This document shows, one piece after another, positions 1 to 64,000 of a DNA stretch of 64,000 nt. The notes beneath the pieces were generated by a model. It searched no databases. It was not told the DNA's origin and saw only the letters and a program-made list of their open reading frames with translations. Each line of letters begins with the position of its first letter. Position 1 is the first letter of the stretch. This DNA is from Saururus chinensis (Eukaryota > Streptophyta > Magnoliopsida > Piperales > Saururaceae). The stretch covers positions 48,119,160 through 48,183,159 of the forward strand of contig CP141143.1 of assembly GCA_035235625.1 (NCBI GenBank), read 5' to 3'. A program made the translations under genes and the position numbers.

Positions 1-2797
1 TTTTCAAAGCTAAATTAATTTTAGTTGTGTATTAACATAAAATCGTGTTTTTGGAAGGTGGTGGAGATGATTGAAAGTTCAATCTAACCCAAATTAACAA
101 GGAAAGGTAATGGGTCTTTCAAATCTCAGCTTTGGGTGGTAAAAATCTTGACTTTATGATGTTATTTGAATGGGTTTTTGCTTGATGTAGGCTCTAATGG
201 TAGGTTTAATAAATGTTAATCTTTTGTTCCGATTTCTTAGGGTTTTATCTTAGAATGAGTTAAATTAGTGTTCTTAAAGGTTTGATGGTATTTTGTTAGT
301 GTATGAGACCATGGATGAAGATTTTAAGGTGCTTTCATGATGTCTCAGTTTTGATTTTCGAAATGGAGAAGAAGGTCTTGAATCTGCCTTGTTGGCGATC
401 GATCAGGCCTTGTGGTTGATTGAACGACCTACCAGGCCGATCAATCGGCTATACAATAGTTTGGCTATTTTGGAAATTTATGTTCATTTCAATGTTCTTA
501 CTCCATTTAATGATTATAATGGTTATGAGAGGTGTGTTATGTTGAAATTAGGCTATTGGAGATGTGGAATTGATGATGGAGGTTTATGGATTATGTTTAA
601 GTGTTTGTATGTGGTATTATATTATATGTTGATAATTATGCATATTGATATTGAATTACTTTGAACCTTTGAATGTTGGAATTCTTGTGATTAGAGCATG
701 TTTCCAACAGGGATATTTTATGGTAGATGATGAGATGTGTTCTCTTATAATGAGAATGGTTTATAGGTAATTGATCATGTTATGGCTTAATGTGTAGAAA
801 AATCATGCTTGTAGGAGTGAGTGTTCGATTTCACATTGATGGATTTAAGCTTTATGGTAGATTTTGCTTTGATTTCAATTGGGAATCATTGTTTTGAATG
901 TGTTTAAGCATGTGTATATTGTCTTATGAGTTTATGTCAAAGCATTGTCATGTGCTTAGAATATGCATGAATACACACACGTATGGGGAATCTACTATAA
1001 AATTGTAGTTAATTATGTTTTGAATGTGATGCATGAGGGGACTAATTGGGAGCACGTTCCATGTGTTGGAACCCACATAGGTCTTACTCACGGATGTATC
1101 ATGATATCATTCATCATGGATCGGCATTCATGAACGAAGTTTTACCGATGTTTAACCGGAGTTGATTGATTGTATGCAATGATTGAGATTGCGTGCCGGA
1201 TTAATCGCTCGGTGAATTAATCGGAACTTGGTTGGTCTGAAATGACATGTTTTCAATTTAAGCTCCTGTGTGGAACATGTATACACCCTTGGTTGAGTTT
1301 AGTTAAATTGAGTTATGTGGGGACGAGTTGTGTACTTGTCTTGCAGATGAGATTATTATGATTGTCATCTGGACCCTGAGAATCCAGTGTGGTATGCCTT
1401 CGTGCACCTGCTACCACGTGTTCTAGGGTTCTTTGTGTGGGAATTCAGGTTAGCCCCCACCGCAGGAGATGTCCCAGGGCGAACACACCTACTCGAGGTT
1501 CTCTGTATGAAATTTGGACTTTACTATGTGTTTTGTCCAGGCGAGCAGCTTTAGGGGCTGACCACCCCGATGTCTTATGTTTCCTGTGTGGAAACTGGAC
1601 CATGATACACCTTTGTGGCCTTGACTGTGTCCCGCCTGTGTGGCAATGCTTGTATTTACTCCTTGATGGAGGCATTCACCATTTGTGTTGATGCATGTGT
1701 ATTATGAATGCTATGCATGATTGTGTATCATATGCTTGACACGTTTGTCGTGCAGGGTGAATGAGGATGTCATAAGAATACATAATCTAAATTGTGTCAT
1801 TGAGACACTATTATGTAGGTTTATGTGATATGAATGCACGATCAAAAAGTGTGTGAATGACACACTATTATGCAGGTTTATGTGATATGAATGCATGATC
1901 AGAAAATGTGTTAATGAGACACGATTATGCAGGTTTAGGTGATATGAATGCATGATCTAAAATTATGTGAATGAGACACTATTATGCAAGTTTATGTGAT
2001 ATAGTTGCATGATCAGAAAGTGTGTGAAAGACACTTCTTATGTGATTTATGGGATTATCATGCTTGATTGAGTTGATGTGAACTATTACCTGTGTAGGAT
2101 GAATGTTAGGTTATAACTTGAATATTTATGACTTGACTTTGATAGGTATGTCATATGCATGCTAACTCTTATTTTTACAGGGGTTTTAGCTAGGAAATGA
2201 TCAGAAAGTGGTATAGCATGTTAATTTTGGATCTGAATTGCTACATTCCATGCCATCGTGTTTTTTGATTAGTATAGTTGTATTCAAACCATTATTGAGT
2301 TTTTATACTCACCCCACTTTCCTTATTTGGTTTTGGAGCTGCATGGTGTGACATGCAGTCGGATAGGATCCTCTGTATGAGGAACAGTCGGGGAGAGCTT
2401 GAGATTAGGTGTGGAGGCCTCTAGACTTTGCATGTTTTCTGATTATTTTGTTATGATGTTAGAACACCTTGTGGAGTGGTTCTTGTTTCAGACTTGTGAT
2501 ATATTATGTCTTTAGATTTGTTTTGAGACCTTGTTTTGAGCTAAGTGTGTTGGCTCTGGATTATTAGTATGTGAGTTTAAGACTTGTGGATTAATTTAGA
2601 GTTAAAGTCCTCTGTTGTTCTACTTATTTACTCTTTCTCAAAGTAGTACGTAACTCCGCTAATTAGACCGCACGTAGGTCGGGGCATAAGTCTTCTGCTA
2701 TTTCTTTAATCATTTTTTTTCAATTACGTTGCCCTCGTGCACTGAACCGACCTTTGGACCGGGTTCGGCTTGGGTCAGGCAGTGCCGGGGCGTGACA
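1..2797 (+). mobile_element. Ty3/gypsy-like LTR fragment (left end outside window)
   Basis: No coding region is recognisable in this AT-rich stretch. Its right edge has the look of a gypsy LTR end: a GC-rich tail finishing in CGGGGCGTGACA at about 2786-2797, preceded by a segment with ACTCACCCC (about 2310) as seen in many Tekay/Del-type LTRs. The left end is beyond the window, so I cannot see a matching start, a target duplication or a second LTR. It may be a solo LTR or part of a larger fossil. The family call rests on style, not on a domain. Confidence 0.35.
1745..2029 (+). repeat. 57-bp tandem repeat, about 5 copies
   Basis: Four clear 57-bp units begin at 1802, 1859, 1916 and 1973 (core GACACTATTATGCAGGTTTA followed by TGTGATATGAATGCATGATC), with a more diverged unit at 1745-1801. 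Since 57 is a multiple of three, a minus-strand reading gives a false 19-residue protein repeat. It sits inside the LTR-like fragment. Confidence 0.85.
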
Positions 2798-3600
2798 CCC
2801 ATAGTGTTGCACTCCATGTATGCATGCGTTGCGGGGAAGGCCGCAACGTTGCGAAACATGTGTGTGCAACGTTACGCAGAAAGCACGCAACGATGCGCAC
2901 ACAAAGTTGGCTATGTTGGGACACATGGCCGACTAGCACATATTTGGATACATAAGATGTCCTCTCCCCCCTATATAGTGTTAAGAGTGTCCTTGGGAGT
3001 GATTTCGGGTCATTTGGCAAAGTTTGGTCGAACCATGCCCGTACAACCACTTTGGCTCCTACTCCAACAAAATGGAGAAAATCTCTTATGCTATATAGGG
3101 GGGACATGGTGAGATGAAATGACAAAGTTGTTGGTATGATGCCTAGCCTTGTAATCGGTTGTGTCGGATAGTAACGAAGGCTTGTTGCCTTGCTAGCTAT
3201 CATGTCAGGAGTCCCATCCGCTGGGAGATGGGGCTCTCCGACTTATCGGGCGACTGTCCGGCCTTATAGTTGTGTTGGAAACAAAGACCCTTAAATGCAC
3301 TTGGCTGAGATGGATTGTTTGGATGTTCGAGTTGTCTAAGTTAGATCTGTGCATCGCAAGGAGGTGTCCCCTCCGAACAGCCTACTTGGGAGATGTCCCA
3401 GCATGTTCGCACGTCCGCCTTGGGATGAGTTCGTTGCTTGGCTTTACAGGATAGACGCTTGGTCGAATAGTACGAGGCTTTGACCTTGATGAAGATTGAC
3501 TTACTCGCTTAGCTATTTCGCCTTGTGAGTGCCACACGGTTAGCGTTTCCCGTGTGCCCCCGTGACGTGAGGTAGCCGTCTACATGGTCCGTAACTAGGA
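2798..3600. other. No gene recognised
   Basis: Moderately GC-rich, with several short overlapping open frames on both strands that match nothing I know. 2810-2900 holds short repeated and palindromic bits built on GCAACG and its complement. It looks like decayed repeat DNA. Confidence 0.4.
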
Positions 3601-3607
3601 TGGCTTT

Positions 3608-3931
3608 TTGAGAATAAGCTGCTCCGTTGCCCGCCCTACGAGGGGCCGCCATTGTCCTTTGCCGGTTCGGAGACTGTCGACATTTCCACTTACGCCAACT
3701 GCCACGCCTTCGTCCACATCCGAAGCTGTTCCGCAAGCAGCGCAGCGAGCATCGACCAAGGAGGGAAACAAGCTTTTTGCAGCGGCCAAGCTCGATGACA
3801 ACTATGAGGAGGACGTAGGTGATGCGGATGCCATTTTGGATGAGATTGTGCTCACGGACGGTTCTGGTCATGGCCGAGTTTCAGCATTTTCGGATGATGA
3901 AGGGGTGGATGAAGAAGGCAGTGACTGGTAA
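3608..3931 (+). other. Unrecognised acidic open frame, 107 codons
   Basis: The frame encodes a Ser/Thr/Pro/Ala-rich first half and a strongly acidic C-terminal end (runs of D and E, ending DEEGSDW). After the stop the acidic character continues in frame for a further dozen codons. I recognise no domain. It lies just left of a mosaic of captured gene pieces, so it may be another captured fragment, or the acidic tail of a retroelement gag-like protein. There is no evidence that it is expressed. Confidence 0.2.
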
Positions 3932-4084
3932 GACCATTCTGAGGACAAAAGTGAAGAGGAAGAGGACTACTGCTTATATTGATTGATCGAGGTCAGTGAA
4001 TTCTCTGGTTCTGGTGCAAAGTTTGTTGAATTTTGGGTCATTGTTGTTTATAATTGTTTCCTGCTATCTTACTCATTAGTAATT

Positions 4085-4310
4085 TGCAAGGGCCATCCCA
4101 TGGTGAATTTGATGTAGTCTGCTCCATCAGCCTATGCGACTGCAAGGAGAGGGAATGCTCCAGATGCTGCCTGATTGCCGTCATTACTTACACCTTCTTT
4201 GCATTGATGGCTGGCTCGCCTCTTGCCCGGTCTGTTGGACCTCTCCCCTCCTGACTTCCATCTCCACCCCACTGGCTGAGGTAGTCGCCCTCTTCCAGTA
4301 CCTTTCAAAG
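4085..4310 (+). pseudogene. ATL-type RING-H2 ubiquitin ligase fragment
   Basis: ATL proteins are membrane-anchored plant E3 ubiquitin ligases with a RING-H2 finger. The piece encodes LPDCRHYLHLLCIDGWL then CPVCW, which supplies the His-His and last Cys ligands of a RING-H2 finger, followed by a TSPL...STPLAEVV-like tail typical of ATLs. The first half of the finger (VCSIS) lies in another frame, so a frameshift falls near 4147, and the second Cys ligand is Ser. The N-terminal membrane segment is absent. It lies immediately left of the PPDK fragment, and a second copy of its tail lies on the other side of that fragment. It is a broken fragment, not a working gene. Confidence 0.75.
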
Positions 4311-4354
4311 AAGCTTTGCAATTTCGTTCTTATAGGACACAAGATCTTTTGACA

Positions 4355-4900
4355 TGGAATTGGATCACCCAAAGCTGTTGTTGCTCGTGGCTAGGGAAAG
4401 TGCTGCATTTCCTGATGCTGGGATGTCCGCGTTAATGATTTGGAAAAGGTAACTAATCGCTCACTTCTATAAAAAATTTAAAAATTACTTTGGATAGATA
4501 GGGTTGCAATGATAGTCATCTTTGTGCAGGTTGTTGCCACTGGGGACGAAGTTCTTAGAGAGGGAGAATGGCTCTCACTAAATGGGTCTACTGGAGAAGT
4601 GGTTTTGGGGAAGCAAGCCCTCTCTTCCCCTGCTCTGAGTGGTGACTGGGAACCTTCATGTCTTGGGTTGATGGATTTTGGAAGCTTAAGGTAATCATAT
4701 AACTTTGTTTTTTTATGTCAAACACTAAGAGATATCAACGTTAATTATATTGCAAATTGATGAAATATTTATGTTGTGCAGCTTATGCCTACTTTGTCGT
4801 ATGGTTCTTAACAGGGCATGACTGATACACCTGAAGATGCACAAAATGCATGAAATAATGGAGTAGAGGGTGTCGGCCTATGCAGGACAGATCACATGGT
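4355..4900 (+). pseudogene. Pyruvate, phosphate dikinase (PPDK) fragment with introns
   Basis: PPDK interconverts pyruvate and phosphoenolpyruvate. Three short exon-like pieces match the region just after its catalytic-histidine domain. 4355-4448 reads like AVVARG, a stop, then GKCCISGCWDVRVND. 4530-4690 reads [18 protein letters not shown] followed by ALSGD, then after a frameshift near 4650 [12 protein letters not shown]. About 4815-4898 reads DTPEDAQNA, a stop, then NNGVEGVGLCRTDHM. Introns at 4449-4529 (GT...AG) and from 4691 are kept, so this was copied from genomic DNA rather than from mRNA. Stops and a frameshift show it is dead. The rest of the long PPDK gene is missing. Confidence 0.85.
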
Positions 4901-4907
4901 ATTGTAC

Positions 4908-4998
4908 TCAACGCCTCCTGCCCCGTCTGTTGGATCTTCCCACTCCTGACTCCCATCTCCACCCCGCTGGCCTAGGTAGTCCCCCTCACGCAGTACCC
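4908..4998 (+). pseudogene. Second ATL RING-H2 tail fragment
   Basis: This piece is a diverged direct copy of 4212-4304. It again encodes CPVCW followed by a PL-TP-ISTPLA tail. It begins within about 10 bases of the end of the PPDK piece, so the order is ATL, PPDK, ATL tail. It is too short to be a gene. Confidence 0.7.
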
Positions 4999-4999
4999 T

Positions 5000-5570
5000 G
5001 CTCACCTGCCCCTAATTCTCTCCCTCTTCTGTTTCTGTGCTTTTGTTTTCTTGGTCAATGACAATATAGCAGATTGGTAACTCTAGTAGTTAAAACTTTC
5101 GGATTTCTTCCCTTTTCTCATTTATGTCCTTCAGTTTTTGTTTGGGTTTGATCATTGAGTTGTGACTGGACTTCTTCCTTCAATTTTAGTGGCTTTTGTT
5201 ATTATGCATGGAAATGGAAGATAGAGGAAGATGTTTTACTTTAAAAGCTAATGTACCATTAGAGTATTCAATGATAGAGGAAAGAATAAGTGTGGAACTT
5301 TCCTTTCTGTAAGTTGTTTGTTGCTGAAATGTGTTTGTACAATGAAGCTTGCAGATAACGACTTTTGTAAGATAAACAGGTGCCTACTTAGAAGGGGAAA
5401 AATAGGTCTTTATGTTTGTGGTAGGACTGCTATAAGGCTAAATGCTCCTTTATATGGGTTGAGGATGATACTTAAAAACAAATTTGATAACTAACATGTT
5501 TTCATTATCAATTGTTGATCTATTGAGTTATTTACTATGCTTCATTGATTTGTTATATGTGAAAGATCTT
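5000..5570. other. No gene recognised
   Basis: AT-rich sequence with no coding signal. The region following the captured gene pieces could be intronic or flanking DNA that came with them. Confidence 0.4.
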
Positions 5571-5574
5571 GTTC

Positions 5575-6200
5575 TCAAAAATTTTCAGAAATAGACTTAA
5601 CAAATGTCGGTTATACAAAAATAGGCCTGGTACTTCAATTTTGCACAATTAGACTTACGCACGATCCACTTTCCCACACTCACGCTTGAATTGCCATAAT
5701 ACCCTCAGGGCAATGAAAATGAATAGTGACAACCCGACTTCACCTCCGGTTGCATCCCAAATTTAGAATTTGGTTTTCCCTCTGGCGCTCGCGACCACTC
5801 TCGACCGTTACGAGATTCATATTCCCTTCCGGCAACCCCTCATCCAGCCTTTTATATCTCCTCCATCACCTTCTTCTTCTCCGCTATCAGACATCTAGTC
5901 CCATTTTTCACTCCTCTAGTATTGCAGAGAAAGTTCCCATTTTGTTCCATCCTTCGCTATCCACTCCGGCGATCTCACTGTGGTAGTCATTTGCCAACCG
6001 GATACATATATTGTGGCCACCTTTCCCCCCTCCGAAGACATTTTGCTAATCTCCATTCCCGTCGTCCCTCTATTCCAGCCAGCCGCATCCCGCATTTTGG
6101 TGTTTGGCCCTAATCTACTTTCTCCCTCTTCACTTGGCCATCTGACCAATCTCCCCAGCCGTTGATCAATAGAAGATGATATAAATGGTAAGGTAAGATC
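5575..6200 (+). other. Possible left terminal region of the MULE, with CT-rich leader-like sequence
   Basis: 5575-5720 is AT-rich with phrases such as AAAAATAGGCCTGGTAC, in the style of plant MULE ends. 5726-6170 is C/T-rich with short open frames that match no family I know, and it resembles a captured 5' leader. The right side of the MULE shows the same layout in reverse (31390-32170). I could not find a matching terminal inverted repeat or a 9-bp target duplication, so the boundary is a guess. Confidence 0.25.
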
Positions 6201-6231
6201 CTACAACACTGTATGGTTAATTGAAGAAACG

Positions 6232-6342
6232 AATATCTTGTTTCGGTGTATAATATGGTTTGGTTACAAATATCTTGTTTTGGAGTCTAATATGGTTTGG
6301 CTACAAATATCTTCTTGAGGTGTATAATATGGTTTGGTATGA
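6232..6342 (+). repeat. 37-bp tandem repeat, 3 copies
   Basis: Units start at 6232, 6269 and 6306 with the shared core AATATCTTG followed by TATAATATGGTTTGG. The copies differ at a few positions each. Confidence 0.8.
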
Positions 6343-6589
6343 AATTTATTGAGATTGTGTGATGAAATTCTTGGTAGATCTTAATGGAAGTTAAAGGAGC
6401 AAATTCATAATAGGTGTGTAAATTGGATGTATGTACTACTATGATTAGTGTATTTGATATCGTAAGATAAAGTTGATTTAAATATTTGAAGGATGTGATC
6501 TCATGATAAATTTTGAAAAGGAAATCTCAGATGAAAAAAAAATTGTAGGTAGAATAAGGAAGAAAAATATAGTTGATTAGTTAAGTTGG

Positions 6590-6769
6590 ACCCGTGCTCT
6601 GTTATATGAGATATGATGAATAACAAGGGGGAGACCATAGAAGCAATATTGTATGCTAGAGACGAATTTAACTGATATGACCTAACTGTTGACTGGTACA
6701 TTATAGGTTGGTCTTTAAAGTAAATTGTGTAGTCAATAAACTTTATATAGTCTGTTATGTATATGGGTA
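6590..6769 (+). repeat. Left MULE monomer, first part (cut by the CACTA element)
   Basis: This is the beginning of a diverged ~340-bp monomer (GATATGATGAATAACAAGGG, then ACTGATATGACCTAACTGTT). It is interrupted at 6769 by the CACTA element and resumes at 9650. Confidence 0.8.
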
Positions 6770-9649
6770 CACTACAACAAAAAGAACTATTAGCGATGCC
6801 TTTATGCGTTGCTAATAGTCTTCTAAGCATCGCTAATGCCTATTAGAGACGCATAAATAATGTCGCTATAAACATCGCAAAAAGTGTCGTCGTTATTGCT
6901 TATTAGCGACATATACAATATACGTCGCTAATAGTGCCTATTAGTGATGTATTTTTATATGTCGCTAATAATCACTTATTAGCGACGTTATCTATACGTC
7001 GCTAAGAATTTTTTAAAAAATAAAAAATAGCTTATTAGCTACAGAAAGCGTTGCTAATATGAAATAATATTACTAAAAAAATAAAATTTATGTATTAGCG
7101 ACGCTTAAATAAGAGTCTCTAATAGGAAAAAAAAATTAAAAAAGCTTTAGCGACGCTTTTAAAAGCGTCGCTACAAACCTTAAAATTTTTTTAAAAAATA
7201 TTTGCCGAAGGCGATCTGGGGGAGAGGAGAGGGGCCAGATTCCAGCGCCCCGCCTGAATCCGGACAATCCTATGGCTGGGGGGAGCTAGAGGGGGAGCAG
7301 GGAGCTGGGGGAGAGGGGGGAAGGAGAGAGAGGGGGAAGGAGAGAATGGAGAGAGAGAGAGAGAGAGAGAGAGTGTGAGGGAGGAGAGAGAAGGGAGGAT
7401 ACAGAGAGGGGAGGGAGGAGAGAGAGGGAGGAGAGAGAGGGGAGAGGAGGGTGGAGAGAGAGAGGGGGAGACCGGGGGGGCAAGGGGAGAGGGGGGAAGG
7501 AGAGACCCCCTCTCTCTCTCTCCACCCTCCTTCTCTCTCTCTCTCTCTCTCTCTCTCCTCCCTCCCTCTCCTCCCTCCCCTCTCTGTATCCTCCCTTCTC
7601 TCTCCTCCCTCACACTCTCTCTCTCTCTCTCTCTCTCCCTTTCTCTCTCCTTCCCCCCTCTCTCTCCTCCCTCTCTCCCTTCTCTCTCTCCTCCCTCTCT
7701 CCCTTCTCTCTCTCCTCCCTCTCTCTCCCCCTCTCACTCTCTCTCCATATATCCTCTCTCTCCCCCCTCTCTCTCTCCACTCTCCTTCTCTCTCCTCCCT
7801 CCCCTCTCTGTATCCTCCCTTCTCTCTCCTCCCTCACACACTCTCTCCTCTCTCTCCCGCTCCCCTTCCCCCCTCTCTCTCTCCTCCCCCTTTCTCTCCT
7901 TCCCCCCTCTGGCCCCTCTCCCTCCTCCCTCCCCTCTCTGTATCCTCCCTTCTCTCTCCTCCCTCACACTCTCTCTCCCTCTCTCCTTCCCCTCGTCTCT
8001 TTCTCCTCCCCCCTTCTCTCTTTCCTCCCTCTCTCCCTTCTCTCTCCCCCCTCTCTCTCTCTCCTCTCTCTCTCCCCTCTCTCTCTCCCCCTCTCTCTCT
8101 CTCCTCCCTCTCTCCACTCTCTCTCCCCTCTCTCTCTCCCTCTCTCTCTCTCTCCTCCCTCTCTCCACTCTCTCTCCCCTCTCTCTCTCCCCTCTCTCTC
8201 TCTCCTCCCTCTCTCCCTTCTCTCTCTCCCTCTCTCTCCCCCTCTCTCTCTCTCCTCCCTCTCTCCCTTCTCTCTCCCTTCTCTCTCTCCCCTCTCTCTC
8301 TCCTCCCTCCCCCTCTCTTTCTCTCCCTCCCTCCCTTCTCTCTCTCCTCTCTCTCTCCCCCTCTCTCTCTCCTCCCTCCCCCCCCTCTCTCTCTCCCTCC
8401 CCTCCCTTCTCTCTCCTCTCTCTCTCCCTCCTCCCTCCCCCCTCTTTTTCATTTAATTTTTTATTTAAAACATAGGTAGTAGCGACGCATTTGTATGCAT
8501 TGCTACTACAAAGGGTAATAGCAACGCTTATCCATATGCGTTGCCATTACCCATACCTAGTAGTAGCGACGCATAGGCCTATGTGTCGCTACTACTTTTT
8601 TTTTATTTTTTTATTTTTTAAAATATTTTTTCTCTCTCTCTTCCCTCTCTCTCTCCCTCCTTCTCTCTCCTCTCCCTCCTTCATCTATCCTCTCTCTCCC
8701 CTCCCCTATCTGTATCCTCCCTTCTCTCTCCTCTCTCTATCCTCCCTTCTCTCTCCCCCTCCCACTCTCTCTCCTCCTCTCCTCTCTCCCTCCTCTCTCT
8801 CTCCCCCTCTCTCCTTTCTCTCTCTCCCTCTCTCTCTCCTCCCTCCCCTCTCCCTCCTCCCTCCCCTCTACGTGTCCTCCCTTCTTTCTCCTCCCTCACA
8901 CTCTCTCTCTCTCTCTCTCCTTCCCCCCTCTCTCCCTTCTCTCTCTCTCCTCTCTCTCTCCCTGCTCTCTCTATCCTCCCTCCCCTCTCTCACCTCCTCT
9001 CGATCTCTCTCTCCTCCCTCTCTCTTCTCTCTCTATCCTTCCTCCCCTCTCTCTCTCCTCCCTCTCCTCTCTCTCTACCCTCCCTCCCCCCCCTCTTTGT
9101 CATTATATTTTTTATTTAAAAATAGGTATTAGCGACGCATGTAACTATGTGTCGCTATTACCAAGGGTAATAATGACGTATAGTTAAATATGTCGCTAAT
9201 ACTATCCAGTAGTAGCGACGCATAGCTATGCATCGCTATTAGTTCTTAATTTTTAATTTTTTTATTTAAAATTGATAATTATTCGTGAGGTTTGTTTATA
9301 AATGTCGCTATTGTTTAAACTATTAGCAATGTTTGAAAAAATACGTCGTTAATGGTTTTAAAATTAAAAAAAATAATAAATATACCTTTTAGGGACGCTT
9401 ATATAAGTGTCGCAAATAACCTAAGTATTAGCGACACATAAATTTAAGTGCCACTAAAAGGATAGGTATTAGCAATGTTTATGCTTATGCGTTGCTAATA
9501 GACTACTATTAGCGATGCTTAATATTATGTGTCGCTAATATTAGTTTTTTTTGCAACACTTTTTCATATGTCGTTATTATCACTTTGTAACGACGCATAT
9601 AATTGCGACGCTTATATAAGCGTCACTAATACCCAATTTTGTTGTAGTG
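6770..9649. mobile_element. Non-autonomous CACTA (En/Spm-type) transposon
   Basis: The element is 2,880 bp, starts CACTACAACAAAAAG and ends TTTTGTTGTAGTG, and is flanked by an exact 3-bp duplication GTA (6767-6769 and 9650-9652). Both ends hold many copies of a short subterminal motif in both orientations (TTAGCGACGC, GCGTCGCTAATA), at about 6785-7190 and 9125-9625, with a further cluster near 8480-8600. Subterminal arrays of this kind bind the transposase in En/Spm elements. There is no transposase gene. The middle is a purine/pyrimidine simple-sequence block. It inserted into a monomer of the MULE's left array, so it is younger than that array. Confidence 0.92.
7277..9100. repeat. Polypurine/polypyrimidine block inside the CACTA element
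   Basis: 7277-7505 is nearly pure purine (GAGAGGGAGG-type), and 7506-8445 and 8625-9095 nearly pure pyrimidine. A unit of about 48 bp containing TCTCTGTATCCTCCCTTCTC recurs near 7580, 7808, 7938, 8708 and 8870, and in reverse complement near 7385-7420. The purine arm can therefore pair with the pyrimidine arm. Long open frames here (up to 366 codons of Ser, Pro and Leu) are artefacts of the composition. Confidence 0.9.
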
Positions 9650-11140
9650 GTAGATTGATCTTGTAAAAAGTAGATTGTGTGTTTAATGGTTAGTTTGCGG
9701 TCATGGCTTTGAAGAACCATAGAAGAATGCACCAAAAGTCTTTGAGGATAGAAATTTAGTTGCTAGGCTAAGTCTGGATAATAATGCTCGTTAGTGGCTA
9801 TTCTTGACCATTCTATGTGAAATGTGATATGATAAAAAATAAGGGTATACCATTTAAGCAAGTATATATACGTAAAACAAAGTTAACTGATAGGACCTAA
9901 CTGCTGATGTGTAGGTTTTAGGTATCTTTTATTTTCTTGCAAAGTACATTGTGTCAGCATTAGACTTGATATAGTTAGGTATATATATGGGTAGTAATAG
10001 GAGTGTGCGGCTTTCATGTTGTCAAATGTATAATGTGTATTTGGGGCTTAGCTTACATGGATAAATTTTACCGAATGCAAAACAAATGGACAAAATTATT
10101 TGAGGGTCGTCATGTAGGTGCAAGGCTACATCTGTAAATTATTGCTCATTAGTGGCTTTTTTTACCATTCTCTGTGATATGTGATATGATGAAAACAAGG
10201 GTAGACCATTTAAGCAAGTATATATGCTTAAAACAAAGTTAACGGATAGGTCCTAACTGTTGACTGGTATCTTTTAGATATTTTTTATTTTTTTGCAAAG
10301 TACATTGTGTAGGCTTTTGACTTGATATAGTTAGGTATATAGATGGGTAGAGTAATAGGAGTGTAAGGCTTTCATGTTGTCAAATGTATAATGTGTGCTT
10401 GGGGCTTAGCTTACATAGATAAATTTTACCGAATGCAAAACCAATGGACAAAATTATTTGAGGGTCGTCATGTAGGTGCTAGTCTACATCGGTAAATTAT
10501 TGCTCATTAGTGGCTTTTTTACCATTCTCTGTGATATGTGATATGATGAAAATAAGGGTAGACCATTTAAGCAAGTATATATGCTTAAAACAAAGTTAAC
10601 GGATAGGTCCTAACTGTTGACTGGCATCTTTTAGATATCTTTTATTTTTTTGCAAAGTACATTGTGTAGGCTTTTGACTTGATATAGTTAGGTCTATATA
10701 TGGGTAGAGTAGTAGGAGTGTGCAGCTTTCATGTTGTCAAATGTATAATGTGTGTTTGAGGCTTAACTTACATAGATAAATTTTACCAAAGGCAAAACCA
10801 CTAGGCCAAAACTATTTGATGGTCGAAATTTAGGTGTTGGGCTACATCTATAAATTGTTACTCATTTTTACCATTCTCTGTGATATGTGATATGATGAAA
10901 ATAAGGGTAGACCATTTAAGCAAGTATATATGCTTAAAACGAAGTTAACTGATAGGTCCTAACTGTTGACTGTTAGATTTTAGATATCTATTATTTTTTT
11001 GTAAAGTATAATGTGTAGGCTTTTGACTTGCTATAGTTAGGTCTATATATGGGTAAAGTAATAGGAGTGTGGGGCCTTCATGTTGTCAAATGTATAATGT
11101 GTGTTTAGGTTTTAGCTTACATGTTATGTATTTTACCATA
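9650..11140 (+). repeat. Left MULE subterminal array, ~357-bp monomers
   Basis: The anchor GTGATATGAT falls at 9824, 10181, 10538 and 10887, giving spacings of 357, 357 and 349. Each unit also carries AAGTTAACTGATAGGTCCTA or a near match and CAAAGTACATTGTGT. The first unit is completed by 6590-6769 across the CACTA insertion. The last three units are very alike, so this part of the array expanded recently. Its reverse-complement relatives are at 28440-30930. Confidence 0.9.
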
Positions 11141-14100
11141 TATTTGCATGGATGGTTATTATAAAGTAAAACAAATTTGCAAAATGGAAATTTTAAACAC
11201 TGTAGGGTGAAGATACCAAGTAATGCCTTAGTGATCTTCAAGCCATTGGAAAGTGATAAGGGTAGTGCCCATGAGGGCGACCCTCAACCCAAATCCACCT
11301 ATGCTTACATAAGGAGGCTGGAAGAGTATTTCAATAAGCGTAGATGACAAGCAACACTCTTTGAAGGATTATGTTTCAGAAAATACTTGCAGTTAGACAT
11401 AGAGAAGTTCATGTTCCCACTTCAAGCCTTGCACCACATAATAAAAATGCATTAGGGAGAGTATAGGTTTCAAGTGACAAAAGCTTATTCGATGAAGTTG
11501 TCACCCACAGAATTTGCCCAAGTTACTGGTCTGTGTATGGCTGATGTGTTGTCATCCCTTCCAACAGTGCCAAAAGTTTTGAGAAAGGACTCCCTACTTT
11601 GTAGGGTGTTTGGCAAGGAGAAGCTTCACATAACGAAGGAGCAGATATACCAAAAGATCATCATAAGCAAAAGTGATGAAGACGTGATGAAGTTGGCCCG
11701 CATACTAGTGTTGGCTTCTTTCATTGTGGGTAGAGGGTGGGAGCATAAGGTGGACCGGCGGTTTTTTTTGTTGGCTGATGATGTGGATGAGTTTGTTTCA
11801 TATCCATGGGGTAGCATTGCTTATTGGGATACACTCCATAGCTTGGAGGAAGCAAGGAAGGCCCTAACCAAAACCATTTAAATTGTGCACAGATTTGTAC
11901 CGGCACTGTTGGTACGTTGTTTCGGTAGTTTGATTGAGGTTTTAATGTAGTATGATGCATATGAGATTATGACATTTATGTCCATGGTTTGAATATGCAG
12001 GTTTGGGCAGTGGAAAGGATTCCTCTGCTTGGGGACTTATGTGCCAGATGTGTACAAGATGTTTATCGTAGATTGCTGAATTGGGCTAACTATAAGAAGC
12101 CTAATTATGAAGCAATTGACAAAGCAATTTTTGGAGAGGAGAAGGTAATATATTGTCAGTTGTTGTCTTACTATGACTTCTAATTTGCAAACGACATATA
12201 TGATGACTGATAATGAAAATATTTTGTCTTTTAGGTGTTGGTGCATAGGCACTTGGAGTTGGCCCAAGTTGAGTCTGATGAGGAGATTGTCCAATCAGCC
12301 ATAGGGCTGAAGAATTTTCTGAAGGGGGACCAGATAATTTTTGATAAATTTGAGGTCCCCGTTGGTGGTGCCCTATAAGGGGTAGAGGAACATGTAGAAG
12401 TAGATACGGAGGAGGAGCCTCGGCGAGCTCATGAAACACTTGTTTCTTTTGTTGATGAGGTGTAGCAAGAGGGAAGTGGACAACCACATGCTATAGGGGG
12501 ACAAAATGTGCATAGCCAATTGGACTGGATAAAGGACACCTTAGTCATGCTTGTTGGCACATATGACATCATTCAGCTAAAACATGCTGCATTCGACCAT
12601 TTGGAGGCCAAGGTAGACAAATTGTCACAAGATGTTTCAGCTTTGTTGTCCATGAATGGGAGGTCGACAGACCCATTAGAGGTTAGCGACATTATATTAA
12701 TTATTATGACTTCTTATTAGTGGTAAGTTTTATTATTATTGTATTTCCACAATAATCATACTATGGTTTACAATATTTAATATTGACCAGGAAGGAAAGG
12801 ATGTTGGAGATGATTTTGTTCAAGAAGATGAAGCCCATCAAAACCCCATCAATGAATCTCAAAGTCTGCAGGTTAGTGAATGCAAACTTTTGTCATATGA
12901 AGGACATGATTTTCTTGCCTTAATGTTATACTTTTATTTCTTAATTGCCCCACATTGTCCTCATATTTTTTTCTTTGGATTTACACTTCTACTCATACGT
13001 GTATGTCTTAAAAGGAAATCGATGTAGATGAAGTTCTCCCATTTTATGGTGCATCTGGTGTGGTCGTTGGGGAGGCTGGGGTTGATATTGGGAGTGATGC
13101 CCGAAAAGTCAAAGAGGTTGTGCCCCCTGATGTCCATGGTAGGAAGAGGACTGTCAGCAAATATATAAGGACCCCTTATACAGTGCCAAGGAGAAGCAAT
13201 AGGAGGTTGGTGAGGGGCCCAAGTGATATTGAAGAGGAAGAGATTGCTGGCAAGCCCTTAAATGACGACGATGGTTACTGCGAGGGAGAAGAAGATGGGT
13301 AGGCTAACATTGAATTGGCTTACCATTTACTTGATCAAATTGAAGATGTAGGAGATTTAGTTATTGCCAACCCACCTAAGGGACAAACTCCACCAAGGCA
13401 GGAAGCCCACAGAAGCAAGATATGTGGACTCGTTGCACTCTCAGAGATAGCCTTGCTGGAGTATGCATGTCCTAAATCACATGTCCTAACACCGGAAGAA
13501 GATAAAACCCTTCAAAAGAGCCTCAGGAAGGGTTGGAAATCTAAGTGAGTTCATAGCATAGTATTAGCTTTCATACACTTTTCATATCATATTGATCAAT
13601 TTCATTTACATAAATATGTGTTGACATTCATGGCATTCATACTTGATCAACCGGCCGGCAATCGGTGGAATCCAGCTGACATCCGAGTTTATACGGTCCA
13701 TTATGCAACAGCATAGGTGGCTTTGGGATAATGTATGTACGAATTACTCGTTGTATTATTAGTAGTTGGTTGTGTTGTACACAATAATAATTATTCTAAT
13801 GTTTATAGAAACTATATACGATACTCATTCGATGTTCGATCCCTCTGATATAGCATATAGATGCGTATGTGCTGGATTTGCGGAAGAAGGCACTTGGGAA
13901 CCCAACGAATAAGCAAGCCTTCCATCTTGTCCATTTTTTTGTAGGTCTATATTTGTTTTTAATTTCATACTTAACAGGGGGTTAGTCAATTAGGATTTGA
14001 AAATCAAATGTTAATATTTTAAAATCTGCTGTTAGTCATTGTGAATTGTCCATACTATATTTATAATCCAGTGTTATTATATCAAGATTTAAAATCCAAT

Positions 14101-14819
14101 ATTTTAAATATGAAGGTAGTGGTTAAACATTTGATTGGTGTATTTGAAATATAGAGTTAGTCAAAAAATAAAATTGTGTAACTAGAGTGGATTTTGCACG
14201 ATACTTTACAACGTCAAAGTGATATTTTACACTACCACCTCCGAAAGTGGTATTTTCAAATGACAGAGGCTTCCATATTAATCAAGGCATCGCGAGGAGA
14301 AAGGAGGCTGACGCTGTCCAGAGGCTCGTGAACATTGTCACTGTTCATTCTATGTGAAACGACATTCGAGCTTTGAACTTGGCCGCGGCTGCTTCGACCG
14401 GAGCTCAACGCCTAGATCCGGTGGCTGCTTGGACCAGAGCTAGGAGACTACTTGTACCAGAGCTCGGCGACTAGATCCGGCGGCTGCTTGGACCGAAGCT
14501 CGGAGACTGGGTCATTTTCAGGTATTCTCTTCACCCAGGTGACCAAAGCTCTGCGACTGGATCGCCTCCCATCCTCCGACCACCGCTCTGTCTTCTCTCT
14601 CTCTTTTTGTTTTTTTTCCTTCGCATACACGCTTGCTACTCCACTCATGGCCGCCCCTCTCTCCAACATGACCTTGGTTTGGATATGGGATTTTTTGAGT
14701 TTCGATCTGGGATTTTCTAAGGTTATGATCAAGCTTGCAATTTGTAGCTTTTTGGTGATTCTCAGTTCGGGAATCAAAAACAGTTGGAGATTGCAAGCTT
14801 TTAGATCTGGTTTTCAGAT

Positions 14820-15803
14820 ATGGCAAGTGATGGAGGTGGAGGGAAAGGTAAAGGGAAAGCTTCTTATGAGCAATGGTCATCTGTGGAGACTAAAGAGCTT
14901 ATTAAACTATTGGTGGATGAAGTTAATCATGGAAATAGATTGACTAATGGGACATTTAGAAAGGAGATAATAGTTGAGAATGTACTTCCAAAATTGAATG
15001 AAAAGTTTAATTCTCATAAGAATGAAATGAACGTCAAAAACAAGTTGAAGGTTTTGAAACAAAAGCTTGCACCCATTGAACAGTTGATGATGCCAAGTTC
15101 TAGATTTGGATGGGATAGTTATTCACAAAAGATAACTGCCTCAGAAGAAGTGTGGGATGAATATTTTCAAGTAAGTAATATTTAGTTGACCCTCATACGT
15201 AATATGAATAGCATTAGTTTATTTTTAATTTAATAATATGAATATATTACATATTTAAATATTATTTGTTTTTAGGCACATCCTAAAGCAATGGACTACC
15301 GAGAAAAAATTGTAGAAGACTATGATGATTTAGTGTTGATTCTTGGTAACATGTCTGTGCTTGGAGTTGGGGCAGCCAGTTTATCAACTAAGGCTGCTGA
15401 CTTTGTGCTTAAACCATCAGCCACCAACTTTGAAGATGATGATACATTGCCTCCCTTTACTAGTGATTCCCCACATGTGGGTGATTCAACCTTTCATTAG
15501 CGCCCACATTTGGAGACTGAGCCACCTCCAACTCGTAGAAGATTAAATCCATGGGCTACATCTGAGACAAGAGATGCCATAGTCACGTTAGCACCTAAGT
15601 TTGATCTTCTTATTAAATCATGCGAAATTATACAAAATTGGTTTAATGCTATAGGAGAGATTCCAAACCTTAGTAAGGATTTAAAGTATTTTGCATACGC
15701 ATTTTTGAGCAATGCAACATTGAATGAGGCATTCGTCAGATTGCCCCACGAGGAACATCGTGAATGGTTGGAGTATAAGTTTGCAAGAAGAGGGGATACT
15801 TGA
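14820..15803 (+). pseudogene. Harbinger ORF1, Myb/SANT-like DNA-binding protein
   Basis: PIF/Harbinger elements need this second protein, which binds DNA and helps bring the transposase to the nucleus. Exon 1 (14820-15170) begins with a Gly/Lys-rich leader, then a Myb/SANT-like domain: YEQWSSVETKELIKLLVDE, later FRKEIIVENVLPKLNEKF and NKLKVLKQKL, ending EEVWDEYFQ. The intron is 15171-15275 (GTAAGT...TTTAG). Exon 2 (15276-15803) continues AHPKAMDYREK, and its C-terminal part contains RRRLNPWATSETRDAI. One in-frame stop (15498-15500) interrupts exon 2 and the rest is open. The ATG at 14820 fits the domain start. Confidence 0.85.
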
Positions 15804-17068
15804 AAGATGATTTGTTATAGCTATTTTTTTGGGCTCTCAAGTAGAATTTTTTTTGGATGTGCTTATTAGGAATATTAGTTTATAAGAATAGTAGTCACTT
15901 AAAAAATGACTTGACCTCACTATTTTTTTGGGTTCTTGACTAGATTTTTTGGGTTGTGCATATTAGAAATGTTCAATTGACATATATGTAGATGTCTATG
16001 CATAGATTGACAAGGAGGAATGCTTTGGCTATTTGAACTACTTTTTTTTTTTGGTTTTATGCCAATGTATAATTGTAAACCATAAAACAATGAATGAATT
16101 AGGCGTATTTGGAGTTTCGCTTGTTACGATATTGGTTTGCAATTTCTTTTCACTTCTATAGGATATGGTTTTATGTGGTTGAGTGTTTATGTCAATGGTT
16201 TTGTGCGAACGAGGTGTGCCCAATTATGAGATCCATGGAATAAAAACTCGTATGGTTAGTCGCCTTAAATGTCCTGATGAATGTGTTTTTGTTCTTCTTT
16301 GTTTTGGGAAATGGATTACATTTACTTTTAATTTTTGTTGTTGATATATTACTGCATAATAACATGTTTGATGAGATCGGTATTGTGATAGAGATTTATG
16401 TTAACAGAGTATTAGATTTTTGTTGATCGGTATTATGAGATCTTCTTTTGCTGAGAAGGGCATAGAAATGGTCTTTGTTTTCATTTTTTGATGTCGATTT
16501 GATGTTGATCATTGCAGCATATCATATGTATTTCTCTTGCTCTATATGGTAATGGCTTTTTATATTGTAATTGAAATATTTGATACAAGTTAAATATTTT
16601 CATTCTTTGTTTTGGAATGAATCAATGTGCAACTGTAAAGCATAAAACAGTGAATGAATTGTGCGAAATGTGCAGATTATTGAGTATTGTGTGAAAATGG
16701 ATATACGATGTTTTCAAATTATTAAAAATTGCTTTTACAGGTTTTGGGTTCGTCATTTTTCTCAATTTATAGACGTTATATTGCAAATTTTTTTTCTGAA
16801 TTTTAAATAAAATGTGTGAAATAATCTCAGGCATGACCTAAAAAAATATATATCAACTTCATAATACATGTATCAGCACTTATCTATTTACCGTTTGTGA
16901 AACTCATTTATCATAATGTGCCAAATATGAGTTTATCTTTTCTGAAAATTGATCTTTGTTAGTATGACTCTTGTAGATGTTTTTAGTATTATTAAAGGTT
17001 CATGATTCATTTACGTATTTGTGTGGAGTCATGTTAATGTTTGTGAGTTTTTTCTCCAAATAGTTATA

Positions 17069-18473
17069 ATGGCAGATTTTTTGAACTCTGAGGTAGTAGA
17101 GGCTTGCGACTTTGAAGAAGATGAATGTGTAGTAACAATCTCTATGGCAAATATATTAAATCAAGCAATTATGGAGTCAGATGTATTGCACACACATGAA
17201 CCCAACATGAACCCTCATCTCTCTATTTCAACTGAAGGTTATCGATATTTACAAAGAAAACTTGATGGACGTCCTGATGAATTCCGTGATATGTATAGGA
17301 TGTATCCGGATCCCTTTGCAAATTGTGTTGCATTCTCCGCCAAAAATCTTTAATATGTGATACTAGATAGGTGACAGTGGAAGAGATGGTAGCAACTTTT
17401 TTACTAGTGGCGAGACATGATCAACGTTACTCAATATGCCAAGATCGTTTAAGTTGATCAAAATGGACGATTAGTAAAAGTTTCAATAAAGTCTTGGATG
17501 CAATTCAGTTGTTAGCACCTTCGTTAATGGCACATCCTCTTGATAGCACACCGCAAACAGTGATGTCAGATCCACGTTTTTACCCATATTTTAAGGTTTG
17601 AGTTTAAATTTTTTTTTATTTCAATAGGTGTGCATGTATATAATATTTGAATTTGTTATATAGGATTGTATTGGTGCTATAGATGGAACACATATAAAGG
17701 CAACTGTTTATAGGGCTAGGAAGGCAAGCTATTGTAATAGGCATGAATGGTTTTCACAAAATGTATTAGTAGCATGCACATTTGATATGCAATTTATATA
17801 TATTCTTGCTGGATGGGAAGGTTCTGCAAATGACTCAAAGATATTAAAAGATGCTATAGGGAGGTCTAATGGTCTTCCATTGCCAGAAGGTATCATTGTA
17901 GTTTTTATTTTTTTACTTTTTATTTTAATTTTATTAGGCAGGGGCGCACTTATATTATTGCAATTTATTGTTTGAACAGGGAAGTTTTATTTGGTAGATT
18001 GTGGTTATCCAAATAGACATAATTTTTTAGGGCCATATCGTGCAACTCGTTATCATCTCAGCGAGTATAGTACACAAGCTAGAAGTCGTCCACGTAATGC
18101 AAATGAAGTATTTAATCATCGACATGCATCTTTGAGGAATGTTATTGAGAGGATTTTTGGGGGCTTAAAATCACGTTTCAAATTTTTTAAAGATCATCCA
18201 CCTTCATTTCCATATGAAACTCAAGTGAAGATGGTTTTTGCTTGTTGTGGATTGCATAATTACCTTCGCAGGGAAAATAGTGAAGATGTATTTGATTCTA
18301 ATAATGAAGAGGAAGAAGCACCACGAAATGTCCCATTAGATCCTAATATAGATTCAGATTCAGATGACAATATGACATCTCAAGTGGAACAAAGAGTAGC
18401 GGCTAATGCATGGAGAGATGGAATAGCTGCAGAAATGTGGAACGATGCAATGTTTATGACTATGGGCTTATAA
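17069..18473 (+). pseudogene. Harbinger DDE transposase
   Basis: This is a DDE_Tnp_4-type transposase. The start ATG at 17069 reads MADFLNSEVV. Exon 1 runs to about 17596 and ends DPRFYPYFK before GTTTGAG. Exon 2 starts near 17665 with DCIGAIDGTHIK (first Asp) and continues to WEGSANDSKIL (second Asp). A second intron (about 17890-17979) precedes exon 3, which reads KFYLVDCGYPNRHNFLGPYR and RNVIERIFGGLKSRF (Glu), then CCGLHNYLR and an acidic tail to 18473. All three DDE positions are present. Three in-frame stops in exon 1 (17351, near 17372 and near 17456) disable it. Confidence 0.9.
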
Positions 18474-19486
18474 ATTGTGTTTTGGATAATTTAGTTGTCT
18501 TGAGTGTGTGTAACTTTTTTGTTAAAGACGTTATTTTTATAATATTAATATTTTTAGTTGATATTTTAATGACATGTTTGAAGTTATTTAACTCTAGTAA
18601 ATTATGTATTAGTCACATTTGAAATATGTAGGTTAATTTTTTAAGGAGTTAATTATTTTGAAATCTGATAATTTAAATCCAGGGATTCTAGCAATACTAG
18701 ATTTGGGCAGCCAATTATTTAAGAATCTGACAGCTCAATTCCAAGAATTTGGCTTATATTTTGAAATTTCATATTCTAAATCCTAAATTTTAAAATCTTG
18801 ATTGACTAACCCCCTGTAACTGACAACTGCCAACTACATGACTGACATCTGTTTCTAATTCAACAGGAGCTTATGAGGATGGATGCATCTCCCCTCCTCA
18901 GTCTATACGCATTAATGAAGGAAAAGGATGCAAATGTCTCCAGGGCCACCGTTGTAGCATCATGGCCAGAAGTTCCGACCAACATGTTGAAGTTATTGAA
19001 GGTGAATGAAAAAGACTTCTGGGAATATGAGGTCCACTACTTCCCTCTTCATGTAAACGACAACCATTGGACTCTCATTATTCTTGACTTGAGGAAGGAT
19101 GTCCTATACATAATGGACCCATATTACTCTGGCGTTGAGGTAGAGCAGTACTACAAGAAATAGGCGATACTCAGACATGTTTTGCCAACAGTTTTGTTAA
19201 AATTGGGATATGAAGCAGCCGCTACCTAACACCTCCCAGTGAGAGAGATATCCGGACACCCACAACAAATCAATAACAATGATTGCGATGTCTGCATATG
19301 CATTTATATGTGGTACCTATCTCATGGGTACCAATTGAGCTTTACCGGAGAGGACATGCGCATCATGAGGCATAGGGTTGCATACCAAATTCTGCAAAAT
19401 TCCATATGACGACCATTTTCTTGTGTTGTAGATGTGGCTTAACTTGATGGCGTTGGTCCATGACTATGTGATTCAGTGTATGTTTG

Positions 19487-20674
19487 TGATGCACTGAAAT
19501 AATGTTCAATAAAATGTTTTCAAATTGCAATCCTATTTTGTGTTAATTCATTTGCTGATTTGGGCTATTTATGTTTTGAATAAGTTAGTTGGACCTTAAT
19601 TGAGTTTACATGTCTAAACAGGCTTCAACAGGATACAACTAAAAGAGGAAGTTAAGCCCAACTACCCAAAGCTATTTAAAAGTCAAGAATGGGCTCCTAA
19701 TGGTCTAAACATGCATGGAATGGTCGAACACAACCTTGTGGACCCATTTGATTTGAGACTTGTATGAATAGAACTAAATTATGAAAGAAGTTGATTTGGA
19801 CAGATTGACACAGCCTTAGTATTTCGATCATATCTTTTTATGTATAATTCAAATTGATACAGTTATGGTGGCAATGGAAAGAAGACTTCCGTGGCTATAA
19901 GTGTTATTTCATAAAGAAATTCCAAATTCCGAAGATATATGGGTCCAATCAGACAATCAATCAGGATGTAATCTAGATATATGATTTCATTTTCCTCTTT
20001 GAAGCAACCCCTTCTACTCCTATAAATAGAGGGGTGGACGTGATAGAAGTATCACTTTCTCCTCTTTGGAGCTCTCTTCTCCTATTTTCTTCTCTCATTT
20101 TGTAATTTTACTTTTAGTTTTATTGTAATGGCTTTCTAAAGCTCTTAAGCTAAGGCTAGGAATGAAGCTTGTACTTAATGTTTAATGGATACTTTGATTC
20201 AAGTAAGTTCTTTATCATTTTAAATTGATGTTTCATATTTAAGGAGTTTATAATCTATATAATAATTTGATTCAGCGTGGACGAAAGGCACGCCGAATGC
20301 TTATAATTCCCTGTGATTATATGCTTAATACTTTCACGTAGTAAACAATCAATTACTATTGCTCTATTTTAAAGTTCTTTAAAAGATAAATTTTTCGATT
20401 GAGACAAATTTTCATTTGATCTTAATTGAGTTATCATTTGAATAAAGTATACATTAGAGATTTATTACAAGTAGATTTTCGATGCCTTAACACTTTCTCT
20501 TTGATTGTCTCTTATTATCTATTTCACTTTCCTTCTCTATTCTATTCTCTTCGTAATAGTTTTCTGTGTCACATAAGGCTTTCCCTGTGGATCGACCTTG
20601 TTTACTATAGTTGACAAGTAAAAAAAGAAATCTGAACTAGACTCCTTCATAGTCTTAGTTTGGATATAACAACA
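19487..20674 (+). repeat. 5' LTR of the short element
   Basis: 1,188 bp, TG...CA ends, immediately followed by the primer-binding sequence. Confidence 0.92.
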
Positions 20675-21147
20675 AATTGGTGCCATTGCCGGGGACATGA
20701 GACACATTGAGTTGTTCGATTCATGAGAATGGGATTGTATAATTACTTGGCAATGTCTGTTTTTCTAAAACTATTATGTATGTATGAGTACTTACCACCA
20801 ATATGAAGTTGTTAGAATGAATTATTGTTTCAGAGGACAAGTTATATTATGCATGATTGATTTTCATATATGAAGTCACATGTTTAGGAGGAGTTGATTT
20901 GTAAATTTGACGTAGTTTTAATTTTAATTTTTTTTTATCATTCTAGTTTTGAATTTTGTGGGTAGATTCACTGCAAACCCTCACGAGACACAACTCGTCC
21001 ACTAGTGTAAGCTAGGGGTTTAAAGGCTTATTGTATATGCTAAATGCAATCGAGATTTCCTGCAGAAGTAGAGTAGTTAGTTTTGTTTTCTATTTTTTTA
21101 ATTTTTGTTTTGCTCGAGGACTAGCAAAAAGTAGGTTTGGGGGTATT

Positions 21148-22289
21148 TGATGCACTGAAATAATGTTCAATAAAATATTTTTAAATTTCAAATTATAATC
21201 CTATTTTGTGTTAATTCATTACTGATTTGGGCTATTTATGTTTTGAATAAGTTAGTCGGACCTTAATTGAGTTTACATGTCTAAACAGGCTTCAACAGGA
21301 TACAACTAAAAGAGGAAGTTAAGCCCAACTACCCAAAGCTATTTAAAAGTTAAGAATGGGTTCCTAATGGTCTAAACATGCATTGAATGGTCGAACACAA
21401 CCTTGTGGACCCGTTTGATTTGAGACTTGTATGAATAGAACTAAATTATGAAAGAAGCTGATTTGGACAGATTGACATAGCCTTAGTATTTCGATCATAT
21501 CTTTTTATGTATAATTCGGATTGATACGATTCTAGTGGCAATGGAAAGAAGACTTCTGTGGCTACAAGTGTTATTTCAAAAGGAAATTCCGAAGATATAT
21601 GGGTCGAATCAGACAATCAATCAGGATGTAATCTAGAGATATGATTTCATTTTCCTCTTTGAAGCAACCCCTTCTACTCCTATAAATAGAGGGGTGGATG
21701 TGATAGAAGCTTCACTTTCTCCTCTTTGGAGCTCTTTTCTCCTATTTTCTTCTCTCATTTTGTAATTTTATTTTTAGTTTTATTGTAATGGCTTTCTAAA
21801 GCTCTTAAGCTAAGGCTAGGAATGAAGCTTGTACTTGATGTTTAATGGATACTTTGATTCAAGTAAGTTCTTTATCATTTTAAATTGATGTTTTATATTT
21901 AAGGAGTTTATAATCTATATAATTATTTATTCAGCGTGGACGAAAGGCACGTCGAATGCTTATAATTCCCTGTGATTATATGCTTAATACTTTCACGTAG
22001 TAAACAATCAATTACTATTGCTCTATTTCAAAGTTCTTTAAAAGATAAATTTTCCGATTGAGATAAATTTTCATTTGATCTTAATTGAGTTATCATTTGA
22101 ATGAAGTATACATTAGAGATTGTCTCTTATTATCTATTTCACTTTCCTTCTCTATTCTATTCTCTCCGTAATAGTTTTCTGTGTCACATAAGGCTTTCCT
22201 TATGGATCGACCTTGTTTACTATAGTTGACAAGTAAAAAAAGAAATCTGAACTAGACTCCTTCATAGTCTTAGTTTGGACGTAACAACA
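21148..22289 (+). repeat. 3' LTR of the short element
   Basis: 1,142 bp direct repeat of 19487-20674, preceded by a G-rich purine tract and followed by the second copy of the target duplication. Confidence 0.92.
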
Positions 22290-22696
22290 GTTTGACTGTT
22301 GGTTTATAGGAATAATGTATGGAGGGATATCAGTTTGTTTAATGTTAGACTGAATCTTGAAGTTATTTGTGTTGGTACTAGACTATATTAATTTAATGGA
22401 TTATGTTGGTTTTTGGCTGATGTTGAATGATGAGATAAGAAGTGTGTTATGCTCGATTGCATAATTACACAACATTGCACTATTAGACTTTTCCTCTCTG
22501 TGCAATACTTTACATGTTGAAGAACAATTTGTCAAAATATAACAACTTAGACAACAAAAAGATGTTGAGAATTGAAGTTTCTGCACCTAGAATTTATGGA
22601 TGATTTGCCAAAATATTGTGCTCCACTCCAACATAAAGGTTTCCCAAATAAAGGTAAAGCAAATGACAATGGTAAGACTTTGTCCACTGAGATTGT

Positions 22697-25600
22697 TCAC
22701 TTGCACAATTTGTCGTCAACTGTACATGCATTGAGCTCAGCCACTTGTCTCATTTTCTTCTTTCTCTTCCCCTTTGGGGTTAGAGTGTTGATCTTCGACT
22801 GGATTGGACATGTGTGACACTTCACCCTAATTTCTTTACCACCCACCGTGTCGACTACATGTAGGACTTGTGTAGATGTTGACAAATTTTGGTTAGCAAG
22901 AGTTGGTGATGGGGGTTGGCCATGAGAATGAAGGGATGTAGCTATGGATGTATGATAAGTAAGGCCCCCAACTAGGTTCTCTCCAATTACCGTGGTACAA
23001 GTATTGCGATAGTGACCGTATTGTTTGCACTTATGACATTGTACTCTCCTTTTTTCTTCACCTCGAGAGAGAATTCGCTTCTTCTTTATCTGGCCCAGTC
23101 GTGCCTTATCCTTGGGAGGCCTCAACTTAAGGCTCTTCACATCTTCAGGAGTTTCCCATCTTTTATGTTCAAGAACTAGATAAACTATCATGCTATAGAT
23201 TTGCCTATAAGTTTCCATTGTGTAGAACGGGGAGCAATAGTCAACATAATTTAGTCTTCGGTGGCCACATGCTGCCAACGCATGTTCACAAGTCAACTCC
23301 ATTTGTTGAAACTTTCCACATGTACAAGTCTTTGCGATAAGGTCAACTTGATCATCCCCTCTTTTGGACCTAATTAAGACCTCATGACCACTTATGGGAT
23401 AACACATCATCCCTCTAGCTGCTTCATTGCACTTCTGAATCTTGCCTTCGGACTATTTAGTCAAGTAGCCCTTCCAATGTTGTGCCTCCAATCCACGCTT
23501 GTACCACATGTCTTGCGCCTTCAAACGGATGGCCTCAATGATCATGACAATGGGAAAGTGTCATTGCTCACTAATCATTCCATTGAAGACTTCGCAAGGG
23601 TTGGATGTGACTATATTATACCTAGGCGAAGGAAAGTAAGTAGTAACCCACCGTGACTTATCAATTCCAGTTAACCACTTGTATGCCTCGGGGTTTTTCT
23701 GCTAAATGATAGTCATTTCTTCCATATATGTCTCTGGCCTGAAAGCTTTTGCCGCCCTGAAGAAGTTATTGTTCAAACCTCTATCTTTGAAATGTGCAAA
23801 CATGTTTTGAGGTATGTGAAATGCACAATATCCATGTGTGGCATATGGAAACATTTAAGCTACTTGTGATGTGATTGATCTATGCCAATCAGAAAGTATC
23901 ACTAGGCCCTCCAAATAACCAAGGCGGCTTTCCAAATGTACAAGGACCCATCCCCATGCATCATTATTTTCTCCTTCTCCGATAGCACAAGCAATTGGGT
24001 ATATATGGTTCTCACTATCCAATGTAGATATCACAAACAAAGTCCCTTTGTACCTTCCTTTCAAGAATGTGCCATCTATACATATAACCCATCGCATGTA
24101 CTTCTTGAAGTTCTCTATGGCTGCTCCAAAGGAAACAAAGCATCTCTTGAATGTCAGATCCGATGAGTTGTACTGGAGAGCAGTTGAGGTGCCTGGATTT
24201 GCCTTCTCCAACTCATATAAGTAGGCAGCCAACTCAGCATACGATGACTCATAGGATCCTCTTAACTTGTTAAACGCCGCAATCTTTGACCTATATGCCT
24301 TCGAATAATTCATCTCCACTCCATATTCTAAATCAACATCAACTTGAATATCTTTGGGAGTATAAGCAACACATTTCCTAAGTCGTTTCACCACTGAGTC
24401 AGCAATAATACCCACTTTTGCTTGTTTATGATATCCTCCAAATATTGGTTTCCCACATGTATGAACATTGTTCATTGCTTTCACTTTGAAGATACTACAC
24501 CCCTTAGTTATCACAGCATGTAACCTCCATGGACATCCCGACACATTGCACACAACTGTGAATCGAGATTTATTTGAATATTTTACCTTGAACTCAAAGT
24601 TATTGTGCATATCATACTTGTGTACATGTAGCTTCAGAGAGTCCTTATCCATAAACTCTTGGCCAAGTAGAACAACCTTCGGATCTTTGCCATAGTCATA
24701 CAAATCAACCTCCACAGCCATGTTGTGCTCTTCATTCACACACACCTCCACATCTAATATGCTGAACGATTATATTTATGTTGGTATTAGAATGAGATAA
24801 ACAGTTATAAGTTAGGTATAATCAATTAACTGACTACGTAAATATGACCTTTGATGTTGTTTTGCTGCCAAAGTTTTCCCAAAAATGCTACTTGATGGTG
24901 TTGCTTTCCCCTAGCCAACACCATGTCCGTTATTTATGAATGACATTGTTCCATGTGCTCTTGTTGGAACTTCATCGTCCCTGTATTTAAAACCACTACA
25001 AATTTACTACACATTGATAATTTAGCAAACAAACAGATAATAATAATGATTTAAAACTTCTTACCACTTTCTTTCAGCGATGTCAATGTTCATCACTTTA
25101 TTTAAGTTCTGAGGCGGACCTCTTCCACCTTCCGTAGCTGTGGCAGTCGCATTTTGACGATTTTCATACCAAATGTCATCATCTCCTCCCACAATGTAGA
25201 CATCCTCATCATAATCATGCAATTCAAATTTATCCTATTTCATGTCATCCGCATGATACTCTTGCCATCCATTGTAGATGACATCTTCTTCATCAATGTT
25301 ATACATTGTGTTGGGCCCACTTTCTTCATCATTTGCTCCTCTAGCATCATTACCCTCATTTTAGTTGGCCAAATTCTCCTCAATATTTGAGATGTTCACC
25401 TTATCCACTTCAAGCCTTGCAATGGGGACATCTACTAGTTCTTCATCAGAATCGGATTGCAAATTTAAGTAAATAGGAGGAGGTTTCTTTTCCTCCAACT
25501 CCCTGGCCTCACACAGTAAGTCATCTACATCTGCGTCGTCACTCAAATCCATTGTGTTCTTGTACAAAATGTCCCTATCTGCCGCACCGCATGCCAAATG

Positions 25601-25915
25601 ATCATTGCTTTCACATGCATCCCTAACTCCTACTTCCTTCACTTCCACCTTCTGGTTCACTTCATTCACATGTCTACTATGCACTTCAGCATCATTCAAA
25701 ATAATCGACTGGTTAATCTTTGCATCGGATACATCAAAATTCCGCTCACATTCCTGGAACACATGTACATGTCGCACTTTGGTTATTATCAATGGTAGAC
25801 CATCGTGCCTGGTCTTGGCATAGTGCAGAAAACAATGAAGAGTCCTAGTATCATGTATTTTCGTTGGAGGTATGTCGAGGGGGATTGCCAAAGGATATGT
25901 GAAACTCATCTTCAA
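22697..25915 (-). pseudogene. MuDR-type (MULE) transposase gene
   Basis: Reading leftwards, 25915 to about 25066 encodes an acidic N-terminal part (SDDADVDDLLCEARELEEKK) with stops at 25361 and near 25235. After spacers, 24751 to 22697 stays in one frame. It contains a Mutator DNA-binding type domain (GQEFMDKDSLKLHVHKY; CNVSGCPWRLHA), the DDE domain (ICIDGTFLKGRYKGTLF with the first Asp; LVILSDWHRSI with the second; YCAFHIPQN), a SWIM zinc finger (CTCGKFQQMELTCEHAL) and a zinc knuckle (CHKCKQYGHYRNTC). Four in-frame stops lie between about 23453 and 23857. It converges with the Ulp1-like gene, as in other Ulp1-bearing MULEs. Confidence 0.93.
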
Positions 25916-26863
25916 TGACTATTCCTCTCTACAACATCCTATTGCTTTGTAAACCATGGACACGAAGGATTCGTACGTCATTGAGCTTCTAACAAATATG
26001 AGATCTGACTAGGCATTGGAGCAATCATACTTGTGTCGACTTGCATCTCACTCCCTACCCCCCCCCCCACCCCACACACACACACACACACAACAGAGGT
26101 TGTTCATCTGTATCCATCTGAATACACCCGATAGTTATGTCAGTTAGGCTCTAGCAGTTATCAGTTGATACTTATCAGTCAATGCTTTCCATTGCATAAT
26201 TGAAAGAACTTTGTGTTTATGTTCTTCAAATTGATTCTTAACCTCAATCATTCCTTCCTGTATTACAAGTGTACATGTGGCACACCCACCCTATAAGTAC
26301 CTCCAAAAGCAAAGATTATAAGTACCCGCGAGTTACCTATGTTAGCCACTACCAGTTATCAGTTGAGCCGGATTAGTTAAAGCTTTTGCCGATCTTCGCC
26401 ACACCCAAAAATTAGCTGCCTTTCTTGTTTCATCTTCAAAGCATATCAGGTAAGAACTAGTTCTTCCACAAGTAAAAACATTAACATATTCTCTACATCC
26501 AACATTACCATTGTTCCGGTAGGGCTACCTTTAGGTAGAAACGCGACTATCCGTGTCTTCCTCCATGAGTTAGGGTACATATGGGGAGGCTGCTCTTCGA
26601 CATCCACCTTCCACCAACCTAAGTCCCATGATATGCTAGTAGGGCAATAAGCAAATGGGGCCGTAAGAGAATACCTCAGAAGTTAGCCTGGGATGAAACC
26701 TCCTGGCTGTTAAGAACATGACGGGGTGTTTCACGGTTTTCACCTTTATGACGAGGTATGGGCCATTTTGGCTATATGCTGGCACGCACGTGGACATCTC
26801 AAATGTGGTGATGTTTCTTGATTCTCGTGCACCACAATGGAAATATGTAGCTAAATGTATATA
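25916..26863. other. MULE internal sequence, no gene recognised
   Basis: Region upstream of the transposase start, presumably holding its promoter. It includes a poly-C then (CA)n microsatellite at about 26058-26092. No coding domain was seen. Confidence 0.4.
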
Positions 26864-27062
26864 ATAAAGCGAAAAGTTTATATGAGCCCGGGCTCATATG
26901 CGCCTACGTGAGCCAGGGCTCTATGGGCAGTCGGATTTACATCCGGTGGCCCATAATGCCCTGTGAGTATTATGGGCCACCAGATGTAAATCCGATGGCC
27001 CATAGAGCCCGGGCTCATGTAGGCGCGCGTGAGCCTGGGCTCATATAAACTTTTTGCTTTAT
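26864..27062. mobile_element. Foldback/MITE-like hairpin element
   Basis: Two arms of about 94 bp are near-perfect reverse complements (starts ATAAAGC, ends GCTTTAT) around a short spacer containing CCTGTGAGT. The arms are GC-rich, with repeated GAGCCCGGGCTC palindromes. There is no coding sequence and I could not assign a superfamily. The right arm is the source of the following tandem array. Confidence 0.75.
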
Positions 27063-27720
27063 GAGTCCCGTTGAAATGCCCCGTGAGTATTATGGGCCGC
27101 CATATGTAAATTCAACGGCCCATAGAGCCCGGGCTCACGTAGGCACGCTTGAGCCCGGACTCATATAAACTTTTTGCTTTATGAGTCCCGTTTAAATGCC
27201 CCATGAGTATTTTGGGCCGCTGGATGTAAATCCGACGGCCCATAGAGCCCGGGCTCACGTAGGTGCTCGTGAGCCTGGGCTCATATAAACTTTTTGCTTT
27301 ATGAGTCCCGTTTAAATGCCCCGTGAGTATTATGGGCTGCTGGTGCACATGAACCCGGTCTCATATAAACTTTTTGCTTTATGAATCCCGTTTAAATGCC
27401 CCATGAGTATTATAGGCCGCCGTATGTAAATCCGACGGCCCATAGATCCGAGGCTCATGTAAGCACTCATATAAAGTGTTTGCTTTATGAGTCCCGTTTA
27501 AATGCCCCGTGAGTATTATGGGCTGTTGTATGTAAATCCGACGGCCCCATAGATCCCGGGCTTACGTAGGAACACATGAGCCCGGGCTCATATAAACTTT
27601 TTGCTTTATGAGTCCCGTTTAAATGCCCCGTGAGTATTATGGGCCCGCTGTATGTAAATCCGACGGCACATAGAGCTCGGGCTCAAGTAGGCGCGCGTGA
27701 GCCCGGGCTCATATAAACGG
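27063..27720 (+). repeat. ~120-bp tandem array derived from the hairpin arm
   Basis: Units carry TTTATGAGTCCCGTTTAAAT, then CCCCGTGAGTATTATGGGC and CATAGAGCCCGGGCTCA, with full units of about 120 bp beginning near 27060, 27180 and 27300, and shorter ones near 27380, 27485 and 27605. The last unit ends at about 27720. Because 120 is a multiple of three, a false 40-residue protein repeat appears on the minus strand. Confidence 0.85.
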
Positions 27721-28160
27721 GACTCTATTATAAATGCCCCAATCAACGAAAATAACATTTATGAGACTCCAAAGGAGAATGCACGAACTAAAGATATTGC
27801 ACCAATTTAAGTATCTGTGACGGAAACTCATCCCTCGTGTTATAGTTTACTTTCAAATTTTGTTTTAGGTTACTTTCGAATATTGTATAATAACCGTAAA
27901 TGAAGCTTTTAAATCGAAGCCTTCACTCCATTGAGATATCTCTTTTCCATGGCAAATTCTAACCATCGATATTGAATTTATTTAACTCTATTTGTGTTTT
28001 TAAAGATGTCTATAGGAAGCTGTAGCTTTTGAATTTAATTTTTTTATTTTCTAATAATATTTATCATTAGGATTATAAAAACCACTAAATTGTATATGAA
28101 TGCATTATAAACTATTTCTATTGCCACCAATCCAATCAACATAATCAATAAATAAAGGCA
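27721..28160. other. No gene recognised
   Basis: AT-rich spacer between the 120-bp array and the right-hand MULE repeats. Nothing is recognisable. Confidence 0.4.
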
Positions 28161-28169
28161 GTTCTAACC

Positions 28170-28440
28170 CTAAAGAAACATTAGATTTAGCATCTTCAGA
28201 AATTTGAGTCCATGATAATTATAGTTTTCTTCTTCTGCATGCCCCCATGACCGACTAACAAAGAAAACTTTGTTATGTGCATAATGTTCGCTCTCCAAGT
28301 CCATCATTTTATATAGCATAATCACTCTATCCACTACAAAGCTGGCCGGCACCTCAACGTCGGACTCCAATGACCTGTTCATCAGCTCTAGCTTCTCCTC
28401 CGCTACCCCTTGAAATCAATAATAAAATTAATGAGCCAAA
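28170..28440 (-). other. Repeated unrecognised coding-like fragment
   Basis: A minus-strand open frame (EEKLELMNRSLESDVEVPASF, 28382-28170 for its ATG-led part) matches no family I know. A diverged copy of the same stretch occurs at about 29150-29310, so it is part of the repeat structure rather than a unique gene. It may be the remnant of a further MULE exon. Confidence 0.3.
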
Positions 28441-30930
28441 ATTTAATTCAAAATATATCAGCCACATACCATTTATAAGTCATCAGTTAGCCAATATCAG
28501 TTCACCTTATGTTAACCATGTACTCTAGGTTATATGGTCTCGTCCTAACTAATATCATATCACATCACTGAAACCTACCATGTAAACCTATATTAATCAA
28601 AATTACCGATCACACAATGTACTTCAACAAATAATAGCCTACTAACATCTACCAATCACCAGGTAGGTAGCTCGTATCAGTTAACTTAGTTTTAACCACA
28701 TAAACTAGGTTATATGGTCTCCTCATCCGTAAGTATTAGAGCAAAGCATACTCCTGAGTAAATCTAATTACATATATTCTTACAAAATATCATTAACTAT
28801 ATAATGTGCGGCACATGATTCGATGTTGGTGGTATATGGCAATATGTTCATACCTTTTCTTTTGTTGATTATATAGAGTGATTATTCTGGATCAAATATT
28901 GTAATTGATTTGGAGAGCAATCAGTCATGCACATTACAAAGTTTAATCATTAGGATGTGGTGGTGGCAAGCGGAAGTATAAAACAATCATTACTATCGAT
29001 TCAGACGATGAAGATGTTAAATATGAGGTGGGAAGCATAGATATGGTGTACACCATATCTATGTTCCCCACCTAAAATTTAACAACTTCATCGTCTGAGT
29101 CAATAATAATGATTGTTTTATAATTCCACCTACCACCACCAATGCCTAATGAAGAAACTTTCTGATGTGCAGAATATTTGCTCTTCAAATCCAGCCCATC
29201 TTTTGATCTAGCATAATCGATCAATACACTTTGAAGCTAACTGGCACCTCACCTTTGGCCTCCACCGACTTGTTCTCTGCTCTAGCTTCTGCTCCACTGC
29301 CCCTCGCATGCCTTGGGGAGGTGGAGATATAAGTGTACTACGGTAAAGTGAAGAGTTAGATTTAGTCAAAATCAGTTAACTACAAGTCAACATTTAATCG
29401 AAATTAGTTAACTATCTTCTAACCATATAAAGTAGGTTATATGGTGTCGTCGTCACTACATGTTAGATCGTATAATTGAAACCTACCTTGTAAACCTAAA
29501 TTGCGCAAATCTAATGACCACCCAATGTACTTTGAAAAATATTAGCCTCCTACCATCTACCAGTCAATAGTTAGGATGCATCAGTTAACTTTCTTTTAAC
29601 CATATAAACTAGGTTATATGGTCTCCTCCTCGCTAGATATCATATCACATCATACTCATGAGTAAAACTAAGTACATATGTTCTTCTTACTTACCCTAAC
29701 AACAAAACATATATATTCATTTACTTACTTTCCATCTATTAAAATATATTACAAGCATACTAACTAAGCACCTTACACACAAGATAAAGTTGACATTTTT
29801 ACTTAATAACACTCTTATTTATCCACCCACATGTAAACATAACTATGGCAAATCAAATGACCTCCCAATGTACTTCAAAAAATATAAGCCTCCTACCATC
29901 TACCAGTCAATAGTTAGGATGCATCAATTAACTTTGTTTTCTTCTATCTACTAGGTCATACTAGCACCAAACACACAAGATATGTTTGACAATATAACTC
30001 ACATACACGCTTATTTATCTACACATATATAAACCTAACTTGATCAAACCTAATGACCACACAATGTACTTTGTAAATAAACAAGCCTCCTTACATCTAC
30101 CAGTCAATAGTTAAGCCCTATGAGTTAACTTCCTCTAATCCATATAAACTAGGTTATATGGTCTTCCCCTTCCTATAAATCATATCACATCAGTCAAAAC
30201 ATGGGTAAAACTAATGAGCTATATCTTTTCTTACTTAGCCTGGCAATAAAAATACATTCATAGTTAATTACTTTGCCTCTATTAATCTCTATCAAAGGCA
30301 TGCATACTAAGCACCAAACACATAGTATGTGTTTGACAATATAACTCACAGGCACACTTATTTATCCACCCATATATAAGCCTAACTTGATCAAATCTAA
30401 TGACCACACAATGTACTCTGGAAAAAACAACCTCCTTATATATATTGTCAGGCCCTATCTGTTAACTTATAATTATCCATATAGACTAAGGTATATGATC
30501 TCATTGCTAAAAATTAGATCACATCATTCGAAACATAGGTAAAACAAATGATATATATTGTTCTTAGCCTACCAACAAAAAATGCATTCACTGTTAATTA
30601 CTTTGCATCTATTATTATCTATCAAAGACATACATACTAATCACCAAACGTGTTAAATATATTTGGCAATATAATTCACATACATGTTTATTTATCTACC
30701 TATGTATATACCTAACTTAATAGAATCTAATGACCACTCAATGCACTTTGCAAAAACAAATGCCTCCTTACATCTACCAGTCAACAGTTAGGCCCTATCA
30801 GTTAACTTTTTTTATCCAAATAAACTACATTATATGGTCTCCTCCTTGCTAAAAATCAGATCACAACCTTCAAAATATGGGTAAAATAATATATATTGTT
30901 CTTATGTAACCTCCCATCACTCACTTTTTG
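28440..30930 (-). repeat. Right MULE subterminal array (inverted relative to left array)
   Basis: Tandem copies of a ~340-bp unit, several shortened. Anchors GGTTATATGGTCTC at about 28532, 28708, 29424, 29609, 30152, 30490 and 30830, and CATCTACCAGTCAATAGTTA at about 29549, 29898 and 30097, show the periodicity. The reverse complement contains AAGTTAACTGATAGGGCCTA, CTGTTGACTGGTA and TTTTTGCAAAGT, which match the left array almost base for base. The array is more diverged than the left one and is interrupted by an inverted duplication. Confidence 0.85.
28870..29240. repeat. Inverted duplication (~170-bp arms)
   Basis: The arms meet near 29050 (ATATGGTG|TAC|ACCATATC), and similarity continues outward through the GATTCAGACGATGAAG segment and the CATTAGG segment, with divergence rising outward. 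It interrupts the right MULE array and separates monomers that would otherwise be adjacent. Confidence 0.75.
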
Positions 30931-31391
30931 AAGTGCAAGAACAAAATGGACACTCCAATTTAAAGAACAATGCACATAGGAAAACGAATAGAGTACAGAG
31001 CAAACTGGCAACAAGCTAAATATGTGGAGTTTATTGAGTACGAGAATACCAATCCACAGAAGGTGATTTCTGGAATTAACTACTCATAGCATTCCATATC
31101 TTTCATTGGCCCAGGCACTCACAGTTGCCTTAAATCAAGTGGCTGTCAAAACATCTAACAGTTATAACTAAGCAAACAACTCACAAACGGGAGAAAGATC
31201 GGAATTTTCAAAGGACCACAGTCACTGAGAACTAGCTATTCCATCTGTATAAACCCACCTCTAAAGTTTTATCTACTCCAATAATCAGGTTCCCATCAGA
31301 AAGAAGTCGTTACAACAAAATTTCATCTATTTAACAAGAAGCCACAATCACAAACAATTACAGCCGATGCTTACCAAAGAAGCAATTTTAC
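30931..31391. other. Intron-like DNA next to the PMT fragment
   Basis: AT-rich. On the minus strand it directly follows a splice donor (31391-31390), so at least the right part is intron carried along with the captured exon. Confidence 0.4.
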
Positions 31392-31605
31392 CATGTCCCT
31401 GCTCTTTGGCCATGGCATGGGCGCCTGGTATCTCGGTGGCAGAGGCACCAGGCATCATAATGGCTACTGTGGACAATGCTGCTCCTGGTGCTCCATGTGC
31501 CACCCGACTGCACCGCCTTGATTGCCTTCCAATTGTCTAGGCAAGGTATGTAGTCCACCGCCCAGGAGAACCCACAAAGCTTCCACCCGAAATCCACCGC
31601 ACCAT
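31392..31605 (-). pseudogene. PMT11/12-like putative methyltransferase exon fragment
   Basis: Plant PMT (DUF248) proteins are Golgi membrane methyltransferase-like proteins linked to wall pectin. The minus strand reads WKLCGFSWAVDYIPCLDNWKAIKAV in two overlapping parts (WKLCGFSWAV; DYIPCLDNWKAIKAV). After a frameshift it reads HMEHQEQHCPQ, then CLVPLPPRYQAPMPWPKSRDM, with two stops around the joining PL. This matches the start of the conserved domain in PMT11/12-type proteins, including the Met codon at which the exon ends before GTAAAA. Only this exon and its donor are present. The upstream leader (to about 31900) looks like a 5' end of another origin. It is a dead fragment. Confidence 0.8.
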
Positions 31606-32208
31606 CCTCTTGAGAGACCGATGTAGGGCAAACTGCGCGTGAGGGAAGATGGGGAGGGAGGGCAGAGGCCAAAGGGACCAGCTTTGGGCCGTTGTTTTTC
31701 AGGGATTGCCGCAAACCCAAACTACGCTACAAGCAAGAACCAGCTTTGGGGCGTATAGTTTCAAAACTCAAATTAGGAGAAACCCTCGTTCCAAAACTCA
31801 TTCTTCACAAACTCAAACTCCTTCCAGAACAGAAAATCCCTAATCTTCAATGTTCTGGTCGGATAGGTCGTAAAAACTTCTCACACACCGCTTACACTTT
31901 GCTCAAATAGTGGACTTTCCAATCGAAAGTGTGTTTTTAATCGGAACGGAGTTTTTCATTCGGAGGAATTGCCAGCGTCTGAAGTTGTATGCCAATGAAT
32001 GCGACTTTGTGAGGGTTTAATACGATATAAAACCCAACCTCCGATCAGGGGTATTTTAGTCCAAATTTTAGCTTATATCGTGTTATTCTAGGTCATATGA
32101 CATTTCCGTTTAAAATCTAGGAAATATGGAATATTTCATTTTTTTGGCCAGGCAATATGGAAAAAACTCCTAGAACTATTCTTCCAGGATGGCTACATAG
32201 ATTACAAT
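31606..32208 (-). other. Possible right terminal region of the MULE
   Basis: 31606-31900 (minus) is GC-rich leader-like sequence. 31910-32170 is AT-rich and ends with phrases such as CTAAAATACCCCTGATCGGA on the minus strand, in the style of plant MULE termini. The layout mirrors 5575-6200. No exact inverted match or target duplication was found. Confidence 0.25.
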
Positions 32209-32535
32209 GTGTGGCTTCACAGTGTAGTTTTCATGACTACCCAAGGAGGGAATTTTCCTCACTTTTTGATGGGACATCGGAGGCACCTTTGTGGTGAACA
32301 TGCCAAGACGATCAGGCCAAATAAGAGAATGCGAGCACTACTTCTTGATAATCCAAACATAGGAGATGTGGCATCTTTCACCTTGATTTTCTTGGAAGCA
32401 ATTAAGGGGCAAACACCTTCTTTCCCGAAATGTTGTAGGGGTCATAATTATTACTTTGCAAAATGCATATTGGAGTTCTATACTTGTCCAGCAAATCGAG
32501 ATGATCCTTTTTTTATGCAGGTGGAAGTCACTTAA
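32209..32535 (+). other. Unrecognised open frame, 108 codons
   Basis: The frame reads on without an ATG-led upstream context ([20 protein letters not shown] is open before it) and includes [20 protein letters not shown] and a Cys/His-containing stretch ([13 protein letters not shown]). I recognise no family. Codon use looks protein-like, so it may be a gene fragment. A longer direct-repeat pair of about 60 bp (AGTCACTTAAG...GATGTCAAG) follows at 32520-32640. Confidence 0.25.
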
Positions 32536-32597
32536 GCGTCAGTTGTTGAGTATTTGATCCCATAGTGATGTCAAGTGAATTGAGAGTCACTTAAGTG

Positions 32598-33145
32598 TCA
32601 ACTGTTGAGTATGTGATCCCATAGTGATGTCAAGGGAATTAAACTAAAAAGACCAATTGATTCTATATACTTCCTTTGTTCTTTGAGAGGTGTATATACT
32701 AATTGATGTTCAACTACGGTGATAATAGGAGTGGTAGCAGAAGATGTGGTAGAAGTGGTAGAATTGGTGGGAGAGTGGGTAGAGGTGAAGGTCGAGGGCA
32801 ACTTAGTTCTCCTAGGCTTTTGCTCGGGCTCAGTGGTTCTAATAGGTGGAGAAAGGAACAATGACCACACATACACCATAAGCACACCACATGATGTAAA
32901 AGGTAAAAGGGAAAGAGTAAGCAAAAACTAATGGGAAGAAGAAACTAAAACTCGAGAAGGGGATCTTGCAAACCGAAGAGAAGAATTGTGCTTGCCGGTG
33001 TCGCCTTGTGGGCATAAGTGTAGAGAGCATAGTTTTCAACTCAACTTACAAGATAAAAATAAAATAGTGTAAGTAACTAAGAATTAACCTAGAAAGTAAA
33101 GTAAACTGAAACTAAAACCATCTTAACTAGGAATTCAGTAACAAT
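32598..33145. other. No gene recognised
   Basis: A minus-strand frame (32924-32598) is Thr/Ser-rich and low in complexity. No domain is visible. The right part runs up to the LTR-like fossil. Confidence 0.35.
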
Positions 33146-33149
33146 CCGA

Positions 33150-34280
33150 CAGCATCCCCTACAACAGAGCCAAAAACTTATTCGTTTATAATTAAACCCT
33201 TTGCAAGTGTACAAGGTACTTGTACTAGGATAAGCATTTGAGAGTTGTTGAACCTCAGGGACAGATGAATTAATTAATAAATATAAGATAAGAATTTGTT
33301 GATTGAAAATTAAAAGAACTTAAACTTGAATTTAACAAAGAATGTAATCAAACTAAACTAAAAGGAAGAGATCAATATGATGATAATTACTTAGAAAGTC
33401 AATTCCACTATAGATTCATAACAATTCCTTAAAATCTAATCTAAATCTATTTTGAATATGAATAAGTATTCTCGGCAAAAGGCTCCAGTCAATTTAGAAA
33501 GAATCATTAAATAAATCCATGACATAAATTATCTTCGATAATAACACTAATTATCTACATTAAACTATAGGTATGACTCGTCAAATCTTAGTATAACTCA
33601 TCAAATTCATTAATCATATGAACATTAAAACCATTGCATGACCATCTCATATCAATCACAGCAATTAGAACCGACTGTTGTAAATATCAAAATCACATAT
33701 ATCTATCATCTACAAGACAATAAATCAACATAGAATTAAATAAACTTGAAAAGTTCTTTCATTAAAAAGAAAATCTTCATCATAAAATTGCATTATTCAC
33801 AATTAAGATCTAAATTAAAAAGAAAATAAACTAAAACTTATCTATAGCTTCATCAATTTCTAAGGAAAAGAAAAACCTAGCCTTGCATGGTAGAAGAAAG
33901 CTCCTAAAATTCCATTAAAAGCTTAAATTGCTTTTCCATCTTCTTTTCCCTTTTTCCCTTCACAGGAGAAGTTCAAATAGAAAAATAATTCAAAATTGAC
34001 TCAAAACATGAAATTGAACGTTCATTCGTTTGAATGCCATATTCGAATGGGATCTCTGTATTTGTACTTAGCCATATACCCCATTTGAACACCAATGAAG
34101 AATTTGCAAGAAAAGTTCACTAGTTAGCCAATTTAATTCCAAATATCATACAAGTGTTCTCGAACCTAATTATCCTTAATTCCTAATTTTGTAAGCTATA
34201 TTGACTCTTAAACGAGACTAAAAAATAAAATAACTAAGGGAAAAATAATGTATAAATTATACTTGAAAAATATCTAGGTA
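33150..34280 (-). mobile_element. Gypsy-like LTR fossil with primer-site-like edge
   Basis: On the minus strand this stretch has the style of a plant gypsy LTR, ending ACACTTGCAAAGGG, then TTTAATTATAAACGAATAAG. It is followed at about 33150-33175 by TTTTTGGCTCTGTTGTAGGGG, which resembles a tRNA-Asp-type primer site. No coding internal region or second LTR is visible beside it, so it is a fragment or a lone LTR. The outer boundary near 34280 is approximate. Confidence 0.5.
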
Positions 34281-34329
34281 CCACATGTTAGCGAGTTGAG
34301 TTTTCATAGCGGTGTGCACTACATAGCAT

Positions 34330-37046
34330 TTTACATCATCTTTCTTTACCCAAATTATTTTGGTTTTCACAAATTCTTGAAGATTAATTAAGTTTCTATC
34401 ATGTTTGGCATTCTCAAGAGTTTTTGCATTCACTTTTTATTTTTTCATGTCATAACCATTATGAGGAAGCTTATAAAAATCTCTAACCAAATCATATGCG
34501 TGAGCCCTAAATCTATGATTTTGAACTTTTGTACTAAGTTCCTTTAAATTTCTTCCCATCCATGTGATTTATCTTAGCAAGTCAATTTTGACATTATCTC
34601 TCATAATTTGTAGATTTTTCACAAATTTGTTCTTGTATGGCTCAAATTTAGTCCTTAGTTCCTTCTTAAGCAATTGTTTTCCAATCAAAAATTGAGAAGT
34701 TTAGGTACTAGCTCCATTATCATATAAATTCTTAGCCTTAATAAATTTAGTGCTTCCTGGGGAATTTGTATGACCCATATATCCTAAACAACTTTTATCA
34801 CATCCAAATTGTCTACAAGGGAGAATTTTATCAAGTTTTTCTTTCCCTTTGACTAACTCTTTCAATTTTGAATTTGAAGTTTTTAATTCTTCTTCCAATT
34901 ATTCAATTTTTTTAAGCAACTCAAGATTTTTTATATTACACAAGGATTTGTCATGTACAAGTTGAGAATTCTCATATTTCATAGTCACAAAAGTTTTCTT
35001 TGAGCATGTTCAATTCATCAAAAACATGATTCTTCCTATCCATAACAAAATTTGAAATAAATAAAGAAAAGTTTAACATGTTTTTGAATCCCATGACAAC
35101 TAAAAGCACAATTAAGCATCAATCACAAAAGAAAAATCTCAGACATACTCAAATATCCCTAGCTACCACTTGTTGGTTTGTGATTTATGTGTGTGACATC
35201 AACAAACCGAGAAAAATAAAGTGCCTCTAACTTTTAATTAAGTTACAAGATTTATTTTCCCCTTCTTAAATAAAATACTTATAGATTTTGTTCAGGTTAA
35301 GTACTCAATTTCAATGTGTTTGAACAAAAATTTTGCAACCAAATCAATAAACAACTACACAACAATTTTTACGTGGAAACCAAACCAAGGAAAAATCACG
35401 GCTCATTCTATCAAGATCAACTATACACTTTGTAAACCTCAGATTATAAAATTACCAATTACAAAGACAAAAACTCACTTTTCATCAAACGACTTGTTCT
35501 CCATACCGCACTTGAATTCTAAATTAAGCACTCCTTGGTTGTCTACTGGCATAGCTTGATCTTCTACTTCGTTTGCTCTTTGATCAAATTAATTCTTTCA
35601 CCTCCTCCTTTAGAATGAAATCTTCCATTCACTTGATCTTCTCAGCAAAAATCATTAGCAAATACCATGTTTCACATGTGTTTTTGGTACTCTCATCTCA
35701 CATCTAATCACTCTTTTAAATTTAGGTAGAGATGGTATCACTCTAAAAGACAACTCTCTCAAAATTCCATTAGAGCAACTCCACACTAGCTCTCTAAGTT
35801 TTCTACATCCTCTCTTTTTGCTCCATCATGTACAATCCTTTATATATACTCCCATGTCTCAAAATGAATATGATTATAATTAGGAATCCAAATCAAACCA
35901 GAAAAGTTTAAATTAGGCAAACTATTGCTCAATCGATCGATTATTCCACAGGGCAATCGATCAATCCCTATTCCTTTCTCTCACACAATAATTTTTACGT
36001 AGAAACCCAACTAAGGAAAAACTACAGGACATTCTGTCAATATTATATATACACTTTGTAAACCTCAGATTATAGAATTACTAATTACAAAGACAAAAAA
36101 CACATTTTTTATCAAATGGCTTGTTCTCCATACGCCTCTTGAATTCTAAATCAAGCACTCCTTGGTTGTCTACCGGCATAGCTTGATCTTCTACTTTTTT
36201 TGCTCTTTGATCAAACTAAATCTTTCACCTCCTCCTTTAGAATGAATCTTCTATTCACTTGATCTTCTCAGCAAATATCATATCTCACATGTGTTTTTTA
36301 TGCTCTAATCTCACCTCTAATCACTCTTTTTTATTTAGGTAGAGATGCTCTCACTCTAGAAGACAACTCTCTCAAAACTCCATTAGAGCAACTCCACACT
36401 AGCTCTCTAAGTTTTCTACATCTTCTCTCCTCTCTCCATCGCATCCCAAACCTTCTTTTATAGACTCATAAGTCTCAAAATGAATATGACTCTAACTAGG
36501 AATCCAAATCAAACTGAAAATTTTTAAATTAGGCAACCTATCGCTCAATCGATCGATCATTCTGTAGGGCGATCGATTGATCCCTATTCCTTTCCCTCAT
36601 GACTCTTCCATCAATCAATCCATCGACCTAGTGATAGATCAATAAACAGTTAGCTTCGTTTAACAAAGAGTAATATTGGATGCCAATCAATTGTTCACAG
36701 AAGCGATTGATAGCTTTTATAGTTTTTGGAGATTCTGCTACAGTTTATCACTAATCGATTGTTTCAATCTTGTAATCAATTGTACTGATTAGATTTTTTA
36801 TTTTTCAATGCAAAAACCTCCAATATGCACCATTCTTCCACCGATGATTTTCTTTAACCTAAAGTGTGTGAATGTTATGTGTGTGCGTGGTTTTACTTAT
36901 CGAAAACATTGATTTGATTCTTCCTTTTGCTCCATATTAGAAACTCAATCTTCAAACTTAAAATGACTCAAAATTGTATATTATTGACAATATTTTGATC
37001 ATAGAAATAAGCCAATACATGATATAAGGACACTTATGTTCTTACA
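34330..37046 (-). mobile_element. Ty1/copia-like fossil: LTR plus gag remnant
   Basis: In minus orientation an LTR-like segment (37046 to 35171, TG...CA ends) is followed by a primer-site-like AGTGGTAGCTAG. Then comes a decayed gag-like region (35080-34330) with coiled-coil character (SNSKLKELVKGKEKLDKIL), as in plant copia gag proteins. The LTR contains a ~624-bp direct tandem duplication. The rest of the element and a second LTR are not visible. It is broken and old. Confidence 0.6.
35360..36610 (-). repeat. ~624-bp tandem duplication within the copia-like LTR
   Basis: The motif TTTACGTGGAAAC at 35368 recurs as TTTACGTAGAAAC at 35992, and matching sequence runs through both halves (for example CTCCTTGGTTGTCTAC and GAGCAACTCCACACTAGCTC) to the GATCGATTG-type ends near 35960 and 36580. 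The copies have diverged noticeably, so the duplication is not recent. Confidence 0.85.
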
Positions 37047-38590
37047 AAATCCTTTCTAACCCATGATCCTGACTAATCCCAGTAGAAATATACACCTTCC
37101 CTTGATTTCTCTTGATTTGGAGCACCCTGATCTTCTCCTTCTTCATTTGGAGAGGTTTTTTAAAAGAAAATGAAGTCTAAATCCCTTAAAAGTAATTTAT
37201 AAAGGAAAATGCATGAAATTCTAGTTTAAAGCCATCAATCCATGTAGTTTTTAAGCCAAAACTGCAAAATTGCTTGTTACCATTGACGTGCATGGACATG
37301 TCAATAAACATGCCAACTATAACTGCTGACTACAAAAAGTCCTAACTTCTAACAATCATAACTTCCTCTTATGAACTTTGACTACTGCTTTCTTGGTGAA
37401 GTTATGAATATATTTCTGTCTACTTTCTAATTTCAAAATTTTAGATCAAAACTCATGTTGTATAAAAAATTATATTATTAATAATGACTAAGAGTCAGAT
37501 CTGTAGGCATTTACAAGTCATTGATAGCACCTTAGTTCCAATTTCAGATAATCATAACTCCTTCCTCCAAAACTTGATTCATGCATTCATAGAGGCGTTT
37601 AAAAGATATGTATGTTTAGTTTCTATGATTAAAGTTTCACACTTTAAGTCAAAATACATAATAAGTTATCTCACTGAGAAGACTCATAGATGTCAAATTT
37701 ACTATTTTCAACATGTATGCCCAAACTTGTTTGATGTTGCACCTATCATAACTTCCTCATTTGAGTTTTGATTTCTATATTCTTAGAAGCTTTACATAGC
37801 TCTTTCTATATACTTTTCAATCATAAAGTTTCATATTCAAACTCACTTATTATTCCAAGAAGACCTAATGATCAAACTCACTTATATCCACAAGGCCAAG
37901 TATCGAGAATTTAGAAAATTCTCGGGTATTGCACCTAGATATCTGCCTATCGAGGCATATGGCACACTCATGAATTAGGATATTGTGTAAACATCTATTT
38001 CATATCCATTGCAGTTTCACTTTTTCACCTCATATTTTGGATTTTTTTTCCAATTTGGACGTTTCTGATCAAAGTTATGAATAGATCAAGTTATGACTTT
38101 TGTTCTAATCATTGATATCTAGTTTGTATTAAAACATGAAGTCAATTGGACACAAACAGTTTATAGGGTTTTATTAAATTTCAAAAAAATTGAACCAAGA
38201 GGATTGTTAGGAATGCCTTGATCTATATTTTCCCTAAGTTTCATGCGATTTGATATGTTACATTGTGAGATTTCATGAAAAATCCATTCCAGTTTCACTT
38301 TTTCACCTCAAATTGAGGATTTTTTAGAATTGGATGTTTTTGATAAAAATTAGGCGCTGATCTACTTATGAGATTTGTTCTAATCATTGATATCTACATT
38401 GTATCAAAATTTGAAGTCACTTTGACACTAAAAATTTTTAGGGCTTCACTATATTTTAAAATTTTGATTTCTAATGTGCATTTCAATGACGTTTGAAATT
38501 CTAGGAGTCTATTATTGTCTATATCTTTGTTCCTAGTTAAAGCTTAGCCCTAAGATTGTTTCTTTGCAATAAATTTAGATGGTGAGAGTG
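37047..38590. other. Repeat-derived sequence without a recognisable gene
   Basis: AT-rich. A ~274-bp unit is present twice in tandem (CAGTTTCACTTTTTCACCTC at about 38013 and 38288, then ATCATTGATATCTA). Short open frames are not convincing. Confidence 0.5.
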
Positions 38591-40038
38591 AAAAAATAAA
38601 AGGTCACTACTAAGTCTGTGCGAGGGAGATGCAGGGGCTTCATCTAGCAAAGCAAAGGGGTTAGACTAATCCGGTTTGAACGTAGTTTAGTTAATGTCCC
38701 ACTTGAGTCAGCTATATATGGACCGGATCGAGGCACATCCATACTAGATGGACTACTTTAGGACCGTTTCCATATTAGGTCTATCTATTTATCCACGTCT
38801 AGTCAGGCATTGGTACTTGTCACTATGTTTGGATGATGATGATGATTCGTTGGTTGGAGTGGTGCAAAGCATGAAGGTGAGAGTTTTGCCTGATGCCAGT
38901 GCTGAGGTTACTGGATGCAACAAGAGGCAACTCACCTATCCACAGTTTGATTTGATGACTATTTTTTGAAGTCACCGATGAAATTTGGATCTCTGTCGGT
39001 AAAGTTTGGCATGTCAATGAACTCACCAATGGTTATCGGTGAGAAAATTGACCTGCCGATGAGGTTACTGATAGAACCTCACGACTAGATAGTAAGTAGA
39101 CTGAGACGTTGACAGGTCTTCGCAAAGGTTGAGGGTTGGATGTATCAATGCTCACACATTCCATGACTATTGAATTGCTCTTGCTGCGTGTCATAGCATA
39201 GTATGACATATGGAGTGCTCGTAAGGATAGGGTTGATCACACGATGGCTAGGATTCTTTAATTTCCTGCACAACTGGAGCTTCAGCTTGATCTTCCATCT
39301 ACCATATTTGGTCAAATGATGACATTTTACATGGCCATACACATGAGATGCTGCCCTACCCATATATCTTGTGTAGGAGTTTTACTTTGGTTCATGTTAG
39401 GATCCCATCAGGAGAGCTGTCGATGGTTAATAGGGTCCTACAGATGCAATTTTGTTTGGCATATGATGTCACATCATAGAGGCCCAGACGGAGACATAGA
39501 GGAGCCACAAGCACCAGTAGATGCATGAGCACCACAAGATCAGCCGAACAACCTTGTTACCATTGTCGAGTTAAAAGCTCATCAGGACGCATTGTTGTAG
39601 AGACACATATTAGACATATGCACATAAACATATTCCCACTAGTTGAGAGTGAAGGAGGAGTAGCCTGATGATGATGGTGGTGATGCTAGAGCTGATTTAT
39701 TTTTTATTATTGTATCACTTTTTCATGTAATTTGTTCTTAAACATGTCTTAGTTCAGTTTATCTTTTATTGTGACTATGAGATGTATTTTGAAACTAATT
39801 ATGTGATGGATATGTGATTATGAATATAATTTATGTTACGAATTATTTATTTTCATGTCCTATGGTGTATATGTGTGACTTGATTGTGCTAAATTGAATA
39901 GCTTGGTTAATTATTGCTTAATTTTTTGTCTATTTATTGCAAAAAGGTGGATAAATGATTAATGAATATTAAAGTGTTTATCTTTATACTTGATTGAATA
40001 ATATTATGCAAATAATTTTCATTTTAAGTGTGCATGAT
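38591..40038 (+). other. Decayed element-like coding remnant and AT-rich flank
   Basis: Broken short frames (38748-38969; 39316-39528) include LPSTIFGQMMTF and an acidic PDGDIEEPQAPVD stretch, which recall the gag-like part of plant retroelements, but no domain is firm. 39700-40038 is AT-rich with no signal. Confidence 0.3.
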
Positions 40039-40061
40039 NNNNNNNNNNNNNNNNNNNNNNN
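40039..40061. other. Assembly gap (23 N)
   Basis: Twenty-three unresolved bases, lying about 50 bp left of a large direct duplication. The local structure may be incompletely assembled. Confidence 0.99.
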
Positions 40062-40109
40062 GTTGCTACTCAAGATCATATGATGAAGACATTGAAAAAT
40101 ATGAAGAGA

Positions 40110-42569
40110 CATTTTTGTAATGTTAGCACCATGTCAATGCTTCCAATTTAGCAAACTTCTTTATATGTTTTAAAGTAAATTATACTTTACCCTTGTGAAT
40201 TTCGGTGAAATGGCACTTAAACCTTATGACTTAAGAAAATAGGCACTTAACCCTTATAATTTATAAAAATTAGGCACAAAATCCATAATTGACTAATGAA
40301 ATTTCATGGTTAAGATCTACCCCACCTAGCGCATTCCCCTCTTCTTTATCTACCACTGATGTTGTCAACCACTACTCTCTCTATCGCCCCTCTACCTCCA
40401 TTGCTCCTTCAACATTGTCCACCTTCTTCGCCCAAGGCTTCCTAGCCCAAATGCAGCCCCCGACCTCTCTACCCACCACATGGGCCACGGCTAGGCTCTA
40501 GCCATGGTAAATTTGGCCATGGAAGCCCTAACCATGGTAGCTTTGGGCATGGCCAGATTTGGCCACTCCAAATCTAGCTGACTAGGCTCGGGCTAATGGA
40601 TCATGGGCAGTATGGAGGAGTGATGTCAAAGGGGGAATGACTATTGGTGGTGTCAATGGTGGTGATGGAAGAAGAAGGTGATCTTAACCTAGTTTTAACT
40701 AAAAAAGATGTTAAATCGTCTAAATATTGAAGTTTTATAAACCATATATGCTATGTGCATATTTTCATAAGTCATAGTAGTTATGCGCAAATGTCTATAA
40801 TACATGAGCTATGTATAATTCATAATTCATGAGCTATGTATAATTTATCTGCAAAACATATTTCTTTTTATAAATTATTAAAACTACTCCCATAAACTGA
40901 TTACAAAACCCACTACATACCCAAGCATGCAAACAATTATGAGATTTGGAAATGAATTTATGGTAGTAGGAATAACACCACTCTTTCTATCCTTTTGTGA
41001 GTGCTCTGGACTATTTAGGTGTAAAGGGTACAATGGAATAAAGGAGTTTTTCATGCCCCCCTCTTATAATGAGCCCAACGTAAGATATGTGTGAGAACCA
41101 TTAATATTTTATATACACGGCACACATGCTAGTGCATATTAACATAAGTGATACTTATACCAACGTGTGTTAATGCATGCACGGTCGATCCCGTAGATGA
41201 ATGGCTCCTATGCGTACCTTATGCTAGTTTCATTGTTAGAGTAGAGCATGAAAAACGCTTCCCAATAGAACTAGAAGAGCTCAAAAACCAAAACTTAAGT
41301 CAAAATTTACATGTGGCCTTGTTCTAAATAGTTGGAAGAATACAAAGGTTTTTAGTTTTATGAGCACCTCTTCTTTGTGGACAATGTCACTGGCCTTCAA
41401 ATTTTAATTAATTGATTGGGCTGCTATGGTTATAATGGGTTTTTCCTGAAATGGGAATATGAAGCCTAGAATTTCGCACCAAAATTTATAATATATAGCG
41501 GGCAGAGGGAGAAAACTTTTGACAAATTAGGGAGAAAATTTTAATTGCATTGCAGGCAGGCATTGAATTTTTTTATTACCAATTTATTTGTTACGCGAGC
41601 TAAGGTTTGAATCTTTAGACAAAAGTAGCCCCGCCTCTTAACGTTTTGTGCAATGACAAAGGGGTGGCAAATCAGGGTCTCTCCCTTGTTGATGATGGAG
41701 ATGGAGTTTGTACGGTTGTGCCGAAGAAGTCATGCATAGAGGTGCAGGGGGAGAGGGAGAAGGGACGGATGGAGGAGGAAGTTTCGTACAGGGGATATAT
41801 TAGTGTTGTACACTAATGAAACCTAAAGTGCAATTTATGTACAACAACTAGAAAAGTAAAATTCATGGGGACTGTTTGTATTTTGCCTGAAGTACTGCCC
41901 ATCTCATAAAGAATTTTTATCTCTATCTAACTCATTCAAATGTGGAAACAGAATCTAGTCCTCGTCCATCACCAGTGGTGCATCAGACGAAAAACTCATC
42001 AAGTCAAGCAAAGATAGTATTATTATCTGCTTTCATAGGGGGCTCTACAGTATTGATTTGCATCAGTTGCTTTCTTTATTTTGGGCTGCAAAAATACAAG
42101 TCGCACAAAGGTAAGTCATAGGAAGACTTTCGACTCAAACCATGAGACCTCTCCCTATACACGGGGTCCTATCCAGCACACCAGTAGCTGGATTGGCAAT
42201 TAGGAGAGGATTTGGGTTCAAATTATTGGGGTCATCTTGTTGTGCGTGGCTTGTATTGGGCAGTGTTCTATCTAACCAAACCAGCCCAGCTTAATATCCC
42301 TTGTCACTTTACATTCCATAACTACCACTAGTGATGTTCTACTTATATGTATCAAGAAGTTGGTTAAATCGACAGAGAGTAAGATATGCAGGGCTAGCAG
42401 ATGATTGCATTTATCTAAATATTTTATATTAACATATCAATGTTATTTTTCTCTACAGAGAAGGAAATGAGCCATGAGGCTTTATTAAAAGCACTGGGGC
42501 CTTTATCTAACAGAGATCTCTCAGGAGGTACGGTAAAGGAAGATGAATTTGCACGTCCTGGATTCCCGG
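40110..42569 (+). repeat. Upstream copy of a ~2.4-kb direct duplication of the CRK gene
   Basis: This stretch matches 45204 to about 47548 in the same orientation over nearly its whole length, with small indels. It comprises the late part of CRK intron 1, the whole membrane exon, intron 2 and the first half of exon 3. The match ends inside exon 3 (GGATTCCCGG). It places these parts ahead of the gene's own first exon. Confidence 0.92.
41952..42569 (+). pseudogene. Orphan CRK membrane exon and partial exon 3
   Basis: 41952-42110 is an open 159-bp exon with intact splice sites that encodes a membrane segment ([19 protein letters not shown]) and flanks. 42459-42569 encodes the juxtamembrane start of the next exon ([16 protein letters not shown]) and then loses the match before the kinase domain. 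There is no DUF26 exon upstream and no kinase downstream, so it cannot make a CRK on its own. It closely resembles exons 2 and 3 at 46934 and 47446. Confidence 0.88.
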
Positions 42570-43209
42570 CTCTTCCTCTTAAGCTATCCGTCATACTCTA
42601 GTAAACTCACAACTCTTCATCTCCAGTGAATGTACAACTCATCAACTTATCCTAAATCTTTCCTCAAACACTAGCACCATGATTATCTTAGCTCTTGTTT
42701 TCCCTAGTTGGTGACTAGTAAAATTCTTCTTCAATTCATCTTCATCCGGTCATGGCCACCTTATTGAACCAGTCCATCTCTAGTAGCAACATCATGAACC
42801 CATCGAATTGTAATTCTTCCTCTTTTGGTCGACTTGCTTCCCTTTCAACTACAATACAAATCCAACAAAATTCGTACTCTCTTATTCAACTTCATTTAAT
42901 ACCACTTCATTTGCTTCATTCTAATTCTCTTAAGTCTCCATTAATGACAAATCAAGTTAAATAAAAATTCAACATGAGCTTCACAAATGGCCGAAAAAAT
43001 AAATATAACTTAATGTCCTAAGTCATAAAAGGACATGTTTTTACATTAATTTGCATGTTCGAAATAAATCTTATTTTTGGGTTAAGACTTAAGAGTTAGG
43101 ACGTTAAGTTATCTCTTCCATTTTTGTTTTCAACATTAGAATAGTTCTTGCCTTTTACCTCTTAGGTATTTGTATTGATCCTATTGGACTATACAGGTAC
43201 ATATTTATG

Positions 43210-43210
<1 letters not shown>
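42570..43210. other. No gene recognised
   Basis: AT-rich sequence between the orphan exon and the CRK promoter. A Ser/Asn-rich short frame at 42752-42964 has no recognisable domain. Confidence 0.4.
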
Positions 43211-43216
<6 letters not shown>

Positions 43217-43285
<69 letters not shown>

Positions 43286-43286
43286 T
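43217..43286. repeat. (AT)n(AC)n microsatellite
   Basis: About 55 bases of AT followed by a short AC run. It should be highly variable in length. Confidence 0.95.
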
Positions 43287-43869
43287 TATTTGATATAATT
43301 TTAAAATTATATTTGAGTTCAAGCTCGAGCTTGAACCGAGCATGAGTTGAATTCAAGTTTCATTCGAGCCGAGCCGAGTTGAGTAAGGTTTGTTAAAACT
43401 CGGCTTGAGCCTATTCAAATTTAAATTGAGTTCAAGCCAAGCTCGGCTCGAGTTCAACTTAAATCAAGTCGAGTTGGGCCTACTTGACGAGTTGTCTCAA
43501 CTCTTTAAACAGCTATACATGATATTCATTGTAATTTTTTTGAACGAAAGATGATGAATTTTCTCGTAATTAATTCCCCAGCTTTTGAATTTATAAATTT
43601 TGGATAAGCTTCAATGTAAGGTCGAATTACCTTATTAGGTAGATAGGTGGACAACATGATTTCTTTTTGTGCCAGTATCAAGCACGAGTACGACCCACTC
43701 ATCATAGGTACTACTAGAAAATGCGTTAACAAGTCCGTTGAGCCTAACTCGTGTAATACCCTACTTATTGGGCTTGTTGGGTTTGGGCCCAACCCCATTT
43801 CGAGTGATTGAAAATTTAATTCATGTGAGTTAATTGAAGTGAATAGACTCAAACAAAGTGAAGAAAAAC

Positions 43870-44156
43870 TTGACTGAGATAAAGATTAGCCTTATATTAA
43901 AGCCCCAAAAGGATTAGCGAAGAATGGATATTTTGTATCCGAACTCGTGTGAGCCACATGCTTGCCTATGACAGTTTACTGTACTGGTTCCTTTGCCATT
44001 GACTCAAGTCTTCCCCCGCGGTTTTTTTCTTTCTCTTCATAACACTCTGTTTCAGAGCACATCATTCTCGAGTCTCACAGTTCTCATCATCTAGCATGTA
44101 AGAGAAGCCTTCAAGCATCAACATCTCCTGTTCTGAAGCTTTTCTTCATAGAATTC
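43870..44156 (+). promoter_or_regulatory. CRK upstream region with two W-box cores
   Basis: TTGACT, the W-box core bound by WRKY factors, occurs at 43870-43875 and 43999-44004. A TATA-like TATATTAA lies at 43893. A CT-rich leader-like stretch precedes the ATG at 44157. Many CRKs respond to pathogens and salicylic acid through W-boxes. That this one does is inference. Confidence 0.4.
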
Positions 44157-44980
44157 ATGGATAGAATACCCCTTTTTGTATACATCTCTTGCTCACTTCT
44201 GATTTCCGTGAGCCATTGTGACGAGGCTCTGCACTTCTCCAACTGTTCCAGCCGAAGCTCCCAAGCAAATGCAACTTTTAGCCTGAACGTAGTTTATCTT
44301 CTCTCCAGTTTTTCATCCAAAGCTTCCGCTTCATCCACACGCTTCTACAACGGTTCTCTAGGCAATGGGTTGGACCGGGCTTATGCCCTTGCCATGTGCC
44401 CATATAATATTTCCAAGGCCGGATGTTCTAAATGCTTGGATAGCCTAAAATTCTTCCCTCTAGATATTTGCTTTAGCAGGAGACGTGGATTTTATTGGAG
44501 CCCATTGTGCTTCATTCACTTTGAAGACAAACTTTTTTGGAGTTGTGGATACCAGTGAGTACTATTACAATATTACCTCTCAATTACCGGATGATATATC
44601 TGGGGAAGAGCAGTCTGACCTGATTTCTTATCTTGTTGAGACATCTCCAAATGACCCGTCACTGTACGCAACAAGGGAAGCAAAGATAAACGGCAGCAAT
44701 GATACTAAGTTGGGAATAGCCCAATGTACAGTAGACCTTAGTGTTGGTGACTGTCTTAGTTGCTTAACGAAACTGAAGAATAATTATAAACAGTTTTGGG
44801 GGGGAAAGAGCAGATGGTATGCTCTAACACCTAGCTGTTATATATTTTATGATTATAAGAGTTTATTTGAATACCTCAAATCGTCGGTAGAAGGCAACAC
44901 TACATCCCAAACACCTCCTCGATATGAAAGGGAAAAGAGCAATTCACCTGCCCCCTCCAATACGCCCACTACAACAGAAG
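44157..44980 (+). CDS. CRK exon 1: signal peptide and two DUF26 domains
   Basis: The start [20 protein letters not shown] is a hydrophobic signal peptide. DUF26 domain 1 has the C-X8-C-X2-C motif at residues 81, 90 and 93 ([13 protein letters not shown]). Domain 2 repeats it ([13 protein letters not shown]). Between them the frame moves by one near 44528, in GACAAACTTTTTTGG: one base fewer would give [14 protein letters not shown], the usual family sequence. Several N-glycosylation sites (NAT, NGS, NIS, NGSN) fit an outer-face domain. The exon ends in a Ser/Thr/Pro-rich linker, phase 1. Confidence 0.88.
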
Positions 44981-47900
44981 GTATGGTGTCGACATGGCCT
45001 TCTCCAGCTTGCTCGCTTAAATCTTTTGAATATATATATTCCTTCACAGGACAGTTAAATCCTTGATTAAATTGATGCTGGTTTTCTTTTCAACTACTTC
45101 TGCAATACCTAAAGTCATTCGCTTTTACCTTTCTCAGTTTTTATTGTGTTAAAAAGTTAAGTACCCCAACTTAGGCAATGGTAGAAATCTCCTCTCTCTA
45201 TGTCATTTTTGTAATGTTAGCACCGTGTCAATACTTCCACTTTAGCAAACTTCTTTATATGTTTTAAAGTAAATTATATTTTACCCTTGTGAATTTCGGT
45301 GAAATGGCACTTAAACCTTATGAATTATGAAAATAGGCACTTAACCCTTATAATTTATGAAAATTAGGCACAAAATTCATATTTGACTTATGAAATTTCA
45401 TGGTTAAGATCTACCCTACCTAGCGCATTCCCCTCTTCTTCATCTACCACTGATGTTGTCAACCACTACTCTCGATCTATCTATCGCCCCTCGGCCTCCA
45501 TCGCTCCTCCAACATTGTCCACCTTCTTCGCCCAAGGCTTCCTAGCCCAAACCTAGACCCTGACCCCTCCACCCACTGCATGGGCCACGGCTAGGCTCTA
45601 GCCATGGCAGCCGTAACCATGGTAGAATCTGGCTACTAGGGGACTAGTCTTTGGCTAATGGATCATGGGTAGAAGGGAGGAGTGATGCAAGGGGGAATGA
45701 CTATTGGTGGTGGCAATGGTGGTGATGGAAGAAGAAGGTGATCTTAACCTAGGGTTAACTAAAAAAGATGTTAAATTGTCTAAATATTGAAGTTTTATAA
45801 ACCATATATGTTATGTGCATATTTTCATAAGTCATAGTAGTTATGCGCAAATGTCCATAATTCATGAGCTATGTATAAGAACATATTTCTTTTTGTAAAT
45901 TATTAAAACTACTCCCATAAACTGATTACAAAACCCACTACATACCCAAGCATGCAAGCAATTATGTGGTTTGGAAATGAATTTATGGTAGTAGGAATAA
46001 CACCACTCTTTCTATCCTTTTGTGAGAACTCAAGGACTATTGAAGTGCAAAGGATACAATAGAATAAAGGTGTTTTTCATGCTCCCCTCTGACAATGAGC
46101 CCAACGTAAGATATGAGTGAGAACAATTGATATTTTATATACACACACATGCTAGTGTACATTAGTATAAGTGATACTTTTGCTAACGTGCGTTAATGCG
46201 TGCACGGTCGATCCTATAGATGAATGACTCCTATGTGTACATTATCCTAATCTCATTGTTAGAGTAGAGCATGAAAAATACTTCCCAATAGAACTAGAAG
46301 AGCTCAAAAGCTAAGAGTCGAAATTTTACATGTAGCCTTGTTCTAAATAGTTGGAAGAATACAAAGGTTTTCAGTTTTATGAGCACCTCGTCTTTGTGGC
46401 CAATGCCACTGGCCTTCAAATTTTAATTAATTGATTGGGCTGCTATTGTTATAATGGGTTTTGCCTGAAATGGGAATACGAAGCCTAGAATTTCGCACCA
46501 AAATTTATAATATATAGCGGGCAGAGGGAGAAAACTTTTGACAAATTAGGGAGAAAATTTTAATTGCAATGCAGGCAGGCATTTAATTTGTTACGCGAGC
46601 TAAGGCTTGAATCTTTAGACAAAGTAGCCCCGCCTCTTAACTTTTTGTGCAATGACAAAGGGGTGGCAAATCAGGGTCTCTCCCTTGTTGATGATGGAGA
46701 TGGAGTTTGTACGGTTGTGCTGAAGAAGTCATTCATACAGGTGCAGAGGGAGAGGGAGAGGGAGAAGGGACGGATGGAGGAGGAAGTGTTGTACACTAAT
46801 GAAACCTAAAGTGCAATTTATGTACAACAACTAGAAAAGTAAAATTCATGGGGACTGTTTGTATTTTGCCTGAAGTACTGCCCATCTCATAAAGAATTTT
46901 TATCTCTATCTAACTCATTCAAATGTGGAACAGAATCCAGTCCTCGTTCATCACCAGTGGTGCATCAGAGTAAAAACTCATCAAGTCAAGAAAAGATAGT
47001 ATTATTCTCTGCTTTCATAGGGGGCTCTACAGTGTTGATTTGCATCAGTTGCTTTCTTTATTGTGGGCTGCAAAAATACAAGTCGCACAAAGGTAAGTCA
47101 TAGCAAGACTTTCGACTCAAACCTAGGGACCTCTCCCTATACACGGGGTCCTATCCAGCACACCAGTAGCTGGATTGGCAATTAGGAGGGGATTTAGGTT
47201 CAAACTGTTGGGGTCATCTTGTTGTACGTGGCTTGTATTGGGCAGTGTTCTATCTAACCTAACCAGCCCAGCTTATCATCCCTTGTCACTTTAAATTCCA
47301 TAACTACCACTAGTGATGTTCCACTTATATGTATCAAGAAGTTGGTTTGGTTAAATCGACAGAGAGTAAGATTTGCAGGGCTAGCAGATGATTGCATTTA
47401 TCTAAATATTTTATATTAACATATCGATGTTATTTTTCTCTACAGAGAAGAAAATGAGCCAAGGGGCTTTATTAAAAGCACTGGGGCCTTTATCTAACAG
47501 AGATCTCTTGGGAGGTACGGTAGAGGAAGATCAATTTGCAAATCCTGGATTCCCGGAGATTGATTTAGCTACTATACAACATGCTACTGACAACTTTTCC
47601 GATGAGAATAAGTTGGGGGAAGGTGGTTTTGGCCCTGTTTACAAGGTTTGCTCCTTCACCACTCCGGTCACATATAAATGTGGACTTCTAATTTACTTCT
47701 TCCTTCTTATATTAGTAATTATATTTATAAAAATATTAGTCTCTTTTGAATGATGAAACCCACATCTAATAGAAAGGAAAATAAGCTTGTGATTCTTTTT
47801 TTTAAGTACCTAACCACTTGCATTGAACAAAATGAAGCTATTAATATAGAATAAATATTTTTGCCAAATAAAGCAATAACTATTACACATGGGCATGTGC

Positions 47901-50900
47901 GTGGGTGACACAACTGGGGACAGTCTGTCTTTGGAAAATTTCTAACCAAAACCACTTCTCTTTACAAGCTTCAGTTGTTTAGTACATCCTCTTTTTATCA
48001 GCAGGCTAACATCGATCGGATCATAAAAGTTAGGGGGCAAGATATGTCTTTTTTTTTTAAGGGCAAAGAGGGGAGGAAGCTCCCTTCAATTAAAATCAAG
48101 AGAGAACAGAGTCAAAAGATAAAAATTATATTTTCCATCTAGAAGCAATGAAAGAAAACTCACTTATGAGTTTAGAAAGATTAGAATTGGCCTAGATATA
48201 AGCCCTAACTTGACTTTCACAATAATTGAAAAGAGAACGTTTATGCCTAACTTCATTCGAAAATATACTATTGTTTCTCTCTTTCATAGATGGCACAATT
48301 CAAGAAGATCTTCAGTAACAGGCCTAAAGTAGGAATCTGGCGGTCAAAATAACGTATATGATGAAGAGCCCATTCTGATTGATGACAAGAGATGTTCGCT
48401 CTAAATAACATAAATATAGAACTCATTTCCAACCATTATTAACCAAACAATCTGAAATTGAAGCCAATGTGTGACTTCCCATCTGATGAATAACTATTTG
48501 CATGTAATTATGCAAGAGGGTAAAATTACCTACCCAGGGATCAAGCCAAAAAAAGTGGTATTTCCATTGTTGATCTTGTAGAGGATAAAATAAATCATAG
48601 TATTTTGCAAGGAAAGAATACTTTTCCAGGAATATGAACCATAGGGTGGAATATCACAATGCCACAAAGAGGAGTTTTTAATATAATACTCATGTGACCA
48701 TTTTACCCATAAAGAAGACTTATCAATGAGAATTCTCCAAAACTGTTTGGAAAGACCAATAAGACACCGATCCTTCACAGATCTAAGACCAAGGCCACCC
48801 TCAGCTTTGGGTCTACAAACTTTCTTCCAACTCAAAGGATAATATCACTGACTATAAACCGAGTTACTCCATAGGAATTTAGATATCAAAGATTCCAGCT
48901 CATCTATGACACTCACAAGAAGCAAAAAGTTGAGAGACCAATATATGTGCCTACTAGAAAGGTTAGACTTCAGAAGTTCTAACCTCTCAGCATAAGAAAG
49001 TAGCTTCATTTTCCAACTAGCCAGGGCGGTTTGAAACCGATCCAAGAGAGGGGCACACATAGATTCACAAAGGCCGCCTGAAAAAAAGGGGAGCCCTAAG
49101 TAGCGAACTAGGAGAACTCCTTCTCTGATGTTAAAAATCTAAAGAATGGTAGACTTATTATTACAATTGGTAGAGAAGAGAATAGAACTTTTTCAAATCA
49201 ATAGCGAACAAATCACTTAGCTGGGAAAATAGATCAAGAGCTTTCTTTAGAACATAAGAAGTACCAATGGAGGCCTAAGAGAATAGAAGTACATCATCAG
49301 CAAATAATAAATGAGATATGAAAGGGGAATGCTGATGTATAGGAATAGTAATTCTCCCATTAAGATGAAAGTCAGCCAAAATTTCAAAAAAAGATTGCAT
49401 CACCAATATAAATAATAAGGGGGAAAGAGGGCATCCCTATCTCAAGCCATAAGAACTATTAAAGTACCCATAATTACATCAATTGATAAGTACGTTGAAA
49501 GAAGTTGTAGAGATGTACTCTTTTACCCAACGGATCCAAGTAGGAGGACAACCAATATGAGAAAGAACAATAAAGATAAAGTCCCACCTAACTTTATCAT
49601 AGGCTTTTATAAGGTCCACTTTAACACAGAGTTCCTTGACATCTTTTTTACTATGATAATTATGAAAAGCTCATGGGCCAACAAAATATTATGAGTTATG
49701 AGCCTGCATTTCAAGAAAGCTGCCTGATGGTTACTAATAATTGAAGCAAAAACATTGCCAAATCTGTTAGCCATAATCATGTAAATAAAATTACAAAGAG
49801 AGATAGGCCGAAACTTATCAAAGGAGGTAGCACCTTTTTCCTTAGGAATAAAGGTCAATAAAGTACTATTAAGAGATCGCAACATAGTACTTGAATTGAA
49901 GAAGTGTAACAATGCTTGACAGAAAATTTCTCCCACACTATCCCAAAATTGCACAAACAATTCCTTGGAGAAACCATCTGGACCAGGAGCTTTGTTGGCG
50001 GAGGATGAAAGCACAGTTTGATAGATTTCATCTGAAGACATTGGCTGAATAAGCATACTGATCTGATCATCACTCAAACACTTTTTAATGTGGGAAGCAA
50101 GAAGAGGAAGGAGTAAACGGGGACTAGTAAAACTTAGTAGCCTCCTTACCAATAGCATCAGGTGTGTCTAATTGAGTCTTCCACACAATAGATAGAATTA
50201 CGACTTGTATTTTGAAAAGCAATTGTATAGAAAAACTTTGTGTATCGATCCCCTTCCACAAGCCATTTAACTCTAGATTTCTATCTAAAGTAAAGAATCT
50301 TACTTTAGACAGGGACCAGACATGTCACATGTGGACAATGGACTTCCTTTGTTTGGGCATTTATATGCATCTTATGGAAGGCTGGACTTGCTTTTAAAAA
50401 ATTAGTGGGCTTTACTTTTCATCTCCCATTCTAGTTTTTTTTCTAGTTTGATGGCTGCAAACCTTTTTTCCATAATCAGTCTATGTAATATCATTATCCT
50501 ATATGAGCAATTTCTCCTCTTGCTTTCACTTTATGGGAAATGCTTGTCTATTTTTATGGTTGCTTTATTATTCAATGGAAAATTATATTTTTACATTAGA
50601 AACTCACATGAGTTTTAGTTTGTCTAAATAAGTAAACCCATATAAACTTTATATGGGGCCTACTTATTAATTCCAATAAAAACTCTTGTGTGAATTTTTA
50701 TAGTGAGAATATTACTATCCTTATTCAACCCAATTCCCTTCAACCGACTCACTTCTTCAAACATAGTAGAGCCACAACCACTTAGAGCATGATATCCACA
50801 GGGATGCATCTAGCTTGGTCTGGCACAGTGACTAGCTTACATAGGGCTCTAAACATAGTACATAAAGTGCCACTTGTCATCTATGTACAACTGCCCTCTT

Positions 50901-53900
50901 ATATAATATGTTTGGAGCCATATGTGGGTGGTAATAGAGATAATAAGGCAAAGTTGGTTAAGCAAACATTTTCCTATCCAAAATAGAGTCAAAGATGAAC
51001 CCCATATGTGGTCATCGCAGTCATTTATACAAATAAAATTTTTTCAGTATGATGTTTACAAAATAATTGATTACAGAGATTGTAGAACATGTCAAAATCT
51101 CGTATCGAGAAGACGGGCTCCCATCTATGAATCAATAGAACAAATCAATCAATTACAAGTCCTTGGACGTAATGGTTCTCTTTTCAAAATATGGGTGACG
51201 GGTGGCCTCCAATCTTGGAATCTATGGGCAATATATTATTGCCTTAAAAGGGGAGCTTTTTCTTCTGAATTTACCCACAAACCATTTTGGTAAATTTAAT
51301 CCTTCCAGCCCAACAAACTTTTACCCCAAAAGTCAACTTTAAAAACACTTCATTTATTTATTGGCTTGTCATTAATGTTAATAGATTGTCAATATTACCC
51401 ACCCATAAGATTCACCATCTTGAATTGGGATTAAAATTTTCATTTTTGTGGCACCCTGTGTTCTAATTATGCTTAACCTAAGAGGATTAGGGGGTAATTA
51501 TATAAATTCAGTTAAATTTTAAGGGATAAAACTTTTGTATCTGGTTAGAGCTCGAAGTAACGAGTGTAACAAATCGAATAACACACGAATCAGAGGTCGA
51601 GAACGAAAGTTACGACCTCGGGAAGCATACCACATGAGCGGGACCTACTTTCAAAGTATGAGATAACATACCCAAGTGGTCTAGTTTTGAAGGGCTCGTC
51701 GATACGAGTTCATCGGTACCAAGAACGCCAGATTCCAACTTCAGGATAAGAAGTTATTGCGTTTTGAAGTTTGAATTGTATTTGGTTGAAATATTAATAA
51801 AATAATGAAAAAATGACAAAATAGCTGACATCAGTTAGCCAAGCCACTGAGCCACCGAGCTACGTCAGTGCGGCCGTCCGCGCGATGCAGGTCCTGCACA
51901 TTCGGGTGGCTGATGGCGCGACACGCGATAGACTCACGCGTCGCCTGCAGTGCGGTGACCCGCGTGTTTGGCGCGCCGGCCTCATTTTCGGTCCAATTAT
52001 CTTGCTCCATGTGATGCAAGCACGTGCGCGCGTATTCCAGCTTCTCCCATTCGCCCACACACCATTTCATTATAAATAGTCATATTCGTTCATTCTTTCG
52101 GGAGGAGTTTCTGGAGTCATTCTGAGTCCGTTTTCTTCCGTTCAAAAAGCGTTCTTAGCTAATTCGAGGGTGTTCTACGCAATGGAAGCGTTCATTCTTT
52201 AAGTTAGCAACCTATATATGGGAAATGCCCCGGGGCAAGGGGAGGTTTTGTCTACCACCTACAGGCGCGAAAAGGGTAAAGTGTCTCCGGGCACAGAAAG
52301 GGTAAAGTATCTCTGAGCAAGGGGAGGTTTTGTCCGCCACCTACGGCCATGGAAATGGTAAAGTGTCTCCGAGTAAGGGGACGTTTTGTCCGCTACCTAC
52401 GAGAACGTGAAGGGTGAAGTGATCCCGAGTTAGGGGGAGGTTCTGTCAGTAGCCTACGGGCACAAAAAGATAAATGTATTATGGAGCTAGAGGAGGTTCT
52501 GCCTGCCATATATGGATCAGAAAGGGAGGACGCCCTGAGGAAACAAGCAACTCCGAACGTCGCCACTTCCAAAACTGTAGGGGAGTACACTTCTCTGACC
52601 TTCTAATTTAATATGATTTATATGAATACACATCTTAATTAGTAATATACTAATTAAGATATATAATTTGCTAATCTGATATATGCCGATATGTTCATAT
52701 TTAATCTACTTTGATATATTTTGTTGGGATCTGAATTACTTTGAAATGCTCTATTGTGATTTGACATACTCCGATATGATATGATATGATTGGTATGGTC
52801 AGATGAAATCTGATAGGATATGATATGATCCAACATGCTCTGTAGTGTTTTCTGCTCCGCTCTATGATAGAGTGGGACGTATATTTTTATTAGTGTTATG
52901 CTCACCTATGTGAGATGTGTATTTTACTGATTTATTTCGTTCCGTTTGACTTCGATGATTAATAAGATTTCCGTCTAATTCAGAATGATTATTCGGATAT
53001 AAAGATATACGTATTTTAACGTATATAATTTTGTAATGCCTAATGCATGTACTAGTCTTTAGGCAAAACTACGTTCGGATCCAATCATATTGAAATAATG
53101 TCAGAGATGGTCTCCAATATGTACGTAGGCAACCAACAGTACAATAATGTTGGCCCGATCCAAATTAGTTATAAAATTATGTTTGTTCTGGTTTATGCGC
53201 AACCGAATGTTATAGCTTTGTAGCGCATAGAAGAATGTTATGACTCTCACACTCAGAGTTTGCAACTCCTAGTCAGTCAGTTTGAAAATTTTTCCGCTTA
53301 TTTTATACACTTTGATTCTGTCTTCCGAACTAATTCCCAGTCCGGGTCGGGTTTTGCGGGTCGGGGTGTTACAAATGGTAGCGGAGCTTTCCTCTGTCTG
53401 CGAGAGCAAAATATTTTAAAATATATTTCGATTTGTATTGAATTCCAATTTTTAAATTTGAATTTCTTTGTTATGAGTGTGTTATCAGATTTAATATAAA
53501 GTTCGATTGTGATTTTTTTCGTTTTGCACATGTGTCATCAGCGTCATGACAAACTTTGATGTAAATGTGTTGTTCTGCATTTATTATATCGGAATTAATA
53601 TAACCTCTGATTATGTTTTTACCATTCCACATATGCATCAATGGATTTAATAAAAAATTTCTAATTGTAAACGTCAGCTTTGCATGTGTGATATCAGAAT
53701 TAAGGAAAATTCCGGTTGTGAACTTCTATTCTCTATGATTGATATTAGATTTAATGCTTACTCTGATTTTGAATTTTTGTTTTGTACATGTGATATCGGA
53801 TTTAATGCCGACTCCAATTTTTGAATTTTATGTTCCACATGTCTTATATCGGATTAAAGGAAAATTCCTATTGTGAATCTTTCATTCTTTACGTGTGATA

Positions 53901-56900
53901 TTGGATTTGAGGATGTTGATTTTTGAACTTCCGCATATAATGTATCGGATTCAAGGTGAATTCCGTTTATGAGTTTTCTATTCTCCGAGTGTGGCATTCG
54001 ATTTAATATGAACTTCAATTTTACGTCTTCCGATTTCGTATCAGAAATAATTTTAAATTTCTATCTTGCAAGCTCTGCAAGTAATTGATACTAATGTCGA
54101 TTTTATAAATTTTGATTTCAAGTCAGAAACTATTTGCATTCCTGTCTAAATCTGTTACATAAGGATTTGATACACCAATCCATTTTATAAATTTTTAATC
54201 CTGAATCTAAAATGATTTGAAAATTTTACTATGAATAAGTCGTATCGAATTTTGATTCGTAGTTTTATTTTACCAGTGTGACATTGGAATTGCTCTTAAC
54301 TTTAATATTTATAAATTCGGATTATAAGTAATTTAGAGTTCCTGTTCTACTTATGTAGTATTAAATTGATATTATGAAATTCGCATTGGAACGGTTATTA
54401 TTTAAAATTTCTGTTCTGATTCTCGATTTGATACGTATTTCAATTTTTGATAGAAATTATTTTATAATTTTATTTCAACTGTGATATTGGATTTCAAATT
54501 TCTGTTGTACTTGTGTTGTATCGGATTTATATAATCCCCGATTTTAGGAATTTTGCATCTGAATTGTTATTATTACTATTCCGAATATCAGTTTGATATA
54601 GATTCCGATTTTTTATACGAATTAATTTGAAATTTTGTTTCAACTGTGATACTTGAATTAATATGACTCCCGATATTTGAACTTTCTGTTTGATATATAT
54701 GCAATTGAATATAATGCGAACTCAAATTTTATGAATTCAAAAATTTAATTAAATGTGATTTTCAGAATGTGAGTTAATACAAACTTTCTGTTATATCGAC
54801 TTTGATGGGAATTATGTTTTTATGTGTTGCATTAGATTTCCAATGGACTCCGATTTTATAAATTTTGATTTATAATTTAGGAATATATTGAAATTCTGTT
54901 TTGTATGTGTAGTATCTGATTTGATCTAAGCTCTGATTTTAAGAATTCTGATTTTTAATCAATTGGAACCATTTGTTCTGAATCAGTTACATGATTATTT
55001 TAGTGACTTAAATTTTAAATAGTTTGTCAAATTTACAATAGTAGAATTACCAAGAAGTAATCATCAAACGCCTATGTTATGGAAATGGGAGTTAGTGGAT
55101 AGCTCCATTGTTAATTCTGGTAGTGTATTGAGACAATTTTTAATTTCAAGTTTGGTTTGAAATCTTGTTCTGAATGTGATGTGAACCAGGAATATATGTT
55201 CTGATTTAAATGTGAAAAGTCTGTTTTCTGTTAGATGCTTTGATTTTAAATCAAATGCCTATGATTGATTTGTGATATTTTTTTTGTCCGATGTTTTAAA
55301 TTCTGAATGATTCAGAGCAAATATTATGAGTGACATCTGCTTTTGATAAAAAAAATTGATCTAATGCGTACAATGATACATGAGTGCTTACACTCTTTGG
55401 ATACCCACTGAGAAAAATAATCGGTTTTGGCATGCGCATGGGTGTGGAGCATCATGGGAAAACTCCTCACTTTCTGAGCCCCTTGCTACCCTATGAGTGT
55501 TGGGGGGAATGCCGTTTGGTATCACAGCTCTGATTTTCTCGTCACTCAGACAAACCGACAATTTGTGCATATGTTTCTGCATCAAATTGTTTCTATATAA
55601 GTGTTTTCTGATAAACGATTTTCTGAAAAAATCATAATCATTTTCATATATTTTTGCGTAGCATTATTTTATATTTTAACTCAACCTACAGTGTAGGGGG
55701 TTTTAAATTTTAAATTTATGCTTATTACCCATGTTTTCAGGAAAAATATCATATTTGAGAAATAATTTATATGCATTCCATTATGTTTTGAATACGTGCA
55801 CTTTTCGGGTAGTTTCAAGGTAAAACTTGAAAGTATCAGTGCACTCTCTGTCTGGATACTCACCAAAAAATCGGTTCTAGTGCACGCATATAGGTGTGGA
55901 GCATCATGGGAAAGCTCATATCCTTCTGAGCCTCTCACTACCCAATGAGTGTCGAGGGGAACAACGTTCGGTATCACGACTCTATTCTACCTGATCTGTC
56001 GAATCTGTCTTTTTCTATATGTTTGATTTGTCTATTCTGTCTAATATGTCTGATATGTTCGTTGTGTCTAATCTGTTTGATCTGTCTGATCTATTTGATC
56101 TGTCCGTTCTGATCTATTTGTTCTATCAGTTCAGTCTGATTTGTTTGTTCTGTCTGTTCTTTTCAATCTATCTTATTTATGTTTTTCTGTCCATTCTGTC
56201 TGATATATATGATCAATTTGATCTATCTGATCTGTCTATTATGTATGTTCTGTCTAATCCATCCATTCTGCCTAATCTATTGTTATGTCTAATCTGTCTA
56301 TTCTATCTGTTCTATTTAATCTATCTATTATGTTTGTTTTGTCTAATCAATCTGATTTGTCTGTTCTATCAAATCATTTTGTTCGGTCTGATTTGTCTGA
56401 TCTGTCCATTCTGTTTGATCTATCTATTCTGTCTGATCTATTTGATTTGTCTGATTAATATGTTTGTTCTGTCTATTCCTTCTGGTCAGTTTGTAAGTCT
56501 GATATGTCTGATCTGTCTGTTCCGTCTAATTTGTCTGATTTGTCTATTTTGTCTGTTCTGATCTGTTTGTTCTGATATGTTTTTCTATCTTATTTATTTG
56601 ATCTATCTGATCTGTTTGTTCTTTTTTGGTCCCGAAAAATTATCTAACTTTGGAAATAATATTCAGATTTTGTTATCTGATATAAAATTATCAGATTTTA
56701 ATTGTGTGATTTTTTGGGTGAGTTAATTTCGACAAATTCTGGATTGATCTGTCTGTTATAATTTGATTTGCTCTATTTTCGAAAAATGACATCTGGTTTT
56801 AAAAGTCCATTTTGATATAAGTTATTCGAATTTCAATTAGTTGAATTTTGTTCCGATCATAAATTGTCGGATTATGTTTTTGAAGGGTTTTGGAATTGTG

Positions 56901-59900
56901 CGTATAGATTTCATTAACACTATTTTGTTGCATTATGTTTTGACTCCGAATAAAGACCTATATGCTGTGAAAATCATAAATTTGAATTGTGTTTAAGTTT
57001 TCTATCCGAATACAAACTATCGGATTTTATTTGTAAAGATCATATCCGATATGAAAATATGGAACTTTGCTTATCCGAAGTTTTTCTCGGATTATGTTTC
57101 CAAGTGTTTAGTCCAATTGTAATCAGATTTTGTTTTATGCTATTCGGGGTGGTTTAAACTACCAGATTATGTATTTGATCCAAATAGTTATCACTCGATG
57201 GATGGTTCTTTTGATTGTTGTGTCTGATTGTTAATCAATCAGATCCATGATTGTATTCTCTCTCTAACTAAAGGTCAGATTTTATTTTGAAAGGTATTTT
57301 TTAGATAATTGCGAGGACATAATTCGTTTAAGGGGGGAAGAATGTGGCACCCCGTATTCCGATTACGCTTAACCTAAGAGGGTTAGGGGGTAATTATATA
57401 ATTTTAGCTAAATTTTAAGGGGTTTTAAATGATAAAACTCTCGTATCTGGTTAGAACTCGAAGTAATGAGCATAACGAATCAAAGAACACGCGAATCGGA
57501 GGTCGAGAATGAAAGTTACAACCTCTGGAAGCGTGCCACATGGGCGGGACCCACTTTCAAAGTATAAGATAACCTACCCATGTGGGGTCTAGTTTTGAGG
57601 GGCTCATCGATATGAGTTTATTGGTACCAAGAACGCGCGATTTTGACTTCGTGATACGAAGTTATCGCGTTTTGAAGTTGGAATTGTATTTGGTTAAAAT
57701 ATTAATAAAATAATGAAGAAATGACAAAATACTCATGTTAGTTAGCCGAGGCGAGCAGAGTTAGAGCCGGAGCTGAGCCGTTGAGCTACCGCGCCACCGA
57801 GCCGTGTCATCGCGGCCGTCCGCGTAATCGCGCAACTGACCGTGTGTCGCGCATCAGACTCACAGCTGCGCTCACCGCACGCAGCACCGTGACGCGTGCG
57901 TCTGGTGCACCAACCTCATTTTTGGTCCAATTATATTGTGCCATGTGGCACAAGCATGTGCACGCGTATTCCGGCTTCTCCCATTCGCTCGCGGCCATTT
58001 CATTATAAATAGTCATTTCCGTTCATTCTTTCGGAAGGAGTTTCTGGAGTCATTCTGAGTCTGTTTTCTTCCGTTCAAAAAACATTCTTAGCTAATTTGA
58101 TGGTGTTTTACGGAATGGAAGCATTCATTCTTTGAGTTAGTAACCCTATATAGGGAAAACGCCCCGGAGAAAGGGGAGATTCTGTCTGCCGCCTATAGGC
58201 GCAAAAAGGGTAAAGTGTCTACTGGCAAGGGGATGCTTTGTCCCCCACCTTCGGGCACAGAAAGGGTAAAGTGTCTCCAAGAAAGGGGAGGTTATGTCCG
58301 CTGCCTACTGGTGCGAAAAGGATAAAGTGTCTTCGGGTAAGGGGAGGTTCTGTCCGCAGCCTACGAGCGCGTGAAGGGTGAAGTGATCCCGAGTTAGGGG
58401 GAGGTTATGTTAGTAGCCTATGGGCACAGAAAGATAAATGTATTTTGGAGTTAGAGGTTCTGCCCGCCGTATATCGATCAGAAAGGGAGGACGCCCTGAG
58501 GAAAAATGCAACATCGAACATCGCCACTTCCGAAATTGCAAGGGAGTATGCTTCTCTGACCTTCTAATTTAATATGATTTATATAAATACACATCTTAAT
58601 TAGTAATATACTAATTAAGATATATAATTTGCTAATCTGATATATGCCGATATGTTCCTATTTAATCTACTTTGATATATTTTGTTGTGATCCAAATTAC
58701 TTTAAAATGCTCTATTGTGATTTGACATACTCCGATATGATATGATCTATATGGTCAGATGAAATTTGATAAGATCTGATATGATAGAACATGCTCTGTA
58801 GTGTTTTCTGCTCCACTCTATGATAGAGTGGGACATGTATTTTTGTTAGTGTTATGCTCACCTATGTGAGATGTGTATTTTACTGATTTATTTCCTTCTG
58901 TCTGACTTCGATGATTTATTAGATTTCCGTTTGATTCCAAATGATTATTCAGATATAAAGACATACGTATTTTAATGTATATAATTTTGTAATGCTTAAT
59001 AAATGTATTAGTTATTAGGCAGAACTACGTTCGGATCCGATCGTATTGGAATAACATGAGAGATAGTATCCAATATGTACGTAGGCAACCAACGGTACAA
59101 TAATGTTGGCCTAATCCAAATTAGTTATAAAATTTGGTTTGTTCTGATCTATGCGTAACATAACGTTATAGCTTCGTAGCGTGTAGAAGAATATTATGAC
59201 TCTCGCACTCAGAGTCTGCATCTCCTGGTCAGTCAGTTTGAAAAATTTTCCGCTTATTTTATACACTTCAATTTTATCTTCCGAACTAACCCCCAGTCCG
59301 AGTCGGGTTTTGTGGGTCGAGGTGTTACAATTTTTCATCCAAAAACTTGTTTGCAACCAAGATATAGTTGGCTGTGCTGTAGCCCCCTAAGTTAAAAGCC
59401 CCTCTCCCTTCCCCAAGTGTAGTCTTTTTTTAAAAAGAAAACAAACCGTAGCTACAGCTGAACACTGATTGTTGCAGTCGTGACTAGATGCGTACGTGGC
59501 TACAGTGGAAACATGCCGGCATGGCTTAGTCGGTCACGACTAGACCGTCATTAGAGTAGTTGCAGTAGAAACGAAGATGCCAGATCCAGCGGATGCCAGA
59601 TCTAGCGGCCCGTTTATGGGCCATGCCAGCTACCATATGATTGGTCAAGGTGAATACGAACTATTTAGCAGCCTGGTTCAGCGGCGGCTGAGAAATAGAA
59701 AGGGTAGAGGTGGGGCTGGGTTGGCACATGTTTTTTAATGCTAGAGTAAAATTGGGGCGGAGGGTGGCGGAGGAGAGGGGTGGGTTTGTGTCAGGGTTTA
59801 ATTTGTGAGAGGGTGACACAGTTGTCAAGGCATTTAAGGCTTGTCTAGACAACAAGAGCATAGCCTCCTCACCCTAGCCAACAGTGACCTATCCTATGAC

Positions 59901-62900
59901 CGCCAACTTTTAAATCTTTTCGATGTAGCAAATATCCACATGAACCACTAATTCTGGACACATTATGGGTCTTGAGCCTATGAGTCACAAATCTAATGTT
60001 TAAAAGATACTAGGGTTGTTTGGGTGTGAAATTGTTTAGGAACGGAAATAATTTTTTTTTGAATTATTTTTAACTATTTACGGTCAAATGAAAATTATAG
60101 TTGGTAATGAAAATTTTTAGAATAAATTTAAATGTCCCGTCAAACTCATTTTAAAATATTAAATTAATATAATTCTCTTTCGAACTTAGATATGTTTGTT
60201 CTTGGTATTATTGTGCTCCCGAATTTGAGCCCTACCAACAAGATTTTACATGGGTAGGTAATTTTAAAATTTTATAGTAGGCTCTATCTATATGATATAT
60301 TTCTCGAGACTCAATCGATATGATGGATGATCATTAAAAAATAATAAAAATTTTTAATTTAAAATAGTAGGTTGGGAGCCGGAATCAATGAAATCACCTC
60401 ATTTCATGGTTTCGGTTGATTTCAGCGGGAAATGGGCTAGAATAAACTTTTGGGCGAAAATTTTAATTCCACTCACCTTCTGCACCTAACTACGATTCTA
60501 ATTATTCCATATGGAAATGGGGCAAAATCGTTAGAATTTTATATAAATTTCACACCCAAACAACCCTTAAAATTCACTTGGCTAAGAGAGGATATAGAGT
60601 AGGGTTGTCTTTTCCACGGGCATTCAAATTTTTTGCACTTCTATAAAATTGAAAAATGTTCAAAAATTTAGGGATTGTGACAATGGCAACCTTTGTAATT
60701 TAGGGCCTAAAACATGTAGGTTATCATTTAAAAATCATGGATATTACAATCTATCATAAAATAGCAGAGATATCATAGTGTCTCACGGAAGACAAAGTGA
60801 ATATCAATCCAAGTGAAGATGAGGATATTGTTGCCCACAGGCTTACATGTCTATTTATAGAGATACTTGGAATACTTTAAAAGAGTTGCCTTTGTGACCA
60901 TTTCTAAACTTGACCATAACCTAGAACATTCGGCTAATTAGATATTGTAGATCTTCAACCTTACAACCACTTTTATACTTGGTTAAATGGATTAAAGATT
61001 TCAGGAAGGCTCATAATGTTTCCAACAACTAATAAATTTACATAAAACTCAAAGCTTCATTATCACAAAGTTGCAATTTTTATCATCCTTTTTGCAGGGT
61101 GTGTTTGAAGATGGAAGGGAGGTAGCGGTTAAGAGACTGTCAAGAAGCTCAGGACAAGGTTTGAGAGAGTTCAAGAATGAGATCATATTGATAGCCAAAC
61201 TACAGCACAAGAATCTCGTGAGGCTCATAAATTGTTGTGTGGAAGGAGATGAAAAGCTGCTCATCTATGAATTTCTGGCCAACAAAAGTCTGGATGTTTT
61301 TCTTTTTGGTAAGCCCTTGTTCTCATAATGGATAATGAATGACTTACTACTAACAATTTTAGGTTCTTGGCCCTACTATGTCAGCTGGAGGTAGAACCAG
61401 GGAGATTTGTGGCAGATAAGAGTGATTCTCTCATTACATCTTTCGTTTTTCGACATGGCTAAGATAGAGGGGTCTGCATGTCAAAATAGAACCAACTTGA
61501 ATACAGTCTCTCTTATGAAAGGTCTTCCCTCTATTTAACTACAGTAAATGCCTTAATTAGCTTCATCACTGAACTTACAGTAAATGCATTCAAACTATTC
61601 TTCAAGTTACTCGATAGATAGCTCAACTAAATAACTCTGTTAAGTAGTCAACCTCAACAAGAGAACAACAATAAATTAAATAGATTAATATAATAGGAAA
61701 TAAGCAGAAACAGCCCTTTTTAAACAGAAAATATGTGTGTCCACCAAAACATTAAACTTTTTATACCCCCAGGTAGAAGACCCACTTTAAACTTTTGATA
61801 CAACCCGTGCAATCCATCTCGGCCTTCTCATATTTGTAAATTCTTTCTTGCTAGATCCAACAAAAAGAATTGAACTTGATTGGCAACAACGACTTAATAT
61901 TATCATCGGCATTGCAAAGGGAGTTCAATATCTTCATGAAGACTCACGGCTCAAAATCATTCACAGAGATTTAAAAGCCAGCAATATATTGTTAGATGAT
62001 GAGATGAATCCCAAAATATCAGACTTCGGAATGGCAAGAATATTCGGAAGAAAGCAAAATCATCATAATACAAGACGAGTTGTGGGCACATAGTAAGGCC
62101 GATCAATTCCTTCCTCACAATTTTCGTAATTTTTCTGTTTTGTATCACCCATGGAAGGCCGTATCGACCGATACGGGTCCGTATCGGTCAACACCGATAC
62201 GGTATGGGGGGCGATACGCCCCCCACAGGAATCGTCGATATGTACCGGCCGTATCAGCCGTACCGTATCGATACGGCCGATACGTATCGATACAGTATTT
62301 TTAAAAATATTTTTTATTTAAAAAATTAATTTTTAATTAAAAAAATTATTATTTTTTTTGAAAAAAAAAATTGAATTTTTTTCTTAAAAATAAAAAACAC
62401 AATTCAAACTCAACTTTTTTTAAAATTTAAGTTTTAGTTATATTAAAAATAATAAGTTTAAAGTTATATGAGATCAATACGGGTAGGTCCATACAATTTA
62501 CATAAATTTTTTTTTACATATAGTACTCTACAAATATATATTTATTTAAACATATAACTTAAATTCATATTGAGTATATTATTTATTTTTAAAATAAACT
62601 AATTTTAAAGCACTTAATATAGGAAAGAATGACAAATAATTTATATAGGACGGAGAGCATAATAGTATATAGTTCTAAATGAATTAATTTTATAATACCC
62701 GTATCAATTGATATAACATTATATGGTCTTATTATGCTTTAAAAGAAGTATTATAATGATATATTATTAGTTATAATATTTTTTTATGTTTATAAAAGGG
62801 TTTATGCCCATATTGGTGCGTACCAAGTGTATTATCGGTGTGTACCCGTATCCATAGTCATTGATACTCTCATGCATATCGATACAGCCTTCCATGGTAT

Positions 62901-63563
62901 CACCCTCGTAGTATATTTTCCATCAATTAATATACAATTTAATATGTGAAATCCAACAGTGGCTATATGGCTCCTGAGTATGCTATGGAAGGACTTTCTT
63001 CAGCAAAGTCAGACGTGTACAGTTTTGGAGTTATACTTTTAGAGATTCTAAGTGGAAAACGAAATACAGGTTTCTATCTCTCCAAAAGTGCCCGCAGTCT
63101 CCTTGAATATGTAGGTGTATAGCTACTTTTACCGCCATTACTATTATTGTTGTTGTTGTTCTTATTACTGTTGTTATTCTTACACTATTATTACGAGTTA
63201 CATCATCATTTAATAGAATTTTCACGGGCTCATTGATGTGGTACACTATTTCAGGCTTGGCAATTATGGTGTCATGGCAAACCATTAGATTTGATGGATC
63301 CACTTATTATCAAGTCCTATTCTGCAAATGAAGCATTCAGATGCATTCACATAGGCCTATTATGTGTTCAACAAGATGCCGCAGACAGACCCACCATGTC
63401 ATTAGTAGTTCTGATGCTTTCAACAGCCTCTGTTGACCTTCCAGAGCCTACACAACCAGCATTTTCTGTTGGAAGAGAAGCTATAGAACAAAGTCAATCT
63501 TCCACAAGCGGAAAGGGTTGTTCCATCAATGAGATTACAGTCTCCTATGTTGAACCACGCTAG
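44157..63563 (+). CDS. Cysteine-rich receptor-like protein kinase (CRK, DUF26), 7 exons, one frameshift
   Basis: CRKs are plasma-membrane receptor kinases of plants, used in defence and oxidative-stress signalling. Exons: 44157-44980, 46934-47092, 47446-47645, 61098-61308, 61855-62092, 62960-63110, 63255-63563. All junctions are GT...AG and phases fit. The exons sum to 2,092 bases, exactly one more than a 696-codon frame plus stop, because of one extra base near 44528. Layout: signal peptide (about 1-21), two DUF26 domains, membrane helix (about 296-318), kinase with [27 protein letters not shown] and APEYAMEG. The kinase looks whole. Intron 3 is 13,452 bp, filled by a LINE and an LTR element. 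The extra base may be a real mutation or a sequence error, so I am unsure that the gene works. Confidence 0.85.
45204..47548 (+). repeat. Downstream copy of the CRK direct duplication
   Basis: Second copy of 40110-42569, in place inside the CRK gene (late intron 1 to the first half of exon 3). Both copies share the same intronic segment with CATCTACCACTGATGTTGTC, so that segment predates the duplication. Confidence 0.92.
46934..47645 (+). CDS. CRK exons 2 and 3: membrane helix and kinase start
   Basis: Exon 2 (46934-47092) encodes a Ser-rich linker, one membrane helix ([19 protein letters not shown]) and basic residues on the inner side. Exon 3 (47446-47645) encodes the juxtamembrane part, [20 protein letters not shown] and the glycine loop [10 protein letters not shown]. 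Both are duplicated, in part, upstream at 41952 and 42459. Confidence 0.93.
48050..50215 (-). mobile_element. L1-type LINE, 5'-truncated, in CRK intron 3
   Basis: The minus strand encodes a non-LTR reverse transcriptase. It has [17 protein letters not shown], then [20 protein letters not shown] near 49830, [20 protein letters not shown], and the active-site FADDVLLFS near 49285. Typical C-terminal sequence follows ([19 protein letters not shown], then SLWVKW). Frames are broken by several stops and shifts. A T-run at 48050-48058 on + is the poly-A tail. The endonuclease and ORF1 are missing, so it is 5'-truncated as most LINEs are. It lies opposite to the CRK. Confidence 0.9.
50216..51446 (+). 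other. CRK intron 3 sequence with an unidentified open frame
   Basis: AT-rich intron DNA. The frame 50922-51293 (123 codons) contains [20 protein letters not shown] and [19 protein letters not shown], which look protein-like, but I cannot assign a family. An organelle origin crossed my mind but I cannot support it. Confidence 0.25.
51447..53373 (+). repeat. 5' LTR of the non-coding Tekay/Del-like element
   Basis: 1,927 bp. It contains a short tandem set of ~60-bp GC-rich units (AAGGGGAGGTTTTGTC with AAAGGGTAAAGTGTCTC) at about 52225-52470 and a TATAAATA box near 52071. Confidence 0.92.
53450..56640 (+). repeat. Degenerate short repeats filling the element's internal region
   Basis: 53500-54960 holds loosely repeated units of about 60-90 bp built on TGTGATATCGGATTTAATG and CGATTTTTGAATTT. 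55380-55560 and 55840-56000 are two copies of a ~150-bp segment (GGATACCCACTGAG, then GGTGTGGAGCATCATGGGAA). 55990-56630 is a dense array of ~10-bp TCTGATCTGT variants, whose open frame is an artefact. Confidence 0.75.
57343..59329 (+). repeat. 3' LTR of the non-coding Tekay/Del-like element
   Basis: 1,987 bp direct repeat of 51447-53373, with the same internal ~60-bp units at about 58160-58430. Confidence 0.92.
59330..60012 (+). other. CRK intron 3 sequence, no gene recognised
   Basis: Mixed composition. A short repeat GATGCCAGATCCAGCG / GATGCCAGATCTAGCG occurs near 59575-59606. No domain was seen. Confidence 0.4.
60013..60566. mobile_element. Tourist-like MITE in CRK intron 3
   Basis: The 554-bp element has inverted ends GGGTTGTTTGGGTGTGAAAT and its complement, and no coding sequence. 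Flanks are CTA and TTA, close to the TTA/TAA target duplication of PIF/Harbinger-derived Tourist MITEs with one changed base. The end sequence style also fits Tourist. It is not the same family as the Harbinger at 13975, whose ends differ. Confidence 0.75.
61098..63563 (+). CDS. CRK exons 4-7: kinase domain and C-terminus
   Basis: Exon 4 has the ATP-binding Lys ([17 protein letters not shown]) and [20 protein letters not shown]. Exon 5 has [20 protein letters not shown] and [12 protein letters not shown]. Exon 6 has [20 protein letters not shown]. Exon 7 has [19 protein letters not shown] and ends TVSYVEPR. These are the expected subdomains of an active RD-type kinase, with no stop. No canonical AATAAA stands out just after the stop at 63563. 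Confidence 0.95.
62150..62896. mobile_element. hAT-like MITE in CRK intron 5
   Basis: The 747-bp element has inverted ends CATGGAAGGCCGTATCGA / TCGATACAGCCTTCCATG (one mismatch) and a perfect 8-bp target duplication GTATCACC (62142-62149 and 62897-62904). The left ~130 bp is packed with CCGATACGG-like palindromic motifs and the right end has fewer. There is no coding sequence. Leaving it and one duplication out makes intron 5 about 112 bp, a normal plant intron length, which supports these limits. Confidence 0.88.
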
Positions 63564-64000
63564 GTTACTCACATTTATGCTCTCATATTTACTAATAGGA
63601 CATTGCATGAGGTTTCAAATTCCATGAGCTTATGGGCACCGATTTTAATCATGTTCTCATACATTGTCCAGGCTATATATAAGGATGTACAAAAGAACAA
63701 ATGAAGAGCACAATTTTCTTGTTGTAAGCAAGTTCCCTAGATAACATTGCAACAAATGTCAATATTCAGAAGTTCTACACGTGTTATTTTGTCATGAGTT
63801 CTTGGTTCAATTGTTGAACTATCTACACAACTCAAGTACTGAAATTCTGAAAAAAAATTGCCCATTCCAAAGTGGATCTTTTATTATCTCAAACTACAAT
63901 ATATACTTGATATTCTAAGTGATATGGGTCTCTTTGCCTATCACCCTGCCAACCCTCCTACGGAACAACATGCATCTCAAATTAGATGCAAGTAGTAGTG
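63564..64000 (+). other. CRK 3' flank
   Basis: Probable 3' untranslated region and downstream DNA. It is AT-rich with no further gene start before the window ends. Confidence 0.4.

Follow-up and report, generated by a model that had tools for sequence, protein, structure and literature searches.

A right-truncated MULE of Saururus chinensis with facing arrays of ~350-bp monomers and a DUF1985-Ulp1 gene

Results

Organisation of the window copy

The stretch of DNA analysed in this work (the window, 64,000 nucleotides) corresponds to C4:48119160-48183159 of the 516-Mb, 11-contig genome of Saururus chinensis. It harbours a right-truncated member of a multicopy family of cut-and-paste MULEs. Two gene-bearing relatives, e1 (C4:47.84 Mb) and e2 (C11:16.72 Mb), were fetched whole and measure 14.4 and 15.7 kb. 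From left to right, members of the family consist of a terminal inverted repeat, a ~1-kb spacer and the left monomer array, then the DUF1985-Ulp1 gene and, convergent with it, the MuDR-type transposase, followed by the 120-bp repeats, the inverted right array, another spacer and the second terminal inverted repeat. The features of the window copy are as follows:

5576..5708, +, left terminal inverted repeat; starts CAAAAATTTTCAGAAATAGAC in the window copy (family form GAAAAATTTTCAGAAATAGAC)
5709..6543, +, left subterminal spacer; window 5577-6769 aligns with e1 1521-2658 (84%)
6544..6769, +, outer part of the first left monomer (nhmmer match 6544-6773, 100 bits)
6770..9649, +, nested element, presumably CACTA-type (CACTACAACAAAA...TTTTGTTGTAGTG, TSD GTA); splits monomer 1
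9650..11138, +, remainder of monomer 1 and left monomers 2-5, ~357 bp each (TRF 9757-11122, period 357; self-BLAST; nhmmer)
11165..19409, +, interrupted DUF1985-Ulp1 gene (Pfam domains; limits predicted from open frames)
13975..18816, +, nested PIF/Harbinger-type element with a Myb/SANT domain and DDE_Tnp_4 (Pfam 7e-20 and 2.1e-12); TSD TAA
19487..22289, unstranded, nested LTR-type element; repeats 19487-20674 and 21148-22289, 91.6% identical (self-BLAST); TSD GTTTG
22697..24769, -, pieces of a MuDR-type transposase (SWIM, MULE domain, DNA-binding domain), broken in the window copy
25361..25918, -, open frame upstream of the transposase (185 aa; 321 aa in e2); no Pfam match
26864..27718, unstranded, array of GC-rich ~120-bp repeats upstream of the transposase (TRF, self-BLAST)
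28457..30918, -, right array, in inverted orientation with respect to the left one; 8 monomer matches (nhmmer; self-BLAST)
30919..31687, -, right subterminal spacer, cut before the terminal repeat; aligns with the e2 right subterminal region (score 1282, shuffle maximum 84)
31690..32110, -, another high-copy repeat in place of the right terminus (best 40 of 571 candidate places scored)

The start of the window copy at 5576 was fixed by comparison with copies bearing target duplications (TSDs). Its left terminal repeat matches the e1 right terminal repeat at 84% and the e1 left terminal region at 88%. Empty sites for all three nested insertions (6770-9649, 13975-18816 and 19487-22289) are present in e1. 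We took the family name of the first from its terminal letters, and the TSD of the LTR-type element was read by eye.

Between 9733 and 11138 the left array comprises 3.8-3.9 copies of 357 bp (TRF, self-BLAST). A previous sequence-only reading had started this array at 6590; the first monomer is there on the plus strand, but the array is not continuous from that position, as the CACTA-type insertion sits inside the first left monomer and leaves 6590-6770 as an isolated block. The three blocks quoted by the same reading as common to the facing arrays were recovered as claimed, on the plus strand in the left array and on the minus strand in the right one: AAGTTAACTGATAGG at 9880 and 10942 (+) and 30794 (-), CTGTTGACTGGTA at 6686 and 10257 (+) and 30775 (-), and TTTTTGCAAAGT at 10290 and 10647 (+) and 30745 (-). 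Where they can be aligned, the right and left arrays of the window are 66-75% identical (self-BLAST).

The inner right repeats contain a near-palindrome of 356 bp (28872-29226), also seen in e1 and e2. A Pfam match to PTPLA in the inner right repeat (0.027) fell below the cut-off and was discarded. The ~120-bp tandem repeats at 26864-27718, which contain GAGCCCGGGCTC palindromes, are also found in e1 and e2; they were not found in two derivative copies described below, n8 and n11.

The element had been thought to stop at 30930, yet MULE sequence runs on to about 31687. Homology to e2 stops at that position, and the last ~280 bp, including the terminal repeat, are gone. The right terminus was sought across the whole window with four terminal-repeat queries, and a truncation of the right end was accepted because, apart from the left terminal region, these yielded nothing beyond matches that were short and weak. 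As for the repeat that follows (31690-32110), the other 39 of its best 40 of 571 places lie more than 14 kb from any listed MULE landmark.

Genes of the family

Between the arrays lie the two genes that were expected of an Ulp1-bearing MULE, DUF1985/Ulp1 on the plus strand and a MuDR-type transposase on the minus strand. The DUF1985 exon of the window (11456-11881, +) has a Pfam value of 4.5e-11, and the Peptidase_C48 pieces (18846-19163 and 19230-19409, +) gave 2.2e-08 for the first and 0.00072, below the cut-off, for the second. The window transposase matches MULE (8.9e-11), DBD_Tnp_Mut (3.8e-13) and SWIM (3.7e-07). In e2 the transposase is a single frame of 689 aa (MULE 1.8e-21, DBD_Tnp_Mut 9.1e-14, SWIM 7.5e-08). 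The opposite strand of e2 carries DUF1985 (4.1e-12) and Peptidase_C48 (1.2e-19) on separate open frames that probably belong to one gene. A convergent DUF1985 exon lies within 15 kb in 71 of the 112 best transposase matches and in 1 of the remaining 18 (3 at 74-85% identity, 15 at 53-56%).

Terminal repeats and target duplications

The arrays had been taken for the ends of the element, and ordinary terminal inverted repeats for lacking. Both ideas were abandoned: terminal inverted repeats of ~130 bp, with TSDs, lie about 1 kb outside the arrays in the relatives, and those of e1 (134 bp, 89.6%) are matched by window 5577-5708. A genome search was carried out with the terminal repeat, and an array was found inward of it in 39 of the 40 scored cases (best 40 of 419 candidates). 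A listed left array lies inward of 24 of the 40, at 1.02-1.39 kb in 22, at 1.6 kb in one and at 4.0 kb in the window, where the CACTA-type insertion intervenes (median distance from terminal-repeat match to array of 1067.5 bp in the 24 copies). Of the other 16, 15 have monomers in the expected orientation within the interior stretches that were fetched, and L067 is without them. A listed transposase lies inward, on the opposite strand, at 21 of the 40. Related copies ending well inside the arrays, an outcome that the sequence-only reading had named as refuting it, were not encountered; the scored terminal repeats are outside the arrays.

Target duplications were sought in 15 copies (A-J, e1, e2, n8, n11 and the window). 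Both ends were recognised in 11, and a single end in E, J, n8 and the window. The 9-bp duplications predicted for other copies were found in 10 of the 11 two-ended ones, exact in B, D, F, I and e2 and with one mismatch in A, C, G, H and n11; e1 showed no 9-bp duplication (4 mismatches, P 0.37). Random positions matched equally well at 0.0005-0.0135 per copy in the ten TSD-bearing copies, the search covering 25 offset pairs with up to three anchors per end and the null the same offsets at one position per draw. The left 9-bp flank of the window copy was not found in 30901-34000 (≤1 mismatch); with the right end lost at ~31687 and no matching 9-mer, the window copy is without a demonstrable TSD. 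At L088:1296-1427, a second, oppositely oriented match to the left subterminal profile, in its terminal-repeat part (61 bits), lies near a left-type array, possibly from two neighbouring or nested copies.

Linkage of the arrays to the MULE

Left-type arrays were clustered from 150 of 193 matches, and the best 40 of 668 candidates were scored; right-type arrays number 39, from 150 of 178 matches (823 candidates). All 40 left-type arrays are single-strand, with 1-11 monomers among the matches listed. A transposase lying inward on the expected strand within 25 kb accompanies 19 of the 40 left-type arrays and 15 of the 39 right-type arrays, the window being included in both counts (random means 0.11 and 0.12 respectively, with the sizes of C3, C5 and C10 assumed). 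A DUF1985 exon lies on the same strand within 3 kb of 26 of the 40 left-type arrays, window included (median 536.5 bp; random mean 0.02, from actual sizes), and the distance is 317-940 bp in 24 of these 26. DUF1985, the transposase or a listed terminal repeat is in place at 35 of the 40. At the remaining five, left subterminal sequence adjoins the array, full-length in three and partial in two (one at the edge of the fetched stretch).

It might be argued that the monomers are a satellite into which a MULE was inserted by chance. They have a tandem period, and one monomer 15-mer has 275 exact copies in the genome (the first 100 places were clustered, for orientation only). However, a MULE landmark is in the expected place at all 40 scored left-type arrays (best 40 of 668), mixed-strand arrays are 0 of 40, and the largest array among the matches listed has 11 monomers, so that this explanation is extremely improbable. 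For these 40 arrays, each tied to a MULE landmark, we discarded descent from a free satellite. Within this set of 40, the condition raised earlier as a possible refutation, monomers found mostly as free satellite, did not hold.

Paired inverted arrays recur in other copies, as had been anticipated: they were confirmed by sequence in e1 and e2, and, counting the window, a listed left-type array lies opposite at least 3 of the 39 right-type arrays. Among the matches listed, 12 of the 39 face another right-type array, forming six pairs 1.4-5.3 kb apart.

Conserved blocks of the monomer

The consensus was built from 58 monomer matches at five loci, some partial or overlapping. The left and right consensus sequences agree at 243 of 339 columns. 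A core, AAAGTTAACTGATAGGNCCTAACTGTTGACTGGTA, agrees between left and right at 34 of 35 columns, with a mean column conservation of 0.88, compared to 0.81 elsewhere. The longest identical left-right run, of 29 bp, is the T-rich CTTTTATTTTTTTGCAAAGTACATTGTGT, which adjoins the core (shuffle P 0.003), and a further block near column 305 is conserved as well as the core. The core is thus one of several conserved blocks. Like elements of the KIU/VANC type, this family has a short motif in common among its non-coding tandem repeats.

The core was searched as 35 columns (34 specified bases) with up to 10 mismatches. It occurs 13 times in e1, 14 in e2, 8 in n11 and 12 in the window element (5576-31687). 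It was absent from three shuffles and from the other 37.9 kb of the window, and likewise gave 0 matches in shuffled sequence or outside the elements at the e1, e2, n11 and window loci. In e1, e2 and the window element alike, a single core-like match (9-10 mismatches) falls beyond the arrays; that of the window is at 26350 (10 mismatches), and the remaining 11 of its 12 matches are in the arrays. Core sites inside arrays number 11-13 per gene-bearing copy (n=3) and 8 in the foldback.

Core sites in the left array of e1 stand 332-358 bp apart; in parts of its right array they are 176-177 bp apart. The shorter spacing, seen in the right array of e1 with L039 and L040 joined, is about half the ~350-bp period. 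A length of 176-177 bp is close to nucleosome spacing. Monomers of ~200 bp were observed in other copies (L079, L080).

The arrays may have no function of their own, slippage and unequal exchange having amplified subterminal promoter DNA whose copies persist only by hitch-hiking with the element. Such an origin would fit arrays that are homogenised within themselves and divergent between left and right, the variable copy number, the ~200-bp variants and the modest excess of conservation in the core. We consider it rather unlikely, since left and right arrays have stretches of 16-29 identical consensus letters in common, in matching register, and the array is in the expected orientation at 39 of the 40 scored terminal repeats.

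Foldback derivatives

The copy n11 (C11:30.67 Mb) is built of two arms, 396-2864 and 6797-4295, which are 93.7% identical over 2510 bp, with monomers in both. It thereby has the long inverted repeats of tandem modules that are a foldback trait. Gene-bearing copies are foldbacks in a looser sense, because their facing arrays are only 66-75% alike. The foldback derivatives retain facing arrays and terminal repeats. In n8 (C8:13.05 Mb) the interior is common to n11 (92%), and its second terminus was not recognised. A third right-right pair (C11:26.51 Mb) has a nearly equal gap length and an exact duplication.

An interior frame of n11 encodes the C-terminal domain of a glutathione S-transferase (GST; Pfam GST_C 1.3e-10), captured as in Pack-MULEs. 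This GST fragment is located at L042:2951-3193, and L041 is a second copy with the same interior. With arms of 2.5 kb and a captured GST fragment, n11 shows the movement of host exons and the making of large inverted repeats.

The termini of the family are imperfectly palindromic, with GAAAAATTTTC-like starts at most ends of the copies compared. Such termini are said to mark FARE as a foldback element. FARE (Windsor and Waddell 2000) reportedly has long inverted ends of modular build and imperfectly palindromic termini, makes 9-bp duplications and includes long copies with an internal coding region. The 2.5-kb arms of n11 far exceed the inverted repeats of FARE, which are reportedly ~550 bp.

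Discussion

Comparison with known systems

The end architecture had been thought to lack precedent. Foldback MULEs with tandem-repeat ends are known, however (Tm1 and Muta1), and the tandem repeats of VANDAL elements are binding sites of VANC proteins. Passages of PMC5225508 describe Muta1 of Aedes aegypti as a type 2 foldback MULE that transposes in yeast, with imperfectly palindromic termini as a foldback mark and 12-bp subterminal tandem repeats inside the terminal repeat. In that account Muta1 differs from the present family in being small (3.2 kb), with repeats of 12 bp and the transposase as the single gene described. Tm1, a Mutator/foldback element of root-knot nematodes, resembles our family in its composite terminal repeats with tandem motifs, its 9-bp duplications and its transposase-bearing and derivative forms, as described in passages of PMC3169594; it differs in having a ~14-bp motif and a Phantom-like transposase. 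The same passages mention FARE of Arabidopsis as a foldback with a MULE-type transposase.

Among the closest known systems are Kaonashi/KIU-bearing MULEs and the VANC-carrying VANDAL elements of Arabidopsis and other eudicots. The gene arrangement recalls KI-MULEs, in which a MuDR-type transposase is combined with an Ulp1-domain gene in reverse orientation (passages of PMC2528002). It also recalls VANDAL and KIU elements in having a DUF1985 gene opposite the transposase, here with Ulp1. The 9-bp target duplications are those tabulated for VANDAL (table in PMC6446971). The ~130-bp terminal repeats of our family differ from those of VANDAL elements, which have been called degenerate or absent; since the group table in PMC6446971 gives 46-174 bp, this is not a strict VANDAL trait.

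VANC, an anti-silencing protein of Arabidopsis VANDAL elements, contains DUF1985, binds short motifs in non-coding tandem repeats and causes loss of methylation; some of the bound repeats are upstream of the transposase gene (passages of PMC5735166). VANDAL non-coding tandem repeats with a shared motif lie near the genes (passages of PMC5735166 and PMC10398659). Passages of a 2026 review (PMC13317346) attribute the same action to Ulp1-bearing VANC genes (KIU), directed at their own group. In VANDAL21, as far as those sources describe it, repeats are in introns and upstream of VANA, whereas here there are two large facing arrays of ~350-bp monomers.

No plant MULE with facing arrays of ~350-bp monomers was found in the titles, abstracts and passages searched, where FARE was available by description only. 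The components are known, and these sources offer a hint that their combination in one MULE is new.

A possible role of the arrays

We consider it just about probable that this family is a KIU/VANC-like self-demethylating MULE with foldback features. The transposase would cut at the terminal repeats. The DUF1985-Ulp1 protein would be a KIU/VANC-like anti-silencing factor binding the core in both arrays, as its homology to VANC and KIU, characterised in the passages cited above, suggests. Bound cores would recur each ~177 or ~350 bp in both arrays, and the protein may strip repressive methylation from the whole element. The regulatory zone of each gene would have sites, one array being immediately upstream of the DUF1985 exon and the other 5' of the transposase. 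The arrays would evolve in concert, so that factor and sites would drift together and act on kin only. Derivatives with terminal repeats and arrays would use both proteins in trans, and right-right foldbacks would result from the copying of one end over its counterpart.

Several observations count against an anti-silencing function. Neither the published VANC21 motif nor that of VANC6 occurs in e1, e2 or n11, and the window element has one of each; VANC target motifs are said to diverge quickly. There are several conserved blocks instead of one short motif, and the ~130-bp terminal repeats are clear. The DUF287 domain of VANC had no match within the translated pieces searched, a subset of the reading frames.

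That derivatives keep their arrays would be explained just as well by transposase binding. Under this alternative, which we regard as possible but doubtful, the arrays are extended transposase-binding zones whose many sites help to pair two foldback-type ends, and they may act in end pairing as subterminal repeats of the Muta1 type. The facing orientation of the arrays, their start 1.02-1.39 kb inward of the terminal-repeat match in 22 of 24 copies and their retention in foldback derivatives speak for it, as does Muta1, which has 12-bp subterminal tandem repeats and transposes in yeast (passages of PMC5225508). By contrast, the ~1-kb gap and the ~350-bp period are far above those of Muta1, array length varies from 1 to 11 monomers among the matches listed, and 317-940 bp separate the left array from the DUF1985 exon in 24 of 26 cases, which fits a regulatory role. 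As to the replication feature that the sequence-only reading had also suggested, no observation made here points to it.

A broader proposal, which we think unlikely as a whole, is that the lineage fuses foldback ends with anti-silencing of the KIU/VANC type. The arrays would then be both the landing platform of the factor and the tag by which foldback and gene-capturing derivatives are mobilised in trans, and the ~177-bp or doubled site spacing may match nucleosomes, with one exposed site per nucleosome or pair of nucleosomes.

Should the arrays prove to be where the element's own DUF1985-Ulp1 protein binds, the family would be a multicopy natural test bed, outside Arabidopsis, for the sequence-specific means by which transposons overcome DNA methylation. 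Arrays of varied monomer number and length lie beside the gene of their own factor, and co-evolution of factor and sites would therefore be measurable.

Other features of the window

Outside the MULE, the open frame 49607-50167 resembles a LINE reverse transcriptase by eye and has no Pfam match. A direct duplication of 2.4 kb (88.7%; 40110-42569 and 45204-47556) flanks a Stress-antifung (DUF26) gene at 44043-45066. Another direct duplication, of 2 kb (83%; 51447-53374 and 57343-59330), contains 56-bp tandem repeats.
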